From: a virus
Strand: one strand, 5' to 3'
Length of the DNA: 64,000 nucleotides
Virus record (IMG/VR): IMGVR_UViG_3300027816_000051
Span: 224,261-288,260 of that record
A model generated the notes under the pieces. It was given only the letters and a program-made list of their open reading frames with translations, had not been told where the DNA came from and made no database searches. Position numbers and translations under genes: made by a program. Below, one piece after another: positions 1 to 64,000 of the stretch (positions within the stretch are counted from its first letter, which is position 1; each line of letters starts with the position of its first letter).

Positions 1-407
1 GTGTCCTTACACTTTACAAAGTGAACATTATCTGGTCTACGCCAACCAAATTCTGCACCTTCACCCCAAACATTTCCTTTTACTTCATAAAGTTCGTAGG
101 TGTCCTCAAAGTTTTTCTTAATGAGTTCACCATTCTCACCAACCCAAAATGTTTCTTTTGAAATCGTTTCGGACTTAATAAGTGTGGGGTTCACTTCTTT
201 GTAAATGTTTTCCAAACCCAAACAACCTACGGCGATACGCCTCTGTTCAATGTTTTGAATTTCGGTTGTAATTTCTTTGAAAGTAATAGGAACAATATCT
301 TCCCAAATATCTTCCAAACCATTAAAGGGTGTATTACGATATTTTGTTTTTAATAAACGACAACCAATGTTGTAGTCAAAACGAGTGTTTTCAATTATGA
401 TTTTCAT
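1..407 (-). CDS. Hypothetical protein, C-terminus cut by window edge
   Basis: An ATG at 405-407 opens about 135 codons with no stop before the left edge, so the C-terminal end is missing. The product begins MKIIIENTRFDYNIGCRLL and contains no motif I recognise; the visible end is aromatic-rich (EFGWRRPDNVHF). It lies about 20 nt after the stop of the preceding leftward gene and has no promoter of its own, so it is probably a distal member of the operon that starts near 1756. Length and codon use like its neighbours support it as real. Function unknown. Confidence 0.75.
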   Translation of the reverse strand, partial: MKIIIENTRFDYNIGCRLLKTKYRNTPFNGLEDIWEDIVPITFKEITTEIQNIEQRRIAVGCLGLENIYKEVNPTLIKSETISKETFWVGENGELIKKNFEDTYELYEVKGNVWGEGAEFGWRRPDNVHFVKCKD

Positions 408-427
408 TTCTTTTACTTTTTAATTGT

Positions 428-1081
428 TTACATATCACTTTCAGTCAATACCAAAAATTGTCTTGTTAGTGAAACGAATAATGTGTTATCTACAATTTTA
501 GGTAATACATCACTATCCACTTCTTCTGTGTTGAATTGAAACCAATCCTCTTGTTCGCCGTCTGCGTTTTCAAATTCGTGGTTCTCAACAACATCAGTAA
601 TCTTTTCCAATAATGTATCAGAAATCTGTTCTTCCTCATCATTGAGAATACAATCACCTTTGTAGTTAATTGAACTTCCGTCTTGACTGCCAACCAAATT
701 AAGGACTTTGGTTCTAATAAACTCAACCTCTTTTTCTGTGAGTTCAACAACAACTTCTTCTGTAAAACTCTCTGACCATTCCGCCTGTGCAGATTTGTAA
801 TACGAGAAAGTGGGGTTTTCCTCATCATCTTCATCAAGTGTAATCTCAACACTTCCAAATTCACCAATGTAGTGTCCGTCAGAGTTCACATAAAATTCTA
901 CTCTACGGAAAACATCATCATCAAAGAAACTATCAAGTTCACCACTCTCAACATCTTTGTTTTCTGAATTGTAAAAATTAAAGTGATAATCATTCATACT
1001 ATCACCACCACAACTAAATTCCATAGTTGCGCTTGTAATACCTAACTCTTTCCAGAGTGCGATTGCTTCATTAGTTTGCAT
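428..1081 (-). CDS. Acidic hypothetical protein (217 aa)
   Basis: A very acidic protein with clusters such as DSFFDDD and LDEDDEENP and no signal peptide or membrane segment. The first half (MEFSCGGDSMNDYHF, then FYVNSDGHYIGEFGSVEI) reads like the small acidic beta-rich proteins common on phages and plasmids (DUF6878-like, from memory). Its start overlaps the stop of the upstream gene by 11 nt, which supports translational coupling within a four-gene leftward operon. No catalytic motif is visible. Acidic mimicry of DNA is conceivable but only a guess. Confidence 0.85.
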   Translation of the reverse strand: MQTNEAIALWKELGITSATMEFSCGGDSMNDYHFNFYNSENKDVESGELDSFFDDDVFRRVEFYVNSDGHYIGEFGSVEITLDEDDEENPTFSYYKSAQAEWSESFTEEVVVELTEKEVEFIRTKVLNLVGSQDGSSINYKGDCILNDEEEQISDTLLEKITDVVENHEFENADGEQEDWFQFNTEEVDSDVLPKIVDNTLFVSLTRQFLVLTESDM

Positions 1082-1475
1082 ATTCGTGGATTTTTTGGTT
1101 TAATTGTTTAACTACTTCGTACGCTTCGGGGTTGTCTAAATCTTTTACCCCATTACACATCCAGGGTTGAACCTCTAAATGTTTAAGGTAATCTTGTGGG
1201 GTTGGAACGAACTTCATTCTAAAATCTTCTGCGATATGTAACATCGCAATATCAACAACATCAACTGACTTACCATCACTATTAGTAATGTTGTAACCGA
1301 AGATTTTTGGAATGATAGTGTATGCGAACCAAGTGTTGTGGGTGAGTAACCGAGAACTATTATTGTTCATTGTCGCTTTCGGACTATCAATAAGTTCGTG
1401 GATAGGTAAATAATCTTCTACCTTACCACCCCAACGCTTGACGCTGCTCTTTGAGTGAATTAGTGGGTTCGCCAT
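1071..1475 (-). CDS. Conserved hypothetical protein, DUF6915-like
   Basis: I start at the ATG at 1473-1475 (MANPLIHSKSSVKRWGGK), because the extension to 1487 adds only four residues and overlaps the upstream gene. The pattern HSKSSVKRWGG-x-x-EDYLPIHELID-x-xKA followed by IFGYNITNSDGK, an HIAEDF motif and a Trp-Met near the C-terminus matches a widespread uncharacterised bacterial/phage family that I know as DUF6915. It is soluble. It is the second gene of a leftward operon, 2 nt after the upstream stop and overlapping the next gene. The family has no assigned function. Confidence 0.85.
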   Translation of the reverse strand: MANPLIHSKSSVKRWGGKVEDYLPIHELIDSPKATMNNNSSRLLTHNTWFAYTIIPKIFGYNITNSDGKSVDVVDIAMLHIAEDFRMKFVPTPQDYLKHLEVQPWMCNGVKDLDNPEAYEVVKQLNQKIHEYAN

Positions 1476-1477
1476 AG

Positions 1478-1756
1478 TTAATCCCAAATTTGAGTGATAG
1501 TACCTTCAAACGGATTGTACTCAACTTGTTTTCCCATAACCCAATCACCTTGCTCAACTTTGAGTGGTTTGTGTTCGTTTGAGAAACTTCCATCGGGTTG
1601 TTCGTGTCTTAATACACTATCCTTTCTAACTTCAACTTCTGCGAAATCTGTTTGTGTTTCATCAACAATGAAATCACCATACAGAGTGTGCTGGTTAACA
1701 CCCTCACCCTTTAAGAGTGTGTGTTTTTTCTTCGGAGTTACTTTCTTGTTTTTCAT
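1478..1756 (-). CDS. Hypothetical protein (92 aa), first gene of operon
   Basis: Starts MKNKKVTPKKKHTLLKGEGV: a basic N-terminus followed by a probable beta-rich body with an acidic stretch and Trp/Tyr residues (DWVMGKQVEYNPFEGTITQIWD). The gene follows a clear host-type promoter at 1777-1808 by about 20 nt and is followed at once by two or three co-oriented genes, so it leads a small operon. No family recognised. Confidence 0.8.
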   Translation of the reverse strand: MKNKKVTPKKKHTLLKGEGVNQHTLYGDFIVDETQTDFAEVEVRKDSVLRHEQPDGSFSNEHKPLKVEQGDWVMGKQVEYNPFEGTITQIWD

Positions 1757-1776
1757 TTTTAGATTGTTTTATGGTA

Positions 1777-1808
1777 CAAATATAAATCTATTTTTTGTAT
1801 AAGTGAAT
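1777..1808 (-). promoter_or_regulatory. Bacteroidota-type promoter
   Basis: On the minus strand the -7 element reads TATATTTG (consensus TAnnTTTG). The -33 region is degenerate (TTCAC). It drives the operon 1756 to <1. A TTTGGCG box lies about 20-25 nt further upstream. Confidence 0.75.
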
Positions 1809-1837
1809 TTTTTTTTTATTTTTTTCGCCAAACAAAA

Positions 1838-1857
1838 ATCACCCGTGAAGGTGATTT
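1838..1857 (-). terminator. Rho-independent terminator after 1860-2081
   Basis: On the minus strand the stem AATCACC/GGTGATT is followed by a T-rich run, directly after the stop of the 73-aa gene. Confidence 0.65.
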
Positions 1858-1859
1858 CG

Positions 1860-2081
1860 TCATTCGTTTCGTACAATATCTAATAGGTCATTCACAATTT
1901 CTTTTTTGGTTAATGAAAGAAGTTGATTACCTCTGAACGACAACAACTTAAAGGTATTCATTCCTTTAATACCTTTTTCACCCTCTACATAGTAATCCAT
2001 TTTCCACTTACCCAAATACTTAACATTCCCTATGTGTTTTACATAGTAGACATTACCGATAGTTAGTTTTTCTAAAACCAT
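1860..2081 (-). CDS. Small hypothetical protein (73 aa)
   Basis: Begins MVLEKLTIGNVYYVKHIGNV. The reading frame extends upstream to a TTG at 2102, but that lies against the -7 box, so the ATG at 2081 is preferred. The alternating hydrophobic pattern and the KYLGKWKMDYYVEGE segment suggest a small beta-barrel, SH3-like fold. No family recognised. Single-gene unit with its own promoter (2100-2131) and terminator (1838-1857). Confidence 0.8.
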   Translation of the reverse strand: MVLEKLTIGNVYYVKHIGNVKYLGKWKMDYYVEGEKGIKGMNTFKLLSFRGNQLLSLTKKEIVNDLLDIVRNE

Positions 2082-2099
2082 ATAAATTAATTTAGAACA

Positions 2100-2131
2100 C
2101 AAATATAAATCTATATTTTGTATAATCCAAA
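2100..2131 (-). promoter_or_regulatory. Bacteroidota-type promoter
   Basis: The minus strand reads TTTGG, 19-20 nt, then TATATTTG: an exact match to TTTG / TAnnTTTG. A GTTTGGCAA box lies about 20 nt upstream of the -33 element. Confidence 0.85.
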
Positions 2132-2203
2132 TTTATTTTTATATTTCTTGCCAAACAAAAGTTATCCTGTGCTGCATCATCACCATCTTGGATACTTATT
2201 ATT

Positions 2204-2335
2204 ATGATAGAAGGGATACTTTATACATTAGGAGTTGAGTTCGTATTAGTCATTATATTGTTTTGTTATGAGTTAAGAAGACAACTAAAAGAAGATTATC
2301 AAGAGAAACCATTTAGATTCTGGGAAGATACATGA
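2204..2335 (+). CDS. Small membrane protein (43 aa), opposite to its neighbours
   Basis: ATG at 2204 to TGA at 2333-2335 encodes one hydrophobic helix (ILYTLGVEFVLVIILFCY) followed by a charged cytoplasmic-looking tail (ELRRQLKEDYQEK). The positive-inside arrangement and regular tail argue against a chance frame. It is the only rightward gene in the left arm. I see no TAnnTTTG promoter for it, so expression is uncertain. Function unknown. Confidence 0.45.
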   Translation: MIEGILYTLGVEFVLVIILFCYELRRQLKEDYQEKPFRFWEDT

Positions 2336-2362
2336 ACATCTCCTGGTTGCGCGCAGCCCTCG

Positions 2363-2426
2363 ATTTTGGTTGGCTCGAACCCAAAGTATTGATTTTATTG
2401 GGTTTAGAGTTTGCCAAACAATTTTC
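2363..2426. repeat. Palindromic intergenic element, copy 1
   Basis: Left arm ATTTTGGTTGGC and right arm GCCAAACAATTTTC, separated by about 38 nt. Member of the family of nine paired elements found only between left-arm genes. Confidence 0.7.
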
Positions 2427-2470
2427 ACTGTTTGCGCGTAGCTCACCATCAACTTTGGAGCAATAAAAAA

Positions 2471-2488
2471 CCCCACATTTCTGTGGGG
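2471..2488 (-). terminator. Terminator of the DUF932-like gene
   Basis: CCCCACA-tttc-TGTGGGG stem; on the minus strand it ends in a T run (TTTTTTATT). It sits about 30 nt after the stop of 2517-3371. Confidence 0.8.
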
Positions 2489-2516
2489 TTCTTATTAATT
2501 GAGTACCTAACCAATC

Positions 2517-3371
2517 TTAAACCAACTCAACCAATTCTTTGAAAATTTGACGTTCCCTTTGTCCATAGGTTCCAAACATCTTGTTTTCAGAGTTATCACC
2601 TTTACTTAAGGAATGTGTGGTGTACTTAGTAACCCCACTGAACAATCCCCAAAGGTTATCACCTTTCTCTTTTACTTCACCATTAAGGTCTACGTAGAAA
2701 CGAGAAAGACGATTACGAGTCACGGTCGACACATCTTTGTCACTATTCAAATCAACATCTTTCATGATATTGAACAATGTACGTGTAACCCAATCCTCTT
2801 GTTTCTTGGTCATCTTCGTTTCAGAAAGTTTCTTAATGTCTTCGAACATTTCTTTTTCTTCCACGAGTACCCCCTCCAAACCACGACAGATATCATCGAT
2901 TCTCATCTCCATGTTTTTGGTGTGACGAATTTTCGCATTCAAGTTACGGAACGCTGCGAAGAATGAATTCTGACAACTGATTGTAATATTACTTGGACCG
3001 AATGCCAAACTAGTTGACCCATCGAAGGAATTCACACCAGTGATGAAACCCTCAACTCTGTCATTGCCCAATTTCAAATCATTTGATTTCAATTGAAGGT
3101 ATACTTTCTCACCCCCACCAAAGTAACCACCTTTGTGAATTGGTAAACCAACCTGTTGAGATACCTTGTCTAGTAAATCAACCATCTGATGATTTTGATA
3201 AGGAAAGTAACCATCACCATGTACAGACAAAACAGTGTTTGTGTCCTCACGGATGATTGCTTTACTCTTAGGAACAATGATACCACTTTCTGTAGTGATA
3301 CTTTCTTCTCTTACGGTCCAATTTAGGCCGACTTTGTTGAGAACTTGCTGTGTGCGATTTTCTTGTGACAT
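2517..3371 (-). CDS. DUF932-family phage/plasmid protein
   Basis: I choose the ATG at 3371 (MSQENRTQQVLNKVGLNWTV); the longer frame to 3407 runs into the promoter. The 284-aa protein has the DUF932 layout. An N-terminal region contains HGDGYFPYQNHQMVDLLD, a central segment reads FGPSNITISCQNSF, and the C-terminal half has the diagnostic DNLWGLFSGVTKYTTH. DUF932 proteins are common on phages and plasmids. A role near replication or host takeover is often proposed but unproven. It has its own promoter (3394-3425) and a strong terminator, so it is an autonomous, probably early unit. Confidence 0.88.
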   Translation of the reverse strand: MSQENRTQQVLNKVGLNWTVREESITTESGIIVPKSKAIIREDTNTVLSVHGDGYFPYQNHQMVDLLDKVSQQVGLPIHKGGYFGGGEKVYLQLKSNDLKLGNDRVEGFITGVNSFDGSTSLAFGPSNITISCQNSFFAAFRNLNAKIRHTKNMEMRIDDICRGLEGVLVEEKEMFEDIKKLSETKMTKKQEDWVTRTLFNIMKDVDLNSDKDVSTVTRNRLSRFYVDLNGEVKEKGDNLWGLFSGVTKYTTHSLSKGDNSENKMFGTYGQRERQIFKELVELV

Positions 3372-3393
3372 ATGGATGTTTTTTAATTTGATA

Positions 3394-3425
3394 CAAATGT
3401 AATACACTTTTCATTATAATCCAAA
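3394..3425 (-). promoter_or_regulatory. Bacteroidota-type promoter
   Basis: The minus strand carries TTTGG and, about 20 nt later, TACATTTG, upstream of the DUF932-like gene. Confidence 0.8.
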
Positions 3426-3475
3426 TAAATCTTTATTTTTTTTTTCTGACCCCAGAATTCACCGTACCATCTCAG

Positions 3476-3515
3476 AAATTGGTTGGCATCTGTCATACAC
3501 CCGCCAAACTAAATT
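3476..3515. repeat. Palindromic intergenic element, copy 2 (short loop)
   Basis: AAATTGGTTGGC ... GCCAAACTAAATT with a 15-nt spacer holding a TGTCATACAC motif like that seen in other copies. The smallest copy. Confidence 0.65.
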
Positions 3516-3560
3516 GAACACGGGATTTGCCGGCGACGAATTTTTTTAGCAAACAAAAAA

Positions 3561-3580
3561 CCCCCACATTTCTGTGAGGG
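3561..3580 (-). terminator. Terminator after the small membrane-protein gene
   Basis: CCCCCACA-tttc-TGTGAGGG stem with a T tract on the minus strand. It lies downstream of 3634-3774. Confidence 0.75.
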
Positions 3581-3633
3581 TTCCTTAACCAAATAAAACT
3601 AATCTATGAACGACAAATCAAGTGTATTACACT

Positions 3634-3774
3634 TTAACCAAATATAGGAATTAAAACAAACATTGTCAATAGGAAAAACATAAGTATTACAATGCCACCC
3701 AAAATTCCATCCCAAAATTCCTTTCGGTCTTCTTGGTAAACTTCTTTGAAAGTTGAAAACATTTCCTTTAACAT
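3634..3774 (-). CDS. Small single-pass membrane protein (46 aa)
   Basis: I start at MLKEMFSTFKEVYQEDRKEF (ATG 3772-3774), one nt after the stop of the upstream gene. An in-frame alternative, MVNEPTNLVKEF at 3846, would overlap that gene by about 70 nt. The protein has an amphipathic N-terminal helix and a long hydrophobic C-terminal segment (GGIVILMFFLLTMFVLIPIF). It is second in a two-gene leftward operon. Function unknown. Confidence 0.65.
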   Translation of the reverse strand: MLKEMFSTFKEVYQEDRKEFWDGILGGIVILMFFLLTMFVLIPIFG

Positions 3775-3775
3775 A

Positions 3776-4135
3776 TCAATAATTGTTTTGATTATCGTAG
3801 TTGTCTCGGTAAACTCTTTTACGAGGTTGGTTGGTTCGTTGACCATTCCAATGGCGGTCTCCATTACCACCATTTTCGTAGTATGAGTTATTAATCATTT
3901 CATCAACCGATGGAACTTCAAAGTCCATATCACAACTTCCATTCATCATCTTCCACTGAATTTCATAAATGGTTTTAATGTCTTCTTCAACATTGACATA
4001 TGTACCATCTATGTATTCAATCTTCGTTGCTATCTTGTCGTTTCTTTTATCCAAGATACTAAAAATGTTTTTGACATTTTGTAGATTGACAAGTGTTGGG
4101 GTTCCTTTACCTTGATAAGTGAGTTTAATTAACAT
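3776..4135 (-). CDS. Hypothetical protein (119 aa) with disordered tail
   Basis: Residues 1-60 look folded and beta-rich (LIKLTYQGKGTPTLVNLQNV). The last 35 residues are Asn/Gly/Arg-rich and probably disordered. No family recognised. It has its own host-type promoter and is followed by a small membrane-protein gene. Confidence 0.75.
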   Translation of the reverse strand: MLIKLTYQGKGTPTLVNLQNVKNIFSILDKRNDKIATKIEYIDGTYVNVEEDIKTIYEIQWKMMNGSCDMDFEVPSVDEMINNSYYENGGNGDRHWNGQRTNQPRKRVYRDNYDNQNNY

Positions 4136-4158
4136 TTTTTGTTTTTTTAATTATTGGA

Positions 4159-4191
4159 CAAATATACAAATGAATTTTTGGAATATACAAA
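4159..4191 (-). promoter_or_regulatory. Bacteroidota-type promoter
   Basis: The minus strand carries TTTG, 21 nt, TATATTTG. A GATTGGCA box lies just upstream. Confidence 0.75.
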
Positions 4192-4228
4192 CGATTGTGC
4201 CAATCAAAATCGGCGGTTCACCATCTCC

Positions 4229-4474
4229 TCAGATATTTCCCGAAAAGACAAGAAAATTGTTGGGTGGTAAATAAGTGTCGGGAGTGTCAATGATTTCATA
4301 TTCATCTTCACCCTCAACTACACCAAGAGTCCTACCACTATCCCAACGGACATTGATAACACCATGACCAACATGATAAATTGTTCCCATTGAACCTTCC
4401 TCAACGGGGTTAGGGTCGTTCTCCATTGAAACGAGACGAATTCTTTTTCCGATTAATTTTTCGTTTATTTTCAT
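4229..4474 (-). CDS. DUF4314-family protein (81 aa)
   Basis: GKRIRLVSMENDPNPVEEGS followed by MGTIYHVGHGVINVRWDSG and a C-terminal LGVVEGEDEYEIID matches the small DUF4314 family, a predicted beta-barrel found widely on phages and mobile elements. No catalytic residues are evident. Single-gene unit with its own promoter. No clear stem-loop terminator is visible after it. Function of the family is unknown. Confidence 0.85.
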   Translation of the reverse strand: MKINEKLIGKRIRLVSMENDPNPVEEGSMGTIYHVGHGVINVRWDSGRTLGVVEGEDEYEIIDTPDTYLPPNNFLVFSGNI

Positions 4475-4495
4475 ATCTGTATTAGTTTATTAATA

Positions 4496-4526
4496 CAAAT
4501 ATACAACTTATTTTATGATATCCAAA
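4496..4526 (-). promoter_or_regulatory. Bacteroidota-type promoter
   Basis: The minus strand carries TTTGG, about 19 nt, TATATTTG. A TTGATTGGCAA box lies about 20 nt upstream of the -33 element. Confidence 0.82.
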
Positions 4527-4549
4527 TTTTTTTTAGGATATTTTGCCAA

Positions 4550-4855
4550 TCAAATTGATGTCAATCTGAATATTCGTTTGAACTCTTTTTCAATTCTTCT
4601 GAATCTTATTTCGTCTTTTTCTCTAACATAACGCGATATTGTTTTGTTAAATTGAAAGTTAGAACGAGTAAGAAGATAGATAAATTTTCTCCTCTCCACT
4701 TTGTGACCTTCAAAGTTGTATGCCCATTCAACATCAACCGAAATATAATTTTCAGTTTCAATGATGTCACACACTTTACCTTCTTTTTCCGATTTTTTTA
4801 GGTAGTTCATTACTTCCTCATCGGTATTCAATGATATGTCGTTATAGTTTTTCAT
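4550..4855 (-). CDS. Hypothetical protein (101 aa), near-leaderless start
   Basis: The ATG at 4853-4855 (MKNYNDISLNTDEEVMNYLK) lies only four nt after the -7 box, so the transcript is expected to begin at or next to the start codon. The longer frame from 4870 would start inside the promoter and is rejected. The protein is basic towards its C-terminus (EKDEIRFRRIEKEFKRIFR). No family recognised. Confidence 0.75.
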   Translation of the reverse strand: MKNYNDISLNTDEEVMNYLKKSEKEGKVCDIIETENYISVDVEWAYNFEGHKVERRKFIYLLTRSNFQFNKTISRYVREKDEIRFRRIEKEFKRIFRLTSI

Positions 4856-4859
4856 AATA

Positions 4860-4890
4860 CAAATATACAATTCATTTTATGATATCCAAA
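4860..4890 (-). promoter_or_regulatory. Bacteroidota-type promoter abutting the start codon
   Basis: TTTGG ... TATATTTG on the minus strand, followed by TATT and then the ATG. The spacing implies a leaderless mRNA. Confidence 0.8.
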
Positions 4891-4941
4891 TTTATTTTAA
4901 AATATCCAATAACACCATCTACTGTTTCACCCGGCGTCGTA

Positions 4942-5004
4942 AAAATTTTGGTTGGCTGACCACATAAAACACTTAAATATAATAGGTTATCCGCCAAACA
5001 AAAT
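4942..5004. repeat. Palindromic intergenic element, copy 3
   Basis: AAAATTTTGGTTGGC ... GCCAAACAAAAT, spacer about 36 nt. Followed by a separate small hairpin (CCCACCAGGCGTGGGC) and a terminator. Confidence 0.7.
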
Positions 5005-5048
5005 CCCCACCAGGCGTGGGCTGGGCGAATTCTGGTATAAAAAAAAAT

Positions 5049-5068
5049 CCCCGACTTTCGCCGAGGAC
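5049..5068 (-). terminator. Terminator after 5091-5498
   Basis: TCCCCGAC-TTTC-GCCGAGGA stem with a T8 run on the minus strand. Confidence 0.8.
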
Positions 5069-5090
5069 TTTTCACCTAACCAAACAAAAT

Positions 5091-5498
5091 CTATTCGTAT
5101 TCTTCTGCGTACAATTCACCCGTGAGGTACATGTCGTAAGTTTTTACTTCACCCTCCAACACTTCGGTTACTTTGTCAATAAGACTTTGGGTAATTTTCT
5201 TTACTCCATATTCTTCACGGACTTTCTTCTTTGAAACAAAGTACCAACCAACTTGTCCACTATCCCAACGACAACTGAACGGACTTGTGTTCATTGTAAT
5301 TCCCGAGTGGTCGTACAAGTAAAGAGGTAAGATAACACAAACATCTTCTTCTTTGATGATTGCGTTTTTCATTTCTTCCCAACCATTGTAGTTATTGTGG
5401 TTGTAGTCGTGTTTGTCTCCAAGGTCGTAACGTCCGTGAAAACACACCATTTTTCCGAGGTTGTCCCAACTCCGTGGGTTGTCAAAATCTTGATACAT
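5091..5498 (-). CDS. Conserved phage hypothetical protein (135 aa)
   Basis: The block DNPRSWDNLGKMVCFHGRY ... LPLYLYDHSGITMNT ... WDSGQVGWYFVSKKKVREEYG ... TYDMYLTGELY is a distinctive signature that I recognise from hypothetical proteins in many phages and plasmids. It is strongly conserved in motif but uncharacterised. It has no membrane segment or signal. Conserved His, Asp and Cys residues could form a metal or catalytic site, but this is unsupported. Single-gene unit with promoter 5524-5555 and terminator 5049-5068. Confidence 0.85.
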   Translation of the reverse strand: MYQDFDNPRSWDNLGKMVCFHGRYDLGDKHDYNHNNYNGWEEMKNAIIKEEDVCVILPLYLYDHSGITMNTSPFSCRWDSGQVGWYFVSKKKVREEYGVKKITQSLIDKVTEVLEGEVKTYDMYLTGELYAEEYE

Positions 5499-5523
5499 AG
5501 TCGTTATTATTTATTGGTTTATA

Positions 5524-5555
5524 CAAATATATAACAATTTTATTCGTTTACCAAA
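5524..5555 (-). promoter_or_regulatory. Bacteroidota-type promoter
   Basis: The minus strand reads TTTGG, 19-20 nt, TATATTTG. It overlaps the last codons of the small basic ORF 5540-5680. Confidence 0.82.
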
Positions 5556-5680
5556 TCTTTTTTGCCAAACTTTATTCGTCTGTACGCCTTCGCCGAAGGT
5601 TTCGACTTCTGTAACATTTTCCTACGGACTATTTGTGCGACGTGTCTCACACTTAATCCATTAAGGGTTTCATTCTTCAT
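5540..5680 (-). CDS. Small basic protein (46 aa)
   Basis: ATG 5678-5680 to TAA 5540-5542. Its first codons overlap the stop of the upstream 53-aa gene (ATGAAGAATGA), a typical coupling arrangement. The product is Lys/Arg-rich (VRHVAQIVRRKMLQKSKPSA, KAYRRIKFGKKD), which could suit nucleic-acid or ribosome binding. No family known. Its 3' end doubles as the promoter of the next gene, which weakens the case slightly. Confidence 0.5.
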   Translation of the reverse strand: MKNETLNGLSVRHVAQIVRRKMLQKSKPSAKAYRRIKFGKKDLVNE

Positions 5681-5831
5681 AGTTAAATTCGGTTTCATCT
5701 TCTATTTCTTTAAGTTTTTGTTCAAACTCATTTCTCATTTCATCGGTATCAAAGATTGGTTGTTTAGTTTCATCATCAATGTAATAGTAAACACCGACTT
5801 TGATTTCCGTTGGGATTGATTTCTTACTCAT
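5670..5831 (-). CDS. Small acidic protein (53 aa)
   Basis: ATG 5829-5831. The product starts MSKKSIPTEIKVGVYYYIDD and continues into an acidic, probably helical tail (RNEFEQKLKEIEDETEFNYEE). It sits about 20 nt downstream of a perfect host-type promoter, which is the best evidence that this short frame is expressed. No family recognised. It forms a two-gene unit with the basic 46-aa ORF. Confidence 0.7.
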   Translation of the reverse strand: MSKKSIPTEIKVGVYYYIDDETKQPIFDTDEMRNEFEQKLKEIEDETEFNYEE

Positions 5832-5851
5832 AGTAATTATGTATTACGATA

Positions 5852-5883
5852 CAAATATAAAACTATATTCAGTATAATCCAAA
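5852..5883 (-). promoter_or_regulatory. Bacteroidota-type promoter
   Basis: The minus strand reads TTTGG, about 20 nt, TATATTTG, upstream of the 53-aa gene. Confidence 0.82.
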
Positions 5884-5914
5884 TTTTTTTTCATACCTGT
5901 CGTCTCCATCCCAC

Positions 5915-6014
5915 AAATTGTTTGGCGTGTTGTTTAATGTTTTGACCGAAAGATTAAACAAAACATATAGTGTAATACGCCTTTATTGAGTGTCATACAG
6001 TGCCAACCAAATTT
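5915..6014. repeat. Palindromic intergenic element, copy 4 (long loop)
   Basis: AAATTGTTTGGCG ... GCCAACCAAATTT, spacer about 74 nt. The spacer holds the recurrent GTGTAATACG and GTCATACAG motifs. A 14-nt palindrome (ACAGCACGTGCTGT) follows. Confidence 0.68.
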
Positions 6015-6060
6015 AGGATACAGCACGTGCTGTGAGGTGAAACTAAAACGCAACAAAAAA

Positions 6061-6080
6061 GGGTAACATTTCTGCTACCC
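6061..6080 (-). terminator. Terminator after 6108-6656
   Basis: GGGTAACA-tttc-TGCTACCC stem followed by a T6 run on the minus strand. Confidence 0.78.
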
Positions 6081-6107
6081 TTTTCCACCGCAACCGAGTT
6101 AAACCAA

Positions 6108-6656
6108 TTAAATCGACAAGTACAGGCGGTTGTGGTTGTATAGTGCGACTGGGTTTTCTTCCGCAATCTTACCATATTCCTTTTTAATGATTTCGTACAT
6201 TCTATCTTGTGGTTCGTTAATACACTCCGATAAAAGTTCACAAAAACCATAGTTACTTTCATCAACTACTTCTTGTTCGGTACCAGGTAAACCACAATAG
6301 TACGCTTCCCCTACTTCGGAAATAAACATTCCCGAATAAAAACCTTTCAACTTAAAGTGATTAACGAATTTGTCCGCGTTACACCAAATAAAAATTGAAT
6401 TGTCTTTTTCTTTTAATAGGTACACCATACTTTCATCAATGATGAAACCATTTGAACCAGGAAATTGTCCAACCGAGAACAATCCCATAGGTGCTCCGTG
6501 TCCACACATTATTACTCTGTCGTGGGCGTCGATAAGTTTTCTAACTTCTTCTTTTGTTACCCCACCCGTGATAATTGTCTTATTCGGTATAGGTTCGTAC
6601 ACAATATCTAAAAATTGTGTCGATTTGTCTTTTGGATGAATTACAAGTGTTTTCAT
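6108..6656 (-). CDS. Conserved hypothetical protein, possible caspase-like His/Cys dyad
   Basis: Start at MKTLVIHPKDKSTQFLDIVY (6656); the frame to 6680 would begin between the -7 box and the start. The 182-aa protein has a Rossmann-like alternation and an early THR/GGVTKEEVRKLI segment. A strand then ends in GHG (VIMCGHGAPMGLFS), and about 45 residues later another strand ends in WCNAD, followed by FYSGMFISEVGEA. His-Gly and Cys at the ends of consecutive strands is the caspase/CHAT-fold arrangement, but I cannot confirm homology. I have seen close relatives annotated only as hypothetical in Bacteroidota and their phages. Own promoter and terminator. Confidence 0.8.
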   Translation of the reverse strand: MKTLVIHPKDKSTQFLDIVYEPIPNKTIITGGVTKEEVRKLIDAHDRVIMCGHGAPMGLFSVGQFPGSNGFIIDESMVYLLKEKDNSIFIWCNADKFVNHFKLKGFYSGMFISEVGEAYYCGLPGTEQEVVDESNYGFCELLSECINEPQDRMYEIIKKEYGKIAEENPVALYNHNRLYLSI

Positions 6657-6677
6657 TATTTTGTCGATTTTATGATA

Positions 6678-6709
6678 CAAAGATATAACGAGTTTTTTAT
6701 TCTACCAAA
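6678..6709 (-). promoter_or_regulatory. Bacteroidota-type promoter
   Basis: The minus strand reads TTTGG, about 20 nt, TATCTTTG. A TTAGTTGGCAA box lies about 20 nt upstream. Confidence 0.82.
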
Positions 6710-6785
6710 TTTATTTTTATTTTTCTTGCCAACTAACCAAATAGTAACTTACCATTCGGTAACATCTCAGAACCGCTGCGTCGGG

Positions 6786-6861
6786 AAAATTTTGGTTGGC
6801 GTTCTTACAATCTGTAAAGTAAAAACCTACTAATCTGTAAAGTGGATGCCAAACAATTTTC
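6786..6861. repeat. Palindromic intergenic element, copy 5
   Basis: AAAATTTTGGTTGGCG ... GCCAAACAATTTTC. The 46-nt spacer contains a direct repeat AATCTGTAAAGT (two copies). It is followed by a CCTGAAC ... TTCAGG hairpin. Confidence 0.72.
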
Positions 6862-6900
6862 ACCCTGAACCGTGACTCAGGACTTCAGGTCATAAAAAAA

Positions 6901-6918
6901 CCCCAACTTTCGTTGAGG
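6901..6918 (-). terminator. Terminator after 6927-7139
   Basis: Stem CCCCAAC-TTTC-GTTGAGG, T7 run on the minus strand, GAAA loop on the transcript. Confidence 0.75.
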
Positions 6919-6926
6919 TCTTGTCT

Positions 6927-7139
6927 TTACTCTTCTTCACTATCCCGAAAAATTTGAATCGCTTCGTTGAACAATTCATTCTGTAATTGAAATAGTGTAT
7001 ATCCACTCTTAATACATTCATCTACCCAATCATTATCACCTTCAAAAATTCCTTCCCAACTTCTATTCGGTGGTAAACCCATTTCGTTTTCGGTTTGAAT
7101 ATGTTGGTAAATTAAACCAACAACTTCTTGTCTTGTCAT
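6927..7139 (-). CDS. Small acidic hypothetical protein (70 aa)
   Basis: Start at MTRQEVVGLIYQHIQTENEM (7139), immediately downstream of its own promoter; the longer frame to 7220 reads through the promoter. Probably all-helical, with a central GLPPNRSWEGIFEGDNDW. No family recognised. Confidence 0.78.
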   Translation of the reverse strand: MTRQEVVGLIYQHIQTENEMGLPPNRSWEGIFEGDNDWVDECIKSGYTLFQLQNELFNEAIQIFRDSEEE

Positions 7140-7161
7140 TTTAATTAGTTTTGGTGAAACA

Positions 7162-7193
7162 CAAAGATAAAACATTTTTTCGTATAATCCAAA
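7162..7193 (-). promoter_or_regulatory. Bacteroidota-type promoter
   Basis: The minus strand reads TTTGG, about 20 nt, TATCTTTG. A GGTTGGCAA box lies about 20 nt upstream (half copy of the palindromic element, 7212-7225). Confidence 0.82.
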
Positions 7194-7211
7194 TTTTTTT
7201 ATATCTTTCTT

Positions 7212-7256
7212 GCCAACCAATTTTCACCCTGAACCGTGACTCAAGTTCTTCAGGTC
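7212..7256. repeat. Half element plus TTCAGG hairpin
   Basis: GCCAACCAATTTTC (single arm), then CACCCTGAACCGTGACTCA and TTCAGGTC, nearly identical to the block after copy 5 (6848-6892). The left arm is absent. Confidence 0.6.
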
Positions 7257-7265
7257 ATAAAAAAA

Positions 7266-7285
7266 CCCCCACCTTTCGGTGAGGG
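7266..7285 (-). terminator. Terminator after 7293-7595
   Basis: CCCCCACC-TTTC-GGTGAGGG stem. The transcript carries a GAAA tetraloop and a T7 run. Confidence 0.82.
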
Positions 7286-7292
7286 TTCGTTG

Positions 7293-7595
7293 TTAAAAAA
7301 CTTCGGGTTCAAACTCAATTTGTGGGATACCCAATAGTTCGTAATCATCAAATTCCCCCCAATCGGGTTCATTGAAATAACGAAAACGGACATCCATAGT
7401 TCCATCTTCGTTCCACCAAATACGGACTTGGGTTCGGTGGTCGGAAATAAAAAACCCTTCAAGTTGTTCCAACTTCTCAATTAGAGGTTGAACATCCGAA
7501 TCGTCAATAGTTACTTCTTCGTTATTAACGAGGAAATCATCAACACATTCACAATTACCATCGTAGTCGATAGAGAAATCAATGTACTTTTCCAT
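7293..7595 (-). CDS. Acidic hypothetical protein (100 aa)
   Basis: Starts MEKYIDFSIDYDGNCECVDD. Strongly acidic and beta-rich, with a central IWWNEDGTMDVRFRYF and C-terminal EFDDYELLG. It resembles in style the first half of 428-1081 but I cannot align them reliably. Soluble. Own promoter and terminator. Function unknown. Confidence 0.82.
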   Translation of the reverse strand: MEKYIDFSIDYDGNCECVDDFLVNNEEVTIDDSDVQPLIEKLEQLEGFFISDHRTQVRIWWNEDGTMDVRFRYFNEPDWGEFDDYELLGIPQIEFEPEVF

Positions 7596-7627
7596 TTTGT
7601 TTTTTTTGTTTTATTGGTTTAACAATA

Positions 7628-7659
7628 CAAATATAAATCAAATTTTAATATACACAACA
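7628..7659 (-). promoter_or_regulatory. Bacteroidota-type promoter
   Basis: The minus strand has TTG about 19 nt before TATATTTG. An AGTTTGGCAA box lies further upstream (7686 region). Confidence 0.75.
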
Positions 7660-7730
7660 TTTGAGTATATTTTTTTTTATCTATTTTGCCAAACTACCAC
7701 GAAACAGATGACCACCTGTCGTCAAATCCG

Positions 7731-7793
7731 AAAAATTGTTTGGCGTAGGTGTAATACAATGTATGATAGTGTCATACAACGCCAACCAAAATT
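7731..7793. repeat. Palindromic intergenic element, copy 6
   Basis: AAAAATTGTTTGGCG ... CGCCAACCAAAATT, 34-nt spacer with GTGTAATACAAT and GTCATACAA. It is preceded by the CACCTGTCGTC block and followed by a perfect GAGCTGC/GCAGCTC hairpin. Confidence 0.75.
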
Positions 7794-7841
7794 CCGAGCT
7801 GCAACTGTGCAGCTCCACTGCACACATCCGAGCAAAAAAAA

Positions 7842-7861
7842 TCCCCGACTTTCGCCGAGGA
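7842..7861 (-). terminator. Terminator after 7885-8259
   Basis: TCCCCGAC-TTTC-GCCGAGGA stem, T8 run; nearly identical in sequence to the terminator at 5049-5068. Confidence 0.8.
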
Positions 7862-7884
7862 CTTTCCACCTAACTAAACCAAAC

Positions 7885-8259
7885 CTAATATGAACCAAAC
7901 CTTTCTTTTAACGCCACGTCAAACGCGGACATAAATGTTACTTGTTCTTTGACTTCTTCAAGTGAAAGTTTGGTATCACCATTTTCACCCGTTTCATCAT
8001 CGTAACCCATTATCAACCCATTACCCGATAGAGGTTGTCGGTAATTTTTCAACTTGAAAAACTTTGTGTTTTCATCAACACTCATTATACCTTCTTCATC
8101 AACATACACATCGTTTTCGTTGTTGTAACTAACAATCTCAAAAATAGAACACTTTAAGTGTCCATAGATACTTGGTAACTGACTACCAGTTTCATCACGA
8201 ACAACTTCAACTTCGGAAATTGTTTTGTTTTCTACGTCGATTAAAATTCCTCTTGACAT
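7885..8259 (-). CDS. Hypothetical protein (124 aa)
   Basis: Starts MSRGILIDVENKTISEVEVV. The opening resembles the N-terminus of small phage proteins in which a first beta-strand carries an internal D-V-E-N motif. Acidic, soluble, rich in strands (IYGHLKCSIFEIVSYNNEND, then YRQPLSGNGLIMGYDDETG). The second half resembles DUF3846-type small proteins, but I do not claim homology. Own promoter and terminator. Confidence 0.8.
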   Translation of the reverse strand: MSRGILIDVENKTISEVEVVRDETGSQLPSIYGHLKCSIFEIVSYNNENDVYVDEEGIMSVDENTKFFKLKNYRQPLSGNGLIMGYDDETGENGDTKLSLEEVKEQVTFMSAFDVALKERFGSY

Positions 8260-8288
8260 TTCTTTTTTGTTTTATTGGTTTAACGATA

Positions 8289-8320
8289 CAAATATAATAC
8301 TATTTCTTTTATATTCCAAA
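8289..8320 (-). promoter_or_regulatory. Bacteroidota-type promoter
   Basis: The minus strand reads TTTGG, about 20 nt, TATATTTG. The TTGATTGGCAA box is 10 nt upstream of the -33 element. Confidence 0.82.
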
Positions 8321-8354
8321 TCTTTTTTTGCCAATCAAATTCCAACATCTCCCG

Positions 8355-8570
8355 TCAGGAGGTCAGGTATTTCTTGTCTTTGACAAATTTGAGGTGTCTA
8401 CATTCCTCAATAGTCAATCCCACAAATTCGTTGGGAGTGAAACTGATTTCATCGGGATAGTAGTCGAACAAAAATTCTTCTTGTCCATTTTCCATTGTAA
8501 CCCACACTTGGGGCATCGGGTCGAACAAACTCTTTGGTTGTTCCGTAATACGAGATGAGATAACTTTCAT
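8355..8570 (-). CDS. Small hypothetical protein (71 aa)
   Basis: Starts MKVISSRITEQPKSLFDPMP. A compact beta-rich protein with VWVTMENGQEEFLFDYYPDE and a C-terminal HLKFVKDKKYLTS. No family recognised. The start follows its own host-type promoter by about 25 nt. No terminator hairpin is evident between its stop and the next promoter. Confidence 0.78.
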   Translation of the reverse strand: MKVISSRITEQPKSLFDPMPQVWVTMENGQEEFLFDYYPDEISFTPNEFVGLTIEECRHLKFVKDKKYLTS

Positions 8571-8595
8571 GATTTTGTCTATTGGTTTAACTATA

Positions 8596-8627
8596 CAAAT
8601 ATAAAACTATTTTTCTTATATACCAAA
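8596..8627 (-). promoter_or_regulatory. Bacteroidota-type promoter
   Basis: The minus strand reads TTTGG, about 20 nt, TATATTTG, upstream of 8355-8570. Confidence 0.82.
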
Positions 8628-8664
8628 TTTATTTTTATTTTTCTCAGAACCGTCGTCCGTATCC

Positions 8665-8728
8665 AAAAATTGGTTGGCGTAGGTGTAATACGATACTCAC
8701 TATTTGTCATACGGCGCCAAACAATTTT
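8665..8728. repeat. Palindromic intergenic element, copy 7
   Basis: AAAAATTGGTTGGCG ... CGCCAAACAATTTT: the longest near-perfect arms. The 35-nt spacer holds GTGTAATACGATA and GTCATACGG. It is followed by a TTCAGG ... CCTGAA hairpin around TGACTCAAG. Confidence 0.78.
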
Positions 8729-8792
8729 CCTTCAGGGCCCTGACTCAAGTCCTGAAATGTTCACCTTATCAATAAGGGAAACAAATAAAAAA

Positions 8793-8814
8793 CCCCCACC
8801 ATTACTGATGAGGG
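8793..8814 (-). terminator. Terminator after 8839-9243
   Basis: CCCCCACCA/TGATGAGGG imperfect stem with a T run on the minus strand. Confidence 0.7.
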
Positions 8815-8838
8815 TTAGTCTGAACCAACAAACTAAAT

Positions 8839-9243
8839 TCAATTTAAACAAAGATTTTTCATAAGGTCGGAAACTTGGTAAGGTTTATAAAAATCAAAAA
8901 CCTCTTGATGTTTTTCATCGGTTACAAAATTGTGGAACTCAACATTCAAAACGCCCTTGTCAAAGGTTGTTTCAACACTACACAAAATTTCGTGTCCATC
9001 CCTTTCAATGATTTGTGGAACAACTCGGTCGTACACCATTCTACCGATTGGGTCGTTTGGTACTGGTCCACCACCAACACCATACTCGGTTTCCCCTTCT
9101 TCGTTTACTTTTTTCAAAAGGTACATTTTTACATTGGGTACACTATCGTTTGTTCCCAACATTTCTTCGGTACTCACTTTTGCGGAGTGTGTCATTCCTT
9201 GAATAAAATCTCTGATTTCTTCAATGTCTTTGTAATTGTTCAT
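8839..9243 (-). CDS. Hypothetical protein (134 aa)
   Basis: Start at MNNYKDIEEIRDFIQGMTHS (9243); the longer frame to 9303 reads across the promoter. Helical N-terminus followed by a beta-rich acidic part (VKMYLLKKVNEEGETEYGVG, then PNDPIGRMVYDRVVPQIIER). No family recognised. Single-gene unit. Confidence 0.8.
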   Translation of the reverse strand: MNNYKDIEEIRDFIQGMTHSAKVSTEEMLGTNDSVPNVKMYLLKKVNEEGETEYGVGGGPVPNDPIGRMVYDRVVPQIIERDGHEILCSVETTFDKGVLNVEFHNFVTDEKHQEVFDFYKPYQVSDLMKNLCLN

Positions 9244-9272
9244 ACTTGTTCTTTTTATTTGGTTTAACAATA

Positions 9273-9304
9273 CGAATATAATATGATTAAACGGATATTC
9301 CAAA
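9273..9304 (-). promoter_or_regulatory. Bacteroidota-type promoter (one mismatch)
   Basis: The minus strand reads TTTGG, about 20 nt, TATATTCG (one mismatch to TAnnTTTG). An AGTTGGCAA box lies about 20 nt upstream. Confidence 0.72.
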
Positions 9305-9365
9305 TAAATTTATATTTTTTTTGCCAACTTACGATACAAGATGTCGAGGGACAGAAGACGGATTT

Positions 9366-9428
9366 TGATTTTTGGTTGGCGAGCGTAATACGATAATACC
9401 AATGTGTAATACCCCGCCAAACAATTTT
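9366..9428. repeat. Palindromic intergenic element, copy 8
   Basis: TGATTTTTGGTTGGCG ... CGCCAAACAATTTT. The spacer contains GCGTAATACGATAATACC and GTGTAATACC. Confidence 0.75.
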
Positions 9429-9472
9429 CTACGCTGCTCAAATCCACCACAGAACCTCGTGTAAATAAAAAA

Positions 9473-9493
9473 CCCCCAACTTTCGTTGAGGGT
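9473..9493 (-). terminator. Terminator after 9514-9720
   Basis: CCCCCAAC-TTTC-GTTGAGGG stem, T6 run on the minus strand. Confidence 0.8.
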
Positions 9494-9513
9494 TAATTAC
9501 CATTTTGGAATTT

Positions 9514-9720
9514 TTAGAACCTTTGAGGTTGTGGTTTCTTTTTACTCTTGATGTAATTTTTGATGTCCTCAAACAAAATGATAAAGAACATACCAATACC
9601 CATACAAGAAAATAAGAACATACCCATTTGATTGTCTACGGGAATATCCCAAGTTAATGATACCCACATTGAGTAAACAATGAACCCGATGATTGCGATG
9701 TAAGGAAATAACTTTTTCAT
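9514..9720 (-). CDS. Small two-helix membrane protein (68 aa)
   Basis: MKKLFPYIAIIGFIVYSMWV forms the first membrane helix and GMFLFSCMGIGMFFIILFED the second. They are linked by WDIPVDNQM and followed by a basic tail (YIKSKKKPQPQRF), predicting both termini inside the cell. No family recognised. Own host-type promoter and terminator, so probably an early protein acting in the host inner membrane. Confidence 0.82.
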   Translation of the reverse strand: MKKLFPYIAIIGFIVYSMWVSLTWDIPVDNQMGMFLFSCMGIGMFFIILFEDIKNYIKSKKKPQPQRF

Positions 9721-9749
9721 AATTGTTTCTTTTGTTTGGTTTAACGATA

Positions 9750-9780
9750 CAAATATAATATAAGTTTCAATATAAACAAC
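9750..9780 (-). promoter_or_regulatory. Bacteroidota-type promoter
   Basis: The minus strand has TTG about 19 nt before TATATTTG. An AGTTGGCAA box lies further upstream. Confidence 0.75.
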
Positions 9781-9817
9781 ATTTTTTTATATCTATTTTG
9801 CCAACTTGATAACACCA

Positions 9818-10017
9818 ACAACTTCTCCTTCGAGCAACAGCGCATGGTTGGAAATTAGATTGGCGGTTTTAGCAACACCTAAAGCATTTAGCAACTTCTC
9901 CTTCGAGCAATTGCGCATGAGGGAAATTAGATTGGCGGTTTTAGCAACACCTAAAGCATTTAGCAACTTCTCCTTCGAGCAATTGCGCATGAGGGAAATT
10001 AGATTGGCGGTTTTAGT
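9818..10017. repeat. 72-bp tandem repeat, about 2.8 copies
   Basis: The unit begins AGCAACTTCTCCTTCGAGCA and contains the palindrome GCAATTGC and the arm-like AAATTAGATTGGCGG. Copies start at about 9818, 9890 and 9962. Copies 2 and 3 are identical over their shared length. Copy 1 diverges in the middle and is one nt longer. The array is stop-free on both strands but the first copy shifts frame, so I treat it as non-coding. Confidence 0.85.
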
Positions 10018-10176
10018 CCGTGTCGGCGCATTTGCAACAAACTCGCCAAACAATATCTAACAGCGCAGCCCGGGTGAAATTCTGTTCCCAAATTTTTTCT
10101 TACTTTTTTTATTCGTTCCCGCCAAACAACATTCCCGATGGTTCACGGGGTTCGGAAAATTTCACACACAAAAAAA

Positions 10177-10196
10177 GGGGATACTTTCGTACCCCC
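10177..10196 (-). terminator. Terminator after 10220-10783
   Basis: GGGGATAC-TTTC-GTACCCCC stem with a T7 run on the minus strand. Confidence 0.8.
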
Positions 10197-10219
10197 TTCG
10201 GTTTTTCTTTCGGTGTGTG

Positions 10220-10783
10220 TTACTCCTTTACAATTTCGTACCTATCTCCGTTTACCGAAATTTCAAGTACATTGTCAAGGTCGGGTGTTATCGGTTTAAC
10301 CTCTCTATCCAAACCTTGTTTTTCGTTACTACTCTTTCTATCACTTATCCACTTTTCAAACAATGTTTTGTCTATTGAGTTACCACGAAATTCGTACTCC
10401 GTTGTTCCTTTGATTTCGGGAAACCACTCTACCATAAGGTAGGTTTTTGTTTCGGTGTCGGTGTCAGTCAGTAATGATTTACTGATATGTTTTTTACCCG
10501 TTGGACTTTCAACCTTAAAGGTGTTCGGGTCTTTACCCTCTTTCATAAGGTTGTTGTGTACCCTCTTTTCGTAGTCAGTTACCAAACGATAAGTTTTAGA
10601 TGATACCTTAAAGATTTCCTTATAGTAAGGGTTTAATTCTTTGGTGTCCTTTGTCTTTTGTAAAACTTCTTTGTAAAGGGTTTTCATTTTTACCCCTACA
10701 AAAGTGTTAGGACTTTTTTCCTCAATCTCTTTGATGATACTGATGATTTCGGACTTCGTTACTTTTTTGATTTCTTTGTTCAT
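10220..10783 (-). CDS. Hypothetical protein (187 aa)
   Basis: Start at MNKEIKKVTKSEIISIIKEI (10783). A Lys-rich helical N-terminal half, then a beta-rich C-terminal half (TYLMVEWFPEIKGTTEYEFR ... VLEISVNGDRYEIVKE). No signal peptide or membrane segment. The basic helical first domain could bind nucleic acid, but no motif is visible. Own promoter and terminator. Confidence 0.82.
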   Translation of the reverse strand: MNKEIKKVTKSEIISIIKEIEEKSPNTFVGVKMKTLYKEVLQKTKDTKELNPYYKEIFKVSSKTYRLVTDYEKRVHNNLMKEGKDPNTFKVESPTGKKHISKSLLTDTDTETKTYLMVEWFPEIKGTTEYEFRGNSIDKTLFEKWISDRKSSNEKQGLDREVKPITPDLDNVLEISVNGDRYEIVKE

Positions 10784-10813
10784 ACTTTTATTTTTTAGTT
10801 TGTTAGGAATACA

Positions 10814-10845
10814 CAAATATAAAACACTATTTCATATAAACAAAA
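10814..10845 (-). promoter_or_regulatory. Bacteroidota-type promoter
   Basis: The minus strand has TTTTG about 19 nt before TATATTTG. A GTCTGGCGAA box lies upstream. Confidence 0.78.
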
Positions 10846-10906
10846 CTTTTTTTTATTTATTTCGCCAGACTACCACGAACCCGATGACCACCTGTCGTCC
10901 GTATCC

Positions 10907-10958
10907 GAAAATTGGTTGGCGAGTCGGTGCAATTATGGTCTATTCGCCAATCAAATTT
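10907..10958. repeat. Palindromic intergenic element, copy 9
   Basis: GAAAATTGGTTGGCG ... CGCCAATCAAATTT, 23-nt spacer, preceded by the CACCTGTCGTCCGTATCC block shared with copies 6 and 7. A TGAAC/GTTCA hairpin follows. Confidence 0.72.
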
Positions 10959-11009
10959 CCACCTGAACCATCTCCTCAAGTTCACACAAATCTTCTTGGA
11001 CAAAAAAAA

Positions 11010-11029
11010 TCCCCACCTTTCGGTGAGGA
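11010..11029 (-). terminator. Terminator after 11045-11302
   Basis: TCCCCACC-TTTC-GGTGAGGA stem, GAAA loop in RNA, T8 run. Confidence 0.82.
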
Positions 11030-11044
11030 CTTTCGGTGTGGTGT

Positions 11045-11302
11045 TTAATCTTCTTCACCCTCTTCAATTCCCGACATTACAACTTCGGTCAAGTGATTAA
11101 CAAAGGTTTCGTACAACTTGTAATCCAACATAACCTTTTGTCTTGTGTGTACAAGGGTTACGTTCTTTTCGTTTTTTTCATCGTACAACTCATTTGTTAG
11201 GTCATTCGTGAAATCAGTACCATTCCACTCGTAGTCAATTTGGTTTGACAATAACTGGTCAATTTTACTTTTAACCAAGTTTTTAACTTTTTGTGTGTCC
11301 AT
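11045..11302 (-). CDS. Small hypothetical protein (85 aa)
   Basis: Start at MDTQKVKNLVKSKIDQLLSN (11302); the frame to 11341 begins inside the promoter. Helical, with a Lys-rich N-terminal segment, a central WNGTDFTNDLTNELYDEKNE and an acidic end. No family recognised. It is the first leftward gene next to the divergent switch region. Confidence 0.8.
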   Translation of the reverse strand: MDTQKVKNLVKSKIDQLLSNQIDYEWNGTDFTNDLTNELYDEKNEKNVTLVHTRQKVMLDYKLYETFVNHLTEVVMSGIEEGEED

Positions 11303-11327
11303 ATTTTTATTAATTGGTTTGTGGGTA

Positions 11328-11358
11328 CAAAGATATAACAATTTTAAAATAATACAAG
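11328..11358 (-). promoter_or_regulatory. Bacteroidota-type promoter
   Basis: The minus strand has TTG about 19 nt before TATCTTTG, for 11045-11302. Confidence 0.75.
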
Positions 11359-11437
11359 TGAAAGTTATTCACATCCTGAATGTGGATTTTGACCACCCTG
11401 AACCTGACGACCCCCATCCCACAAATTGTTTGGCATA

Positions 11438-11494
11438 CCCCCTATACCTACCCCCTCCCCTCAAACCATACCCCCCTCCCTCCCGTATCCCCCC
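11438..11494. other. G-run block (minus strand), possible G-quadruplex
   Basis: The plus strand carries runs of 5, 5, 4, 6, 3, 3 and 6 C within 57 nt in an otherwise AT-rich genome, so the minus strand has at least four tracts of three or more G with short loops. It lies in the 430-nt non-coding gap between divergent gene arms, next to a half copy of the GTTTGGC element (11423-11434). Confidence 0.7.
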
Positions 11495-11548
11495 TTAATA
11501 TAGGGTATTTTGGGTGTCTGTAGAGGGGGGACAATACCTTAACAGAAA

Positions 11549-11665
11549 TTTTTCCGGAAAAAATCTGAAAAATCGGAAAGTACCCCCTTTTCTGAAAAAA
11601 AAATTTTGGGAAAAAATCTAAAAATCTGAAAAAAGGTCAAAAACCGTTTCTGGAATTTCCGGAAA
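11549..11665. other. Two TTTCCGGAAA palindromes in AT-rich DNA
   Basis: A perfect 14-nt palindrome (TTTTTCCGGAAAAA, 11549-11562) and a 10-nt core repeat (11656-11665) flank stretches rich in AAAAATCTGAAAAA. The surrounding 11303-11732 gap has no gene that I can support. It looks like a regulatory or replication-start region. Confidence 0.5.
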
Positions 11666-11678
11666 ATTTTTCAAAAAA

Positions 11679-11710
11679 TTTGGAATATTCAAAAAGATAT
11701 CATAACTTCG
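11679..11710 (+). promoter_or_regulatory. Bacteroidota-type promoter
   Basis: TTTGG, 19-20 nt, TAACTTCG (one mismatch), 22 nt before the archaemetzincin start. Confidence 0.65.
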
Positions 11711-11732
11711 TATCAACATAAGAAAAGAAGTC

Positions 11733-12350
11733 ATGAAAAAAGTTTTTTATTTATTACCACTCGTGGTATTCGTCACAATCGGAGCGGTCCTTTCATTTAC
11801 CACCGAGGGTCAAACAATCGTTCAACAGATAAAACCAAATAAGGTTATCTACATACAACCAATGGGTGATGTGAAACAAGAGTATTTGGAATTGGTAGAA
11901 AAGACCGTGGAATCTTTTTATGGTTTTGAATGTATTGTAAATCCTAAGGACCCTTTAACCAATAATCTTTTGGCCGAAAGTAAAACAAGGTATTCTGCCA
12001 ATAAGATACTAAGACAATATAGAGGGAAAGATAACTATCTAATTTTAACCGAGAAGGATATTGCAACACCAAGTCGTGGATATCCTGAATGGGGTGTGTT
12101 AGGATTGGGTTACAGACCTGGTAGTGTATGTGTGGTATCAACGTTCAGAATGAAACGTAATGTTAGTGTGGATGTAATTAAGGAGAGAATAAAAAAAGTG
12201 TCCATACATGAAGTTGGACACAATTTAGGTTTGGACCACTGTACAAATCATCCTGAATGTTTAATGAATGATGCCAATGGTACAATCAAACAAGTTGATA
12301 GAGAAAAGATGTGGTTGTGTGATAGATGTAAACAGATTATTGGTATGTAA
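11733..12350 (+). CDS. Archaemetzincin-type zinc metalloprotease with N-terminal membrane anchor or signal
   Basis: The C-terminal half holds HEVGHNLGLDHC, then four residues and C-L-M, then 17 residues and C-D-R-C. This fits the archaemetzincin consensus HExxHxxGxxHCx4CxMx17CxxC, giving three zinc-binding His, the catalytic Glu and a structural four-Cys zinc site. Residues 1-25 (FYLLPLVVFVTIGAVLSF) form a signal peptide or anchor, so the catalytic domain is probably outside the inner membrane. The length of 205 aa suits the family plus a leader. It is the first rightward gene, from a host-type promoter, and has no virion tag. Substrate unknown. Confidence 0.88.
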   Translation: MKKVFYLLPLVVFVTIGAVLSFTTEGQTIVQQIKPNKVIYIQPMGDVKQEYLELVEKTVESFYGFECIVNPKDPLTNNLLAESKTRYSANKILRQYRGKDNYLILTEKDIATPSRGYPEWGVLGLGYRPGSVCVVSTFRMKRNVSVDVIKERIKKVSIHEVGHNLGLDHCTNHPECLMNDANGTIKQVDREKMWLCDRCKQIIGM

Positions 12351-12352
12351 CC

Positions 12353-13936
12353 TTAGGTTGATACCATCTGAATTTTATATGTCCTTGCAATCTGTTCGTA
12401 ATTGTTCTTATTGATATTTTTAAAGACCGACCTCTTATATACAACTTTGTTGGTTTGACTATCTCGGATTGGTCCTTGGAAATTCCAAACAATTAAATCT
12501 TTTTTAGTGGTTGGGTCTTCTATGGTCATACCAACTTCTCCGTCTATATAACTAAGACCTTTAACACGGAATTGCATTACCATATCATCCTCAACATTTG
12601 CTTCGGCTTTAAAGTTTGATAGTACATTGGATAATACCTTTTTGATAGATTCACTAATAATACTTTCAGCCATGGTTGAAGTTTCATCATTTCCACTCAA
12701 TTGTTGGGCTAACATCATAGGACTTTTACAAACTTCACCATCACCACCCAATTGTTCGAAATATGTTGGTGCGTTTTGAACGAGATAACTTGTTCCTTTA
12801 TCACCCATTGCAAATACTCTTGCACCTTTGGCTAATTTTTGAACCCTTGGGTCTTCAATGAATTTAGCGGGAACCCCAACACATCCATAACTTTGATTCG
12901 CATTTGCGATTAATTTAATTGAGTTCAAATATTCTTTTGGTACCTTACCCGCAGATAAGTCGGCTTTTAATACGTTTCTTAAATCTTCACTGGCTGTTAG
13001 TCTCCCTTCAATATTGGGAATACCGTGAATCGCGGCAGCCATTTGTTTACCCCCTTGGTCTTTCAAATTGAATACATTTTTACCTTTACCAGTATATCCC
13101 GTATTACTACCTAAACTTGATATGTTATAAATGCCCTTTGCTAAAAAACGTTCTTTGTAGTGGTCAACAACAAAATAAGCAGCATCGGCTATACATATTT
13201 TTGATGACTCATCCCATCTTCTTCTTGAGTCTTTTACACAGGATTCTTTTGTTGTAAAATTACTTGCGGTACAAAGACGAGGAGACGCTTCTAATTTTTG
13301 ACCTTTTGCGTCATCACCGGGTACCGGACTATTTTTACACCAATCCGCGTGAGTATAACTTTTACTATCTGATATTGATTTTTGTTCATTAGCACCATCA
13401 ACAACTTGGGTGTGAAGTACGTATTTACTACCTGTATCAAAAAGATATATCAAATTGTACTTTGGGTCGTAAACGAAAAACGGTTTGTCGTTTAATTTTC
13501 TTTTTTCAATGTATGTTAATTCAGCATCGATTCTTGGGGTATAGTTATATTTTGTACCTACAGTTTCGGATTTCTTTTCCAATTCTGATTTTTGTTTAGC
13601 AACTGGATTTACAACAATTGGTTTGGTTTGTAGATTGTCTTGATATCCAGCATAACCTCCTTGTTGACCAAGTCTACCCGTATTTAAACCCGTAAATTTC
13701 TTCACAGGTTCCACCGGTTTTGTTGAACCGAATACTTTTGTTTTGATTGCTTCTTTTCCCGTACCGGTGGCTAATCTATATGTTTTTTGGTTTTTTAATT
13801 TATAATAGTAGTTGTCACCATCTTTCATGTAATCGTACTTACCATCATAATTGGTGACATAGGTTTTCTGTTCGTTGATAACTGATTCGACAATATTAAC
13901 TAAATCCGACTCAGTGAGTCTTATTACTTTTCCCAT
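12353..13936 (-). CDS. Tagged virion-type protein with L,D-transpeptidase-like domain
   Basis: The 527-aa protein opens with the tag MGKVIRLTESDLVNIVESVI-NE|Q (residues 1-22). Residues about 153-380 look like a YkuD-type L,D-transpeptidase. An opening strand pair reads FFVYDPKYNLIYLFDTG, His304 is in AAIHGIPN, and the nucleophile candidate Cys352 is in SYGCVGVP. Such enzymes act on peptidoglycan stem peptides. Around residue 422 a second tag-like helix (MAESIISESIKKVLSNVL) precedes a C-terminal beta domain, suggesting a modular fusion or an internal processing site. A TATTTATA box lies 13 nt upstream of the ATG. Delivery with the virion to act on the host wall is inference. Confidence 0.8.
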   Translation of the reverse strand: MGKVIRLTESDLVNIVESVINEQKTYVTNYDGKYDYMKDGDNYYYKLKNQKTYRLATGTGKEAIKTKVFGSTKPVEPVKKFTGLNTGRLGQQGGYAGYQDNLQTKPIVVNPVAKQKSELEKKSETVGTKYNYTPRIDAELTYIEKRKLNDKPFFVYDPKYNLIYLFDTGSKYVLHTQVVDGANEQKSISDSKSYTHADWCKNSPVPGDDAKGQKLEASPRLCTASNFTTKESCVKDSRRRWDESSKICIADAAYFVVDHYKERFLAKGIYNISSLGSNTGYTGKGKNVFNLKDQGGKQMAAAIHGIPNIEGRLTASEDLRNVLKADLSAGKVPKEYLNSIKLIANANQSYGCVGVPAKFIEDPRVQKLAKGARVFAMGDKGTSYLVQNAPTYFEQLGGDGEVCKSPMMLAQQLSGNDETSTMAESIISESIKKVLSNVLSNFKAEANVEDDMVMQFRVKGLSYIDGEVGMTIEDPTTKKDLIVWNFQGPIRDSQTNKVVYKRSVFKNINKNNYEQIARTYKIQMVST

Positions 13937-13948
13937 GTTTTTTTTCTA

Positions 13949-13956
13949 TATAAATA
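13949..13956 (-). promoter_or_regulatory. TATTTATA box (putative phage late promoter)
   Basis: GATATTTATAT on the coding strand, 12 nt before the ATG of the transpeptidase-like gene. Confidence 0.6.
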
Positions 13957-14018
13957 TCATAATCAGTCAGAAATTATGAACCTCGTACGCCGGAACCGGG
14001 AATTTTCTTAAAACGTAA

Positions 14019-14026
14019 TATTTATT
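14019..14026 (+). promoter_or_regulatory. TATTTATT box (putative phage late promoter)
   Basis: AATATTTATT 16 nt before the ATG at 14043. Confidence 0.55.
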
Positions 14027-14042
14027 GGAAATAAAGATTAAT

Positions 14043-14321
14043 ATGAAAAAAAGTATAAAATTAACCGAAGCCGAATTGATAAAGGTGATAAAAAAGGTTA
14101 TTAAAGAATCGAATCTTTCTGAATCCATGTTACCAGGAACTTACGCCATGATGGCAGCAGAAGAAGCCGCATCTAAAGTTTCACAAATGTTAATGAACGA
14201 ATATTCAAGATTTGCCGGACCTGAACAAAAAGGGTCTATTAAGAATATGTTTTTGAAAATGTTTTGTGAACGTCTTGAAAGTATCATCTTGAATAAAGAT
14301 GAAGAAATGGGTCAAGATTAA
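14043..14321 (+). CDS. Small tagged protein (92 aa)
   Basis: I start at the ATG at 14043, not the in-frame TTG at 14025, because MKKSIKLTEAELIKVIKKVI-KE|S is then a clean example of the shared tag. The remaining 70 residues are helical (YAMMAAEEAASKVSQMLMNE ... SIKNMFLKMFCERLESII) with no known domain. Next to other tagged genes and downstream of a TATTTATT box. Probably a virion-packaged or structural small protein; function unknown. Confidence 0.82.
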   Translation: MKKSIKLTEAELIKVIKKVIKESNLSESMLPGTYAMMAAEEAASKVSQMLMNEYSRFAGPEQKGSIKNMFLKMFCERLESIILNKDEEMGQD

Positions 14322-14333
14322 AAAGAAATAATC

Positions 14334-14456
14334 ATGGCAAAGGCAAGAAAAGAACACCCCAAACCCAAAAGTAGAAAATCAGTAAAAAAGACATCTCGTA
14401 GAATCGAAAAGAACAATGAGATGTTGAGAAAGATTTGGGAAGAAATGCGTAAATAA
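14334..14456 (+). CDS. Very small basic protein (40 aa)
   Basis: ATG 14334 to TAA 14454-14456 encodes a Lys/Arg-rich peptide (MAKARKEHPKPKSRKSVKKT, then SRRIEKNNEMLRKIWEEMRK). About a third of the residues are basic, and the last part is an amphipathic helix. It lies 12 nt after one tagged gene and 15 nt before the next, so it is probably co-transcribed. Composition is consistent with DNA condensation or packaging in the head, but that is a guess. Confidence 0.6.
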   Translation: MAKARKEHPKPKSRKSVKKTSRRIEKNNEMLRKIWEEMRK

Positions 14457-14471
14457 AAACTATTTGTAAAC

Positions 14472-14948
14472 ATGGGACAAAGAATTATCATATCAGAAGA
14501 AGATAAAAACCGTATAAAAGGTTTATACGAACAAACCAGTAGTAAACCATTTAATTTCTTCACATATAAGGACACCGTACACAATATGATTGAATCCATG
14601 ACATCTTTAATGGAAAACATTGAGAGGTCAAAACTGTGTCAATCATTGGACAATCAACTCCAACCGACTTTTGGTTTGGTGGACGATTTGGTTGCAAGAA
14701 TGGCGGCAGATAATGGTATGAGTGAAGGTGAGTCTATTAAGTATGTTTACGATACTTGGAAACAACAAAAAACAGGTGGTATGCCACTTTTAATGAAACT
14801 AATTGGTGGTAACGTAAGTGTCTCAAAAGAAATGGTGGACAAATTATATGCCCACATTAGAACCAAACAAAACGGAGCGTTATTAACCTCCATCATATCG
14901 GACATATTTGGAAGTGCCGGTATTAAACAAATACCAATGTGTTCTTAA
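14472..14948 (+). CDS. Tagged helical protein (158 aa), paralogous tag to next gene
   Basis: The tag variant MGQRIIISEEDKNRIKGLYE|Q is followed by an all-helical body (VHNMIESMTSLMENIERSKL, LVDDLVARMAADNGMSEGES). No catalytic motif. The tag is nearly identical to that of the next gene while the bodies are unrelated, direct evidence that the N-terminus moves as a unit. Function unknown. Confidence 0.82.
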   Translation: MGQRIIISEEDKNRIKGLYEQTSSKPFNFFTYKDTVHNMIESMTSLMENIERSKLCQSLDNQLQPTFGLVDDLVARMAADNGMSEGESIKYVYDTWKQQKTGGMPLLMKLIGGNVSVSKEMVDKLYAHIRTKQNGALLTSIISDIFGSAGIKQIPMCS

Positions 14949-14950
14949 AA

Positions 14951-14958
14951 TATTTATA
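14951..14958 (+). promoter_or_regulatory. TATTTATA box only 3 nt from the start codon
   Basis: AATATTTATATAC directly precedes ATG 14962. If this is a -10 element, the transcript would be leaderless. Confidence 0.6.
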
Positions 14959-14961
14959 TAC

Positions 14962-15522
14962 ATGGGACAAAGAATTATCATATCCGAAGGGGACAGAAAA
15001 CACATAAGAGGTTTGTACGAACAACCAACTTCAACACCTGAAGAAAACACACCATTTTTAGAGTGGGCGGAAAACGCTGAGATTACACCATTTATTGCAC
15101 CAAACCCATATAGTGGTGGTGATTTGAAATTAGGTGTACAAATTAAAAGTTCAACCGGTGAGGATTTATCTAAAATAAGTCAAACCGCAAACCAAAAGAC
15201 AATCATAAACCTAATTGAAAGAATGGATATCATTACCGAAAACGGACAGGTTGTTCATACTTTCACAACCGAAGAACAAGATGGAAGTGGTAGTGGTTTA
15301 TTTAATTTCTCAACGTTTAAACCCACATATGAAATAATCGATAACTCATTTGTTGTTTACACCACCATAAGTGAAAATTCTGAGGTGATTCAAAAACTTA
15401 AACAGTTTACAAATAAAACAAATAAATTCATTGTTACTGTTACCCCTCGTCTATCAAACGATTTATTAAAGACTGGTTCCAAATTATTCAAAACCAAGTC
15501 AAACATATTAATGGTAAACTAA
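14962..15522 (+). CDS. Tagged beta-rich protein (186 aa)
   Basis: Start at 14962 (MGQRIIISEGDRKHIRGLYE|Q); the frame extends back to 14908 but would overlap the previous gene and bury the tag. The body after residue 21 is beta-rich (LKLGVQIKSSTGEDLSKISQ ... YEIIDNSFVVYTTISENSEV). No family recognised. Same tag subtype as its upstream neighbour with an unrelated cargo. Confidence 0.83.
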   Translation: MGQRIIISEGDRKHIRGLYEQPTSTPEENTPFLEWAENAEITPFIAPNPYSGGDLKLGVQIKSSTGEDLSKISQTANQKTIINLIERMDIITENGQVVHTFTTEEQDGSGSGLFNFSTFKPTYEIIDNSFVVYTTISENSEVIQKLKQFTNKTNKFIVTVTPRLSNDLLKTGSKLFKTKSNILMVN

Positions 15523-15530
15523 TATTTATA
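15523..15530 (+). promoter_or_regulatory. TATTTATA box (putative phage late promoter)
   Basis: AATATTTATA, 18 nt before the ATG at 15549. Confidence 0.58.
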
Positions 15531-15548
15531 AAAAAACATTAAAAAATT

Positions 15549-15875
15549 ATGGCAAACAAAATTGAATTAATTGATTTATTGACAAGACTATATGATTACA
15601 TGGAAAATCGTGCGGATGCAGACGGTAGTTCAGAAGGGTATGTTGCAAACGAGGAAATGGGTTTAATGGGTGAAATTGATGATATGTTACATGCGTTGGG
15701 TCAAAAAGGTTTTGGTAGTGATGTCAGAGCGTCCCTTGATTCAAAATACAAATTCGGTGGTTTCAGTTTAAATGAAAACTCAAAAAACAGTAGTAAGAAA
15801 AAGGTTATTAAATTAAACGAATCAGAACTGATTAAGGTGATTAAAAAAGTTATTAAAGAAAACTCAAAAATATGA
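15549..15875 (+). CDS. Small protein carrying the tag at its C-terminus (108 aa)
   Basis: The N-terminal 75 residues are helical and acidic (MANKIELIDLLTRLYDYMEN). The last 25 residues read KKKVIKLNESELIKVIKKVI-KE|NSKI, almost identical to the N-terminal tag of 14043-14321, but here at the end of the protein. A 4-nt ATGA overlap joins it to the next tagged gene. The C-terminal position suggests either that the module works at either end or that this gene was fused in frame to a tag whose cargo was lost. Confidence 0.82.
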   Translation: MANKIELIDLLTRLYDYMENRADADGSSEGYVANEEMGLMGEIDDMLHALGQKGFGSDVRASLDSKYKFGGFSLNENSKNSSKKKVIKLNESELIKVIKKVIKENSKI

Positions 15876-16534
15876 AACCAAAAACATTAAACGAAGAGAT
15901 TAACCGTATTAAAAACATCATGGGTTTCATTAATGAATCCATGGATGAACCTACTGGTGAAACTCAAGAATTTAACGGTAAAACCTATCCAAGTCACCAC
16001 GGTAGTCCCTTTGATAGAGGTAGTGCTGATAGTTGGTATAGCCGTGGAACCAACCCACATAAAAACCATCCTGAATATTCCGAAGATTTAACCCCCGAGG
16101 AAATCGATGCGTATTATGCTGGATTCTATTGGAATGAGAGACATGGTGACCATAAAGATTATGGTGATGATGACGATAGAATGAGAGATGATGATTTGGA
16201 TGAATCTAATCATGAATTAAATGAAGATGAGGTAAACTATAATATTAATCGAGCTATCCAATGTTTCTTAAATAAGAAAGGTATTAAAGATGATGCCGGT
16301 CAACCACTAAAGATTGATGGTTCTATTGGTAGATTACCTAATTCAAAATCAGCTCAAGCCATTGCAAAATACCAAGAAAAACTTGGTGTTTATCCTGTGG
16401 ATGGTGTTTGGGGTCCTGATACCATGGAAAAAATGCCACCGAAAGATTTGGCGATGTATAAAGATTGTAAATCTGAATATGGTGACATATTCGATAAGGG
16501 TCTCCACATGTTGGGACTCGACGAAGAAAAATAA
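15872..16534 (+). CDS. Tagged protein with C-terminal peptidoglycan-binding-like domain (220 aa)
   Basis: A tag variant (TLNEEINRIKNIMGFI-NE|S, residues 5-22) is followed by a His/Tyr/Asp-rich, probably disordered linker (residues 25-110). The C-terminal domain contains AIQCFLNKKGI, then IDGSIGRLPNSKSAQAIAKYQ and YPVDGVWGPDTMEKM, the repeating D-G-x-x-G-P pattern of PG_binding_1. It would anchor the protein in murein. Overlaps the previous stop by 4 nt and ends at a strong terminator. Confidence 0.83.
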   Translation: MKPKTLNEEINRIKNIMGFINESMDEPTGETQEFNGKTYPSHHGSPFDRGSADSWYSRGTNPHKNHPEYSEDLTPEEIDAYYAGFYWNERHGDHKDYGDDDDRMRDDDLDESNHELNEDEVNYNINRAIQCFLNKKGIKDDAGQPLKIDGSIGRLPNSKSAQAIAKYQEKLGVYPVDGVWGPDTMEKMPPKDLAMYKDCKSEYGDIFDKGLHMLGLDEEK

Positions 16535-16540
16535 AATTGA

Positions 16541-16566
16541 AACCCTCCACTCGGAGGGTTTTTTAT
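16541..16566 (+). terminator. Terminator of the 14.0-16.5 kb tagged-gene run
   Basis: AACCCTCC-ACTC-GGAGGGTT stem followed by TTTTA. Confidence 0.82.
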
Positions 16567-16575
16567 TTGTAAAAC

Positions 16576-16583
16576 TATTTATG
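16576..16583 (+). promoter_or_regulatory. TATTTATG box (putative phage late promoter)
   Basis: CTATTTATGG, 5 nt before ATG 16589. Confidence 0.45.
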
Positions 16584-16588
16584 GTGAG

Positions 16589-17740
16589 ATGAAAATAATT
16601 ATTTCAGAATCACAATTCATAAAACTTAATCAATCAATATCACAAGAAAGTGAATTGAATGAGAACCTATTGAGGTATTTTATGGGTGGTTATAAATCCG
16701 CAAAAGATTTCGCGAAACTATTAAGAACAAATAAAACGATTTCATCAGAAATTCAAAACGTATTCAAGGACCCCGTCATGTATGGGAAATTTAATTTAGT
16801 TGGTGTTAAAACAGTAGACGATTTCGCAAAATTAATTGAGTCTAATAGATATACACCAAAATTGAAAGGTCAGTTTGAACTTTTTATTTTAAAATCCCCG
16901 AAAGTTTATCCAAATCTAGTGGATATTTCCGCAAATTCTTTAGTGAAGAACAAAACGTTTTTAGAAAAATTTAGACCAGAGATGATGCAAGGTGAATCGG
17001 AATTTAGAATACAATTAAAAAAATCACGATACAACGATTATGCTATAAATAAAATTGTTGAGAAAACTAAACATCTAATCAAAAAATCAACAAATCAATT
17101 TACATCAGCATTAGCACCAATTCAAGCCGAAATCGGGACATTAAAACCCGATTATGTAAAACTTTTTGGTATTGAGAAGTATGATAACTTGGTATCAGCA
17201 CTATTGACTAATAAAATAAATCAGACTCAATTCATCAATACTTTAAGAAGAACAACCGGTAATACCAAAAAAGTTGGTAGTAATATGGTTAAAGTGTTTA
17301 GGGCGGGACCTAAGAAAGATAATTTTTTCTATGTTAGTCCTAGTAAAAAATATGTTACAAAAAACTATGCGTCAAATAATCCAAACGCTGTTCAACCTAT
17401 GTATGTTAATTTGGGTAGAACTTTAGATTTAACTCGTTTAGACCCAAGAGCGGTGAAGATGGACTCTTTTGTAAAATATTTAAAAGATTCGGGTGTAAAA
17501 TTCACAAAAGAAGAAGAAATTAAATTATTAGGTAAATTCCTCAAACCACAAAGTAAAACATCATTTGGAAAAAGTTACCATGACGTACAACTGTGGCACA
17601 TAATTAACACATCACCCGAAATCGCGAGTGCAGCATCAAGAAGTGGTTTTAATTCAATTAAACAATTTGAAACATCATCATTCGCACCAGATGCGTGGAA
17701 TAAAGGTGACTTTTCATATTTTATTTTGAAACAACCTTAA
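16589..17740 (+). CDS. Tagged protein with ADP-ribosyltransferase-like C-terminal domain
   Basis: 383 aa. The tag is MKIIISESQFIKLNQSISQE-SELNE (residues 1-24). A helical repeat module follows at residues 105-165 (NKTFLEKF ... INKIVEK) and is shared with 60829-62964. Residues 233-383 show the R-S-E order of ART folds. Arg239 is in VFRAG, FYVSPSKKYVTKNYA carries the Ser motif at about 248-252, a strand-rich MYVNLGRTLDL follows, and Q-F-E is at 360-362 in the place of the Q/E-x-E motif. The chain ends in FSYFILKQP like phage ART-PolyVal-type domains. T4 Alt is a packaged ADP-ribosyltransferase, so the combination with a delivery tag is suggestive. Activity is unproven. Confidence 0.68.
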   Translation: MKIIISESQFIKLNQSISQESELNENLLRYFMGGYKSAKDFAKLLRTNKTISSEIQNVFKDPVMYGKFNLVGVKTVDDFAKLIESNRYTPKLKGQFELFILKSPKVYPNLVDISANSLVKNKTFLEKFRPEMMQGESEFRIQLKKSRYNDYAINKIVEKTKHLIKKSTNQFTSALAPIQAEIGTLKPDYVKLFGIEKYDNLVSALLTNKINQTQFINTLRRTTGNTKKVGSNMVKVFRAGPKKDNFFYVSPSKKYVTKNYASNNPNAVQPMYVNLGRTLDLTRLDPRAVKMDSFVKYLKDSGVKFTKEEEIKLLGKFLKPQSKTSFGKSYHDVQLWHIINTSPEIASAASRSGFNSIKQFETSSFAPDAWNKGDFSYFILKQP

Positions 17741-17747
17741 TCTTATT

Positions 17748-17831
17748 TTATTTGTTTTTATTGTATTGGTCAAAAAAGACCATTCCCCATCCGATAAAGA
17801 CAACCCCTAAAATAATATACGGTAAAATCAT
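17748..17831 (-). CDS. Tiny membrane peptide (27 aa)
   Basis: ATG 17829-17831 to TAA 17748-17750 encodes MILPYIILGVVFIGWGMVFF followed by DQYNKNK: one complete hydrophobic helix and a short polar tail. A weak host-type promoter (TTTG, 19 nt, TATCTTAT) lies upstream. It fills most of an otherwise empty 230-nt gap. Could be a chance frame. Confidence 0.38.
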   Translation of the reverse strand: MILPYIILGVVFIGWGMVFFDQYNKNK

Positions 17832-17949
17832 AACATTTGTTTTTACATAAGATATCAATATTATTTTAATAAACAAAACAATTCTCAATCTACGTAATTA
17901 AGAAACAATAAAAAGACCGTCTTTGAAAGATTTTTTTTGTTTTACCTAA

Positions 17950-17957
17950 TATTTATT
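17950..17957 (+). promoter_or_regulatory. TATTTATT box (putative phage late promoter)
   Basis: AATATTTATT, 16 nt before ATG 17974. Confidence 0.55.
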
Positions 17958-17973
17958 AGAAAAGAAAATTATC

Positions 17974-18504
17974 ATGTATAAAAATTTTAGAGTTTCAGAA
18001 GAGGAGAAAAAACAAATTCTTGAAATGCACCAATCAAATGGATATAACGCCGCAAGTAATTTAATTAACGAACAAGGTGGACAAGACCCCGCTTGGATTA
18101 AACAATCCGACTCAAATCTTAATTTTACTTCAAAAGCAAAAATGGGAATTGAGGATGGAACTCAGGCGACTTATGTGGCTGGTGGGTCGGGAGACGACAG
18201 TTTTGTAATTATTATCCCAAAAGGAAGTAAATTTAAAGTATCTCCAAGTGGTTCATTCCTTTTGTCAATAGGATATCTTGTGAGTAAAACCGCACTATTT
18301 CAAAATGGACTTCAACCCGCAACACTTTTCACTGATAATTTAGCAGTGTCAAAAGCACTTCATAGTGGTAAATTAAATGCAAGGGCGGTTAATATTGCAG
18401 GAACTGTTGATGGAAATATAATTTATGAGGGGGGTTCAACAGCGTTTAGATTACCTAACACTGGTGAAGCTTTATCTCAGAGAATTCAAAAATCTTTTGC
18501 ATAA
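17974..18504 (+). CDS. Tagged hypothetical protein (176 aa)
   Basis: A longer tag variant: FRVSEEEKKQILEMHQ, then SNGYNAASNLI-NE|Q at residue 33. The body looks beta-rich with Gly-containing turns (TYVAGGSGDDSFVIIIPKGS, KFKVSPSGSFLLSIGYLVSK). No known domain. Own TATTTATT box and a shared bidirectional terminator downstream. Confidence 0.8.
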   Translation: MYKNFRVSEEEKKQILEMHQSNGYNAASNLINEQGGQDPAWIKQSDSNLNFTSKAKMGIEDGTQATYVAGGSGDDSFVIIIPKGSKFKVSPSGSFLLSIGYLVSKTALFQNGLQPATLFTDNLAVSKALHSGKLNARAVNIAGTVDGNIIYEGGSTAFRLPNTGEALSQRIQKSFA

Positions 18505-18527
18505 GTAAAAACATTTATTAAATATAA

Positions 18528-18556
18528 AAGGGGAGTTAAACTCCCCTTTTTTTTAT
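18528..18556. terminator. Bidirectional terminator between convergent genes
   Basis: AAAGGGGAGTTAAACTCCCCTTTTTTTT serves 17974-18504 (+) and 18553-19095 (-). Confidence 0.82.
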
Positions 18557-19095
18557 TTTACCAATATCATAAAATTATAGGTCTTATCACTGTAATTCTG
18601 TGAGAAAAAAACACCAACCGTTTTTGAAGACGGATTTGTTAAATCGGAAAACAAATCAGAATCTAACGACATAACATCTAATAGATAATCACAAAACTTT
18701 AATTCTTTATTTTCAAAGTGCGCAACATACCCATACTCACTGAACAATCCGTATGTTCCCCATGTAAATCCTTGAGATAAAGGTAAACCATTTAAATTGG
18801 ATACTGTGAGATAATCACTAATATCACAACTGAAGGTCACCTCATTTACACCGTTTTCACTTCTTAAGTTATTAATTGACGTTAGAACACTTTGAATAAC
18901 TAATTGTTGGTTGAGACCATATTCGGTGATTGGGGATGTCTTATCTTCTTGTAAAGGTATAATCTTAATCGACCAATCACCGTTATCCACATATGTAATA
19001 ATATCTGATTTAAATCTTTTCTGAATATCAGAAGTTTGACCAAAAGAGTTTAGTACCATTACCAAACTAACACACAAAACAACTACATTTTTCAT
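18553..19095 (-). CDS. Secreted protein, possibly divergent CAP/SCP-like
   Basis: The N-terminus MKNVVVLCVSLVMVLNSFGQ is a signal peptide with a flavobacterial FGQ cleavage context. The mature part (about 160 aa) has a helix LVIQSVLTSINNLRSENGVN, two Cys (TFSCDISD, LKFCDYLL) and a C-terminal strand hairpin (TVGVFFSQ ... TYNFMILVK). This order recalls CAP proteins, such as the clearer one at 21553-22224, but key His residues are not evident. Host-type promoter, no tag. Likely exported to the host periplasm or surface. Confidence 0.75.
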   Translation of the reverse strand: MKNVVVLCVSLVMVLNSFGQTSDIQKRFKSDIITYVDNGDWSIKIIPLQEDKTSPITEYGLNQQLVIQSVLTSINNLRSENGVNEVTFSCDISDYLTVSNLNGLPLSQGFTWGTYGLFSEYGYVAHFENKELKFCDYLLDVMSLDSDLFSDLTNPSSKTVGVFFSQNYSDKTYNFMILVK

Positions 19096-19117
19096 AACTT
19101 TTGTTTTAATATTTGAA

Positions 19118-19148
19118 CAAAGTTATATATATTTTTAATATATCCAAA
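19118..19148 (-). promoter_or_regulatory. Bacteroidota-type promoter
   Basis: The minus strand reads TTTGG, about 19 nt, TAACTTTG, upstream of the secreted 180-aa protein. Confidence 0.75.
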
Positions 19149-19205
19149 TTTTTTTTGAAATATTTTTAAAAAAAAATAATCATGGGTGTCTAATATATTT
19201 CTTGA

Positions 19206-19213
19206 TATTTATA
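19206..19213 (+). promoter_or_regulatory. TATTTATA box (putative phage late promoter)
   Basis: GATATTTATA, 18 nt before ATG 19232. It is back to back with a host-type promoter on the other strand. Confidence 0.6.
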
Positions 19214-19231
19214 TTATAAAGAAGAAAATTC

Positions 19232-20524
19232 ATGAGAAAAGTAATACGATTAACAGAATCGGACTTAGTGGAGGTTGTTAAAAATATTTTATTAGAACAA
19301 AATTATTCAGAGATACAAGGAACCACTGACCCTACACCAATTGCAAAACTTTCGGTTTTAACTGATGCTGGTCTACCGGCTGATAATAATAATTTTAGGG
19401 GGAGATGGGTTTTAGAACAACCAAACATAGGTAAAACTTTTAGTGAAACAAAAAATTTAAGTCTATTTAGAAATTTAACACCAAAATCACCCGCTGGTGG
19501 TGAGAATTATATTGAGATGATGGTACAAAAATTTATACCTAATGAACTAAATCCTGATAAAACAATTAAAAAGAAAGGTTATCCCGATACGAGTACCCCA
19601 CCTGTTGTAGAATCTTTAACTAATAGTGGTTCAAAAACATTTAATGTTAAATACAAAGACCCCGATGGTAAACATACTTGGAGTCTCATTAGGATAGTAG
19701 CATCAGGTAATGGTTTGTTAGCCTTATCTAGAGCGTTATTAGAAGCTCAAGGAACACCAAATAAAATTACAATTGGTATGTCACAAACTAAAAGGGCTAG
19801 CGGTAGTTATGTATATAATGCGGCAAAAATTGGTAATATCACACCAACGTTGAATCTAATATCGAATATGGTAACCGCATCCATTATTACTAAGAGTGGG
19901 TTACTTTCTCCAACATTAAAACAATACGTCAGTGGTGATATGGTTAGTATTGGTACATATTTTAACAGGTCTAACGAAGACATTGCAAAATTAATCGCGA
20001 ATTCGTTATACTTTTTTGATACATTTTTTATTCCCGAAAACGAAATTCAGGTTTTCAGAAAAAAAACAGATTCGTCAGGAAAGTTACTTTTACCAAACTA
20101 TAATTCTCAACCTTTTTTAGATTTGATAAACACAATGCCAGTGTTTAATGACATCCAAGGGTTGGTGGATGGACAAGGTGGATACCAAAAATGGAAAAAT
20201 GTTGAACCAGAGGTTATAAAATTATATGACAAATATAATGAATTAATTAAAAATGCTGTTGTTGAACAATACAAGAAAAGATTATTAGCATTTTTTACTG
20301 ATGTTTATAAAGACGCAAATCAAGCAAATCAACTTGTAAGTTCGACACAATTTAGGTCTGCTAGTATAAAAATTGAGGGTGCATTTAACAACGCGGTCGA
20401 AGGTGTGAAATACACAGGTACGGTAAAAATTGATAATGCAACATCAAAAACAACGGCTAACACCTATGAAGTCGGTAAATCAAAACCTATTACAAATACC
20501 CCAAAACAACCTAACCAAAAATAA
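19232..20524 (+). CDS. Large tagged protein of unknown function (430 aa)
   Basis: The tag MRKVIRLTESDLVEVVKNIL-LE|Q is nearly the same as that of the transpeptidase-like protein at 12353-13936. The body has a beta-rich region (residues 100-180, with TFNVKYKDPDGKHTWSLI) followed by a helical region (190-380) and a Thr/Lys-rich tail. No catalytic motif or known domain. It has its own TATTTATA box and ends at a strong terminator. Probably packaged with the virion, by inference from the tag. Confidence 0.82.
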   Translation: MRKVIRLTESDLVEVVKNILLEQNYSEIQGTTDPTPIAKLSVLTDAGLPADNNNFRGRWVLEQPNIGKTFSETKNLSLFRNLTPKSPAGGENYIEMMVQKFIPNELNPDKTIKKKGYPDTSTPPVVESLTNSGSKTFNVKYKDPDGKHTWSLIRIVASGNGLLALSRALLEAQGTPNKITIGMSQTKRASGSYVYNAAKIGNITPTLNLISNMVTASIITKSGLLSPTLKQYVSGDMVSIGTYFNRSNEDIAKLIANSLYFFDTFFIPENEIQVFRKKTDSSGKLLLPNYNSQPFLDLINTMPVFNDIQGLVDGQGGYQKWKNVEPEVIKLYDKYNELIKNAVVEQYKKRLLAFFTDVYKDANQANQLVSSTQFRSASIKIEGAFNNAVEGVKYTGTVKIDNATSKTTANTYEVGKSKPITNTPKQPNQK

Positions 20525-20555
20525 AAAAAGGGAGTTTAAACTCCCTTTTGTTTTT
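20524..20555. terminator. Bidirectional terminator between convergent genes
   Basis: AAAAGGGAGTTTAAACTCCCTTTTG, with T/A runs on both sides. Confidence 0.82.
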
Positions 20556-20995
20556 TATAAACCGGCTTCCCAAGTTATAAGATGGTCATCTTGGGGTAAA
20601 GAAACTTTCACAGAGTCCTGTCCAATAAATTTAATGTAACCATTTAACTTATCACCGATAATTTGAATGGTTATGGTATTCATGTCGTCATTTTTGTAGT
20701 ATTGTGAAACTTTATAACCACGACATTCACCTTTTAGGTTCATAACAATCACGGAATCTGGTTTGATATCCATGGGTGTTTTACGTCTCACCAAAATACG
20801 GTCGGCATAAATCAATGGGTCAGTTATTCTTTCTTCAAGATTATCATCCTCCATTGGGGTTATCTTCAACCCATTCTTGATTTCAACCAACTTAATTGGA
20901 TAAATCAAATCCACCGATGAATCGGTTTCGTTTTCTTGTCCAAACAATACCACTGAAGACAAGATGAAGACGGCGATTAATGATAATTTTTTCAT
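20555..20995 (-). CDS. Secreted hypothetical protein (146 aa)
   Basis: MKKLSLIAVFILSSVVLFGQ is a clean signal peptide ending in the flavobacterial FGQ context, followed by ENETDSSVD. The mature part is beta-rich (YADRILVRRKTPMDIKPDSV ... MNTITIQIIGDKLNGYIKFI) with a single Cys, suggesting a small periplasmic or outer-membrane-associated beta protein. Host-type promoter, no tag. Family unknown. Confidence 0.8.
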   Translation of the reverse strand: MKKLSLIAVFILSSVVLFGQENETDSSVDLIYPIKLVEIKNGLKITPMEDDNLEERITDPLIYADRILVRRKTPMDIKPDSVIVMNLKGECRGYKVSQYYKNDDMNTITIQIIGDKLNGYIKFIGQDSVKVSLPQDDHLITWEAGL

Positions 20996-21017
20996 GACTT
21001 TAATTAATTTGTTGATT

Positions 21018-21049
21018 CAAAGGTATGGCGACTTTTAGAATATTCCAAA
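21018..21049 (-). promoter_or_regulatory. Bacteroidota-type promoter
   Basis: The minus strand reads TTTGG, about 20 nt, TACCTTTG. Confidence 0.75.
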
Positions 21050-21118
21050 TTTTTTTCAAATATTTTTAAAAAAAAATCGTAACTAATTCAAAATCAACTT
21101 ATTAAATTTGAAAATATT

Positions 21119-21457
21119 TTACCAAAATAGTTGTATACATATCATTGCCACTGCTAAAATCAAGGTAATTACGGTCTTTAAAGTCATAACCTCGGAAAAT
21201 AACCACATAGACATAAAGGTGAAAACAATCATTCCTGACGCAAAACCTATAAGTCTCGCTGGCCATAACTGAAACCCAAAATATGTTACAATAAGTCGAA
21301 CTGATTCTAAGGTCAGTAACATTGCGGGTACCCCAAAAATAAAAAGACTAATTATTTTGTTATCGTTCATCCATTTATATTTCAAAGGTCCCTGATATTG
21401 TATAAATGTTAAAATGTGAGCACAAATAGCATAGACTAGTCCTAAAATTAAATTCAT
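21119..21457 (-). CDS. Four-helix membrane protein (112 aa)
   Basis: Four hydrophobic segments (about 3-20, 36-52, 60-88, 92-110) including FIFGVPAMLLTLESVRLIV and LIGFASGMIVFTFMSMWLFS. The size and four-helix layout resemble DMT/SMR-type or DUF486-like small membrane proteins, but no signature is conserved enough to name it. A weak host-type promoter (TATCTTTA) lies just upstream. Located between two genes for secreted proteins, so possibly part of an envelope-directed group. Confidence 0.78.
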   Translation of the reverse strand: MNLILGLVYAICAHILTFIQYQGPLKYKWMNDNKIISLFIFGVPAMLLTLESVRLIVTYFGFQLWPARLIGFASGMIVFTFMSMWLFSEVMTLKTVITLILAVAMICIQLFW

Positions 21458-21516
21458 GTATTAAAGATACGAATTATTTCTATCAAATCAAAATATAAAA
21501 AATATTTTAAAATTTT

Positions 21517-21548
21517 TTTGGATATTCCAAAAATATGTTTTATGTTTG
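21517..21548 (+). promoter_or_regulatory. Bacteroidota-type promoter abutting the start codon
   Basis: TTTGG, about 20 nt, TATGTTTG, then TGGT and the ATG at 21553. A second case that predicts a leaderless mRNA. Confidence 0.75.
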
Positions 21549-21552
21549 TGGT

Positions 21553-22224
21553 ATGAAAAGATTGATTCTGATATTATTATTGGTGAAGTCACAAATTGTT
21601 GTCTCTCAAACAAATCGTATCTCACAAGACTCTATTAATATCTATTTTCAAAATATTGTCAACGAGTATAGGGTTAACAATAACCTAAGTAGTTTATCTA
21701 TTGATACCACATTAAGTCCTTTTACAAAAAATTGGTCGGAGTACATGTTTAAACAAAATTATTGTGGACATGGTGTTGGCGACGAATCATTTGAAAATCG
21801 AGCAATTAATTTTGTATCTATAAGAGAACTTTATTGTGTTGAAAACGTGGCGGGTCCGTGGGATTTTACCAAAGACTTACCATATGATGTTGAAGACCCA
21901 AGTTACACATATTATACTAAAATTGGATTGGATGGTCTCGATTACAAATACAAATTAACCAGCACCGAAATACACACTTTATTGGATGTTGAAAATAAAA
22001 TAGGTGAAGGTGTAAACACCAACAAAAATATTGCAGTTTTCGTTTTTTATCTATGGAAAAACTCACCATCTCACAACGAAGCGTTATTAGATTATCAAAC
22101 AACTAAATTCTATGTTTCCATAACATATGTTGGTACAAAAATAACAGCGTCGTATTTAGCCACAAGTTCCCCGAAACCAATAAGTAAAAAAAGACAGGGA
22201 TGGTTAAGTAAATTATGTCGTTAG
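21553..22224 (+). CDS. Secreted CAP/SCP-superfamily protein
   Basis: Start at MKRLILILLLVKSQIVVSQT (21553); the frame to 21535 would begin inside the -7 box. The signal peptide is followed by a CAP-type layout. Helix 1 reads IVNEYRVNNNLSSLSIDTTL, and NWSEYMFKQNYCGHGVGDES places a His in the CAP cavity position. VENVAGPW takes the place of the E-N-x-A motif, FYLWKNSPSHNEALLDYQTT matches the W-x-x-S-P-x-H-x-x-x-L motif, and a final ITYVGTKITASYLAT strand pair closes the fold. CAP proteins bind or cleave lipids or peptides outside the cell. Unusual cargo for a phage. Host-type promoter. Confidence 0.83.
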   Translation: MKRLILILLLVKSQIVVSQTNRISQDSINIYFQNIVNEYRVNNNLSSLSIDTTLSPFTKNWSEYMFKQNYCGHGVGDESFENRAINFVSIRELYCVENVAGPWDFTKDLPYDVEDPSYTYYTKIGLDGLDYKYKLTSTEIHTLLDVENKIGEGVNTNKNIAVFVFYLWKNSPSHNEALLDYQTTKFYVSITYVGTKITASYLATSSPKPISKKRQGWLSKLCR

Positions 22225-22245
22225 ATTTATAACAATTAAATGAGA

Positions 22246-22253
22246 TATTTATA
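22246..22253 (+). promoter_or_regulatory. TATTTATA box (putative phage late promoter)
   Basis: GATATTTATA, 12 nt before ATG 22266. Confidence 0.6.
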
Positions 22254-22265
22254 AATAAAAAAGTC

Positions 22266-22727
22266 ATGACCCAAATTATAGTAACAGAAACGCAGTTAAA
22301 GAACCTCACAAGAAGATTAAACGAAGATTCTATGGATAGTAAGTATAGAATGGAATGTAAAGCCGACGTTGATTATTATAAAGTAATGTACAACGGTATG
22401 GAAATTGAATATGTATATCCATTAAATATTAACGTAAATTTTGACATCGATTTAGAGGGAAGAAGTTATGGTATTAAAAGTGTATCCGTATATAATATCG
22501 TTGGTCCATCTGAAGTAGAAATGGAGATAGAATACTACCCTGAAAATAGTGATGATTCAGTAGATGAAACCGTTGTTGTGCCACTAAATTGGGATAATGT
22601 TGTAATAGATAAGGATGAGAATTTGGGTTATATTGGTATTGGTGATATTATACAAATTTCATTGAAAAATGATGAGAGTGGTAAAATCGTTTGTGATACC
22701 ATTACAGTAAGTAGTTTCTCTATATAA
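22266..22727 (+). CDS. Tagged beta-rich protein (153 aa)
   Basis: The tag MTQIIVTETQLKNLTRRL-NE|D is followed by a beta-sandwich-like body of about 130 aa (YKVMYNGMEIEYVYPLNINV ... VVPLNWDNVVIDKDENLGYI) with acidic turns. No family recognised. Own TATTTATA box. Interpreted as virion-associated because of the tag. Confidence 0.8.
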   Translation: MTQIIVTETQLKNLTRRLNEDSMDSKYRMECKADVDYYKVMYNGMEIEYVYPLNINVNFDIDLEGRSYGIKSVSVYNIVGPSEVEMEIEYYPENSDDSVDETVVVPLNWDNVVIDKDENLGYIGIGDIIQISLKNDESGKIVCDTITVSSFSI

Positions 22728-22762
22728 TCTTTACATTTTTTTAAAGTAATCGTATACTTATA

Positions 22763-22774
22763 ATAGACCTTGTG
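22763..22774. repeat. Inverted repeat flanking the zinc-ribbon gene, left copy
   Basis: ATAGACCTTGTG. Its exact reverse complement CACAAGGTCTAT occurs at 23665-23676, just after the gene between them. Confidence 0.55.
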
Positions 22775-22858
22775 GTTGAAGTCGAAGTGTCCTCGTGATA
22801 TTTGAGTTGGAATTGATACCAACGAATTCGGGTTCAAATACAAAAAAATATAAGGAAT

Positions 22859-23653
22859 ATGAATTACACAACCTCAAACAGGTATGCTGTACCTCAATCT
22901 TTTATTACAAGAAGTAAACAAAGATTAAAACAGCACGTAGACACCGTATACATGAATAACGGTGATGAGTTCGAAATCGAACTTTACAATCCCACACAAA
23001 ATAAAGTTTTAGCTAAGATTGAACTGAATGGTAAATCCATCGGTAATGGTATCATAGTTCGTCCTGGTGAAAGAGTTTTCCTCGAAAGGTACTTAGACGA
23101 AGCGAGAAAGTTTTTGTTTGAAACTTATGTTGTAAATGGGAATAATGAAGAAGTCCAAAAATCCATAGAGAATAATGGTGACGTTGTTGTCAGATTTTAC
23201 GATGAAGTATCAACATACCCGTATTATGGTAGTATTCCCACTTGGAATAGTAATTGGAATAATAGTGGAACCCTTAGTTATCCACCGGGTGTAAGAACCT
23301 TTACAACAAATAATATGAATTCTATTAGTTCTTCATCATCTAATTATTCATATGTGAATGATACCATCACCAGTAGTATTGATGTGAACCTTAACATTCC
23401 AAAATTAAAAAAGAGTAAAGAAAGACACATTGAAACTGGTAGAGTTGAGAAAGGTTCTGAGTCAAACCAAACTTTTGTTTATGACAACAGTAATTTTAAC
23501 TCTTTTCCATGTAAAACAAATTGGTGGAAAATAAAACCAAATTCAACCAAAGTGATGGTTCGGGAAGATTTAACTGTTTACTGTACTGAATGTGGCTCAA
23601 AAAGAAAAAAAGATTCTCATAAATTTTGTCCCCATTGCGGAACAAAATATTAA
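22859..23653 (+). CDS. Untagged protein with C-terminal zinc ribbon (264 aa)
   Basis: The N-terminal domain (residues 25-125) is beta-rich. It contains ELYNPTQNKVLAKIELNGKS and IIVRPGERVFLERYLDEARK-FLFETY, a pattern that I recall from uncharacterised proteins of giant viruses and large phages. A Ser/Asn-rich linker (130-185) leads to a C-terminal zinc ribbon of two CxxC pairs (YCTECGSK ... FCPHCGTKY). No tag and no TATTTATA box. Flanked by 12-nt inverted repeats and ended by a strong terminator. Perhaps a virion surface or nucleoid protein; unproven. Confidence 0.8.
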   Translation: MNYTTSNRYAVPQSFITRSKQRLKQHVDTVYMNNGDEFEIELYNPTQNKVLAKIELNGKSIGNGIIVRPGERVFLERYLDEARKFLFETYVVNGNNEEVQKSIENNGDVVVRFYDEVSTYPYYGSIPTWNSNWNNSGTLSYPPGVRTFTTNNMNSISSSSSNYSYVNDTITSSIDVNLNIPKLKKSKERHIETGRVEKGSESNQTFVYDNSNFNSFPCKTNWWKIKPNSTKVMVREDLTVYCTECGSKRKKDSHKFCPHCGTKY

Positions 23654-23664
23654 AATAAACTAAT

Positions 23665-23676
23665 CACAAGGTCTAT
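23665..23676. repeat. Inverted repeat flanking the zinc-ribbon gene, right copy
   Basis: CACAAGGTCTAT, exact reverse complement of 22763-22774. Confidence 0.55.
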
Positions 23677-23679
23677 GAA

Positions 23680-23703
23680 GGGGTTACAGGTTGTAACCCT
23701 TTC
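23680..23703 (+). terminator. Terminator of the zinc-ribbon gene
   Basis: GGGGTTACA-ggt-TGTAACCCTTTCTT stem-loop and T run. It may also serve the convergent minus-strand gene. Confidence 0.75.
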
Positions 23704-23997
23704 TTATTTAAAATCAACAGGTATTGATTTTATATCACTAATCGTGATATTTTTTAAACCCAACGTACCGTGTGAAATTGGTGCGAATACACCTTGGGTA
23801 TGTAGGAATTGAAAATAATAATATAGGTACGTTGGGTCAATTTTGTTAAGGTATTCTTCTTTTACTTTAACACCAATGTTCTCTTCATAAAACTCCTTTG
23901 AGGGTTTACCGACACTTTGTTCGGAACCTTTTCTTTGTAACCAAAAATCGGCTTCGGGAAAATTGGTTTTAAATATACATACATCTCCTATTCTCAT
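23704..23997 (-). CDS. HsdS-like half-domain phage protein (97 aa)
   Basis: RIGDVCIFKTNFPEADFWLQ, then RKGSEQSVGKPSKEF, PTYLYYYFQFLHTQGVF, ISHGTLGLKNITISDIKSIPV. The last part is like the end of a type I restriction specificity TRD (Y-L-y-y-x-f ... G-s-l-k-n-I ... I-k-x-I-p). A compact family of this type is common in large myoviruses. It is far too short to be a full S subunit and no HsdM or HsdR is present. Overlaps the upstream tagged gene by 4 nt, so it belongs to the same leftward operon (28116 to 23704). Function in phages unknown. Confidence 0.78.
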   Translation of the reverse strand: MRIGDVCIFKTNFPEADFWLQRKGSEQSVGKPSKEFYEENIGVKVKEEYLNKIDPTYLYYYFQFLHTQGVFAPISHGTLGLKNITISDIKSIPVDFK

Positions 23998-25598
23998 AAT
24001 TCTGAAAGTCTATCGTTTAAATAACTGTTGAAATCGTTATCATCAATATCTGGTGACCATCTGTCGTCAATATAGAATCTTGGTTTTTCATAGTACTCAC
24101 CTAGTAATTCATGAAAAACACATTGGGCATCATCGTCACATTTTTCAAAAAACTCATCCATTTCATCTTCACCATAACCCATGTTATCTATTATGTTTTT
24201 TAAATTAATTCGTATGGTTGCACCTCTATCATTTAGACTTAAAACATCTCCGTAATCACTAAGTGCGTTTCGTAGTTGCTTCATTGCATAATCATAGTAA
24301 GATGAATTTGCGGAATCGGAAAACGCCGAACCTAATGCACCTCGAACTTCATAGTTATCGTCATACTCTTCTATTAATTCATCTATAGACATGTTTGGTT
24401 CAAATTCTTCACCTGCTCTATCTCTAAGATAATCAATGATTGTTCTTTTATTATCTTCGTCTGCATGGTATTCTAACGCAGATTTCCAATCATCATAATA
24501 CCCATCAGTTAATTCCCATATATCACCTGATAATAAAGTCTCGATAAAACCTATTTTTTTTGTACGACCACTGGCATCTCTCGATTGTCTAATGGTCCAA
24601 TCCCCCTCAACGTAATATGGAACAGAATCCGGTTCAATATCCCAATCAAAAACCGTATCGGGTTCTTGAAAATCTTGGGTTATACCCATCTTCTGTAGTT
24701 TTCTTTTTAGTTTACGAGTGTTGAATATTTCAGGTTTAGATTGATATATCTGTGTAATTTGTTCATCAGATAAATCGGCAATACTGAAATCATCACCACT
24801 ATTGTATTCACTACCAAAACCTTTTACGATGTCTGTATTTAAAATTAAATCAACAACATAGGGATAAAATTCTGGTTTTGGTTTACTATTTTTAGGACCT
24901 TTTAATTGATAAACAATCCCATCCTCATCACCAATCGCGGCGGTTAAATGACTTTTGTTGACTGTGTAATTATCTTTAAGTTTTTTTGTTTCTCTTAACG
25001 AGAATATCGTGTTACTTGAATTTGTTCTACCACAGTGACCCATGCGGTTACATTCTTCTCTTGAATCATTCGTATTTAAATCCACCCAATAGAAACCAAC
25101 ACCGTCTTTATTTCTGTAGTCTTTTACGATGTCGTTTTTTTCAACATAATTAATATCTCCTTCTCCTGAAGTTAACTCTTGGTGCCACTTTCTTGATTCA
25201 TTGTAAAGTTGACCAAAATTTAAGTTTTTATTATCACCCAAATTTCCGTTTAAACCAATGCGTATCCAGTCCATTATTGATACGATATTACTTCTCATAC
25301 CTCTAACACCAGCACTTTTATTTATTGCGTCGATACCCATTTTTCTTCTATACTCAGGGTCTTTTCTAAAAGTTTCTCTGGCTTGTTTTTCTTCATCTTC
25401 AGGTACCGCACTCATCATATGTTCTAATCTTTGTTGTGCGAATACATCGATTAATTTATTGGCTAATATGATTGATAACGGACCCCCCAATTCTTCTATT
25501 TGGTCAGCATTATCTTGACTCAAACCAAGTTTGTTTACCAATATATCTTTCCTATTGGCTTCAAGAATTAATTGCTCAATTAAATTTATTGTCTTCAT
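23994..25598 (-). CDS. Tagged PcfJ-like-motif protein (534 aa)
   Basis: Short-type tag MKTINLIEQLI-LE|A, close in style to the T4 capsid-targeting sequence. Around residues 180-250 the protein has EECNRMGHCGRTNSSNTIFS-LRE followed by LTAAIGDEDGIVYQLKGPKN-SKP. This is the H-C-x-x-x ... I-f-S-L-R ... v-Q-i-k-G-x-x-N pattern of PcfJ-like proteins. The C-terminal half is helical and very acidic. Adjacent genes encode two further large Cys-motif proteins with similar tags, so they are likely paralogous virion proteins. 4-nt overlaps on both sides show an operon. No biochemical function known. Confidence 0.8.
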   Translation of the reverse strand: MKTINLIEQLILEANRKDILVNKLGLSQDNADQIEELGGPLSIILANKLIDVFAQQRLEHMMSAVPEDEEKQARETFRKDPEYRRKMGIDAINKSAGVRGMRSNIVSIMDWIRIGLNGNLGDNKNLNFGQLYNESRKWHQELTSGEGDINYVEKNDIVKDYRNKDGVGFYWVDLNTNDSREECNRMGHCGRTNSSNTIFSLRETKKLKDNYTVNKSHLTAAIGDEDGIVYQLKGPKNSKPKPEFYPYVVDLILNTDIVKGFGSEYNSGDDFSIADLSDEQITQIYQSKPEIFNTRKLKRKLQKMGITQDFQEPDTVFDWDIEPDSVPYYVEGDWTIRQSRDASGRTKKIGFIETLLSGDIWELTDGYYDDWKSALEYHADEDNKRTIIDYLRDRAGEEFEPNMSIDELIEEYDDNYEVRGALGSAFSDSANSSYYDYAMKQLRNALSDYGDVLSLNDRGATIRINLKNIIDNMGYGEDEMDEFFEKCDDDAQCVFHELLGEYYEKPRFYIDDRWSPDIDDNDFNSYLNDRLSEL

Positions 25599-27412
25599 CT
25601 AAATCTCTTAAAAGAAAGAATACTTTCAAATAGTTTATAATTAGTTCCGTAAGATGCTAAATTTTCCACCTTTACCGGCCCATCAAACCTTTCTCCCGTA
25701 TTTTTATTATAGTAAGTTATATTAATACTTTCTTTTTCACAGTCAATTTTTAATGATGGGATGGATATTAAAAACTCGTCGTTATCTATTCTTGTTTGAC
25801 CTTTAAAAACATTTTGGATGGTGTTATTTAATATGTTTCTGAGTTCACCACATCTTTTAATACCCTCACTGTTTTCTATTATGTTTTCAAAATAATTCTC
25901 AATAAAAGTTTTCATTTCATCGTAGGTTACGTTTTCTTGTTGGTAATCCCAAATACCTTCATAATCGTTATCTATGTCATAATAACTTACATATTCGTTT
26001 AAAACGTCTTCCATAAGTTCATTAGTCCCGTCAATTGACGTATATCCTTTTTTAACTAAGAACAATAAAAAATAAGGTATTCTAACAATGACTTTATCCT
26101 CTCTATATCTGTAATCAAAATCTATATATTTTTCAATAGCATCAACTTCGAGTTGAACCGCATCCTCATAAAAACCATAATTTTTATTAACAAACAATGA
26201 TGAGTAATCATCCCATAAACTTTCACTCTCAACAAAATTATCGTATTGTTCTGATTTAAATTGTTCAAAATTCAAATAACCAAGATTTGATTTTATTTCA
26301 CTTTCATTTTGTTTATAATATTCCTCTAAATATTCTTCGAGGGTTGACTTGATATAATCACCGTCTTCGTTATTCATCCTATCCCACAACATCTCATATC
26401 CTGATTGTGCTTCAGCTTGGTAATAAGTTAAAGTATCTTTTGTTGTTTGAAGACTACCGCCGTAGTCTGACTTAAATGATAATATAAAATTTTCTCTATC
26501 TATTTCAAAATCACTAATGTCATTATCGGTTATTAACTCTCTTAATTTATCTTCATCTTTTTGAACAAAAGCCATAATCAAAGGATTTGATTGTGCCGTT
26601 TTTGAGATTATTTTGTTTACAAGAATACCGGCATCATCTTCGTCCAATGCGTTCATTCTTGCGATTTGTTGTTTTACAATATCTTCGGGTTGGTTATCAC
26701 TTACCAAAGAAGGGAAAAAGAAATTTTTAATATCGGGATTTTCATTTAAAAATTCAGTAACATCAATTCTTTTATCATCTCGGTCCATATATTGTTTCGA
26801 TTCGAAATGGAATTGATACTTATCATTTACATCCGAATCGGATATCAAAATATATAATGGACCCTGAGTGTGGTAACGATTGAAAAGACTACCTCTGTCT
26901 TTGTGTTTTGGATTTAATGATTCTGGTCCCCACGTTGTACACCACTCGGTATTAACACCCAAAGTACACGAAGCTTTTTCTGTAAAAGGTGTAAATATTG
27001 TGAATTTTCTACCTCTGAAAAGTTCTTTATATTCTTTTTCATTGAGTGCGGAAATAATTGAACCTAAATCTTTTGTGTCTCTTGTGTAATAGTTTTTAAC
27101 AACATCATAAAGGTCTGTTAGGGATTTGATTTTAGTAACATCTAAAGCAACATTGTGTTTATAAACATATTCTAAGTACTCTTTTGCTCTTGGTAAATCT
27201 TCGAGTTTTAACCCTTTCTTTCTGTATAAGTTAATTAAAAGTTTTGCATATTTACCAATTCTTTTTAAACCTGTGTCATTTGAGATTGACATTGGGTCAG
27301 CAATCACGATTTGGTTAAACTCATCTCTTGGCAAATCATTATAATACGAATTATAAATTTCGTCAGGAGTGGCCTCCAATATAATAGACTCAATTAATTT
27401 TAATATTTTCAT
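25595..27412 (-). CDS. Tagged WCT-motif protein (605 aa)
   Basis: Tag MKILKLIESII-LE|A. Residues about 135-220 hold FTPFTEKASCTLGVNTEWCT-TW, then FNRYHTQGPLYILIS and KYQFHFESKQYMDRDD. I know this signature (W-C-T ... Y ... G-P-L-Y-v-i ... Y-q-f-h-f-E) from large uncharacterised proteins of myoviruses. Cys158 within the motif is the obvious candidate active or binding residue. The C-terminal 350 residues are acidic and helical with many Tyr. Same operon as 23994-25598 (4-nt overlap). A relative lies at 33159-34754. Confidence 0.8.
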   Translation of the reverse strand: MKILKLIESIILEATPDEIYNSYYNDLPRDEFNQIVIADPMSISNDTGLKRIGKYAKLLINLYRKKGLKLEDLPRAKEYLEYVYKHNVALDVTKIKSLTDLYDVVKNYYTRDTKDLGSIISALNEKEYKELFRGRKFTIFTPFTEKASCTLGVNTEWCTTWGPESLNPKHKDRGSLFNRYHTQGPLYILISDSDVNDKYQFHFESKQYMDRDDKRIDVTEFLNENPDIKNFFFPSLVSDNQPEDIVKQQIARMNALDEDDAGILVNKIISKTAQSNPLIMAFVQKDEDKLRELITDNDISDFEIDRENFILSFKSDYGGSLQTTKDTLTYYQAEAQSGYEMLWDRMNNEDGDYIKSTLEEYLEEYYKQNESEIKSNLGYLNFEQFKSEQYDNFVESESLWDDYSSLFVNKNYGFYEDAVQLEVDAIEKYIDFDYRYREDKVIVRIPYFLLFLVKKGYTSIDGTNELMEDVLNEYVSYYDIDNDYEGIWDYQQENVTYDEMKTFIENYFENIIENSEGIKRCGELRNILNNTIQNVFKGQTRIDNDEFLISIPSLKIDCEKESINITYYNKNTGERFDGPVKVENLASYGTNYKLFESILSFKRFR

Positions 27413-28116
27413 TTTTTTATACCGAATTGAGGTGGGGTTAACGGTCTTACATAGGTATTATCTCTTTGTACTTGATATTGATTTTGATACAACTGAACTG
27501 TTGATGTAGGTGTTGGTGTGGGTGTTTTAATTTGTGCAGCAAATTGTTTATTTAGGTTATCTATTGAGGATTTCCATTTTGGATTTGAAGATAAATCAAA
27601 TTCCACATTTTTAGCAACATTTTTTGTATACCATTTTCCATCTTTGTAACCATATACATAAGCTTTATCACCGGGATAATTGTATTTGTAATCAACACCG
27701 AATTTACTTGTTGTGGTCGTACCTGTAGTAGTTGTTGTTTGTTTTTGTACAGGTGCCGCGACCACAGTTTCAGGTTTAAAAAATTTCTTACGGTCTAAAA
27801 CATCTTTACCCCCACCATTATAAAACTTATCATATGTACCCTGACCAAATTCTTTATCAATTTCTTGTTGTTGTAAGGGGAAAAGATATGAACCTTTAAG
27901 TCCTTTTTTATTCTGTGCCGAAACAATTAATATTTTATTAATGGCGTTTTTACTAACACCAGCAGGATACGGAATTTGTAATTTTTTAGCTTCCACATCT
28001 GTAATAGGTCCAAAACCCGCATCTAACGCCGCTTGTTGTTCTGGTGTTACATTTTCTGAAATAACTTCCCTAAGTATTCTTCTTATGGTTAAATCTATGT
28101 TTTTGTGTGATTTCAT
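27409..28116 (-). CDS. Tagged protein with Thr/Pro-rich linkers (235 aa)
   Basis: The N-terminus KNIDLTIRRILREV-ISE|N is a tag variant. It is followed by PEQQAALDAGFGPITDVEAK-KLQIPYPAGVSK, a Thr-rich stretch (residues 127-140) and a small beta domain (YKYNYPGDKAYVYGYKDGKW). The repeat of Y-x-Y-x-x-P-G/D-G-K resembles the tyrosine-rich segment that follows the tag in 12353-13936 (YDGKYDYMKDGDNYYYKLKN). A TATTTATA box lies 16 nt upstream. First gene of the leftward four-gene operon down to 23704. Function unknown. Confidence 0.8.
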   Translation of the reverse strand: MKSHKNIDLTIRRILREVISENVTPEQQAALDAGFGPITDVEAKKLQIPYPAGVSKNAINKILIVSAQNKKGLKGSYLFPLQQQEIDKEFGQGTYDKFYNGGGKDVLDRKKFFKPETVVAAPVQKQTTTTTGTTTTSKFGVDYKYNYPGDKAYVYGYKDGKWYTKNVAKNVEFDLSSNPKWKSSIDNLNKQFAAQIKTPTPTPTSTVQLYQNQYQVQRDNTYVRPLTPPQFGIKK

Positions 28117-28132
28117 ATTTGCACAATATATC

Positions 28133-28140
28133 TATAAATA
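28133..28140 (-). promoter_or_regulatory. TATTTATA box (putative phage late promoter)
   Basis: GGTATTTATAG on the minus strand, 16 nt before the ATG at 28116. Heads the 28116-23704 operon. Confidence 0.6.
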
Positions 28141-28166
28141 CCTTAAACAATATCTTTTTTCCACAC

Positions 28167-28174
28167 TATTTATT
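28167..28174 (+). promoter_or_regulatory. TATTTATT box (putative phage late promoter)
   Basis: CTATTTATTAG, 30 nt before ATG 28205; divergent from the box at 28133-28140. Confidence 0.5.
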
Positions 28175-28204
28175 AGTAATAATAAAACCTAATTAAATTT
28201 TAAA

Positions 28205-28795
28205 ATGAGCTACAAAAGAGAACAAATTGAACAAACCGTTAAATCAAAAGGATACGTGTGGTTTGAGGGTACTAAAGATTTTGATGTCAACATTGTTGGT
28301 GTTAGAAATTCAAGTACGGGTGATAAAGTAACGAATGTGTTTGATGATTTTTTAACCGTCTCTTATAAGGAGGGTGGTGAATGGAAATTTCAAATTTGGC
28401 CAGCAACAACTGACCCCGGTAAAAAGGGTGTCATGGAGTACCATAATGCCGCGGGGGTGGCAAGATTAGTACCAGGTCAATATAGAGGTTCACACACAAT
28501 AGGTTTACACCAAGGAAAATATGAAGCATTGAAACAACAAAAACCTGTAAAGGTCTATCGTGATAAAGATAAAGATATGCAATATGACGAAAACATAATC
28601 CAAGAGGGTGTTTTTGGTATTAACATTCACAAAGCAGGTGCAGATTCTACGTATGTTGAAAACTGGTCAGAAGGTTGTCAAGTATTTAAAAAGTCGGCGG
28701 ATTTTGATAGTTTTATGAAAATCATGAATAAAGCTGCGACGATACACGGTAAATCTTTCACATACACTCTTATAGAATCAAAAGACATTAAATAA
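28205..28795 (+). CDS. Untagged L,D-transpeptidase/peptidase-like wall enzyme (196 aa)
   Basis: The C-terminal half contains FGINIHKAGADSTYVENWSE-GCQVF, an I-N-I-H ... W-S-x-G-C-Q motif. His and Cys are spaced as in YkuD-like enzymes, and I recognise it from phage proteins that process or cleave murein. The N-terminal half is beta-rich (VWFEGTKDFDVNIVGVRNSS). No signal peptide and no tag. It lies 4 nt upstream of a tagged gene and downstream of a TATTTATT box. A role in lysis or wall penetration is plausible. Confidence 0.75.
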   Translation: MSYKREQIEQTVKSKGYVWFEGTKDFDVNIVGVRNSSTGDKVTNVFDDFLTVSYKEGGEWKFQIWPATTDPGKKGVMEYHNAAGVARLVPGQYRGSHTIGLHQGKYEALKQQKPVKVYRDKDKDMQYDENIIQEGVFGINIHKAGADSTYVENWSEGCQVFKKSADFDSFMKIMNKAATIHGKSFTYTLIESKDIK

Positions 28796-28799
28796 TTTT

Positions 28800-29396
28800 A
28801 TGGAAAAACTCATAAAGAAAATATTAAAAGAATACGTTGAGAAGTCATTAGAAGAACTAATGCCAACATACCATTATGAAAAAAATATAAACGTAAGATT
28901 CAAAGGTGCCACCGAATATACCGTAAGAAAATATACAAAAACTAATGACCGAATATCAACTAGAGATGTGGGTACATATGTTTTATCTAAAAGGGAAAAA
29001 TCTGAAGCGGAAGCTAATATTATGGAAGTGATGAATGTTGATGTACCAATAGACTTACATTTGGGTATTGTTGTGTATAAAGTTGATATTAATACGGAGA
29101 GAATAAACTATTTTTCTAAGGACGATAAGTACGAAACTTTAAGAGACACACTAAAGGATGATAATCCCGCAAACCTTTACTTAATGGACCCTGAAACACA
29201 ATCAGTTGGAGACATTTTGTTTTTTATTGTTAAAGAAAACAAAGTTGTAACAACTTTTTGGGAAAGGTCTTTTAATTTAGAATCAGTTAAAGAAAAGAGA
29301 AATTTAGATGTTGTAATAACTGCAGACCAAATTCATGATTATGCGGTAAAAAAGAAAGATGATTCTTTTGATTTTAATAAATGGAGAAGACAATAA
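28800..29396 (+). CDS. Tagged hypothetical protein (198 aa)
   Basis: The N-terminus MEKLIKKI-LKE|YVEKSLEEL is a short amphipathic tag variant. The rest is a mixed alpha/beta domain (INVRFKGATEYTVRKYTKTN ... HLGIVVYKVDINTERINYFS) with a Trp near the end. No family recognised. Co-transcribed with 28205-28795 (4-nt gap). Confidence 0.75.
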   Translation: MEKLIKKILKEYVEKSLEELMPTYHYEKNINVRFKGATEYTVRKYTKTNDRISTRDVGTYVLSKREKSEAEANIMEVMNVDVPIDLHLGIVVYKVDINTERINYFSKDDKYETLRDTLKDDNPANLYLMDPETQSVGDILFFIVKENKVVTTFWERSFNLESVKEKRNLDVVITADQIHDYAVKKKDDSFDFNKWRRQ

Positions 29397-29397
29397 A

Positions 29398-29470
29398 AAG
29401 GGGGAAGAGTAGCGAACCTTCCCCCAACTCCGTGAACTAGTCCCGGTCCTAAGTGGGATTTCAACCCCAA
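29398..29470. ncRNA. GC-rich structured intergenic segment, possible bidirectional terminator or small RNA
   Basis: Contains a perfect 8-bp stem GGGGGAAG ... CTTCCCCC (29399-29425) flanked by A/T runs. A second GC-rich stretch follows with CCCGG and GTGGG ... CCCAAC pairing potential. It lies between convergent genes and stands out from the AT-rich surroundings. The first hairpin alone is a good terminator; the rest is unexplained. It is not a tRNA (no acceptor or anticodon arms). Confidence 0.4.
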
Positions 29471-29476
29471 CTATCT

Positions 29477-29830
29477 TTATTTTTCTTTGATTAATAATTC
29501 ACCCAATACTTCAATTTTACCAACCAATTCTTGAAATGGTATCTGTTTAATATTCATACCATCCTTTGTTGATTCATATAATTTTTCTAAAAGTTTTTTG
29601 TATTCTTTTTCCATTGTTTCTTTGGTGAGTTTACCTTCAGATGCTTTTTTGTAATAAGGTAATTTAACAACAAAGTGATGATACGTCAATAACGAGATAC
29701 CACCTTTTTCTTTTGCGGTATCACTAATTTTTTTTGCACCACCCATTCGGGTTTCAGCAAATTTTTCAAATTCGGTTAATTCCGATTCGATTAGTCTTTT
29801 TAATTGGGATTCAGATAAAAGTATTTTCAT
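29477..29830 (-). CDS. Tagged helical protein (117 aa)
   Basis: MKILLSESQLKRLIESEL-TE|F is a textbook copy of the shared tag. The cargo is Lys-rich and helical (LPYYKKASEGKLTKETMEKE, then KLLEKLYESTKDGMNIKQIP). No known domain. It lies 2 nt downstream of the next leftward tagged gene, so they share a transcript from the TATTTATA box at 30470-30477. Confidence 0.82.
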   Translation of the reverse strand: MKILLSESQLKRLIESELTEFEKFAETRMGGAKKISDTAKEKGGISLLTYHHFVVKLPYYKKASEGKLTKETMEKEYKKLLEKLYESTKDGMNIKQIPFQELVGKIEVLGELLIKEK

Positions 29831-29832
29831 AA

Positions 29833-30465
29833 TTACATAAAGTTTCCATCAAAACCAAATTTTCTAACCAATTTTCTTCTTCGTTTACAACCTGGATTTA
29901 CACCACTTCTTGAACGACCTCCAAAAATTAATTTACCTAATTTGACAACAATTATTAATGCTATTACACCCGCAACAATTACCACGGCAACACCCGGTAC
30001 AGATACTCCTGCAATAATTACGGGAGCGAGTTGTTCTTGAGTTGGTTGTGGTGATTTAGATTTTTTCTGAATTGATAACACTTGTTTTAAAGTGTTAACC
30101 AAACCGTTTTTATCCATTTTATCTAAATTTTGTTTGATGACATCAACAATTTTAGAATACTGTGAAGGAGTTTCATACTCCTCACAATTTGGTTGGATTT
30201 CTGATTTTTCTTCGGGTGTGAGAATAACACCTGCAGACATTAAAAGAGAATCGAATTCTTGTTCCTGCGGTGAAACGTCTTCTTCTTTAATGTCTTTAAT
30301 ATTTTTCACTTCTTTATCGTACTCCTTAAATCTATCGGGATTTGACATTAAAGCACTTTTTGGAAATATTCTTTTTTTACGAGTGTTCGCGAGAGTTCTC
30401 GACCTCTCATCAATTTCACTGTCTATAATCTTCTTTAATTGAGATTCTGTGATAATGTATTTCAT
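29833..30465 (-). CDS. Tagged protein with a C-terminal membrane segment (210 aa)
   Basis: Tag MKYIITESQLKKIIDSEI-DE|R, then a basic segment (SRTLANTRKKRIFPKSALMS) and a helical, charged middle. A long Val/Ile/Ala-rich hydrophobic stretch (APVIIAGVSVPGVAVVIVAG-VIALIIVVKLG, residues 147-178) is followed by a very basic tail (RSRSGVNPGCKRRRKLVRKF). The hydrophobic part could insert in the host membrane after delivery. The strongly basic tail is compatible with packaging on DNA. Function unknown. Confidence 0.82.
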   Translation of the reverse strand: MKYIITESQLKKIIDSEIDERSRTLANTRKKRIFPKSALMSNPDRFKEYDKEVKNIKDIKEEDVSPQEQEFDSLLMSAGVILTPEEKSEIQPNCEEYETPSQYSKIVDVIKQNLDKMDKNGLVNTLKQVLSIQKKSKSPQPTQEQLAPVIIAGVSVPGVAVVIVAGVIALIIVVKLGKLIFGGRSRSGVNPGCKRRRKLVRKFGFDGNFM

Positions 30466-30469
30466 ATCA

Positions 30470-30477
30470 TATAAATA
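30470..30477 (-). promoter_or_regulatory. TATTTATA box (putative phage late promoter)
   Basis: AGTATTTATAT on the minus strand, 4 nt before the ATG at 30465; little or no leader expected. Confidence 0.6.
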
Positions 30478-30502
30478 CTTTAAGTTTCAATATAAGGGCA
30501 TA

Positions 30503-30530
30503 AAAAAACCCCAATAAGGGGTTCTTTTTA
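30503..30530 (-). terminator. Terminator after 30546-30983
   Basis: ACCCC-aata-AGGGGT short stem with a T7 run on the minus strand. Confidence 0.65.
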
Positions 30531-30545
30531 TCTTAATGTAATTTC

Positions 30546-30983
30546 TTATTTTATTTTTGAACTTAAACTATCGATGATGGGATTTCCCATGTATTTGTTA
30601 AATGTTTTCTTAAGATTTTTTTGTCCTTCGTTTAACATAAAATCATCTTCCATTGTCATACCTGTTTCCATATCAATTTGTGCATCAACCGGTACATCTG
30701 AATAGTCATCTTCTTCTAAATCTACATCAATTTCTTGAGGTGGATTTGGTAATTGGTTGGGTCTATTCATGCCCATGTTGTAGTCAACAAATTTACCATC
30801 CTCTACGTCTAAATTTAATTTAATTTCAGCTGGTGGATTAGGTAGTTGATTTTCATCATCACTCTTACCCATATTGTAATCAATCGGTTCAATATCTTCT
30901 AAACTTTCTTTTAGTTTTTGTTTTGTTGTATATTGAATTAGTCTTTTTAATTGTGACTCTCTAAGTATAACATTTTTTCCCAT
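30546..30983 (-). CDS. Tagged acidic protein with internal repeat (145 aa)
   Basis: Tag MGKNVILRESQLKRLIQYTT, running on to QKLKE|S. Two copies of a motif follow: IDYNMGKSDDENQLPNPPAE-I and VDYNMGMNRPNQLPNPPQE-I, about 35 residues apart. The acidic tail ends EDDFMLNEGQKNLKKTFNKY. Probably disordered apart from the tag, and suited to a scaffold or linker role. Preceded by a TATTTATA box at 31001-31008. Confidence 0.82.
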   Translation of the reverse strand: MGKNVILRESQLKRLIQYTTKQKLKESLEDIEPIDYNMGKSDDENQLPNPPAEIKLNLDVEDGKFVDYNMGMNRPNQLPNPPQEIDVDLEEDDYSDVPVDAQIDMETGMTMEDDFMLNEGQKNLKKTFNKYMGNPIIDSLSSKIK

Positions 30984-31000
30984 TGTTGTGATTTGTTTAA

Positions 31001-31008
31001 TATAAATA
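31001..31008 (-). promoter_or_regulatory. TATTTATA box (putative phage late promoter)
   Basis: GATATTTATAT on the minus strand, 17 nt before ATG 30983. Confidence 0.6.
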
Positions 31009-31022
31009 TCAAGTATTTTTAA

Positions 31023-31280
31023 TTAGTACCTACCATTTAGGTAAACATATAAAACTTCAGGTATTTTTGTACATGTTTGTTTATTACCTTGTTGGTCATA
31101 ACAATCTAAATAAGGTAATTTTTCAATGATGTCCCTAATTTCTTTAGGTGCAACAAAATAACCTTTTTGGTTTTTTACCAAAAGTCTTTTTACCAAACTC
31201 TCTCTGTGATATAATTTATCTCGTTCATAGTATTCCTTAAGAACGTTTTTATATTGGGATTCGGATATTAAAATTTTCAT
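31023..31280 (-). CDS. Small tagged protein (85 aa)
   Basis: MKILISESQYKNV-LKE|YYERDKLYHR opens with the shared tag; a short basic domain follows (VKRLLVKNQKGYFVAPKEIR) and then CYDQQGNKQTCTKIPE with two Cys. No family recognised. Its start overlaps the stop of the tiny membrane ORF at 31277-31381, which suggests coupling. Confidence 0.8.
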   Translation of the reverse strand: MKILISESQYKNVLKEYYERDKLYHRESLVKRLLVKNQKGYFVAPKEIRDIIEKLPYLDCYDQQGNKQTCTKIPEVLYVYLNGRY

Positions 31281-31381
31281 ACTATGTAATTCTTAAATTG
31301 ATTAAACAGTTTCATAGCGGAATAATAAACCGTAAATGAAAAAAGTATTGTTAGATAAAAAATACTATTTAAGATTCTCAC
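31277..31381 (-). CDS. Tiny membrane peptide with GTG start (34 aa)
   Basis: GTG 31379-31381 to TGA 31277-31279 gives MRILNSIFYLTILFSFTVYY-SAMKLFNQFKNYIV: one hydrophobic helix plus a basic tail. The stop overlaps the next ATG (TATGA). A TATTTATC box lies about 7 nt upstream of the GTG. Both features support expression, but the frame is short. Confidence 0.42.
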   Translation of the reverse strand: MRILNSIFYLTILFSFTVYYSAMKLFNQFKNYIV

Positions 31382-31387
31382 TATATG

Positions 31388-31395
31388 GATAAATA
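31388..31395 (-). promoter_or_regulatory. TATTTATC box (weak late-type)
   Basis: GATATTTATCC on the minus strand, upstream of the small membrane peptide and 31023-31280. Confidence 0.42.
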
Positions 31396-31399
31396 TCCG

Positions 31400-31582
31400 T
31401 TAACCAACCTTTTCATTTACTGTTTGTAAAAAATACCTTACACCATCATGAATGATGTATTGTACAGGAAATACCGTAACAGTGCTTAAATTAGGTGTCC
31501 ATGTTTCTGTGATTCCAATTTTGTTTTGTGGTTTCATTACCACTTTTTTATTGGAGAATTTAATAGTTCTTAGGTTTTTCAT
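31400..31582 (-). CDS. Small hypothetical protein (60 aa)
   Basis: MKNLRTIKFSNKKVVMKPQN then a beta-rich C-terminus (VFPVQYIIHDGVRYFLQTVN). No tag and no membrane segment. The ATG follows directly on a long palindrome (31582-31620) rather than a recognisable promoter. Supported mainly by its fit between tagged genes and sensible composition. Confidence 0.55.
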   Translation of the reverse strand: MKNLRTIKFSNKKVVMKPQNKIGITETWTPNLSTVTVFPVQYIIHDGVRYFLQTVNEKVG

Positions 31583-31620
31583 ATATTTTACTCACCTATA
31601 GTTGGTGATTAGTAAAATAT
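31582..31620. other. Long imperfect palindrome between leftward genes
   Basis: TATATTTTACT-CACC-loop-GGTG-att-AGTAAAATATA: an 11-bp outer stem and 4-bp inner stem around a 7-nt loop. It lies after the stop of 31647-32222 and against the ATG of 31400-31582, with no T run. It may be a regulator site or cruciform rather than a terminator. Confidence 0.6.
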
Positions 31621-31646
31621 AAAGTAATTAAATCAAAATCTGTACC

Positions 31647-32222
31647 TTATTCAACTTCTGGTTCATTAACCATTTGGTCTTGAGCTAAAGCGTTTTTCAT
31701 CGATTTAGTTAATGAATTATATACTTGTTCACCAAATCGGTCCATGATTTCATTTTCATCTCTAAGGTCAATAAAATTACCTCTAACCATAAAACCTAAA
31801 ACATTTTCTAAATTAATACTTCTCCAAGCTCCTTTTGCCGCTTCCATCTTAGCTTGTTCGTCATCAACCCCCATACCTCTTAATTCTTTTAATTTTTTAA
31901 TATAAGAGTTTACGTCAACAACTTTTTTAATGTTGTTATTCATTTCAACATTCATTTGTTTTTCAGTTTTTTCTCTGTCACTTCCAACATAAGAACTTAA
32001 ACTTTTTTTGATGGACATGTGACGAACTGAACCATCTTTTTTAACAAATGCCACACTTACAAGTATGTTATTGTCGATGGTATCTCTCAGTTGTTGTAAC
32101 TCATCACCCCCACTAAATCTTTCATAATCTAATTTTTCTTCAACGTCCATAGTTGATTCGTTAATCATTCTATCTAACAGACGTTTTAATTGTGACTCAG
32201 TAACTATAATTTTTCTACTCAT
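31647..32222 (-). CDS. Tagged helical protein (191 aa)
   Basis: Start at 32222 (MSRKIIVTESQLKRLLDRMI-NE|S), one of the clearest tags; the frame to 32249 would pass through the TATTTATA box. The body is helical and charged (VSVAFVKKDGSVRHMSIKKS, KQMNVEMNNNIKKVVDVNSY). A middle part, LSSYVGSDREKTEKQM, suggests a small alpha/beta domain. No known domain. Confidence 0.82.
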   Translation of the reverse strand: MSRKIIVTESQLKRLLDRMINESTMDVEEKLDYERFSGGDELQQLRDTIDNNILVSVAFVKKDGSVRHMSIKKSLSSYVGSDREKTEKQMNVEMNNNIKKVVDVNSYIKKLKELRGMGVDDEQAKMEAAKGAWRSINLENVLGFMVRGNFIDLRDENEIMDRFGEQVYNSLTKSMKNALAQDQMVNEPEVE

Positions 32223-32235
32223 GATTTTTTTTATA

Positions 32236-32243
32236 TATAAATA
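32236..32243 (-). promoter_or_regulatory. TATTTATA box (putative phage late promoter)
   Basis: GGTATTTATAT on the minus strand, 13 nt before ATG 32222. Confidence 0.6.
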
Positions 32244-32282
32244 CCTCAATTTATTAAGTTAACCAACTTCCGTGTTTTAAAA

Positions 32283-32290
32283 TATTTATA
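32283..32290 (+). promoter_or_regulatory. TATTTATA box (putative phage late promoter)
   Basis: AATATTTATA, 29 nt before the endolysin ATG; divergent from 32236-32243. Confidence 0.58.
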
Positions 32291-32319
32291 AGAAAATAAC
32301 TAAACTTAAAAAAACAACT

Positions 32320-33147
32320 ATGTTACTCAAAAAAGGTTCTACAGGAGAAGATGTAAAAAAATTACAAGAAAAATTAGGATTGGCCGCGGATGGTGTGTTT
32401 GGTTCAGGCACCGAACTTGCAGTTAAAGGATGGCAGTCAACCCACGGTCTAACCGCTGATGGTATTGTTGGGGATGGTACTTGGTCTAAAATGTTTGCAA
32501 CACAAACAGTTATTACTGAACCGTCACCCGTACCAAACGTCGGTGGTTTGAAATTAGAAAAATTAAAGGGTCATATACCTGATGCGGTAATTGCGATGAT
32601 TCCCGATACGGCACAAAAATTTCAAATTAATACACCCTTAAGATTAGCTCACTTTTTGGCTCAATGTGGTCATGAATCTGGTGGGTTTAAAGCAACACAA
32701 GAAAATTTAAACTATTCGGCAAAAGGACTTAGAGGTATTTTTGGAAGATACTTTCCAACAGATGCGTTGGCTGAACAATATCAAAGAAAACCTGAGGCAA
32801 TAGCGTCTCGTGTTTATGGTGGTAGAATGGGTAACGGTCCCGAAGCAACGAAAGAAGGTTATAAATTTCGTGGCAGAGGATATATCCAATTAACCGGAAA
32901 AGATAACTATACCGCATTCGGTAAAGCCATTAATGAAGATGTGATTTCAAATCCTGATTTAGTTTCATCAAAATATGCTTTGTTATCTGCAGCATGGTTC
33001 TTTAGTAAAAATGGTTTACACAAAATGGCGGATGAGGGTGCAAGTGATACTGTGGTGACGAAAATAACAAAAAGAGTTAATGGTGGAACAATCGGTTTAC
33101 CTGACCGTATCAAACATTTCAAAGAATACTATTCTTTGTTATCATAA
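32320..33147 (+). CDS. Endolysin: PG-binding domain plus GH19 chitinase/lysozyme
   Basis: 275 aa. Residues 1-62 are a PG_binding_1 repeat (GSTGEDVKKLQEKLGLAADG-VFGSGTE, then LTADGIVGDGTWSKM). Residues about 85-275 are a glycoside hydrolase family 19 domain. AHFLAQCGHESGGFKATQEN carries the catalytic Glu, and EGYKFRGRGYIQLTGKDNY, AAWFF and KRVNGG complete the signature. The enzyme cleaves the glycan strands of murein. There is no signal peptide, so it needs a holin or other release route. No virion tag, in contrast to most neighbours. TATTTATA box upstream, strong terminator downstream. This is the most secure phage lysis gene in the window. Confidence 0.93.
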   Translation: MLLKKGSTGEDVKKLQEKLGLAADGVFGSGTELAVKGWQSTHGLTADGIVGDGTWSKMFATQTVITEPSPVPNVGGLKLEKLKGHIPDAVIAMIPDTAQKFQINTPLRLAHFLAQCGHESGGFKATQENLNYSAKGLRGIFGRYFPTDALAEQYQRKPEAIASRVYGGRMGNGPEATKEGYKFRGRGYIQLTGKDNYTAFGKAINEDVISNPDLVSSKYALLSAAWFFSKNGLHKMADEGASDTVVTKITKRVNGGTIGLPDRIKHFKEYYSLLS

Positions 33148-33180
33148 AAAAAAGGGGTTTAATAACCCCTTTTTTCTTTT
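33148..33180. terminator. Bidirectional terminator between endolysin and WCT protein
   Basis: AAAAAAAGGGGTTTAATAACCCCTTTTTTC; works on either strand. Confidence 0.82.
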
Positions 33181-34754
33181 ATGTCCGTGTAATCACCCGG
33201 TTTGTCTGTTTCGGGTTCACTACCATCATCGGGCGACAATTCCTTCATTAATATTTTAAATTGTTTTGACGACATGAAGTGTGCGTTGTACTCAGGATTC
33301 TCGTCTCCAATACTGTAAACTGAATAAAAAGAAGAATCATCTGGTTGTGTGCTGGTACCATACACATCTACAACGTATGTGTTACCTTCACTATCGGCAT
33401 AAACTTCAGTATCGATGTGTGAATATTTTGGTTCATATATTTTACCATCTTTTTCAATCCAAGAATTAGTTGTAACATTGAAAAGGCCTGATTTACCATT
33501 AATTTTACTTTCGTATAGTCTGATTTTTTTATTATCACCACTAACTCTGGCGATTTTAAATTCATTAGCCATTAAGAAATCTACAATAGTACCTACACCA
33601 TCACCAATTCCTTTATTTTTTAAAGTTCTGTCTAATAAATTAAATTGGTTACCTACTTTTTTGATTTCACTTAAGAAATCGAAATTACCATATCTCTCTT
33701 TAACATTGTATTGATTAACATTTGGAAAAATAATATATAGGTTACGTAATTCTTCATCCATTGACCTCCATGATTCAGGTTTTGCTAAAGTACCACCATT
33801 ATCAATGTATGCCTTTTTATAAGATTTATCCATTCTCTTAAATTCATATTGGTTACCTTCTCTTTCGGTAATTTGACCAACAACATCTTTTATAGATAAT
33901 TCTTCAGTGGAATATGGTTTGTTTTGTATTAAATTCTTCTCACCACTAAGTTGGGGGTAAATTTGTGTAATTTCGTCCCAGGTCTTTGGTTTGTCTCCAC
34001 CATTAAACATATCGGTAATTCTGTAACCTACAGAAACACTTGGGTCCCTTTGTATAGTGCTCATGTGGTACATATCCGTTTCACTTTTGTTTTCATCAAT
34101 AACAAAATAAAACGTCCTACCTTGACCTCTATAAGTTCCCCATTGATTTGACCTGTTATACGTGTCGGGTCTCCATGTTACACACCAAGGAAAGAATTTA
34201 CTACTTTTGTAGTACGGAGTTTCCCTTTCCATTTCAGGTATGCCCATAGATTTGGCGTAAATGGTGTGATAATAATAACTCCATTTTATTGCCTCTTGTT
34301 GGTTATTTATCGAATAAACCCTAAGACCATCTTTTTGAAAAATTAAATTATTGTTACCGTACCAAAGATTTCTAGATGCTTCAACTTTTTCAGGAGTTGG
34401 TTTCGTATCGGGACCGGTAAAAACGTCTCTTTGTACTTCTCTTGCATCACTACTAAACTCATTCAATAAAAACATTAATTGAGAATACGAATATTTCGCA
34501 ATTTGTTTTATATTGTTTGGGTCAAATTTTGGGTATCCGTGTAATCCGTCGTATCTACTTAAAAAGGTAAACACTTGAGGACGGTCAGGTCTTAAACCAT
34601 CTTGTATTCTTGCAAACTCATAAAAAAGTTTTTCACCTTCTTCATCTGTGATATTTGGTTTCTCCGTTTTCCAAATATCCATAAGAGTGTTGAAGAGCTT
34701 TTTGTTTTTTACCTCCTCTAATAATGTGTCAAACAGTATTTCTGTGAATCTCAT
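33159..34754 (-). CDS. Tagged WCT-motif protein (531 aa), relative of 25595-27412
   Basis: Short tag MRFTEILFDTL-LE|EVKNK. Residues about 183-235 contain SSKFFPWCVTWRPDTYNRSN-QWGTYRGQGRTFYFVIDENK, then the M-Y-H-M-S stretch. This aligns with the W-C-T ... F ... G-P-L-Y-I-L motif of 25595-27412. Cys191 is the central conserved residue. A C-terminal part has VADG-like strands (YSHIDTEVYADSEGNTYVVD) and the chain ends PETDKPGDYTDIKEKRGY. Single gene with a TATTTATA box (34776-34783) and a shared terminator. Probably a large virion protein; biochemical role unknown. Confidence 0.8.
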   Translation of the reverse strand: MRFTEILFDTLLEEVKNKKLFNTLMDIWKTEKPNITDEEGEKLFYEFARIQDGLRPDRPQVFTFLSRYDGLHGYPKFDPNNIKQIAKYSYSQLMFLLNEFSSDAREVQRDVFTGPDTKPTPEKVEASRNLWYGNNNLIFQKDGLRVYSINNQQEAIKWSYYYHTIYAKSMGIPEMERETPYYKSSKFFPWCVTWRPDTYNRSNQWGTYRGQGRTFYFVIDENKSETDMYHMSTIQRDPSVSVGYRITDMFNGGDKPKTWDEITQIYPQLSGEKNLIQNKPYSTEELSIKDVVGQITEREGNQYEFKRMDKSYKKAYIDNGGTLAKPESWRSMDEELRNLYIIFPNVNQYNVKERYGNFDFLSEIKKVGNQFNLLDRTLKNKGIGDGVGTIVDFLMANEFKIARVSGDNKKIRLYESKINGKSGLFNVTTNSWIEKDGKIYEPKYSHIDTEVYADSEGNTYVVDVYGTSTQPDDSSFYSVYSIGDENPEYNAHFMSSKQFKILMKELSPDDGSEPETDKPGDYTDIKEKRGY

Positions 34755-34775
34755 TGTTAAAAATAATTATATACA

Positions 34776-34783
34776 TATAAATA
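34776..34783 (-). promoter_or_regulatory. TATTTATA box (putative phage late promoter)
   Basis: GGTATTTATATG on the minus strand, 21 nt before ATG 34754. Confidence 0.58.
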
Positions 34784-34808
34784 CCCAATAATTTGGGTTT
34801 GTACATAA

Positions 34809-35153
34809 TTATTCCACAACTTCACTTTCTGTTTTTACAAAACTACGTTTTAAATTTTCAACCTCTTCTAATACAGATTTGCACATTTTCTCAATCATAA
34901 GGATTTTCATGAGGTTATCCGCTTGTGGCGATGTGTTCTCTTGTTGGTAGTTGTTCAAAATAACCATTTTTAAAAGGTTTTCGTTTTCCACCTTATAGGT
35001 ACGTTCTTTCTTCCTTTGGAAGTACTTCTTTGAATTTACTTTGGTACAGTCAATACAATAGTTACTGTGACCATCGTGAATCAACTTGTTTTTGTAGAAA
35101 TTAGACAAAGGGAACTCCCCTTTACATCCCGTGCACTTCTTGTGTTTTTCCAT
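34809..35153 (-). CDS. Zinc-finger/HNH-like small protein (114 aa)
   Basis: MEKHKKCTGCKGEFPLSNFY-KNK then HSNYCIDCTKVNSKKYFQRK: two CxxC pairs followed by a Lys-rich helix, the treble-clef opening often seen in HNH-type or recombination endonuclease VII-like proteins. The rest is helical without the catalytic His-Asn-His residues, so it is likelier a zinc-binding regulator than a nuclease. Host-type -7 box (TATCTTTG) at 35174-35181. Confidence 0.8.
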   Translation of the reverse strand: MEKHKKCTGCKGEFPLSNFYKNKLIHDGHSNYCIDCTKVNSKKYFQRKKERTYKVENENLLKMVILNNYQQENTSPQADNLMKILMIEKMCKSVLEEVENLKRSFVKTESEVVE

Positions 35154-35173
35154 TGATGATTGTTAATTTTATA

Positions 35174-35181
35174 CAAAGATA
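35174..35181 (-). promoter_or_regulatory. Bacteroidota-type -7 element
   Basis: TATCTTTG on the minus strand, about 20 nt before the start of the zinc-finger protein. The -33 element is not clear. Confidence 0.55.
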
Positions 35182-35250
35182 GTACTTTTTTTGATATATT
35201 TTGTATATTTCAAATAAAATATGAAATATGTATAATTTAAATAAATTTAT

Positions 35251-35817
35251 ATGGATAGACTAATCTTAAAGGTGGGGTTTTACTCAATATACGAAAAGGT
35301 AATTAATAATCGTAAAATTTACACCGTTGACAACGGTAAAATTATCTATTCAAATAGATTTAAAAAGTATTTTCCCAATCCAAATAGGGATGTTAAGGAA
35401 TTTAGTAATTTGGATGACGCCAAAAAATATGCCCAAGGTAAAATCAAGAAACACGCATTGAGTAAAAAGAAAAAAATAGAAAAATTGCCAAAATCTCTAT
35501 ACTTGATTCTAATGAAGGAGGAGAAAACAGGTAAAACTTTTGTAAAAGTTGGTATAACATCAAAAAGATTTATTTTACGTAGATTTAGTAAAGATTATGG
35601 TTATGAGGGATATACTTTAGAAACAATATTAAGGAGAATCGACACTAAAGACGCTGAAAAACTAGAAGAAACGATAAAAGAAAAACTAAATAAAAAAAGG
35701 GGTGTAAAAAAATTTAAACCCCTATTAGAAAATTTTTCCGGTTACTCAGAATGTTTTTCTTACGACTCTGTAAACGAAATTATAAGCATATTTGATTCAC
35801 TAACAAAAGATTGTTAG
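35251..35817 (+). CDS. GIY-YIG-superfamily-like protein (T5orf172/MUG113-like)
   Basis: 188 aa. Residues about 85-175 hold LYLILMKEEKTGKTFVKVGI-TSKRFILRRFSKDYG. A helix with paired acidic residues (DAEKLEETIKEKLNKKRG) and SGYSECFSYDSVNEI follow. The order (Y-L ... f-v-K-v-G-i-T ... R ... E ... E-c-F) matches the GIY-YIG-like T5orf172/MUG113 family, putative DNA-binding or nicking proteins. The N-terminal 80 residues are a basic, Tyr-rich domain. No homing context is obvious. Convergent with, and 4-nt overlapping, the membrane coiled-coil gene downstream. Confidence 0.65.
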   Translation: MDRLILKVGFYSIYEKVINNRKIYTVDNGKIIYSNRFKKYFPNPNRDVKEFSNLDDAKKYAQGKIKKHALSKKKKIEKLPKSLYLILMKEEKTGKTFVKVGITSKRFILRRFSKDYGYEGYTLETILRRIDTKDAEKLEETIKEKLNKKRGVKKFKPLLENFSGYSECFSYDSVNEIISIFDSLTKDC

Positions 35818-36161
35818 ATTGATTTTGGTTTTCTACCTCTTTTTACTGGTGTTACAGGCGGAACAACTTCTGTTTTCTTTTTTAATTCCTTGTTTTTGTT
35901 TTCTAAGAACTCAACTTTTACTCTAAGTTCCGCAACTTCTCTGGTCAAATCTAAAATTTTTGACCTCAAGTCATCTTTTTCGGAGGATGACCTCTCTAAA
36001 AGGACTTCTAACTTTGCTATTCTTTCTCTACATTCGTCTTTCATGTAATCTTCTGATTTTTCTTTTCTCATGGCTCTTTTTTCATAGTATCTCCATGCAC
36101 TTGCGGAACCTAAAACCGTAATCGTGGTGATAAGTACCGTGTAAAATGAGTTGACATCCAT
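35814..36161 (-). CDS. N-terminal membrane anchor plus coiled coil; inner-spanin-like candidate
   Basis: Residues 7-27 form a membrane helix (YTVLITTITVLGSASAWRYY). A basic stop-transfer follows, then a heptad-rich coiled coil from about 45 to 95 (RIAKLEVLLERSSSEKDDLR ... VKVEFLENKNKELKKK). The tail is Pro/Lys-rich (PPVTPVKRGRKPKSI). This layout fits an i-spanin or a lysis-related membrane protein, but no outer-membrane partner is visible and the endolysin is 3 kb away. TATTTATA box at 36179-36186. Confidence 0.72.
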   Translation of the reverse strand: MDVNSFYTVLITTITVLGSASAWRYYEKRAMRKEKSEDYMKDECRERIAKLEVLLERSSSEKDDLRSKILDLTREVAELRVKVEFLENKNKELKKKTEVVPPVTPVKRGRKPKSI

Positions 36162-36178
36162 TATTTGGTTTTTTATAC

Positions 36179-36186
36179 TATAAATA
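36179..36186 (-). promoter_or_regulatory. TATTTATA box (putative phage late promoter)
   Basis: GTATATTTATAG on the minus strand, 17 nt before ATG 36161. Confidence 0.52.
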
Positions 36187-36244
36187 TACCAATTTTACGT
36201 ATTATTTTATTTTTTATTTAGTCAATTTTGTTTATATTAATAAA

Positions 36245-36799
36245 ATGAGTGTCATTATAAATTTTTTTGGCGGTCCAGGCATTGGTAAATCAACACAAAG
36301 TGCAGAATTATTTACCTTGATGAAGAAAAACCACATGGACGTGGAACTTACCTTTGAATATCCTAAAATAGTTGCGTGGGAAGAAAATTACTCAACGATA
36401 AAGGACCAATTTTTTGTTACAGCCAACCAACATAGAAATATTAGTAGACTTTATGGTAAGGTTAAGTATATAATCGTAGATTCGCCAATAATATTGGGTA
36501 CGGTATACAAAGATTTATACAACGAAAAACCAGAATACCCCGCAAGTTTTTATGACGACTCATTCGATTATTTTATTTTTCAGTTGTTTAAGAAATATAA
36601 TAATTTCAATATACTTTTAAACAGGGATGATACCATTTTTAATGAAAACGGTAGATTTCAAAATTTAAGTGAATCAATTGTAATTGATAATGTAATAAAA
36701 GATAAATTAGAAAGACATTCGATACCATTTGTTGAATTTTCAGTTGGAGAAAACACGGCTAAGGATATATTTAGTTATATACTTAAAAACCAACTATGA
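36245..36799 (+). CDS. P-loop kinase-like protein (AAA_28/NadR-type)
   Basis: The Walker A motif is at residues 9-17 (GGPGIGKST), in the context INFFGGPGIGKSTQSAELFT-LMK. EYPK and FVTANQHRNISRLYGKVKYI-IVDSP (the DSP stands for Walker B) follow. A distal NEN-G-R-F-Q segment could be the lid. 184 aa suits a nucleoside or nucleotide kinase such as those of large phages. Substrate not predictable. Its stop overlaps the next start by 4 nt, coupling it to a secreted nuclease gene. Confidence 0.78.
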   Translation: MSVIINFFGGPGIGKSTQSAELFTLMKKNHMDVELTFEYPKIVAWEENYSTIKDQFFVTANQHRNISRLYGKVKYIIVDSPIILGTVYKDLYNEKPEYPASFYDDSFDYFIFQLFKKYNNFNILLNRDDTIFNENGRFQNLSESIVIDNVIKDKLERHSIPFVEFSVGENTAKDIFSYILKNQL

Positions 36800-37398
36800 A
36801 AAAACTCTCTATCCTTGCTATTTTATCGTTTTCGTTACTAATAGCCACTTCATCAACAACACAAAAAGATGTTGTTCACGTAAAAAATAACGTATTTGAA
36901 GTACACTATTCACAAACGTTAGAGGAACCTGTTTGGTTGATTTATAAATCAACAAATAGACCAACAAATGTTAATAGGGGTTCAATGGACTTTTACACTG
37001 AAAAAGGTATTCACACTTCTGACGGTGGTGATTACAAAAGTAATGTTTGGGATAAAGGACATTTGGCACCCGCGGCCACCTTTTCCGATAATATAGAAAA
37101 TTTGAAACAAACTTTTAGTTATTTAAATTGTGCACTACAACACCAAGACCTAAACAGGGGCGAATGGAGACTTTTGGAAGAACAAGAAAGAAATTGGGAC
37201 GATAAAGAACCGTTAACAATTAAAATAGACTTGATTTTTGACAAAAATTCTCAGAAATTAGAGACAGGTGCGACAGTACCCAGTTTTTTTATCAAACATA
37301 TACACTTTGACAAAAGTAATAAGTGGTCTTGTTATAAGTTTGAAAACAAGAAACCTGTAAAAAAATGGGGTGAGCATTTAATAACATGTAAACACTAA
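36796..37398 (+). CDS. Secreted DNA/RNA non-specific endonuclease (beta-beta-alpha metal)
   Basis: Signal peptide MKKLSILAILSFSLLIATSS. The catalytic core is WDKGHLAPAATFSDNIENLK-QTF followed by SYLNCALQHQDLNRGEWRLL-EEQER. It matches the D-R/K-G-H motif with the general-base His, and the downstream N-x-x-x-Q ... L-N-x-G-x-W metal-binding helix with Asn in place. About 200 aa. The enzyme cuts DNA and RNA with Mg2+. With a signal peptide it would act in the periplasm or outside. That is odd for a phage and could serve to remove competing DNA or scavenge nucleotides. Confidence 0.86.
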   Translation: MKKLSILAILSFSLLIATSSTTQKDVVHVKNNVFEVHYSQTLEEPVWLIYKSTNRPTNVNRGSMDFYTEKGIHTSDGGDYKSNVWDKGHLAPAATFSDNIENLKQTFSYLNCALQHQDLNRGEWRLLEEQERNWDDKEPLTIKIDLIFDKNSQKLETGATVPSFFIKHIHFDKSNKWSCYKFENKKPVKKWGEHLITCKH

Positions 37399-37399
37399 T

Positions 37400-37609
37400 A
37401 TGCTCTGTAAAGAATTATTTAATTTTCAAGACAAACTTTACTTCATTGAAAGAAAATTCAACGAATCTCGTATTAAACCGGAATCTATTGAGGACTTAAA
37501 AAAATATTGGGGGTGTGATAATGTTGTTCGTCAAATGAATAGACAAACAAATGAAAATTATCTATTATTTCTGAAGGAAATACCTGAAGCGGAAATCTTA
37601 CCTGATTAA
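37400..37609 (+). CDS. Small hypothetical protein (69 aa)
   Basis: MLCKELFNFQDKLYFIERKF ... YWGCDNVVRQMNRQTNENYL. Helical, no motif recognised. It starts one nt after the nuclease stop, so it is the third gene of a tight rightward operon. Its end overlaps the convergent metallopeptidase-like gene by about 12 nt. Confidence 0.72.
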   Translation: MLCKELFNFQDKLYFIERKFNESRIKPESIEDLKKYWGCDNVVRQMNRQTNENYLLFLKEIPEAEILPD

Positions 37610-37996
37610 CTTCTTTAATTCTTTTATACACTCTTTAGTGTATTTTATTTCGTTTCTCTTTGCTTGTCTTTCACAAGGATTTTGAGAATAATAATAACAT
37701 TTCGCATAATAACGATACAACGTACTAGATTGTAGATAATGTGTGTACTCGTGAATCATTGTCGATATTACATCATCAATAGTTTCACAGTTTGTAATGT
37801 ATATTATTATTTTGTTTTTATTAAAACAGTATTTTCCGTAATAAACCATTCGACCATCCGAAAAATTTTTATGATTAATTTCAAGAATTAATTTTTTTCT
37901 TTTTCGGTTGTTAATACCTAAATTCTCAACACACCAATCGAGAGCCATTTTGGTGTAAGAGATTTTTAACTCCTCGTCAATATTCCTTTTAGACAT
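37598..37996 (-). CDS. SprT-like zinc metallopeptidase (132 aa)
   Basis: The central motif STMIHEYTHYLQSSTLYRYY carries H-E-x-x-H, and a later SQNPCERQAKRNEIKYT has the Glu expected for the third ligand (E-x-x-A). The size and single-domain layout match small SprT-like or phage peptidases of the M78/SprT type. No signal peptide, so it acts in the cytoplasm. The start overlaps the previous leftward gene by 8 nt. A second small HExxH protein lies at 58179-58547. Confidence 0.8.
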   Translation of the reverse strand: MSKRNIDEELKISYTKMALDWCVENLGINNRKRKKLILEINHKNFSDGRMVYYGKYCFNKNKIIIYITNCETIDDVISTMIHEYTHYLQSSTLYRYYAKCYYYSQNPCERQAKRNEIKYTKECIKELKKLIR

Positions 37997-38345
37997 CGCT
38001 AGGGTTGTTTGTCTTAATGGTTCTCTTTTTTCTAATGTTTGTTTTTGTCATATCTAACAAAGTTTCCAAGTTAGATTCGATATTTTTCAAGACCTCCGCG
38101 AATTCATAATTCTCTAAGTCTTCGTTTCTATTTTTTAATGATTTTAATAAATTTGGTAAGATAGCGTCATTTGTATTTAATTTAACGCCCATAGATTTGA
38201 TTATCATTTTGAGTATTAAAAATTGGGTTGTCATTTTCTTCTCTTTTGAGAATGTGAAATAATTTTCAACTGATACGTTTAAAAGTACGCTTTTACTTAT
38301 TGAATCTAAGAATTTAATTACTGCCGCCGATTGTTTTGTTTTCAT
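37989..38345 (-). CDS. Hypothetical helical protein (118 aa)
   Basis: MKTKQSAAVIKFLDSISKSV ... a helical protein with the segment FAEVLKNIESNLETLLDMTK and a basic tail (NIRKKRTIKTNNPSDV). No family recognised. It has an unusual GGGAGGT stretch, a possible Shine-Dalgarno-like site, 7 nt before the ATG and a TATTTATA box at 38364-38371. First gene of a two-gene operon with the SprT-like peptidase. Confidence 0.75.
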   Translation of the reverse strand: MKTKQSAAVIKFLDSISKSVLLNVSVENYFTFSKEKKMTTQFLILKMIIKSMGVKLNTNDAILPNLLKSLKNRNEDLENYEFAEVLKNIESNLETLLDMTKTNIRKKRTIKTNNPSDV

Positions 38346-38363
38346 TTTGACCTCCCGTTTCCA

Positions 38364-38371
38364 TATAAATA
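38364..38371 (-). promoter_or_regulatory. TATTTATA box (putative phage late promoter)
   Basis: AATATTTATATGG on the minus strand, 18 nt before ATG 38345. Confidence 0.52.
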
Positions 38372-38491
38372 TTTTATTCTTTTATTTTGAAATTAGAAAG
38401 GGGGTTACCCCCCCTCTCCAAATCTAACCAAAATGTTGACAATCAACATATTAAACATGTTTTATTTGATATGTGATTGATTTTCAAATAA

Positions 38492-38851
38492 TTACTTAGC
38501 CCACTTACCTCTACTTACTATTTGGGCGATTACTCCATATACAGATAGGTCTGAATAGGTGTCTTGAACACTTTCACCCACAGTATCCTCTCTACCCAAC
38601 AACACTAACTGTTTAAGTCTCTGTATCTTATCATTCATTCTAAACCACAAACCTGTTTGGGATAATTTTATTTCCTCAGGAGTTTCTAATCTTGTACCGA
38701 CCGAAATATTATCGGGTCCGTAGTTCATTTGTTTTTTACAAAACAGTTCGTACTGTTCTTTTAGGATTTTTTTAAATTCTGCGGTGGTTTCGGGATATCG
38801 TTCCTCACACGATTTAATTGCCGAAGATGGTTCTGTTTTTCCTGTTGTCAT
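38492..38851 (-). CDS. Nmad1/DUF1599-like protein (119 aa)
   Basis: The core CKKQMNYGPDNISVG, followed by GLWFRMNDKIQRLKQLVLLG and VGESVQDTYSDLSVYGVIAQ, matches the nucleotide-modification-associated domain 1 family (DUF1599). Its hallmark is K-x-x-x-Y-G ... G-l-x-x-R-x-x-D-K-x-x-R-l ... E-s-x-x-D-x-x-x-Y. These all-alpha proteins are related to NTP pyrophosphatase-type folds and occur with base-modification genes in phages. It lies next to a GMP reductase/IMPDH-like gene, so a purine nucleotide role is plausible. Confidence 0.85.
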   Translation of the reverse strand: MTTGKTEPSSAIKSCEERYPETTAEFKKILKEQYELFCKKQMNYGPDNISVGTRLETPEEIKLSQTGLWFRMNDKIQRLKQLVLLGREDTVGESVQDTYSDLSVYGVIAQIVSRGKWAK

Positions 38852-38904
38852 ATTACGTTTGATTTATTATTTAAATGATAAACAAAAAAACCTGAAAAAC
38901 CAAA

Positions 38905-38912
38905 TATTTATA
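38905..38912 (+). promoter_or_regulatory. TATTTATA box (putative phage late promoter)
   Basis: AATATTTATAT, 14 nt before ATG 38927. Confidence 0.52.
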
Positions 38913-38926
38913 TAAAAATCCCAAAG

Positions 38927-39160
38927 ATGGAAAATACAGAATTTAACGAAGAATTGAAAAAACCTGACGCACCAAAATCAAAACAATTGGTTCAGATGTT
39001 GTCCTTTAGAGTGGTACCGGCATATTTCAGAGAAATAGAAAAAGTTGCAAGTAAAAAAAAGATGAGTGTGTCTAAATTAATACGTACCTATATTAAAGAG
39101 GGTATGAAAAGAGACAACGCAATTAGTCATAGTGAAGACCAAGAATTTAGAGTAGAGTAA
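38927..39160 (+). CDS. Ribbon-helix-helix-type regulator (77 aa)
   Basis: After a charged N-terminus the protein reads MLSFRVVPAYFREIEKVASK-KKMSVSKLIRTYIKEGM: a short strand with alternating residues, then two helices with the S-x-S-x-L-I-R-x-Y turn. This is the typical arrangement of an RHH (CopG/MetJ-like) DNA-binding dimer. It could be a transcription regulator of the phage. The next gene is on the other strand, 1 nt apart at the stops. Confidence 0.75.
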   Translation: MENTEFNEELKKPDAPKSKQLVQMLSFRVVPAYFREIEKVASKKKMSVSKLIRTYIKEGMKRDNAISHSEDQEFRVE

Positions 39161-39161
39161 C

Positions 39162-40226
39162 CTATTTATCAAATCGTTTAAAAGCATTCATTGATATGTG
39201 ATTATATTTAACTCCACCAATAAAATGGTGGAGTTCTTTTTTTCCTGTATAACTCATTGCGGATTTCAAGTAAGATTCAAAATTATTAACCCACCCTTGA
39301 ATGGTGTATTCAACTTGTTGAGTTCTCACAACGCCTTCCGAAGTTGTTAGATTTTCCTTCCCCCAACTCATTTGGACTTCTTTGGTTGACATACCCCTGA
39401 AAGTTTTAAATAAACTAATATCTGCGTCAAACATTTCTTTTGTTTCTTTTGAATATTGGTCTACTTTTTCATAAACACTAATCATTGAGGTTCCAGTTTT
39501 TTTACTTGTTTCGCCAGCACTTTCTAAACACTTGTTTAAAATGGAACCTAACATTACAAAATCCGCACCTAGAGCCAACGCTTTGACGACATCTGAATAT
39601 TTTTTAAACCCACCATCTGCCACTATCTGAGTATTAGAAACAAATGGTCTTAAATTTTTAATTTTACGACATTCGGAAATCAGAGATGCCATAGGATAAC
39701 CAACACCTGTTTGGACAGTAGTTAAACACCCATTACCGTTACCAATACCAATTCTTACATAATCCGCACCAACTTTGGCGTATTCATAATAAGTTTCAGG
39801 ATTAGCAACATTACCAACCATTAATTTTATGTTTGAATTGTACTTTTGTTTAGCTCTATATGTCATATCTAATAAATCCGACATATGACCATTAGCAACA
39901 TCAATAAGAACCATCATTGGTTGACCTTCAGAATATTCTGTTCTTGTTGATTCTAAAAACAGTTTTTCAAAATCTGACATACTATAAGAGAGGAAAATAT
40001 CGCAATCCACCCACGATGAATCGGGGTTTTTGATTCGTGGAAGTACCGGTAGAATACCTTCTTTTTTAAATAAATTAAAATTATTTTTATCAACAACCGT
40101 ATCCATTGGTGCGGTCATTAATGGTAACATACCATTTTTTAATCTACAATTAATTTCACTACGTGAACGAATACTAGATATTATAGTTGGTTCAATTAAT
40201 AAATCGTCAAAATCGAACAGTTCCAT
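39162..40226 (-). CDS. IMP dehydrogenase / GMP reductase family enzyme
   Basis: 354-aa TIM-barrel protein without CBS domains. Family signatures are FDFDDLLIEPTIISSIRSRS near the start, PLMTAPMDTV, the substrate-binding VANGHMSD and the catalytic loop IGIGNGNGCLTTVQTGVGYP with Cys167. IVADGGFKKYSDVVKALALG-ADFVMLGS follows. The lack of a CBS module and the T-G-V-G-Y-P sequence fit GMP reductase as well as IMPDH. It would shift the purine pool between IMP/XMP and GMP. Unusual in phages. Adjacent to an Nmad1-like gene. No tag. Confidence 0.88.
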   Translation of the reverse strand: MELFDFDDLLIEPTIISSIRSRSEINCRLKNGMLPLMTAPMDTVVDKNNFNLFKKEGILPVLPRIKNPDSSWVDCDIFLSYSMSDFEKLFLESTRTEYSEGQPMMVLIDVANGHMSDLLDMTYRAKQKYNSNIKLMVGNVANPETYYEYAKVGADYVRIGIGNGNGCLTTVQTGVGYPMASLISECRKIKNLRPFVSNTQIVADGGFKKYSDVVKALALGADFVMLGSILNKCLESAGETSKKTGTSMISVYEKVDQYSKETKEMFDADISLFKTFRGMSTKEVQMSWGKENLTTSEGVVRTQQVEYTIQGWVNNFESYLKSAMSYTGKKELHHFIGGVKYNHISMNAFKRFDK

Positions 40227-40300
40227 TTTTTTTTGTGTTTTTAGTTATTTATTAAAAAGGTAAGTAAAATAAATCAAAATACCAAACGGTTAAACAAAGA

Positions 40301-40308
40301 TATTTATA
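40301..40308 (+). promoter_or_regulatory. TATTTATA box (putative phage late promoter)
   Basis: GATATTTATAGG, 4 nt before ATG 40313. Confidence 0.58.
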
Positions 40309-40312
40309 GGAT

Positions 40313-40645
40313 ATGGAATCAAACAAAATCAATGAAAGTAACGTGTTGAGTATACTCAGAGGTATTCTTTCTGAGGAAGTTTCTAAAGTTAATAGGAATG
40401 ACTACAACAGGGTTCAGTTCAAAATGGATGAATTAGAATCTCAACTCGCTGAAACCATTAAAGAGTTAAGACAATTACAAGATTCTATACCTGATGGTTT
40501 AAAAACAGTAACTAATGGTAGAGTGAAAATAATATCAGATAATTTAAACGATGCTCACTCAACCCTTAAAGTTTTAAAAAATAAAGTTAGAAGTCACAGA
40601 AAATCTTCAAATCAGAGTCAGGTTGAGGAGAAAAAAACAAAGTAA
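40313..40645 (+). CDS. Coiled-coil protein with tag-like N-terminus (110 aa)
   Basis: The start MESNKINESNVLSILRGI-LSE|EVSKV is a possible tag variant, followed by a long coiled coil (FKMDELESQLAETIKELRQL) and a Lys/Arg-rich end (KVRSHRKSSNQSQ). Layout and size could suit a scaffold or a virion core protein. Preceded by a TATTTATA box. Function unknown. Confidence 0.75.
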   Translation: MESNKINESNVLSILRGILSEEVSKVNRNDYNRVQFKMDELESQLAETIKELRQLQDSIPDGLKTVTNGRVKIISDNLNDAHSTLKVLKNKVRSHRKSSNQSQVEEKKTK

Positions 40646-41014
40646 TTATTCTTCATCTAAGTTCTCACCAATATTTTTTGCAATTTCTTTTCCTTTATCG
40701 GTCAAAAAGAATCTTTCTTCATTGTTTTCATCTTCAATTGAATCTATAATTCCCTTTGCTTGTAGTTCATATAAAAGACTACCGGCTATGATTTCTTTTA
40801 GAAATTGGTCCATATCTTCTCCATTGAACAGATGTTCTAATGAATCTTCATCCAACTCACCATTAATAAATTTTGTTGTAAGTTTATCACAGAAGTACTC
40901 TAACGCGTAAGACTCGTCTTCAATCTCATACTCATTAAAAAAATCAGATTCTCTTAGTATCAATACAATCTGATTGGCCTTTTCAAGTACGATGGGTTGA
41001 TAAATGTTTTTCAT
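40646..41014 (-). CDS. Acidic protein with winged-helix-like C-terminus (122 aa)
   Basis: The C-terminal part ELQAKGIIDSIEDENNEERF-FLTDKGKEIAKNIGE has the helix, wing and T-x-x-G-x-x-x-A pattern of winged-helix proteins. The N-terminal two thirds are acidic and helical with FCDKLTTKFINGELDEDSLE. No DNA-contact residues can be assigned. Stop is adjacent to that of the convergent coiled-coil gene. Role unknown. Confidence 0.75.
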   Translation of the reverse strand: MKNIYQPIVLEKANQIVLILRESDFFNEYEIEDESYALEYFCDKLTTKFINGELDEDSLEHLFNGEDMDQFLKEIIAGSLLYELQAKGIIDSIEDENNEERFFLTDKGKEIAKNIGENLDEE

Positions 41015-41114
41015 TTGTTAAATATGTAACTAAAGTATAAGAAATAAAGATGAAAAAACAAAGACCCCTTGACATTGAGGTGATAAATTATTATTTTTTA
41101 GAAAAGTTTATAAT

Positions 41115-42371
41115 ATGTCTGATAATGGAAAAATTTTTATACAGATGGCTGCGTACAGGGATAAAGAACTGTTACCAACACTTAGAGATTGTATAGAGAA
41201 AGCTAAACACCCCGAAAATCTTGTATTTTCAATTGCATGGCAACATTCACAAGATGATGAGTGGGATAATTTAGATGAATTTAAATGTGACCCTCGATTT
41301 AAAATAATCGATATTAATTATACAAAAGCTAAAGGACCTTGTTGGGCTAGATACATGTTACAGCAACAATATGGTGGTGAACAATATACATTACAATTGG
41401 ATTCCCATCATAGGTTTATTCAAAATTGGGATTCGGAGTTGATAGAGGAATTAACAAAATTACAAGACAAGGGTTATAAAAAACCCATGTTAACAGGATA
41501 TATTCCATCATACGAACCCGAAAATGAACCAAATGGTAGATTGAATGTTCCGTGGAAAATGAATTTTGATAGATTCAGTCCCGATGGTAACGTACATTTT
41601 TTACCATCATCAATCGATGATTTTAAAGAAAGAGTTGAACCTGTCAGGGCTAGATTTTATTCGGCACACTTTTGTTTTACACTTGGACAATTTGCATTAG
41701 AAGTACAACACGACCCTGATTATTATTTCCATGGTGAGGAAATATCAATTTCTGTTAGGGCATATACTCATGGGTACGACCTCTTTCATTTACATAGGGT
41801 GATTATATGGCACTACTACACAAGAAAAGGTTCAACAAAACAATGGGATGATGACCCTGTATGGCACAAAAGAAACGAATATAGTCACTATAAAAATAGA
41901 AAACTATTTGGAATGGAAGACGATGGGAATAGTATCGATTTTGGTGATTTCGGGTTTGGTAAAAACAGAACATTAGACCAATACGAAAGGTATGCGGGTA
42001 TTTCATTTAGTAAGAGAGCCATCCAAAAATTTACATTGGAATATAATCACCCGCCAAATCCACATATTGAGGACCAAGTTGAGTATGATAATTCGTTTAC
42101 ATTCCAATTTAAACATTGTATTGATGTGGGATTCCATGACGTTCCACATGATGACTACACATTTTGGGCTGTAGCATTTTTAGATGAAAATGATAATGAA
42201 ATTTTTAGACAAGATGCTGGTTCTGATGAAATTAAGAGAATGAAGAATGACCCTGATGGGTATTGTAAAATATGGAGGACGTTTGAAACGACCGTAAAAC
42301 CTCATAAATGGATTGTTTGGCCATGTTCCGAAAAACATGGGTTTGGTGAAAGATTAGAAGGAAAACTTTAA
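41115..42371 (+). CDS. Glycosyltransferase, GlcNAc-transferase family (PF11397-like)
   Basis: 418 aa. FIQMAAYRDKELLPTLRDCI opens a GT-A fold. The metal and donor motif is LQLDSHHRFIQNWDSELIEE (the D-S-H-x-R-F signature of the eukaryotic-like GlcNAc transferase family, GT60). FYSAHFCFTLGQFALEVQHD and HGEEISISVRAYTHGYDLFH follow, with the E-E-I and G-Y-D-L residues expected at the acceptor side. The C-terminal 120 residues are an extra beta domain. First gene of a 16-gene operon and paralogous to the next gene. It would transfer a sugar from a nucleotide donor; the acceptor is unknown. Confidence 0.87.
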   Translation: MSDNGKIFIQMAAYRDKELLPTLRDCIEKAKHPENLVFSIAWQHSQDDEWDNLDEFKCDPRFKIIDINYTKAKGPCWARYMLQQQYGGEQYTLQLDSHHRFIQNWDSELIEELTKLQDKGYKKPMLTGYIPSYEPENEPNGRLNVPWKMNFDRFSPDGNVHFLPSSIDDFKERVEPVRARFYSAHFCFTLGQFALEVQHDPDYYFHGEEISISVRAYTHGYDLFHLHRVIIWHYYTRKGSTKQWDDDPVWHKRNEYSHYKNRKLFGMEDDGNSIDFGDFGFGKNRTLDQYERYAGISFSKRAIQKFTLEYNHPPNPHIEDQVEYDNSFTFQFKHCIDVGFHDVPHDDYTFWAVAFLDENDNEIFRQDAGSDEIKRMKNDPDGYCKIWRTFETTVKPHKWIVWPCSEKHGFGERLEGKL

Positions 42372-42381
42372 AATATAAAAT

Positions 42382-43647
42382 ATGGAAAAAATACTAGTTC
42401 ATTTACCCGCATACAGAGAACCTGAATTAATACCAACAATAAAAAGTGCTTTGGAAAATGCACAATACCCCGAAAGAATACATTTTGGTATATGTAGACA
42501 ATTTAATCCTGATGATGGATTTGATAATGTTGATGAATATAGAGATGACCCAAGATTTAAGATTAAGGACATTCTATATACTGAAGCAAAAGGACTAGCA
42601 TATGCTAGGTCGGTAATAAACGAAGAATTATTAACCGATGAAGATTTTGTTTGTCAATTAGACTCACATCATAGATTCTCGGAAAATTGGGATTCTAAAT
42701 TAATCGGGTGGTACAATCAGTTAAAGGAAGAAGGTAATAATCCATTAATTTGTGGTTACCTACCATACTACGACCCTTTCAATGACCCTGAGAAAAGAGT
42801 ACAGGAACCATGGTTTTCAAGAGCTGAGTGTTTTTACCCTCACGGTACCATTTTTATACGACCATCAGCGGTCCGTGGTGGGTGGCAACATTTAACAAAA
42901 CCATACCCCGCTAGATTCATAAGTGGACATTTTTGTTTTGGTCCGAATAAATGGGCTAAAGAAGTTAGACACGACCCAAATATCTTTTTTGCTGGTGAAG
43001 AGATTAATCTATCAGTAAGGAGTTTTACTTATGGGTATGATTTGTTCCACCCACATGAGGTTGTAATATGGCACGCAACTATGAGAGAAGAAAGGGCGGG
43101 TATGTTGGTTTGGGATGACCAACACAAAAGAGGTGAAGGAACTTGGTGGAAAGGAAATGATATTGCTCGGTCTAGAATTAGACAATTATTAGGTACAGAA
43201 GATAATGGTCACGATTTGGGACCGTATGGTTTAGGTACGGTTAGAACAATACGTGATTATGAAAAATACGCTGGTATACATTTCAAAAAAAGAGCGTTTC
43301 AAAAATGGACCATTGATGATAAATTTCCACCAAATCCTCAATATGAGAATGAAGAAGAATGGGAAAATTCATTTACAAAATCTTTTTATTATTTGGTGAA
43401 TGTTGAAAGACAAGATTTACCTGAAAATGACTATGATTTTATTTTGATAGCGTTTGACGATGAAAATGGTATATCAATGTTTAACAAATATATTGACGGA
43501 CATAATTTAACAAGATTTTTAAATGGAGACGGTCCAATTCATTATGAAGAAATGTTCCATGTGGAAACAGAACCATCTAGAGTGGTTTATTGGGCACACT
43601 CACCTGAAAGAGGTTGGGTAGAAAAAAAACAAATAAATTTAAAATAA
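42382..43647 (+). CDS. Glycosyltransferase, paralogue of 41115-42371
   Basis: 421 aa with the same layout: VHLPAYREPELIPTIKSALE, CQLDSHHRFSENWDSKLIGW, FISGHFCFGPNKWAKEVRHD, FAGEEINLSVRSFTYGYDLF. The D-S-H-H-R-F motif and E-E-I-N-L-S-V-R segment are conserved. The C-terminal domain (about 300-421) diverges in detail from that of the upstream copy, so acceptor specificity probably differs. Ten nt after the previous stop. Confidence 0.87.
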   Translation: MEKILVHLPAYREPELIPTIKSALENAQYPERIHFGICRQFNPDDGFDNVDEYRDDPRFKIKDILYTEAKGLAYARSVINEELLTDEDFVCQLDSHHRFSENWDSKLIGWYNQLKEEGNNPLICGYLPYYDPFNDPEKRVQEPWFSRAECFYPHGTIFIRPSAVRGGWQHLTKPYPARFISGHFCFGPNKWAKEVRHDPNIFFAGEEINLSVRSFTYGYDLFHPHEVVIWHATMREERAGMLVWDDQHKRGEGTWWKGNDIARSRIRQLLGTEDNGHDLGPYGLGTVRTIRDYEKYAGIHFKKRAFQKWTIDDKFPPNPQYENEEEWENSFTKSFYYLVNVERQDLPENDYDFILIAFDDENGISMFNKYIDGHNLTRFLNGDGPIHYEEMFHVETEPSRVVYWAHSPERGWVEKKQINLK

Positions 43648-43657
43648 AAAAAAATAT

Positions 43658-44356
43658 ATGAGCAAATTTGTAGAATTACTAAAAGCATGTGACAATTTTA
43701 AGAAGACCACATACTATTGGGACCACGATGTCCTATTACCACACGAGAATAGTATTAGAAATTATCCGGCGCCTTGGATTATAAAGACTATTGAGTTATT
43801 AAAAATCATTGACGGAAAAGTCGTTGTTGAAATTGGTTCAACGAGGAGAGAATTGACACAAAACTGTATTTCATATCACGATAATTCAATGAAATTAGAA
43901 AGTAAAGACGGTCCTGCATGTTGTCAGGATGGTCACTCAACTTATTATTGGGCGAGAGAGGGTTTTGAAGTTCATACGGTAGATGTTGATGAATATTGTA
44001 AAACTCAAATTGAAAATGAATACAAATATCATATTCATGAACCTATACCTGATAATTTACACATACATATACCTCAAGACGGTATTGAATTTCTTAAAAA
44101 TTTTCAAGGTAAAATTGATTTATTGTTTTTAGACGGATGGGATAAAGGTACCCACGAATACGCGGAAAAACATTTAGAAGCGTTCATGGCCGCTCAAGAT
44201 AAATTATCCGATTTACATTTAATATCAATTGATGATACCGATTTTGACACTGAATCAGCGGGTAAGGATAAATATTTGACACCATACCTACTTGAAAATG
44301 GATATATCAGAGTACTTTGGGGTAGACAAACAGTTTATGTAAAAAATAGACCATAA
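43658..44356 (+). CDS. SAM-dependent methyltransferase-like protein (232 aa)
   Basis: KVVVEIGSTRRELTQNCISY resembles motif I of class I methyltransferases (E-I-G-s). YYWAREGFEVHTVDVDEYCK supplies the acidic strand-2 residue, and IDLLFLDGWDKGTHEYAEKH the D-L-F-L-D-G motif IV. LISIDDTDF follows, with paired Asp for a metal, as in the TylF/cephalosporin-hydroxylase-like group. Substrate is likely a sugar or glycan in this operon. It could also be a catalytically drifted family member. Confidence 0.75.
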   Translation: MSKFVELLKACDNFKKTTYYWDHDVLLPHENSIRNYPAPWIIKTIELLKIIDGKVVVEIGSTRRELTQNCISYHDNSMKLESKDGPACCQDGHSTYYWAREGFEVHTVDVDEYCKTQIENEYKYHIHEPIPDNLHIHIPQDGIEFLKNFQGKIDLLFLDGWDKGTHEYAEKHLEAFMAAQDKLSDLHLISIDDTDFDTESAGKDKYLTPYLLENGYIRVLWGRQTVYVKNRP

Positions 44357-44382
44357 AAGATAATTTTAGATAATTATTTGAT

Positions 44383-45744
44383 ATGGTAAAGTTAATTATA
44401 TTTGATTTAGATGGTGTTTTAGTTGAAACAAAAGAACTACATTTTAACACTTTGAATAATGCTCTGAGAGAAGTTGATGAAAAATATGTAATAACTTCTG
44501 AGGAACATTTATCGATATATGATGGATTAAAGACAACAGAAAAATTAGAGATATTAACTAAATATAAAGGTTTACCTGTTGAATTATATAATAAAATTTG
44601 GAGAAGAAAACAGGAGCTAACGATTGATGAATTAAATCATTTAGAAAAGGATAATAGACTTATTGAAATATTTAAAGAATTAAAACGTAAAAAATACAAA
44701 CTTATATGTTGTTCTAATTCTGTTAGGTCCACATTATTTGTTGTACTTTCTAAATTAGGTTTAATTGAATTTTTAGATTTAGTACTATCAAACGAAGATG
44801 TTAAAACAGGTAAACCCCATCCTGAAATTTATTGGAAGGGGATAAGTACTATGGGGGTTTTACCTGAGGAGTCTTTAATAATTGAAGATTCACCTTACGG
44901 TCTTCAATCCGCAAATAGAACATCGGCTCATGTACTTAGAGTTAATAATCCGAATTCATTAACACTTGAAACAATAGAAAAAAAATTGGAACAGATTAAA
45001 GAAAAAAATAAATTACAGTGGCCGGGTAATGATTTAAATATTCTCATCCCAATGGCGGGTGCAGGAAGTAGATTTCAAAAAGCTGGATTTAAATTACCTA
45101 AACCATTAATTGATGTTTTAGGTGAACCGATGATAAAAAAAGTAATAGATAGTCTTAATATCCAAGGTAATTACATTTTTATAGTACAAAAAGAACATCG
45201 CGAAAAATACAATTTGGATGTGATGTTAAATTTAATTGTACCTGGATGTAAAATAATAGAAACGGACGGTTTAACTGAAGGTGCCGCATGTACAACATTA
45301 TTAGCCAAAGACTTAATCAATAATGATAGTCCTTTATTGATTGCAAATTCAGACCAATACATTGAATGGGATAGTGTAAACTTCATGTATCTTATGAATG
45401 AGCAATCGTTAGATGGGGGTATATTAACATTTACTGCAGATAACCCAAAATGGTCTTTTGTTAGAACAAATGACACGGGATTAGTGACCGAAGTTGCTGA
45501 GAAGAAACCAATATCCAATCAAGCAACTGTAGGTGTTTATTATTGGGGTAAAGGTTCAAATTACGTAGAATGTGCCGAAAAAATGATTAGTAAAAATATT
45601 AGAGTAAACGATGAGTTTTATGTTTGTCCTGTTTACAATGAATCAATAGAAAATGGTGATAGAATTAAACCATACAATATTCAAAATATGTATGGTTTAG
45701 GCACACCTGAAGATTTAGAGAATTTTATTAATTTGAAAAAATGA
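44383..45744 (+). CDS. HAD phosphatase / sugar-nucleotidyltransferase fusion (453 aa)
   Basis: Residues 1-205 form a HAD-superfamily hydrolase with all motifs: IIFDLDGVLVETKELH (nucleophile Asp8 and Asp10), CCSNS (motif II), KTGKPHPEIY (motif III Lys) and IIEDSPYGLQSA (motif IV). Residues 218-453 form a nucleotidyltransferase with ILIPMAGAGSRFQKAGFKLP-KPLIDVLG. The G-x-G-x-R and K-P-l signatures are present, then LLIANSDQYIEWD as metal-binding Asp. One protein would dephosphorylate one intermediate and activate another as an NDP/CDP-sugar or polyol. Bacterial capsule loci carry comparable fusions. The start follows a 26-nt gap. Confidence 0.87.
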   Translation: MVKLIIFDLDGVLVETKELHFNTLNNALREVDEKYVITSEEHLSIYDGLKTTEKLEILTKYKGLPVELYNKIWRRKQELTIDELNHLEKDNRLIEIFKELKRKKYKLICCSNSVRSTLFVVLSKLGLIEFLDLVLSNEDVKTGKPHPEIYWKGISTMGVLPEESLIIEDSPYGLQSANRTSAHVLRVNNPNSLTLETIEKKLEQIKEKNKLQWPGNDLNILIPMAGAGSRFQKAGFKLPKPLIDVLGEPMIKKVIDSLNIQGNYIFIVQKEHREKYNLDVMLNLIVPGCKIIETDGLTEGAACTTLLAKDLINNDSPLLIANSDQYIEWDSVNFMYLMNEQSLDGGILTFTADNPKWSFVRTNDTGLVTEVAEKKPISNQATVGVYYWGKGSNYVECAEKMISKNIRVNDEFYVCPVYNESIENGDRIKPYNIQNMYGLGTPEDLENFINLKK

Positions 45745-46187
45745 TACTGATTTCACATAGAGGAAACATTGATGGTCCCAACGATGTAAGGGAAAATTCA
45801 CCATTTTATATTATGGAGGCCATTACCATGGGTTTTGATGTTGAGGTTGATATTTGGTATAAAAATGGTGATTTGTGGTTAGGTCACGACAAACCCGAAT
45901 ATAAAACATCAGAAGAGTGGTTAAAAGAAAGAAGTAATAATTTATGGATACATTGTAAGAATGTTGAGTCACTTTGTTTTTTTAATTCTTTGTCATATAA
46001 GTTTAATTATTTTTGGCATCAAGAGGATGTCGTGACCTTAACGTCATTAAATTTTATGTGGGTATATCCAGGAAAACAACCAATAAAAAATAGTATAGCA
46101 GTACTACCAGAAATCTTTAATGATGATATTAAAGATTGTACAGGTATATGTAGTGATTTTATAAAAAAATATAAAGAAGGGAATTAA
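45741..46187 (+). CDS. GDPD/PI-PLC-like phosphodiesterase fold (148 aa)
   Basis: ILISHRGNIDGPNDVRENSP has the H-R-G ... E-N signature of glycerophosphodiester phosphodiesterases. It is followed by GFDVEVDIWYKNGDLWLGHD (E-x-D metal ligands and the catalytic H-D). At 148 aa the barrel is shorter than the usual 230-250 aa, and the C-terminal strands look reduced. Short versions occur in polysaccharide loci and may act on glycerol-phosphate or polyol-phosphate donors. 4-nt overlap with the HAD-nucleotidyltransferase gene. Confidence 0.78.
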   Translation: MILISHRGNIDGPNDVRENSPFYIMEAITMGFDVEVDIWYKNGDLWLGHDKPEYKTSEEWLKERSNNLWIHCKNVESLCFFNSLSYKFNYFWHQEDVVTLTSLNFMWVYPGKQPIKNSIAVLPEIFNDDIKDCTGICSDFIKKYKEGN

Positions 46188-46188
46188 A

Positions 46189-46992
46189 ATGAGAGTGGCG
46201 GTATGTTATTCGGGAATGTTTAGAAACTTTAACGAGACTATAGAAAATCACAAAGAGCATTTATTCTCGAAATATGATTGTGATGTTTATTTTAGTTTTT
46301 GGGATGTCTATGGTGATGGTGGGTTTACGTCAAAATATAGTACAAGTAAAAGAAAAACTTGGGATTTTAAAACAAATCAATTTATTGAAACAGAAGTATC
46401 AAACGATAAAATATTACAATCGGACATTGATGATGTTTTAACAAGATTAAATCCTGTAAAATATGAATTTGAGGAGTTTTCAAATTTTGAACCACTTTTT
46501 AATGCGAAATCCGAATTGATGAATCTTGTTTATAAAGAAAAACATGATTGGTTACCTCATTTACCAAATATTATGTCAATGTACTATAAAGTATATCGTT
46601 GTAATTACTTGGTTAAGTATTCAGGTAGAGAGTATGATTGTGTTTTAAGGTTACGACCTGATTTAATGTTTCATGATTTTGGATTAGAATTATTGAAACC
46701 TGAAACAAATACAATCAACATTAATTCATGGGGTTCATTTGAAAAAAATTATCAGGACATGTTTATATATGGTGATACAATTTCAATGGGTAAATTATCT
46801 AGATTATATTTTAATTTAGAAAAAATATGGCATGAGGCAGGAAGAAAATCAGGAAATGAACACGTTTTGTATTATTATCTTAATAATGTTACAGATGTAA
46901 ATATCAATATGGATACCTCGATTGAATTTTATAAAGTAAATAGAGGTCAATTAGGTTCCATGGCTGGATATTATTTACCCAACACACAATAA
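46189..46992 (+). CDS. Polysaccharide-locus family protein (V-C-Y-S-G-M type), putative glycosyltransferase
   Basis: MRVAVCYSGMFRNFNETIEN-HKEHLFSKYDCDVYFSFWDVYG. A C-Y-S-G-x-x-R ... D-V-Y-x-S-F-W opening is typical of a family in capsule and giant-virus glycan loci (S-G-Q-x-R ... D-I-F-I-H-x-W). DCVLRLRPDLMFHDF is a possible metal or donor site (R-x-R-P-D). 267 aa, no membrane segment. Two paralogues lie at 50645 and 51484. Activity untested; a glycosyltransferase is the likeliest guess. Confidence 0.72.
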   Translation: MRVAVCYSGMFRNFNETIENHKEHLFSKYDCDVYFSFWDVYGDGGFTSKYSTSKRKTWDFKTNQFIETEVSNDKILQSDIDDVLTRLNPVKYEFEEFSNFEPLFNAKSELMNLVYKEKHDWLPHLPNIMSMYYKVYRCNYLVKYSGREYDCVLRLRPDLMFHDFGLELLKPETNTININSWGSFEKNYQDMFIYGDTISMGKLSRLYFNLEKIWHEAGRKSGNEHVLYYYLNNVTDVNINMDTSIEFYKVNRGQLGSMAGYYLPNTQ

Positions 46993-46998
46993 AAAAAG

Positions 46999-47697
46999 AT
47001 GATAACATTAAAAAATTTAGAAATAACAGAAACACCTCAAGAATTCTTTGATGCATTTAATAAATTCATGTTAAGTGGTGACAAAAAAGTCTTCAATAAA
47101 TTGATTGCGCGAACATTATTATACAATGAGGTTAAGGATATTCCTGGTGACATTGTAGAATGTGGTGTTTTTAAAGGAACGGGATTGTATACATTTTTAA
47201 AATTAAGAAATCTATATAACCCTAATTCTGTTAAAAAAGTAATCGGATTTGATTTTTTTGATACTGAAAATTTAATCAATTCAATCACAGATAAATTCGA
47301 TAAGGAAACAATGAACACTCTATTTGAGGGTAGAAACTTTAGTCACGAAAATTCATTTAAAGATAATTTTAGAAATCAAATTTTATCTCATGGTTTTTCT
47401 GAATCAGAATTTGAATTAGTTGAGGGTGATGTTTCATCAACAACAAAGAAATTTTCACAAGAAAATCCTGGATTTAAAATATCATTACTTTACATGGATT
47501 TGGACTTGGAGGAGCCGACTTATAACACTTTAGTCAATTTGTGGGACAATATCACTAAGGGTGGTATCGTTGTATTTGATGAATATGGGTACCATAAATG
47601 GAGTGAATCTAAAGCGGTAGATAGGTTTATCCAAGAAAAGAATTTAGAATTAAAAACATTAAACTATTCGGCACCAACCGCATACATTAAAAAATAA
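46999..47697 (+). CDS. TylF-type O-methyltransferase (232 aa)
   Basis: IPGDIVECGVFKGTGLYTFL (E-C-G-V-x-x-G), then VIGFDFFDTENL, YMDLDLEEPTYNTLVNLWDN and GGIVVFDEYGYHKWSESKAV-DRF. This is the TylF/macrocin O-methyltransferase order with D-x-D for Mg2+. These enzymes methylate sugar hydroxyls, including those of glycan chains. Part of the glycan operon. A second TylF domain is fused into 55116-57488. Confidence 0.85.
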   Translation: MITLKNLEITETPQEFFDAFNKFMLSGDKKVFNKLIARTLLYNEVKDIPGDIVECGVFKGTGLYTFLKLRNLYNPNSVKKVIGFDFFDTENLINSITDKFDKETMNTLFEGRNFSHENSFKDNFRNQILSHGFSESEFELVEGDVSSTTKKFSQENPGFKISLLYMDLDLEEPTYNTLVNLWDNITKGGIVVFDEYGYHKWSESKAVDRFIQEKNLELKTLNYSAPTAYIKK

Positions 47698-47700
47698 TTT

Positions 47701-48390
47701 ATGCAAGTAGTAATATTGGCGGCAGGTCGTGGTACAAGATTTAACGGGTCAGAATTTGATAATCCTAAACCTTTAATAGAATGGGATGGTAAAACCATGA
47801 CTAATCACGTAATAGAAAACTTTAAGGGTGATAACGTAAAGATTATTCTAATTAAAAGGGACGAACACCCAATACATCACAAAGATGTAAACATTATCAA
47901 TATTGATTGGATTACTGAAGGCCCAGCATGTACTGCACATCTGAGTAAAGATATTGTTGACATGGATTCTGAATTAGTAATTGTGAACTGTGACCAAATA
48001 ATTTTAGATTGGGACAAAACGATGTTTTTAAATTTTGCAAGAAACTTTGATGCTGTGATTGGTTGTTTCATTTCAAATAAACCAAATAATTCATATGTTA
48101 AATTAAATAATGAAAATTTGGTTACCGAAGTAAAGGAAAAAGAAGTCATCTCAAATATCGCAACGAATGGTTTACATTATTGGAAAAAAGCGAGATATTT
48201 TTTTGAATCATTTGAAGAAATGTTCACTAATAAAGATACAACCAATAAAGAATATTACGTCGCACCAACTTATAACTACCTAATTAAAAATGGGTATAAG
48301 GTTGGTATCTTTATGTTTAACCAACATCACCCAATTGGGACACCTGAAGATTTAAAAAAATACCTAAGCATAAAGAAAACACAAATATGA
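47701..48390 (+). CDS. Sugar-phosphate nucleotidyltransferase (229 aa)
   Basis: MQVVILAAGRGTRFNGSEFD-NPKPLIEWDGKTM has the A-A-G-x-G-x-R-F and K-P-L signatures. ITEGPACTAHLSKDIVDM and LVIVNCDQIILDWD supply the nucleotide-binding and metal Asp residues. It lacks the left-handed helix domain of full pyrophosphorylases. The E-G-P-A-C-T motif is shared with the nucleotidyltransferase half of 44383-45744 (E-G-A-A-C-T), so the two are related and probably make two different activated donors. 4-nt overlap with the cupin gene. Confidence 0.85.
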   Translation: MQVVILAAGRGTRFNGSEFDNPKPLIEWDGKTMTNHVIENFKGDNVKIILIKRDEHPIHHKDVNIINIDWITEGPACTAHLSKDIVDMDSELVIVNCDQIILDWDKTMFLNFARNFDAVIGCFISNKPNNSYVKLNNENLVTEVKEKEVISNIATNGLHYWKKARYFFESFEEMFTNKDTTNKEYYVAPTYNYLIKNGYKVGIFMFNQHHPIGTPEDLKKYLSIKKTQI

Positions 48391-48710
48391 AAATAACAAA
48401 ATTTGACGAATACAAAGGTGGATGGTTCATTGGTGATTTTGAGCCTGCCGCGTTTAAAACAAAGGATTTTGAGGTTTGTTTTAAACACCACACCAAAGGT
48501 GAAAAATGGGACACTCACTATCACAAACAAGGGACTGAAATAAATTACTTGGTTAAAGGTAAAATGATGATACAAAATACCGAATTAAATGAGGGAGATA
48601 TTTTTATTCTTTACCCATACGAAGTTGCAGACCCTGAATTTTTAGAAGATTGTACCGTATTAATTGTTAAAACACCATCAGTAAAAGGAGATAAATTTAT
48701 AATACCATGA
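48387..48710 (+). CDS. Small cupin-fold protein (107 aa)
   Basis: KGEKWDTHYHKQGTEINYLV-KGKMM gives cupin motif 1, with the H-x-H and Glu metal ligands. NEGDIFILYPYEVADPEF gives motif 2, where the usual distal His is replaced. Single-domain cupins in sugar loci often act as isomerases or epimerases or bind a sugar-nucleotide. It overlaps both neighbours by 4 nt, which ties it to the nucleotidyltransferase and the RuBisCO-like protein. Confidence 0.82.
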   Translation: MKITKFDEYKGGWFIGDFEPAAFKTKDFEVCFKHHTKGEKWDTHYHKQGTEINYLVKGKMMIQNTELNEGDIFILYPYEVADPEFLEDCTVLIVKTPSVKGDKFIIP

Positions 48711-49936
48711 TTAACATATTCACAAAAGATATTGATTTAGAAAAGTACTTTGTTGTTACATACTTTTTAGAATCAAAAACATCATTAAGAGAGGCTGCAT
48801 GGAATTTGGCTATTGGTCAAAGTATTGGTAACCCTAACAATAGAAGCGTGTGGGAAACTGAAGAAATGTTTTTGAACCATAGTTGTTTTATAATGGAGGA
48901 TGAAGATTATTTAAAATCTTTAAAAGAAGGTATTGTAAAATTTGCATTCCCATTGTCAAACATTAATTTGGAAGAAGATGGTATTTCACAAATACTCTGT
49001 CATATAGCTGGAGGTCAAGTAGATATTTTAGAAATTCAAAAATGTCAAATACTAAATGTTGAATTACCTGAAAAAATAGAAGTTAAATTTAAATTAAAAC
49101 CCGCATTTGGTATAGATGGTTTTAGGGAATTTAATGGTGTAAACGGTAAACCTTTTTTTGGTGGTATAATTAAACCCAAAGTTGGTATGTCACCTGAAGT
49201 TTTGTTAGAAGCCGTAAAAGAAATGGTACAAGGTGGTGTTAACTTCATTAAAGAAGATGAGTTATTAGCCAATCCCGACCATTGTCCTCTTGAAAAAAGA
49301 GTTCCATTAATCACTAATTGGTTAAGAGAAAACGCTCCAAATGTGATTTATTGTTTTTGTATTAATGGTGATAGTCCATATGCACTAGAAAGAGCAAAAT
49401 TTGTTTCAGATAATGGTGGTAATGGTATACACATAAATGTTTGGAGTGGATTGGGGGTGTATAGAGCAATCAGAAAACAAAATCCTAATTTGTGGATACA
49501 TTTCCAAAAAAGTGGTGATAAATTTTTTACAGATAAAAGAGCACCATTTCACATTTATTGGCCGGTTATCTGTAAAATCGCTGGTTGGTCTGGTGTTGAT
49601 TCTATACACGCTGGTATGATTGGTGGTTACATGAATCAAGACGAAAAAGAATTAGAAGATTCTTTAAATGTTTTATGGAATTACAATATTGTACCCGCAT
49701 TAAGTTGTGGTATGCATCCCGGATTGGTACAATACATAAATGAATTGTTAAATAGTTTTGATTGGATGGCTAATGTTGGTGGTGCAATGCACGGACACCC
49801 AATGGGTACTCTATCAGGTGGTTTAGCTATGAAACAAGCAATTAACAAAGAATTCGACAAAATAGAATATAAAACAGCCATTGAAAAGTGGGGAAATAAA
49901 GAATTTAATCCCGATTTGGCTTACAGATTTTTTTAA
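48707..49936 (+). CDS. RuBisCO-like protein (form IV-type), probably not a carboxylase
   Basis: 409 aa with the RuBisCO large-subunit order. GGIIKPKVGMSPE has Lys156/Lys158 in place of Lys175/Lys177. GGVNFIKEDE has Lys182, Asp184 and Glu185 for the carbamylated Lys201, Asp203 and Glu204. LWIHFQKSG has His265 for His294, and SIHAGMIGGYM has His301 for His327 but Tyr308 where RuBisCO needs loop-6 Lys334. ALSCGMH has Ser333 for Ser379, and GGAMHGHPMGTLSGG closes the phosphate site. Loss of Lys334 argues for an enolase, isomerase or decarboxylase acting on a phosphorylated sugar-like substrate. Form IV proteins include DK-MTP-1-P enolase and apionate-pathway enzymes. Embedded in a glycan operon. 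Confidence 0.88.
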   Translation: MINIFTKDIDLEKYFVVTYFLESKTSLREAAWNLAIGQSIGNPNNRSVWETEEMFLNHSCFIMEDEDYLKSLKEGIVKFAFPLSNINLEEDGISQILCHIAGGQVDILEIQKCQILNVELPEKIEVKFKLKPAFGIDGFREFNGVNGKPFFGGIIKPKVGMSPEVLLEAVKEMVQGGVNFIKEDELLANPDHCPLEKRVPLITNWLRENAPNVIYCFCINGDSPYALERAKFVSDNGGNGIHINVWSGLGVYRAIRKQNPNLWIHFQKSGDKFFTDKRAPFHIYWPVICKIAGWSGVDSIHAGMIGGYMNQDEKELEDSLNVLWNYNIVPALSCGMHPGLVQYINELLNSFDWMANVGGAMHGHPMGTLSGGLAMKQAINKEFDKIEYKTAIEKWGNKEFNPDLAYRFF

Positions 49937-49942
49937 AATAAA

Positions 49943-50641
49943 ATGAGAATATTAATTACAAAATACCATAAAGCCGGTGATGTAATCGGATGGGAGAATG
50001 GAGTCGATAAACTTACAAACGGTGAGGATGTTTATATTGATGTAGAAGAGCAACCAACAACAATACCTGGTTTAAAATTTAAACCTCAAATGATTGGTTA
50101 TGATAATGATAATGAAGATTATTTTTGGAAGTTTTGTACTGCCGAAGTCTCTCAACAAAGTTACGATTTAGTAAAAGAAATCACAAAGGATTATATGACA
50201 CATGGTATATTAGAAATTGGAGTTTCAAGAAATTCTGATGGTTCTTTTTGCCACGCAATGTTGTTTAATAAGCCTGACCACATACCTTATTTAGGTGTCG
50301 ATTTAGATGATAAATCTTATTTAAATAACTCATCTAAAAAAATACATACCATTCAAGAAAATTCATATAACCAAGAATTGATTAGAAATTACATGAAAGA
50401 AATTGGTATAGATAAAATATCAATTCTTTTTATTGATGGTCACCATTCGGTGAACACAGTTATTAATGATTGGTTATATTCAGATTTATTATCTGATAAT
50501 GGTATTGTTATTTTTCACGACACTAATTTTCATACAGGACCTACAATCTTTATCGAAGCAATTGACAGGAATCAATATGATGTGGTGAAATATTTTGAAG
50601 AGTATAACGATTACGGAGTGTCTATTGCGTATAAAAAATAA
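49943..50641 (+). CDS. Class I methyltransferase (Methyltransf_24-like, 232 aa)
   Basis: YMTHGILEIGVSRNSDGSFC (E-I-G-x-x-x-x-x-G), then YLGVDLDDKSY and ISILFIDGHHSVNTVINDWL-YSDLL, then GGIV-like DNGIVIFHDTNFHTGP. The I-D-G-x-H-x-x-x-x-V-x-x-D pattern is typical of Methyltransf_24, the cephalosporin-hydroxylase-like methyltransferases. The N-terminal 60 residues are an extra small domain. Likely methylates or hydroxylates a sugar or polyketide-like precursor in this operon. Six nt after the RuBisCO-like gene. Confidence 0.8.
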   Translation: MRILITKYHKAGDVIGWENGVDKLTNGEDVYIDVEEQPTTIPGLKFKPQMIGYDNDNEDYFWKFCTAEVSQQSYDLVKEITKDYMTHGILEIGVSRNSDGSFCHAMLFNKPDHIPYLGVDLDDKSYLNNSSKKIHTIQENSYNQELIRNYMKEIGIDKISILFIDGHHSVNTVINDWLYSDLLSDNGIVIFHDTNFHTGPTIFIEAIDRNQYDVVKYFEEYNDYGVSIAYKK

Positions 50642-50644
50642 TTT

Positions 50645-51484
50645 ATGAAAGTAGCGGTTTGTTATTCTGGAATGATTAGAGGGTTTTTAGGGAATATTGA
50701 AAACCACAAAGAATTTTTATTGTCAAAATATGATTGTGATGTTTACCTCAGTTTTTGGGATGTTTATGGATTTGGTTATTTACCATTTTCAAGATATAAA
50801 TCTGATAAACACATTAGATTCAACATTGAAGAAAATAAGTGTGAAGTAATTCCAATTATTGAGTCTGACTTGATTAGTGAATCAATTAAAAAAGAAATAA
50901 TACATAAATTAAATCCTAAAAATTACATATTTGAATCATTCAAATCATATGAACCAACACTACAAGAAAGGGAAAAACCTTTAATTGAAAAATATGAATA
51001 CAATGAAACAAATTGTAATATCGGTCAACTATTGGCTTGGAATACCTTAGGTGGTTATTATAGAATATACAAATGTGGTGAAATGGTTAAAAATTCTAAC
51101 ATTAATTACGATGTTGTTGTTAGAATGAGACCTGATAGTATTTTAGAAAATACGGTGATTTTACAAAAACCGGAAAATAGTATCATATATGGTAATCAAC
51201 ACGCATCTTGGGGTAATGACACAATAAATGATTCTTTATTATATGGTAATATGGAATCGATGGAAATCTATAGAAATATGCACAATCATTTAATAGACAT
51301 ATTTCACAAGACCCAAGGACCCGGTAACGCTGCTGAACATTTATTGTATGTTTATTTAACAAGTATGGGTTTAAAAATAAACAAAGATTTATATGCACCA
51401 ACACACAGTTATCACAATTATAGAGAAAAAGAAAAGTCTGAAGAATTACAAAATTCAATTTGGTTTAAAGAATTAGGAAAATAA
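50645..51484 (+). CDS. V-C-Y-S-G-M family protein, paralogue 2
   Basis: 279 aa. MKVAVCYSGMIRGFLGNIEN-HKEFLLSKYDCDVYLSFWDVYG is almost identical in pattern to 46189 and 51484. VVVRMRPDSILENTV keeps the R-x-R-P-D site. NAAEHLLYVYLTSMG is shared with paralogue 3. Paralogues 2 and 3 are adjacent and overlap by one nt, pointing to tandem duplication. Putative glycosyltransferase. Confidence 0.72.
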   Translation: MKVAVCYSGMIRGFLGNIENHKEFLLSKYDCDVYLSFWDVYGFGYLPFSRYKSDKHIRFNIEENKCEVIPIIESDLISESIKKEIIHKLNPKNYIFESFKSYEPTLQEREKPLIEKYEYNETNCNIGQLLAWNTLGGYYRIYKCGEMVKNSNINYDVVVRMRPDSILENTVILQKPENSIIYGNQHASWGNDTINDSLLYGNMESMEIYRNMHNHLIDIFHKTQGPGNAAEHLLYVYLTSMGLKINKDLYAPTHSYHNYREKEKSEELQNSIWFKELGK

Positions 51485-52287
51485 TGAAAGTTGCTGTTTG
51501 TTATTCTGGTATGTTGAGGGGATTTGAAGATTTTATAAAAAATCATCATGACTTTTTATTGTCAAAATATGACTGCGATATCTACTTGAATTTTTGGGAC
51601 GTATATGGGTATGGTGTTCAACCATATTCTAAGTATACATCCAAAAATCATTATCGATTTACAGGATTTCATGGTGAAAATAAAAATAAAATCGAAGTCA
51701 TACCAATAACAGAATCTGAATTAATAGACGATGAAACAAAAGATAGGATAATATCAAAACTAAAACCAAAAGATTTTGTTTTTGACTCATTTGTTTCAAT
51801 GGAGCCATTTTTTGAAGAAAAGGAAAAATATTTTTACAAAAGGTGGGATTTAGATTCTATGAGTTTGCAATTACCATCACTATTAATGATGAATGTCATG
51901 GGAATGTATTATCGAATATATAAATGTGGTGAAATGGTACAAAATTCTGGTGTAAAATATGATATTGTTGTTAGAAATAGGACTGACACGACCTTTACAA
52001 GCGAATTGATTTTACAAAAACCCGAGCCAAATACAATTTACACTAATTCAGTACAATCTTGGCCCGAAGCAGTAAATGATACACTACTTTATGGTAACAT
52101 GGATGTAATGTGGAAATATCAAAAAATGTATCTTGATTTATTTTCACTTTGGGATGAAGTGGCGGTGTGGAATTCTGCAGAACATTTATTATACAAGTAT
52201 TTAAAGACAAACAATTTTATAATAAATTCAGATTTGTCAATGATGACACATAATGAGAATACATACAAACTAAGGAAATCGAAATGA
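51484..52287 (+). CDS. V-C-Y-S-G-M family protein, paralogue 3
   Basis: 267 aa: MKVAVCYSGMLRGFEDFIKN-HHDFLLSKYDCDIYLNFWDVYG. The internal site reads IVVRNRTDTTFTSEL, so the Pro of R-x-R-P-D is lost (R-N-R-T-D). NSAEHLLYKYLKTNN is retained. Sequence drift after duplication could mean altered substrate or loss of activity. Overlaps both neighbours. Confidence 0.72.
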   Translation: MKVAVCYSGMLRGFEDFIKNHHDFLLSKYDCDIYLNFWDVYGYGVQPYSKYTSKNHYRFTGFHGENKNKIEVIPITESELIDDETKDRIISKLKPKDFVFDSFVSMEPFFEEKEKYFYKRWDLDSMSLQLPSLLMMNVMGMYYRIYKCGEMVQNSGVKYDIVVRNRTDTTFTSELILQKPEPNTIYTNSVQSWPEAVNDTLLYGNMDVMWKYQKMYLDLFSLWDEVAVWNSAEHLLYKYLKTNNFIINSDLSMMTHNENTYKLRKSK

Positions 52288-53195
52288 ATTTTATAAATAG
52301 ACTATTCAATAATAAAAATGATAAAGACATGATTCAAAATTTGAGATTTTTAATTAATACTCATGATAAAAACTTGTCTTTAGCGGAATTGTCTTTAAAA
52401 CATTTTTTTAAACATAATAAAAGAGATGATTTAAAAATAACAATTGTAAGTAATAAATTTAATACGGAAGATTTAAAATATTCCGATAAAGTCACATATT
52501 ATAGTAGTAATATTAACTTACATTGTCAAGGATATCATTTTAAAGAAACTATGCTTAGTGCTTTAAAAGAAATAAGTGAGGATTACATTTTCTTTTTATT
52601 AGATGATTATTTTTTTATTGAAGAAATAAAATACCATGATTTAAACGATGCATTGAATTTAATTAAATGTGAAAATATTGACTATTTTGGTTTTGATGAT
52701 ATTGGTGGTATTTTAAAACTTAGCGATTTTGAAAAATTAAATAGTTCTTGTGAAAGTAATATTAAGGATGAACTTTATTTAAGACATAAGGATTATCAAT
52801 ATTTGTTTAGCGTACAACCATGTATTTGGAAAAGAAAATCACTAATTGAATTATTGGAAAGTCATGAAAATATATCATTACATGATTTGGATGAGACGAA
52901 ACCATATATTAGAGAGTCCGGTTTAAAATTTAAAAGTACAATGTCAGGATTAAGGTCCTGTTTTGATTATGCTTTTAATATTGATTTACAAAAAAGACCT
53001 GATGATTATTATATTATCGCATACACTGAGATAGTAAGACACGGGTGTTTTAACATACCTGAAAACGGTAAACCAGTAAGTCCAAATGACTATAGTGTAA
53101 GATTTACATATAACTTAATTGAAGAGGAGGATTTGGGTAGTAAAAAAGAATTTAGACACCTGTTACCACCTTCTCTACACAAACTAAACAATTAA
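52284..53195 (+). CDS. GT-A-like glycosyltransferase (303 aa)
   Basis: LRFLINTHDKNLSLAELSLK-HFFKH opens a Rossmann-like nucleotide fold. EDYIFFLLDDYFFIEEIKYH holds the D-D-Y-F motif in the position of the D-x-D metal site. YLFSVQPCIWKRKSLIELLE (W-K-R) and FDYAFNIDLQKRPDDYYIIA-YTEI-V-R-H-G follow. It resembles short phage and capsule-locus glycosyltransferases with an L-L-D-D-Y-F signature. Acceptor unknown. Confidence 0.72.
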   Translation: MNFINRLFNNKNDKDMIQNLRFLINTHDKNLSLAELSLKHFFKHNKRDDLKITIVSNKFNTEDLKYSDKVTYYSSNINLHCQGYHFKETMLSALKEISEDYIFFLLDDYFFIEEIKYHDLNDALNLIKCENIDYFGFDDIGGILKLSDFEKLNSSCESNIKDELYLRHKDYQYLFSVQPCIWKRKSLIELLESHENISLHDLDETKPYIRESGLKFKSTMSGLRSCFDYAFNIDLQKRPDDYYIIAYTEIVRHGCFNIPENGKPVSPNDYSVRFTYNLIEEEDLGSKKEFRHLLPPSLHKLNN

Positions 53196-53196
53196 A

Positions 53197-54222
53197 ATGA
53201 AAGTAACTTGTTATTTTGAAAGAGGTGCGTTACATTGGTCTAATATCAGTGCACATAATTTTGTTTATAACAAATTGGTGGAGATGTATCCTGAGATTGA
53301 ATTTAATGCGGTACACACCGCGTGTGATATAATCACACAACCTGATGGTTCCCAACAATCAATGAGAAGTTATACAAACTATACCGGACCCGCTTGTAGA
53401 TATGGTCCTTTTTGGATGGTTATTCAAAACGTAGAAAACAAAAAATATTTCGTTGTTTCATATTGGGACAAATTAAATGATTTTTTTCACACCAACTGGG
53501 ATACAGAAAACTGTGTTGAGATTTTTACAAGTATTGGGTTACATAAGGACGACATTTTTTATAAAAAACTTGATTTACCATATACTCCAACTTCCTTTGT
53601 TGGTTCTACTTTGGAAAATGAAAGAAGAATTGAAAATCTATATTCTAATAGGTTATCAATGAACAAGACCAGTATTATCGATAAGACAAAGAGGAAATTA
53701 GGTCTACATAATATAAAAGATTCTTATGGTAGGTTGTATCCTGATAAATTAATTTTTAGAGGTTATACTTACCTTTTTAGAAAACACTTAATTAATGACA
53801 GTAGATTTGACATTAGAGTGGATAAAGTAGATGAACCAACCTATTTAAGTGAATTAGATTCCTATGCTTTAAATTTTAGTCCAAATGGTGCCGGTGAAAT
53901 ATGTTTTAGAGACTTTGAAATTATGGGTTTAGGTTCCGCACTGTTTAGACAAAAGTTAGGTGTGGAGTTTCACAATAAATTAATACCAAACTACCATTAT
54001 ATATCTGTAGATTTTGATGATATACCCACTAACACCGACTATGTTACATATTGGTACAAATTAGCAGATAGGATTCACTCAAGATTTGAAGAAGTTAAAG
54101 GTGATTATGATTTTATTGACTTTGTTGCAGAAAATGGTAGAAAATGGTACGAGGAAAACGGTACCGCGGAAAAAAACGCAGAAATAATTGTAAATCTAAT
54201 TGATTTTAATAAAATTAAGTAA
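53197..54222 (+). CDS. GT-B-type glycosyltransferase (341 aa)
   Basis: The C-terminal third holds AGEICFRDFEIMGLGSALFR-Q, with the E-x-x-F-R-x-x-E-x-M-x-x-G-x pattern of family 1 and Glyco_trans_1_2-like glycosyltransferases in the nucleotide-sugar site. PNYHYISVDFDDIPT follows, then a helical tail (ENGRKWYEENGTAEKNAEII). The N-terminal half contains PACRYGPFWMVIQNVENKKY and no transmembrane segment. Member of the glycan operon. Confidence 0.75.
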   Translation: MKVTCYFERGALHWSNISAHNFVYNKLVEMYPEIEFNAVHTACDIITQPDGSQQSMRSYTNYTGPACRYGPFWMVIQNVENKKYFVVSYWDKLNDFFHTNWDTENCVEIFTSIGLHKDDIFYKKLDLPYTPTSFVGSTLENERRIENLYSNRLSMNKTSIIDKTKRKLGLHNIKDSYGRLYPDKLIFRGYTYLFRKHLINDSRFDIRVDKVDEPTYLSELDSYALNFSPNGAGEICFRDFEIMGLGSALFRQKLGVEFHNKLIPNYHYISVDFDDIPTNTDYVTYWYKLADRIHSRFEEVKGDYDFIDFVAENGRKWYEENGTAEKNAEIIVNLIDFNKIK

Positions 54223-54273
54223 ATAGACCATTTATTTTCAGACTAAAAATTATTAAATTTTGAAAAAATACTT

Positions 54274-55107
54274 ATGAATAACCCAAATATTGTTGTCACA
54301 TTTACCACAATACCTTCAAGATTAATCAGTAATCACCAATTCGACATGAGATATTGTTTGGATTCGTTGTTAAATCAATCCTATGAGGGAGAATATGAGG
54401 TACATCTAAACATTCCATATGTTTGTAAAAAAATAAACACTGAGTACGTTATACCAGAATGGTTGACAGAACTTGAAACTTCAAACAAAAGATTAAAAAT
54501 TTTTAGAACCGAAGACTACGGACCACTAACAAAATTATTACCAACTTTAGAGAGAATTGAAGAGGATGAAACTATAATTATTGTTGTTGATGATGATTTG
54601 GTTTACCATTCGGATATGGTAAAAGAACATGTAAACAATCAAAGTAAATGGTTAGATTCTCCTGTTGGGTATGATGGTATGCGTTCTAGAAATGAAGACG
54701 GGACTTTCTCAAATTTCTTTGGTGACACGAGGGACCATTATTACTCAGGTACTCACAGAGATTCTAGAGTTGATATCCTACAACATTACAAAACAATCTC
54801 GTACAAAAGAAGATATTTTGGTGACGACTTTAAGGAGTTTGTTGAAAAATATTACACATGGAACGATGACCTTTTTGTTTCGGCGTATTTTGCGAGTAAA
54901 AAAATTGATAGATACACCACATATTATGAAAACGATGTGGTTTACGGACCTTATGATGAATGGTTAGCAAATGTTGGTAAAACATTCCCATTAATTCAAA
55001 GTACACATCACGAATCCATTGAAGGGTGTAACCTTTTTAGGAGAGATAACGATGATGATAATTCTTCACAATTATATAAATTCATCGATTCAGGATATCA
55101 AAAATAA
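54274..55107 (+). CDS. Family-2-like glycosyltransferase (277 aa)
   Basis: IVVTFTTIPSRLISNHQFDM-RYCLDSLLNQSYEGEYEVHL gives the opening strand and the S-L-L-N-Q-x-Y helix. ETIIIVVDDDLVYHSDMVKE carries the D-D-D metal motif, and WNDDLFVSAYFASKK gives the E/D-D-D-L catalytic-base region. It fits processive or non-processive GT2-like enzymes of capsule loci. A 51-nt gap before it, the longest in the operon, may hold a secondary promoter or cleavage site. Confidence 0.8.
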   Translation: MNNPNIVVTFTTIPSRLISNHQFDMRYCLDSLLNQSYEGEYEVHLNIPYVCKKINTEYVIPEWLTELETSNKRLKIFRTEDYGPLTKLLPTLERIEEDETIIIVVDDDLVYHSDMVKEHVNNQSKWLDSPVGYDGMRSRNEDGTFSNFFGDTRDHYYSGTHRDSRVDILQHYKTISYKRRYFGDDFKEFVEKYYTWNDDLFVSAYFASKKIDRYTTYYENDVVYGPYDEWLANVGKTFPLIQSTHHESIEGCNLFRRDNDDDNSSQLYKFIDSGYQK

Positions 55108-55115
55108 TAAAAAAC

Positions 55116-57488
55116 ATGCTAGGTAATTTACACAAGATAATGTCATTTGAAAATAAAATGGTAGAACCAACTATCATTGATTCAAATCAAATTGAAAAAT
55201 TAGTACACGGATTATTAAATGTACACGAAAATAATATTGAAGGTGATGTAGTTGAATTTGGTTGTTTTGTTGGTGAGTCATCAAAATACCTTATGAAAAC
55301 GTTAGTTGAATTAAATTCAAATAAAAAACTATACGTTTACGATTCATTTGAAGGGTTACCTGATTTAACCAAATGGGAAGAAAATAGTGGATGGAGAGCA
55401 GGAACATTGAAAACAAGTGAAGAGGTTCTTATTAGTAATTTTGAAACAAATGGTTTACCGTTACCTATAATTCATAAGGATTGGTTTTCAAATGTTCCTC
55501 AGGAAAATATACCTGAGAAGATATCTTTCGCTTTTTTAGATGGAGACTTCTATAATTCAATATACGATAGTCTAAGTAAAATTTATGACAAAGTTGTTGA
55601 TGGTGGTTTTATTTTCTTTCATGATTATAAAAGACCTGACTTACCAGGTGTTGATGCCGCGATAAGAGATTTCTTACAAGAAAGAGGTTTAGAATACCAT
55701 GTGATAGAGGTTACAAACCAAGTAGGTTTAATGATTAAAAATAGACAAAACCTAAACGTAGAAGAAATATTTCCAGGTAAAAAAACATTTGAACCTAATA
55801 AAAATTTAACAATAGTTACAGGATTATGGAATATTAATAGAGTTGGTAGACCTTTTGACCACTACATAACTCATTTTAAAAAATTCTTGGAGATACCTCA
55901 AAATTTATTCATTTACATCCCTAAAGAGTATGTGGACATGGTTTGGGAGGTTAGAAGTAAAGAAAACACTTTTGTTAAAATTTACGAACTTGACGATGTT
56001 AAAAATCTTTATGCACCATTTTGGGATAAAACTCAAGAAATTAGAACAAGTCCTGAATGGTTAAGTTTAGCGGGTTGGTTACCGGAATCACCACAAGCAA
56101 AATTAGAATGGTATAATCCAATTGTACAATCCAAAATGTTTATGTTACATGACGCATCAATTTGGAATCCTTTTGGTACTGAATATTTCTTTTGGTTAGA
56201 TGCCGGAATCACTAACACAGTTCCAAGTACTCATTTAATTGAAAATAATGTTCTTCATAAATTAACCGATTTTGGTAACCCGTTTTTATTCTTAAGTTAT
56301 CCATATGAAGCAGAAAACGAAATACATGGTTTCAAATTTGATATGATGAATGAATTATCACACGACACTGTTAAATACGTTTGTCGTGGAGGATTGTTTG
56401 GTGGACATAAAGACCAATTACACGAGGCGAATTCAACTTATTATCCAACTTTAACAAGGACATTGAATGCAAATTATATGGGAACCGAAGAAAGTATTTT
56501 TACTATCATGTCCTATAATGAACCACACATCTATAAAAGATATGAATTAGATGCAAACGGTTTAATTGGTAAATTCACACAAGCGATTATTGATAATAAT
56601 GTAAATCTTACAGTATCAGATAAAATTAAACCTCAAACAAATGTAAAAAAATATACAGATAATGATGTTAGTAATTATAAAACTAACTTATATATTTTAA
56701 CATTCAATTTTCCCGAACAGGTTTTACATACCATATCATCTATGGAAAAAACACCTGATTGGTTAAATAGACCTCATTTAGTACTGTTAGATAATTCAAC
56801 CACCGAAGAAGTTAGAGAACAAAATAGAGAAATTGCTCAACGTTATAATTTCGAGTATATTAGTTTAGGTGGTAATACTGGAATATGTGGTGGACGACAA
56901 GCAGCTGCGGAACATTTTCATGAATCAGATGCGGACTTTATGTTTTTCTTTGAAGATGACATGACGGTAAATCCACCCGAATACGAAGGTCAATTCTGTA
57001 GAAATGGTTTTAGAAAATACATACCAAATCTTTACAATTTATTACATAGAATAATGTTAAAAGAAGAATTTGATTTTTTGAAACTAACGTTTACTGAAGT
57101 ATATTTTGATAACGATAAACAATGTTCTTGGTACAACGTGCCTCAACACGTTAGAACAAAATATTGGCCAAACTATGATAAATTACCGGTTAGTGGTTTA
57201 GACCCTAATGTACCTTTAACCGATTTTAAAAATATTAGAGTTATGGATGGATTATCATATATAGATGGTGACATATATTATGCTAACTGGCCAATGATTG
57301 TGAGTAAATCAGGTAATCAAAAAATGTTTATTGATGTAAAATGGGGACACCCTTTTGAGCAAACTTGGATGTCTCATAATTTTCAACAAACAAGAGAGGG
57401 TTCTTTAAAACCGGCGGTTTTGTTAGCATCACCAATTTGGCACGATAGGATTAAACATTATAGTGCTAGTGAAAGAAGAGAAAATTAA
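55116..57488 (+). CDS. Three-domain fusion: TylF methyltransferase + HtrL/YibB + GT2 (790 aa)
   Basis: Residues about 15-220 are a TylF-type methyltransferase: VVEFGCFVGESSKYLMKTLV, YDSFEGLP, ISFAFLDGDFYNSIYDSLSK, GGFIFFHDYKRPDLPGVDAA. Residues about 230-510 match the HtrL/YibB (WlaTC) glycan family: TIVTGLWNINRVGRPFDHYI, NPIVQSKMFMLHDASIWNPF, EYFFWLDAGI. Residues about 540-790 form a family-2 glycosyltransferase: LYILTFNFPEQVLHTISSME, LDNSTTEEVREQNREIAQRY, GGNTGICGGRQAAAEHFHES, FFFEDDMTVNPPE. The order suggests addition and methylation or capping of a sugar by one polypeptide. Last gene of the operon. Confidence 0.87.
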   Translation: MLGNLHKIMSFENKMVEPTIIDSNQIEKLVHGLLNVHENNIEGDVVEFGCFVGESSKYLMKTLVELNSNKKLYVYDSFEGLPDLTKWEENSGWRAGTLKTSEEVLISNFETNGLPLPIIHKDWFSNVPQENIPEKISFAFLDGDFYNSIYDSLSKIYDKVVDGGFIFFHDYKRPDLPGVDAAIRDFLQERGLEYHVIEVTNQVGLMIKNRQNLNVEEIFPGKKTFEPNKNLTIVTGLWNINRVGRPFDHYITHFKKFLEIPQNLFIYIPKEYVDMVWEVRSKENTFVKIYELDDVKNLYAPFWDKTQEIRTSPEWLSLAGWLPESPQAKLEWYNPIVQSKMFMLHDASIWNPFGTEYFFWLDAGITNTVPSTHLIENNVLHKLTDFGNPFLFLSYPYEAENEIHGFKFDMMNELSHDTVKYVCRGGLFGGHKDQLHEANSTYYPTLTRTLNANYMGTEESIFTIMSYNEPHIYKRYELDANGLIGKFTQAIIDNNVNLTVSDKIKPQTNVKKYTDNDVSNYKTNLYILTFNFPEQVLHTISSMEKTPDWLNRPHLVLLDNSTTEEVREQNREIAQRYNFEYISLGGNTGICGGRQAAAEHFHESDADFMFFFEDDMTVNPPEYEGQFCRNGFRKYIPNLYNLLHRIMLKEEFDFLKLTFTEVYFDNDKQCSWYNVPQHVRTKYWPNYDKLPVSGLDPNVPLTDFKNIRVMDGLSYIDGDIYYANWPMIVSKSGNQKMFIDVKWGHPFEQTWMSHNFQQTREGSLKPAVLLASPIWHDRIKHYSASERREN

Positions 57489-57490
57489 AG

Positions 57491-57498
57491 TATTTATA
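57491..57498 (+). promoter_or_regulatory. TATTTATA box (putative phage late promoter)
   Basis: GTATTTATAA just after the operon end, about 50 nt upstream of 57552-57779. Confidence 0.45.
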
Positions 57499-57551
57499 AT
57501 AAATCGACTTGAAGTCATAAATGTTTTAATACCCCTATATGGACCCCGATA

Positions 57552-57779
57552 GTGATAAGCAAACTGAAACACAAGGAGACGAGATTGACCCTTTATCGAG
57601 ATACATCTCTAATGTTAGCGATGTTCTTTCTCCCCTTTGGGTACGACGCTTTATTCAAGTTATTGATGGAGGTCACTGGCTCGTATTGGGTTGCAGATAT
57701 AATTTTCTACTTCATTTCAGGATGTTTTTGGTTATCGTATATATTGTTTTCACGAACAATATCTAAAAAAACTAATTAA
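57552..57779 (+). CDS. Small two-helix membrane protein, GTG start (75 aa)
   Basis: In this frame (GTG 57552) the product is MISKLKHKETRLTLYRDTSL followed by MLAMFFLPFGYDALFKLLME and DIIFYFISGCFWLSYILFSR: two good membrane helices with a basic N-terminus and tail. The overlapping frame from ATG 57539 gives a less plausible mixed sequence. I therefore prefer the GTG start, which is uncommon here. No family name. Holin-like in layout but not identified as one. Confidence 0.65.
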   Translation: MISKLKHKETRLTLYRDTSLMLAMFFLPFGYDALFKLLMEVTGSYWVADIIFYFISGCFWLSYILFSRTISKKTN

Positions 57780-58098
57780 TGTCTTTTAATTTAGATTCCA
57801 ATAATCTAAAACATTCGTAAAACCCTTCTATTTCAATCAACTCTCTATTTGGTTGGGAATTCTGGCACGGATAAAATATCTTTCCTTCGTTAAGTGAAAC
57901 ACTATATACCCAATTGTTCTTAGTCATCATTTCTACGGTTAGATAGATACCATTTTTATCAAAAAATTTATATAATTTCTTAATATCGTAATATTGTAAT
58001 ATGGATAAGCACGGTAAACCAACGTTGGGAAACATCATTTTTGAAAAGACGCTCAACGCTCTCGGATACAAATATTCAATAGTGTACCAATCCATCAT
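57772..58098 (-). CDS. Hypothetical protein (108 aa)
   Basis: MMDWYTIEYLYPRALSVFSK ... a compact alpha/beta protein with ILQYYDIKKLYKFFDKNGIY, VEMMTKNNWVYSVSLNEGKI and a C-terminal helix (FYECFRLLESKLKDIN). No motif known. Its end overlaps the upstream convergent membrane-protein gene by 8 nt. No clear promoter of either type. Confidence 0.72.
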   Translation of the reverse strand: MMDWYTIEYLYPRALSVFSKMMFPNVGLPCLSILQYYDIKKLYKFFDKNGIYLTVEMMTKNNWVYSVSLNEGKIFYPCQNSQPNRELIEIEGFYECFRLLESKLKDIN

Positions 58099-58167
58099 AC
58101 CAGTAATTATGTCAATTAAGATATTAATTCAAAATTATTTTCAAAGGATAAATTACTTAATTAATAA

Positions 58168-58175
58168 TATTTATT
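58168..58175 (+). promoter_or_regulatory. TATTTATT box 3 nt from the start codon
   Basis: AATATTTATTGAT-ATG at 58179; predicts a leaderless message if the box is a -10 element. Confidence 0.52.
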
Positions 58176-58178
58176 GAT

Positions 58179-58547
58179 ATGGATTTTTTAAGTGACAACA
58201 AAAAAGAAAAGATTAGTGAGTTTGTCAAGTTTGTTAAAAGTGAACTTGATTTAGAAAAGTGCCCTGTTGTTATTTTACAAAATGGTAGAGGTGAATTAAA
58301 AACAACCGCGAGTTACAATCATTCAAAAGAGACTAAAGTAATTCGTGTAAATGTAAAAAATAGAGCTCTTGTTGATGTATTGAGGAGTATTGCACATGAA
58401 ATGGTACATCACAAACAATTTGAACAAGGTAGACTAAAAGTACAACCACCTGATATTGGTGGTGAAATTGAAGATGAGGCCAATTCTAAGGCGGGTCAAT
58501 ATATTAAGATGTTCTCCAAGAAGGATAACACTATATATGATGAATAA
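58179..58547 (+). CDS. Small HExxH metallopeptidase-like protein (122 aa)
   Basis: VLRSIAHEMVHHKQFEQGRL has H-E-x-x-H in a helix. GGEIEDEANSKAGQYIKMFS supplies a Glu two turns later (E-D-E-A-N), the third-ligand arrangement of M48/SprT-like minimal peptidases. The N-terminal 70 residues form the strands before the active-site helix (CPVVILQNGRGELKTTASYN). No signal peptide. Related in layout to the SprT-like gene at 37598 but not clearly homologous outside the motif. Possible activity on virion or host proteins. Confidence 0.78.
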   Translation: MDFLSDNKKEKISEFVKFVKSELDLEKCPVVILQNGRGELKTTASYNHSKETKVIRVNVKNRALVDVLRSIAHEMVHHKQFEQGRLKVQPPDIGGEIEDEANSKAGQYIKMFSKKDNTIYDE

Positions 58548-58548
58548 T

Positions 58549-59139
58549 TTATCTCAAAAAGGTTAAAATTACTTTTACAGTAACAGCCTTCTCCCTTGTT
58601 CCATCCGACAGATACAAATCGGTAATTATTTCAGGACTCATTAAAATTAACTCATTAGGTGGTGCAACACCAACGTTATTGGTTTTAAAAGTGTAATCAG
58701 TTTTTAATCCAAAAGTGTGGTCTAAGATTGACATTCTTGTGTAGTTTGTGTATAAACCATTTGATGGGTAAGAAACCCAAAATGGTTCATGAGAGGGTTT
58801 TTGACCTCCTGGTTGAAACGACCAATCACAATACAGATTATACCCATCAAACTCCCACATTGTCTTATTCTTTATAAATCTACGCGATAATGCGGTGTTT
58901 TTATAGTTTTGAGACATTAAGGTCCCTCCACTAATAAAACTTTGTTGGTTAAATGAATTAATACAAATTGTATCGTTTTTGATAACGTCAACACTACTTT
59001 GTGAATTAACAATCACAATATCATAATCAACAAAAGTCCATTTACCACCACCCATAAACAAAACGGGTTCAGTAATTTCTTCGTATTTCTGACAACCAAC
59101 TATAAAAAAGAAAATAAAAACATAAAGTATATTTTTCAT
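58549..59139 (-). CDS. Secreted lipoprotein with surface-export-like motif (196 aa)
   Basis: Start at MKNILYVFIFFFIVGC (59139), which gives a clean type II signal peptide; the longer frame to 59181 adds 14 residues that spoil it. The lipobox is F-I-V-G-C. The residues after Cys (QKYEEITEP) are Lys then acidic, resembling the lipoprotein export signal of Flavobacteriia that sends lipoproteins to the cell surface. The mature domain is beta-rich (WSFQPGGQKPSHEPFWVSYP). No tag. A phage-coded surface lipoprotein could act in superinfection exclusion, but there is no direct evidence. Confidence 0.78.
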   Translation of the reverse strand: MKNILYVFIFFFIVGCQKYEEITEPVLFMGGGKWTFVDYDIVIVNSQSSVDVIKNDTICINSFNQQSFISGGTLMSQNYKNTALSRRFIKNKTMWEFDGYNLYCDWSFQPGGQKPSHEPFWVSYPSNGLYTNYTRMSILDHTFGLKTDYTFKTNNVGVAPPNELILMSPEIITDLYLSDGTREKAVTVKVILTFLR

Positions 59140-59210
59140 GATATTCAAATTTTGAGCTAAAATAGGTATATTTTTATACAATACAAGAAAATTTTAAACA
59201 TTTTTTTTGG

Positions 59211-59218
59211 TATTTATA
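59211..59218 (+). promoter_or_regulatory. TATTTATA box (putative phage late promoter)
   Basis: GGTATTTATAGG, 5 nt before ATG 59224. Confidence 0.58.
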
Positions 59219-59223
59219 GGGAT

Positions 59224-59478
59224 ATGAACATTATAATCTCAGAAAAACAATATAAACATTTATTTGGTGGTAACCAATTAGATGAACAAGGTGATGACCC
59301 GGCCGCAGCTCAACCATCGAGCGGTGTTGGTAGTTCAGGTAGTAAAGAAGGTTATCCTGAGGTTGGAAAATGGGAAAGTGGTGTAACCCGAGGTCCAGCC
59401 AATCAAGTCGGAGTCACAAAATGGTCCGACGTTGTTGGTTCACTTTTAAAAAGGAGTCATGCAAATCCACTCAAATAA
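59224..59478 (+). CDS. Small tagged protein with disordered body (84 aa)
   Basis: Tag MNIIISEKQYKHLFGGNQ-LDE|Q, then a Gly/Ser/Ala/Pro-rich stretch (DDPAAAQPSSGVGSSGSKEG) and a Trp-containing tail (YPEVGKWESGVTRGPANQVG, then VTKWSDVVGSLLKR). Mostly unstructured apart from the tag. Could be a minimal cargo or a spacer protein. Followed by a large tagged membrane-active gene. Confidence 0.78.
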   Translation: MNIIISEKQYKHLFGGNQLDEQGDDPAAAQPSSGVGSSGSKEGYPEVGKWESGVTRGPANQVGVTKWSDVVGSLLKRSHANPLK

Positions 59479-59494
59479 AAAGGTATTTATTAGA

Positions 59495-59502
59495 TATTTA
59501 TA
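59495..59502 (+). promoter_or_regulatory. TATTTATA box (putative phage late promoter)
   Basis: GATATTTATAG, 9 nt before ATG 59512. A second TATTTATT lies 10 nt further upstream. Confidence 0.6.
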
Positions 59503-59511
59503 GATTAAAAT

Positions 59512-60807
59512 ATGATGTACAACAATAAATTAGTGATATCTGAGTCTGAAAGAAGAAGAATCTCAAACATTTATGAAAATTCTTTTTCTTTGGATTATGT
59601 GATTACAGATTGGGTATCACCTGATGAAAAGTATGTTATCTTTCTTGATGAACTTTTCGATATTGAAAACAAAACCAAATTAGGTAATGTTTGGGAAAAT
59701 TTTGACAACTTTAAATTTTTCTTAAGACATTCATTTGAAGTTTCAACAACAGTACCTCAACAAATCAAAGAAGAAGCACTTCAAACCTTAGATTCATTTA
59801 TTTTAACTGAGTCAACACAAAATTTTACACACTTAAAGCCGATATTCAAACAATTACTCCAAGAAGATTGGGGTATTCTTGGTGATTTAGCTAATTGGGC
59901 TAAAGATACCGCTGTAAGTGCTTACACGGGATTTACAGATTTTGTTTCTACAAGTTATGAAGGGGCAAAAAAATTAATTGGGGCAATATCAAAGGGTGAA
60001 TGGTCTCGTGTATTAGATTTAGTTAAAAAAGGCGCTTTATATGTAGCAAGAAAAGTTAGAGGGATGTTATACCATCCTGTTGGTTTAGCTTTAGATGCAA
60101 TATTAGTTGCCACAGGTATAGGTAAGGGTATCGCTTGGATACCATGGGCAATTGCGGTTGGTTTAGACATTTACGAATTTATTTCAGGTGACTATGAAGA
60201 CCCTGAATTACATTGGGGGTGGAGATTATTATTCTTTGCCTGTGATATTTTAGGGTTAGTAGTGACGGGAATGGCGGCCAAAGTACCAAGACAATTATTG
60301 TTAGGTTTAGTAAGTAGATTTGGTAAGACTCAACAAGGTTTAAAATTGGCGGTACAAAGCTCACCAAAAATACAGTCATTTTTAAAAAGTGTCAGTGAAG
60401 GTTTATCAAGTGTTAAAGGTTTTATGGGAAAAGCACTATCGTATTTCCAAGTTAAATCACCTTTTATGTATAAATTCTTTTCAGGTATTATGGGTGGTAT
60501 TGGTAAATTTATAACAAAACTCACAAATTTAATTTCTTTCTTACTTGGGGCAACTTTAAAAGGTGCCGTGAAATTAGGTAAAGGAGCATTGAATGTTCTT
60601 AATACACCCGGTAAACTCGCAATGAAATTAGGTGGTGGAAAGGGAACCGCCGCCGCGGCAAACGTATTAGTCCCCGCTGCGGCTATTGGTACAGCTGGAG
60701 AATATATGAAAAGAAAAGAAATGGAGAAATCCGTAGAACAAGAAAAGAAGGTTGAAGCTGGTCTTACTTCGGGCCCTCCTTCTGAATATAACCCTAAAGA
60801 TTTATAA
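59512..60807 (+). CDS. Tagged hydrophobic-helix protein, possible pore former (431 aa)
   Basis: Tag MMYNNKLVISESERRRISN-IYE|N. Residues 25-115 form a helical domain. From about 120 the protein becomes rich in Gly, Ala and hydrophobic residues with long segments such as HPVGLALDAILVATGIGKGI-AWIPWAIAVGLDIYEF and FFACDILGLVVTGMAA. Gly-zipper-like helices follow (LGATLKGAVKLGKGALNVLN) and the tail is charged. It resembles membrane-penetrating or pre-toxin regions, not a regular transporter. Packaged proteins of this type could open the inner membrane during DNA entry; this is inference. The next gene begins 21 nt downstream. Confidence 0.75.
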   Translation: MMYNNKLVISESERRRISNIYENSFSLDYVITDWVSPDEKYVIFLDELFDIENKTKLGNVWENFDNFKFFLRHSFEVSTTVPQQIKEEALQTLDSFILTESTQNFTHLKPIFKQLLQEDWGILGDLANWAKDTAVSAYTGFTDFVSTSYEGAKKLIGAISKGEWSRVLDLVKKGALYVARKVRGMLYHPVGLALDAILVATGIGKGIAWIPWAIAVGLDIYEFISGDYEDPELHWGWRLLFFACDILGLVVTGMAAKVPRQLLLGLVSRFGKTQQGLKLAVQSSPKIQSFLKSVSEGLSSVKGFMGKALSYFQVKSPFMYKFFSGIMGGIGKFITKLTNLISFLLGATLKGAVKLGKGALNVLNTPGKLAMKLGGGKGTAAAANVLVPAAAIGTAGEYMKRKEMEKSVEQEKKVEAGLTSGPPSEYNPKDL

Positions 60808-60828
60808 TAAAAAAAAACAATCATAAAA

Positions 60829-62964
60829 ATGGAAAATAAAAATGCAGAATTAATTAGAAAAATGATGACTCTAATGGAAAATGTAGAGTCTAAAATAGTT
60901 TCTAAAGAAATGGAAGATGTGCATGAAACATCGACCGAAAATGAATTGGAAGAAAATGCTATAGTAAAGAGTATTGCTGCCGATTTAAAAACTTTACAAG
61001 GTGCTGAAAGAGCAGCCGCAATGGCGAAATTGAGTGCTGAATTTGAAGGTCCTTTAAAAAATTTATTAAAGGATGCCGAGGCGGCATCGATGTTAAAACA
61101 GTCTAATATTAGAACAGCAGAAGAACTTGTAACTGCGGTGGCTAAAGGTCTTAATTCTGAATTAAAAGGTAAATTAGATATAACAATTTTAAGATATAAT
61201 AGTAGTCCAAGATTAGTCAATGCTGCGGCTGAAAATTTAACACAAAACAAAACTTTTTTATCGAAATATAAAGACCAAATTAATGGGGGTCAACCGGCTT
61301 TTGAAAGAGCCCTAATGGACTCTAAAAAATATAGTAAAGACGCAATCACCAAGATTGTTGAGAAAGTTAACTCTAAGTATGGTATGAAGGTTACTGACGA
61401 CATGGTTAAAGGTATCAAGGTAAAAGAACCAGTTAAAACAACCACAAAAACAGCAACCGGTGGTGCCGATGCCGCCAAATCCGTAGATGATGCTGCTAAA
61501 ATTAAACAAGGTAAAGACATACTAAAAACAGGTGGTGGTAAAAAATATTACGAGTGGTTAAAGAAAATGTTCGAAAAATTTGGAAAAGATAGTAAAACCG
61601 TTGTTCAAAACGGTGTTAAGAAAGTATCCGTTTCTAAAAGACTCCTACAATGGGCATTAGTCGCTGGAGGTGCGTACCTTTTATATTCCTTTTTCACTGA
61701 TTCCGACGGTAATGATGTTGTAGTTACGGATGAAGGAGGTAAAGTTATCGACCCTAAATTAACCGACGGTATGACAGATTGTTTGAGAAATCTTATCGAT
61801 AAAGGTATGGGTAGATTAACCCAAAGTAGTTCAGGTGGTCCTGTTGTTGTGGTTGAAAAAACCGGTAATGCTGATTATGATAGTGTAGGTGGTTTGATGT
61901 TCTTTATGAATGGTAGAGTAATATCTGGCGACGGTGCAACAAAACGTGGTAATTGGAAGTGTAAAGGTGGTCAAGTTCAAAAAGTGGATGAGACTTCAAT
62001 GATTAATGAACAATCTGAAACCGAAATGGTGAATGACGTTGAGACAATGATTGATTTATTAGATTTTCCAGTTTCAGGTAGTGATTTATCACAAGCAAGA
62101 ACATTATTATCAAAATATGCAAATAGTTCAAAAGGAAAAGAATTTTTACAGCTGTATAAAAACACTGGTTTAGGTAGTGGTTCATTACAAAAATCTTTAG
62201 ATTATATTGCAACATTCCAAGCGGGTTCTGTTTTATCTAAAAATAAAATGTACGAACTTATTAAACAAATTGAATCCGGTAAATCGGGTGGTGGTGAAAA
62301 TCAAGGAGGTAATCAAACCGCAGATTTATCTGGTATTGAAATTACATGGGACGGCGACAAAAAGATAGAAGATGGAGATGGTGATAAACCAGTACCAGTA
62401 CCTCAACCTCAAAAATATTATCAATGTGACGCGTTTCCGTTTAGATTTGGTTGTAAAAATGAAAAAATTAGAGAAGTACAAAGATGTTTAGGAATGGAAT
62501 CAAAATACCAAACAGGTAATTTTGGTCCATTGACCTTATCTCAAATGAGAAACAAATTTGGTATGGATGTTATTGATGAAATTACTTACAATGGTATTAT
62601 CAGTAAGTGTAAGGGTTCGACACCAAAACCTCAAACAGGTTCAACGGTAACAACTGGTTCAACGGTAACAACAACTGGTTCAACGGTAACTCCACCTAAA
62701 CCAACCGAACCAAGTAATGTTGAATCACCAAAAGTTGCAAGTGCAACAAAAGCAACACAATTAAATCGTGAAGGTTGTAAAGCTCTATTCAAAACTATTG
62801 ACGAAAGAGACCAATCTCAAGGAAAGGCAACCGCCACAAGTTCGGAAAAAGAACAACTTAAGTTCTGTATGCAACAATATAACTTTGGTGTAGGTAGTGG
62901 TGTAGGTAGAATGAAAAGAAGATATGGTTTAACATCTTCAGGTGGTGATAGAGGTATTAGATAA
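60829..62964 (+). CDS. Large tagged multi-domain protein (711 aa) with PG-binding-like domain
   Basis: N-terminus KNAELIRKMMTL-ME|N is a tag variant. Residues about 120-190 hold the helical module shared with the ART-like protein (NLTQNKTFLSKYKDQINGGQ ... DAITKIVEKVNS). A membrane helix lies at 273-290 (LLQWALVAGGAYLLYSFF). A second processing-like site, M-I-NE|Q, is near residue 390. A cysteine-containing PG-binding-like domain (CDAFPFRFGCKNEKIREVQR-CLG ... NFGPLTLSQMRNKFG) falls at about 530-600. Next come T-G-S-T-V-T repeats (about 610-632) and a C-terminal Cys-containing helical domain. Probably a structural or ejected protein that bridges membrane and murein. Confidence 0.75.
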   Translation: MENKNAELIRKMMTLMENVESKIVSKEMEDVHETSTENELEENAIVKSIAADLKTLQGAERAAAMAKLSAEFEGPLKNLLKDAEAASMLKQSNIRTAEELVTAVAKGLNSELKGKLDITILRYNSSPRLVNAAAENLTQNKTFLSKYKDQINGGQPAFERALMDSKKYSKDAITKIVEKVNSKYGMKVTDDMVKGIKVKEPVKTTTKTATGGADAAKSVDDAAKIKQGKDILKTGGGKKYYEWLKKMFEKFGKDSKTVVQNGVKKVSVSKRLLQWALVAGGAYLLYSFFTDSDGNDVVVTDEGGKVIDPKLTDGMTDCLRNLIDKGMGRLTQSSSGGPVVVVEKTGNADYDSVGGLMFFMNGRVISGDGATKRGNWKCKGGQVQKVDETSMINEQSETEMVNDVETMIDLLDFPVSGSDLSQARTLLSKYANSSKGKEFLQLYKNTGLGSGSLQKSLDYIATFQAGSVLSKNKMYELIKQIESGKSGGGENQGGNQTADLSGIEITWDGDKKIEDGDGDKPVPVPQPQKYYQCDAFPFRFGCKNEKIREVQRCLGMESKYQTGNFGPLTLSQMRNKFGMDVIDEITYNGIISKCKGSTPKPQTGSTVTTGSTVTTTGSTVTPPKPTEPSNVESPKVASATKATQLNREGCKALFKTIDERDQSQGKATATSSEKEQLKFCMQQYNFGVGSGVGRMKRRYGLTSSGGDRGIR
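62634..62694 (+). repeat. Short coding tandem repeat (TGSTVTT x3)
   Basis: ACTGGTTCAACGGTAACAAC-like units in three copies inside 60829-62964, encoding a Thr/Ser-rich linker. Confidence 0.7.
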
Positions 62965-62975
62965 AATTAATCATA

Positions 62976-63578
62976 ATGGAATTAAAAAATTATATTAAAG
63001 AAACTTTATTAGAGGAAAGAGAAAGAAAACTTTATTCATCTTTTGACGAATTAAACAACATTAGAGATAAAGAATATTTTCTTGAGAGATATTTTATTAT
63101 CACCTCAAATTTACTTAACGAGGGATACTCGTTTGAGGAAGTTGAATCCGCAATGAACGAAATTGAAAATCCATTATCTGGTCTTGACCTAACTGGTGAT
63201 GATTTATTAAGTGCGGGTGGTTCACAATTGAAAGAGTACGCAATCAATCTATTATTAACATTTATTTTTGGTGGTAAGAATCAAGGAATGATTACAACCA
63301 TCTCAGTGGTTTTTGCCGATTACGATGTTAGAGATATACTCAAACCTTTTAAAGATGAACCAAATTGTATGTCTCATATGCCAAAAATGATTGATGGAGT
63401 ATTAGAAGCTTTATCAAGATATGTGGCAGGTTCTGCTGTTGGTGTAGATAGGAATAATTACGGATTAAATTTAGGAGGTTTAACTTCAGGATTTGCTGGA
63501 AATATATTTGGTGAGGTAATAAAAGATTCTAATATAGGTGAAACCATATCGGACAAAATATGTAAATTTATTCATTAA
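62976..63578 (+). CDS. Tagged helical protein (200 aa)
   Basis: Tag MELKNYIKETL-LE|ERERK, then a helical domain (FERYFIITSNLLNEGYSFEE-like region), NEIENPLSGLDLTGDDLLSA and a hydrophobic segment (YAINLLLTFIFGGKNQGMIT). The C-terminal half is Gly/Ala-rich with GGLTSGFAGNIFGEVIKDSN. It may interact with a membrane or with the neighbouring proteins. Eleven nt downstream of the 711-aa gene, so co-transcribed. Confidence 0.76.
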   Translation: MELKNYIKETLLEERERKLYSSFDELNNIRDKEYFLERYFIITSNLLNEGYSFEEVESAMNEIENPLSGLDLTGDDLLSAGGSQLKEYAINLLLTFIFGGKNQGMITTISVVFADYDVRDILKPFKDEPNCMSHMPKMIDGVLEALSRYVAGSAVGVDRNNYGLNLGGLTSGFAGNIFGEVIKDSNIGETISDKICKFIH

Positions 63579-63580
63579 CA

Positions 63581-64000
63581 TGAAACTTACAAAAAAAGAA
63601 ATATTAGAAAATAAAAAAGTATTAAAAGAGGACACTCTTGAAAATATTTTAATGATTGCGGGATTTGTACCTGTAATTGGTGAAATTGCTGACATTATAT
63701 TGATTATTAGATATATCTATAAAAAAGAATATTTATACGCGGCATTGATGTTAGTGGCTTTAATACCAACCGTGGGTGATTTCATTGTAAAACCATTCAT
63801 AAGAGTATTAAAAGGTGCAGGTATTGCAGGTAAAACAGCACTAAGAAGTAGTGACGATTTAGCTAAATATTTAATGCAAAATCCAAGTGCAAAAGAACAA
63901 TTCTTAAAAATGTCCAAACACTTTGACGATGCTGGTGTTAAACAAACAATTAACTCAGTTGGTGGAATCAATAAAGGTTGGGCACAAAAAATGACTGATG
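63581..64000 (+). CDS. Tagged membrane-active protein, cut by window edge
   Basis: ATG 63581, open to the right edge (140 codons visible). MKLTKKEILENKKV-LKE|DTLENILM is a tag variant. It leads into two P-x-x-G-E/D hydrophobic hairpins (GFVPVIGEIADIILIIRYIY and LMLVALIPTVGDFIVKPFIR), as in pre-toxin-type and membrane-inserting proteins. A helical Ala/Lys-rich region follows (GKTALRSSDDLAKYLMQNPS). It lies 2 nt after the preceding stop. Likely a relative in layout of 59512-60807. C-terminus and any effector domain lie outside the window. Confidence 0.72.

Follow-up and report, generated by a model that had tools for sequence, protein, structure and literature searches.

The closest described counterpart of the locus reported here is the capsid-targeting sequence (CTS) system of phage T4, whereby a short N-terminal propeptide ending in (I/L)-x-E is carried by four named, otherwise unrelated proteins (IPI, IPII, IPIII and Alt) and is removed by the prohead protease gp21. 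In IPII and IPIII this tag is MKTYQEFIAE, followed by A. An account of the T4 head reports that processing of IPIII is blocked by Asp at the cut position, that IPIII also has a role in head morphogenesis, and that gp21 is known to cut Alt at the C-terminus, a cut of this kind being inferred for gp21 itself (PMC9026906). The large phages phiKZ and SPN3US are described as holding many internal head proteins, several of which are trimmed by the prohead protease after Glu and some of which are thought to be ejected (PMC10052503, PMC5694885). Nine protease substrates are listed for SPN3US, with two short N-terminal propeptides (20 and 24 residues) and others of 111-254 residues (PMC10052503). In phages N4 and phiKZ, a virion RNA polymerase is reported to be brought in with the DNA and to start early transcription (PMC4496689, PMC13282480).

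The window analysed here is a stretch of 64,000 nucleotides from a 288-kb virus record. An earlier note on it had proposed that some 26 of its proteins carry T4-type, protease-cleaved targeting modules, and had suggested a search of the rest of the genome for a gp21-like protease. The record does encode one (PF03420, E 2.9e-23), adjoined by a gp20-like portal, a scaffold-like gene and a gp23-like capsid protein. Portal, protease and capsid could be assigned to families, the capsid match being T4 gp23; among 50,697 phage records, none gave a match covering more than 80% of this capsid protein. Its propeptide ends in L-I-N-E, followed by S, the same motif that closes the tags. By eye, short-type (I/L)-x-E N-termini are also present on the head-module genes L002 1635, 2237 and 7365.

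The locus therefore shares with T4 short N-terminal propeptides on unrelated proteins, the (I/L)-x-E boundary, a gp21-family (S77) protease and a gp23-family capsid protein with a propeptide, predicted here to be cleavable. The tag sequences are different, however, often longer and built on a TESD or TESQ core, and by eye they have in common with the T4 IP tags solely the final (I/L)-x-E. The four tagged proteins of T4 compare with 5-24 profile-detected tags per large record and about 25 in the window (Table 1), and the cargos here include sigma factors and cell-wall enzymes. As in phiKZ and SPN3US, a large phage would have many internal head proteins cut after Glu, the cut here being predicted from sequence; unlike in SPN3US, many short tags belong to a few shared families. 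A description of these families was not found in open-licence PMC papers, and neither a virion proteome nor a cut site is known to us for any member of the lineage. The N-termini are most probably T4-type capsid-targeting propeptides, by which proteins would be loaded into the prohead, cut after Glu and delivered with the DNA.

Table 1. Tags in the window, with the genes that carry them and the residue that follows each tag.
Gene	Tag	Strand	Type	Tag sequence	Next residue	Remark
12353-13936	13871..13936	-	B	MGKVIRLTESDLVNIVESVINE	Q	profile E 3e-9; tag itself a profile row
14043-14321	14043..14108	+	B	MKKSIKLTEAELIKVIKKVIKE	S	
14472-14948	14472..14531	+	C	MGQRIIISEEDKNRIKGLYE	Q	
14962-15522	14962..15021	+	C	MGQRIIISEGDRKHIRGLYE	Q	
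15549-15875	15789..15872	+	B	KKKVIKLNESELIKVIKKVIKENSKI		at C-terminus
15872-16534	15872..15937	+		MKPKTLNEEINRIKNIMGFINE	S	PG_binding_1-like cargo
16589-17740	16589..16663	+	A	MKIIISESQFIKLNQSISQESELNE	N	
17974-18504	17974..18072	+	C	MYKNFRVSEEEKKQILEMH...NLINE	Q	
19232-20524	19232..19297	+	B	MRKVIRLTESDLVEVVKNILLE	Q	
22266-22727	22266..22325	+	A	MTQIIVTETQLKNLTRRLNE	D	
23994-25598	25560..25598	-	short	MKTINLIEQLILE	A	
25595-27412	27374..27412	-	short	MKILKLIESIILE	A	
27409-28116	28054..28116	-	short-type	MKSHKNIDLTIRRILREVISE	N	
28800-29396	28800..28832	+	short	MEKLIKKILKE	Y	
29477-29830	29771..29830	-	A	MKILLSESQLKRLIESELTE	F	alternative cut at E15
29833-30465	30406..30465	-	A	MKYIITESQLKKIIDSEIDE	R	
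30546-30983	30906..30983	-	A	MGKNVILRESQLKRLIQYTTKQKLKE	S	
31023-31280	31233..31280	-	A	MKILISESQYKNVLKE	Y	
31647-32222	32157..32222	-	A	MSRKIIVTESQLKRLLDRMINE	S	best profile match, E 8e-10; tag itself a profile row
33159-34754	34716..34754	-	short	MRFTEILFDTLLE	E	
40313-40645	40313..40375	+		MESNKINESNVLSILRGILSE	E	
59224-59478	59224..59286	+	A	MNIIISEKQYKHLFGGNQLDE	Q	
59512-60807	59512..59577	+	A/C	MMYNNKLVISESERRRISNIYE	N	
60829-62964	60829..60879	+	weak short-type	MENKNAELIRKMMTLME	N	
62976-63578	62976..63014	+	short	MELKNYIKETLLE	E	
open at window end	63580..63630	+	short-type	MKLTKKEILENKKVLKE	D	

The tagged genes named in the earlier note (minus-strand genes by their left end) correspond to open reading frames at the positions it gave in 25 of 26 cases, and the last starts at 63580, not 63581. 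Its placing of (I/L)-x-E at the end of the helix was examined in the 24 complete N-terminal cases, leaving out 15549 and the open-ended last gene, against the unlisted genes beyond 12353. The motif lies within residues 7-36 in all 24 and in 16 of the 42 unlisted genes. Within residues 13-24, a range chosen to keep the I-T-E/L-T-E of the tag core uncounted, it occurs in 22/24 listed and 6/42 unlisted genes (Fisher 4e-10), and in 8.3±2.2 of the listed N-termini after shuffling. Since the listed genes were picked partly by the motif, the independent test is that on database N-termini found by the tag core alone.

Two further claims concerned the form of the tags. Type B N-termini bear out an amphipathic helix, their hydrophobic moment being 0.51 against 0.29 after shuffling; those of type A do not (0.23 against 0.27), and a generic amphipathic helix is rejected for them. 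The two subtypes described proved too few, given that B (IRLTESDL), A (IIITESQ), C ((S/T)EEEK.RI..MH ... (I/L)xEQ) and short tags (MKILKLIESIILE, followed by A) are all present. The tag of 15549 is indeed C-terminal, as it is in the counterparts of this gene in two near-identical records.

Large tag families of the forms KxIRLTESDL..RIVKRVI-x-E (type B) and MKIIITESQ...(I/L)-x-E (type A) are found in uncultured phages. The scans gave at least 120 stretches each, and all counts are samples among the matches listed, not totals; N-termini identical over 45 residues and ORFs shorter than 45 aa were dropped first and near-duplicates afterwards (124 to 114 for type B, 121 to 93 for type A). Among the non-redundant N-termini listed, (I/L)-x-E follows the core in 110/114 of type B (shuffled 32.6±4.5) and 68/93 of type A (shuffled 31.3±4.2). 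Conservation ends abruptly behind this Glu and Asp does not substitute for it, (I/L)-x-D being unenriched in both type B (2/114, shuffled 7.7) and type A (24/93, shuffled 18.6±3.5), which matches the block of T4 IPIII processing by Asp. Type B also shows an enrichment of (I/L)-x-K (84/114, shuffled 33.4) because the entire helix is conserved, whereas in type A neither K (26, shuffled 32.1) nor Q (9, shuffled 9.6) is enriched among the 93, so that the Glu-specific result is that of type A. The core I-T-E/L-T-E is also an instance of (I/L)-x-E, which leaves more than one candidate for the final cut. The core stands at the N-terminus in 267 of the 278 core matches listed and gave no match in 2497 control genes; likewise, no tag-profile match was obtained in 17 control records. 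A tblastn search with two tags against phage records returned no match, a weak test given that queries of 22-23 residues score poorly.

The tags occur on at least 178 cargo clusters (types A-D). That tag type is independent of cargo type, as the earlier note held, is supported by the presence of more than one type in 17 of 178 clusters among the matches listed, one type being assigned by a loose pattern; 51 of the 178 also hold members without a recognised tag, the pattern missing short tags. The cluster of gene 23994-25598 has members with a type A, type B, short or no recognised tag, and the WCT cargo motif of gene 25595-27412 is found also in type B- and short-tagged proteins. A general test of whether Glu coincides between homologues in different register (477/1391) was not discriminating, as other conserved residues behaved similarly, and it was replaced by a junction test on homologous cargos with differing tags, for which 19 pairs were selected and 18 scored, one being dropped because the aligned position lay too near the start. 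Glu is aligned in 14 of the 18 pairs and unaligned in four, whereas other columns are 11-53% identical, mostly about 30% (p 4e-5 against 0.30). About half of the pairs stay within a single tag type, one member having a diverged form or another start that the search pattern missed; eight are, by eye, clear exchanges between types, with Glu aligned in six. The features expected of T4-type processing are present: the tags of shared cargos differ as far as a fixed Glu, a hydrophobic residue stands two positions ahead of this Glu, conservation is lost just after it, and the capsid propeptide closes with the same motif.

Among the matches listed, 48 tagged records reach 100 kb, and 35 of these encode the PF03420 protease. 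It is found in all of those of at least 240 kb (14/14 listed, or 15/15 with the source record); the 13 without it all fall below 240 kb and are perhaps fragments. Controls were contigs matched by two arbitrary AT-rich 14-mers, 17 of which, among 160 matches listed, reached 100 kb; five of these encode the protease (Fisher 0.003, a small comparison) and lack tags, so the protease does not imply tags. The capsid proteins of all 35 protease-bearing tagged records belong to one family, and counts across records are therefore not independent. In each of the 35 capsid sequences read, (I/L)-x-E closes the propeptide ahead of the mature domain. In three records with divergent capsids, Glu lies one helical turn later in 10/10 tags fetched; the Fisher value for tag form against capsid lineage, with 22 main-lineage records, is 1/14950 (~7e-5). 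Tag form follows capsid lineage, which lends indirect support to a binding of the tag to the scaffold or core.

Such lineage dependence would fit any other lineage-specific partner, and the tags could be docking peptides for another phage structure or a host protein (membrane, replication compartment or RNA polymerase), with Glu marking an uncut helix end. Type B is strongly amphipathic, a property with which a helix can bind membranes or partners; type A, however, is not amphipathic, a helix end would allow the Asp that is absent in place of Glu, Glu stays at the cargo boundary in tags of different length and sequence, and the capsid propeptide closes with the same motif. Docking is accordingly considered highly improbable.

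The element TATTTAT lies within 40 nt upstream of 196/321 tagged and 544/2312 untagged genes of the same loci (redundant loci kept). It is common in the lineage, preceding 24% of untagged genes, and also precedes the terminase, portal, protease and scaffold-like genes, but the capsid gene has no copy of it within 40 nt. Differences between tagged and untagged genes are seen for other A+T-rich words too, though they are far smaller. The co-occurrence of element and tag, together with the exchange of tags among some cargos, is what would be seen if the shared 5' ends were DNA cassettes of promoter and gene start spread by recombination, encoding a functionless peptide. The codons of invariant residues nevertheless vary synonymously (Thr ACA 70, ACT 29, ACC 15, ACG 10; Leu six codons), which indicates that selection acts on the peptide, and tag form shifts together by lineage, making a cassette origin scarcely credible.

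The best reading is a system of T4-type targeting and processing in which the tag sequences are new and the cargos far more numerous, as evidenced in one capsid lineage. Many cargos would be made late in infection under the promoter-like element common to head genes, each bearing a tag of about 10-30 residues that would bind the core inside the assembling prohead and bring the cargo in. The gp21-family protease would then cut after the Glu of (I/L)-x-E, much as its expected cut in capsid maturation follows L-I-N-E. Once trimmed, the cargo would remain with the DNA and enter the next host with it, by analogy with the T4 internal proteins. Loading and cutting are inferred from sequence, and injection solely from the precedent of T4.

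Alternatively, the tags may target the prohead core for head assembly only, in scaffold-like helpers or DNA-condensing internal proteins that are cut, whether they then remain or exit, and are never delivered to the host. T4 IPIII, with its additional role in head morphogenesis (PMC9026906), offers a parallel, and the short-type N-termini on the three head-module genes would fit. So would a lysine- and arginine-rich segment, AEYQGRKVQLGK..., which follows L-x-E in proteins whose N-termini differ; the gene of one such protein lies about 1 kb from the capsid gene. The cargo set of at least 178 clusters, however, looks far past the needs of assembly, including as it does ECF sigma factors, lysozymes, LysM proteins and a nucleoside deoxyribosyltransferase, and a role confined to the head appears improbable.

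Delivery is preferred, and some cargos have plausible early-infection functions; for lysozymes and a sigma factor, late action is also conceivable. With less assurance, we think it somewhat more likely than not that this lineage has turned the T4 CTS into a general export signal, transferable, late-expressed and self-removing, which would load each virion with dozens of effectors; the sigma factors among them would reprogram the RNA polymerase of the host as infection begins. As with the N4 and phiKZ virion RNA polymerases, transcription machinery would enter with the DNA; the candidate here differs in being an ECF sigma factor on a removable tag that would recruit the host enzyme. If true, phages of this lineage would act as particles for protein delivery, whose large set of cargos is exchanged fast, and the injected proteome of each phage could be read directly from sequence by means of the tag. 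The majority of large-phage genes lack an assigned function. A tag marking packaged cargo would label many uncharacterised families as virion-delivered in one step, predict their mature N-termini and indicate that phage-encoded sigma factors are carried in the virion; it would also provide a natural tag set for loading proteins into capsids.

Pfam gave names to few cargos. The cargo of 16589 may, by eye, be an ADP-ribosyltransferase, which would parallel T4 Alt; a fold search with its AlphaFold model, built from 3 sequences and with pLDDT <50 at residues 1-31 and 223-383, gave no match at E <= 0.001, nor did a search with the WCT cargo family model (mean pLDDT 58). A DHH-type cargo has homologues in two huge uncultured phages, LR745206.1 and LR756502.1, in which no tag-profile match was found; Glu stands at the same boundary there, but at the end of a T4-like tag, K-Y-x-Q-F-I-N-E (MISKYNQFINE and MLRKYGQFINE, each followed by E).

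The earlier note had listed 26 genes sharing a tag, a short and apparently removable peptide ending in (I/L)-x-E, at the N-terminus (at the C-terminus in gene 15549). The genes were recovered as open reading frames at the listed positions, bar one start that was wrong by one base (63580, not 63581). Within residues 7-36, (I/L)-x-E was present in all 24 testable N-termini, compared with 16/42 genes that lie beyond 12353 but were not on the list. With the count limited to residues 13-24, which excludes the tag core, the motif remained in 22/24 listed and 6/42 unlisted genes; shuffling these residues gave 8.3±2.2. As the listed genes had been picked partly by this motif, tags elsewhere were searched for with the core alone. 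A profile of 15 window tags matched those 15 alone (E <= 10) in the 288,260-base record, so the long tags cluster at its right end, which is the window.

Back-translated patterns for the cores MKIII(S/T)E(S)Q (type A) and KxIRLTESDL (type B) each found at least 120 stretches in viral_contigs, where scrambling the pattern but keeping its codons left 1 stretch across the whole collection. Among genomes of bacteria and archaea, the former pattern found 9 stretches and a stricter KxIRLTESDL pattern none. Core matches were N-terminal in 267/278 cases and internal in 8/278, most of these directly after an internal Met and probably start-call errors; none occurred in 2497 control genes (from loci matched by two arbitrary AT-rich 14-mers). 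The remaining 3/278 were the C-terminal tag noted on 15549, present on this gene in three records, for which the C-terminal cut of T4 Alt by gp21, according to a passage in PMC9026906, offers a precedent.

Among 124 distinct type B tags, whose core positions were fixed by the search pattern, the free positions were also kept (mostly R, I, V, K, R, V, I, x, then Glu). The Glu stood at one position in 100/124, the residue two before it was I, V or L in 118/124, and column entropy went from 0.98 bits at the Glu to 3.0-4.1 bits thereafter. After the core, (I/L)-x-E was found in 110/114 non-redundant type B sequences (32.6±4.5 in shuffles) and 68/93 of type A (31.3±4.2), and (I/L)-x-D in 2/114 (7.7) and 24/93 (18.6), respectively. 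(I/L)-x-K was likewise enriched in type B (84/114 versus 33.4), as expected from a conserved helix, and type A had a mild enrichment of Glu with I/L three before (47 versus 29.4, n=93). Codons varied synonymously at invariant tag residues, so selection is on the peptide rather than the DNA. Type C tags, with a (S/T)EEEK.RI..MH core, comprise 12 genes, several near-duplicates; by eye, most keep (I/L)-x-E-Q at a varying distance from the core.

A gp21-like prohead protease, which the earlier note had proposed seeking in the rest of the genome, lies elsewhere in the record (see the table). Its neighbours are a large terminase, a portal resembling gp20 (E 1.5e-65), an acidic scaffold-like protein that matched no family, and a capsid protein resembling gp23 (E 3.1e-68), which also matches T4 gp23 chains in the PDB. 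The capsid propeptide ends QASYLINE/S (slash, predicted cut) shortly ahead of the mature domain, so the cargos share their motif with the capsid protein, presumably the chief substrate of the protease. In 35 capsid proteins of related records the site reads LINE, LIYE, LLNE or LLTE, then A or S; the outlier is a second capsid-like protein of record G009 (LVTE, then T). Small proteins of 194-214 aa in three loci (L506, L507, L508; records G032, G040, G042) match the first ~100 capsid residues including the propeptide, then diverge, and are possibly capsid-propeptide users or capsid decoys.

Among tagged records, the protease was found in 35/48 of those measuring 100 kb or more, compared with 5/17 control records of that size (Fisher 0.003), and in 14/14 of those measuring 240 kb or more. 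However, all 35 protease-bearing tagged records have one capsid family and thus represent one lineage, not 35 independent cases. The tag profile gave 5-24 matches per record in the 14 large records and 11 in the window's own; in the 14, the match count is informative but presence is not, since these were chosen for having a tag. It found no match in the 17 control records, including the 5 with a protease, nor in Flavobacterium phage immuto, Rhodothermus phage RM378, Microcystis phage Mel-JY01 and a 484-kb uncultured phage.

When proteins encoded in the tag loci and in the window were clustered by the part after residue 24, a type A-D tag was present in 178 cargo clusters, of which 17 hold more than one tag type and 51 also hold members without a recognised tag. 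Homologous cargos whose tags differed in class (by pattern) and register were then aligned, each combination of cluster and class contributing a single pair. In 14/18 pairs the aligned place in the partner held a Glu, and the residue two before it was I, L, V or M, compared with 11-53% identity, mostly ~30%, in other columns (binomial p 4e-5 against 0.30). By eye, 8/18 pairs were clear tag-type exchanges, with the Glu aligned in 6/8, and most others were diverged forms of one type. Examples of pairs are MKKIIRLTESDLTRIVNRVINE/NQEEVDRILDKI versus MKYLITESQYEILLE/NQNYVDSLLDKI; MKIIITESQFRMMIKE/SGIRDI versus MKKLIKE/TGIRDI; and MKIIITESQLKFINE/ALGVPD versus MRELIRQVLRE/ALGVPS.

Tag form also changed with capsid lineage. 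In four records (G032, G040, G041, G042) with capsid proteins just ~60% identical to that of the window phage, type B tags follow a pattern like TESDLHxIVKESVxxILxE, which shifts the Glu by one turn of the helix to a later position. This form was found in 10/10 tags fetched from three of these records and in tags of four loci (L168, L204, L206, L212), but in none of the other 22 type B-bearing records compared, where the Glu kept the shorter spacing in 41/43 tags. The simplest reading is one receptor per lineage, which every tag would have to fit.

The best-supported scheme has four steps. By analogy with T4, the tag would bind the prohead core and the cargo would be enclosed; the S77 protease would then cut after (I/L)-x-E, as the sequences suggest, and the trimmed cargo may leave along with the DNA, as in T4. 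The tag core, (I/L)-T-E-S, itself contains a match to the protease motif, so a tag may be cut at two places. The kind of system is already known from the T4 capsid targeting sequence. As far as searched, what is new is the tag families, their scale, the tagged ECF sigma factors, the way tags of differing form meet homologous cargos at a shared Glu, and the tag change with capsid lineage; no report of the tag motifs was found in the open-access papers searched. Homologous DHH-type cargos of two uncultured phages (~635 and ~642 kb) begin MISKYNQFINE/EVGLRNI and MLRKYGQFINE/EVGFKNL, close to MKTYQEFIAE/A of T4 IPII and IPIII. Several T4-like N-termini also occur on unrelated proteins in 50-kb stretches of these two huge phages, LR745206.1 and LR756502.1 (5/68 and 7/78 genes by a loose pattern; 2/26 in a T4 stretch, the IPs, 1/44 in immuto and 0/90 in the window), perhaps another expanded capsid-targeting family.

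TATTTAT occurred within 40 nt upstream of 16/25 listed window genes versus 6/65 others (3e-7), of 196/321 tagged versus 544/2312 untagged genes in tag loci with redundant loci kept (8e-40), and of 3.2% of 2497 control-locus genes. Its distance to the start codon is mostly 11-13 or 19-26 nt, and in the head region it precedes 6/20 genes, including those for the terminase, portal, protease and scaffold-like protein but not the capsid. We infer that it is a late promoter; that of T4 is TATAAATA, the reverse complement of TATTTATA. If TATTTAT is a -10 element, the 11-13 nt spacing leaves almost no leader, and leaderless late mRNAs are possible.

Few of 148 distinct tagged proteins were named by Pfam: Phage_lysozyme (4), LysM (3), sigma-70 regions (3), PG_binding (2), nucleoside deoxyribosyltransferase (1) and Hydrolase_2 (1). 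Among the 25 listed window genes other than 15549, a plausible named domain was found in 15872 alone. NCBIfam assigned three members to sigma70-ECF (best E 3.6e-30); the sigma family in the tag loci comprises nine ORFs, two of them near-identical. Each has a type A tag, after an internal Met in three, and one crAss-like relative has no tag (one read). Another group of homologous cargos bears various tags and a YGxxTKWCTT-like motif; it matched no Pfam family and yielded no confident fold. Tagged proteins containing the hydrophobic segment VVGxxDPTGxVDxxN, which looks like a membrane-passage or pre-toxin-type domain, stand ahead of the sigma factor in L045 and L091.

Locations of the protease, selected cargos and other features (window coordinates unless stated; L numbers are loci from tagged virus records)
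Feature	Location	Remarks
Prohead protease	record 28,951-29,427	Peptidase_S77 (PF03420), E 2.9e-23; PHROG head maturation protease, E 1.8e-40
Tagged gene	15872	PG_binding_1, E 1e-4, slightly below Pfam's cut-off
YGxxTKWCTT-like cargos	25595-27412; 33159-34754	homologues in L114, L153, L202, L214
VVGxxDPTGxVDxxN cargos	L045:2093-3103; L091:5462-6475; L147:2191-3228	
TATTTAT starting 11-13 nt before start codon	14962; 29833; 59224	examples among many
Glycosyltransferase and sugar-nucleotide gene run	~41115-57488	
RuBisCO_large family protein, phage-encoded	48707-49936	PF00016, E 1e-31; within the preceding run
72-bp tandem repeat	9819-10016	2.7 copies, 96% match; minus strand reads as repeated CSKEKLLNALGVAKTANLIS unit
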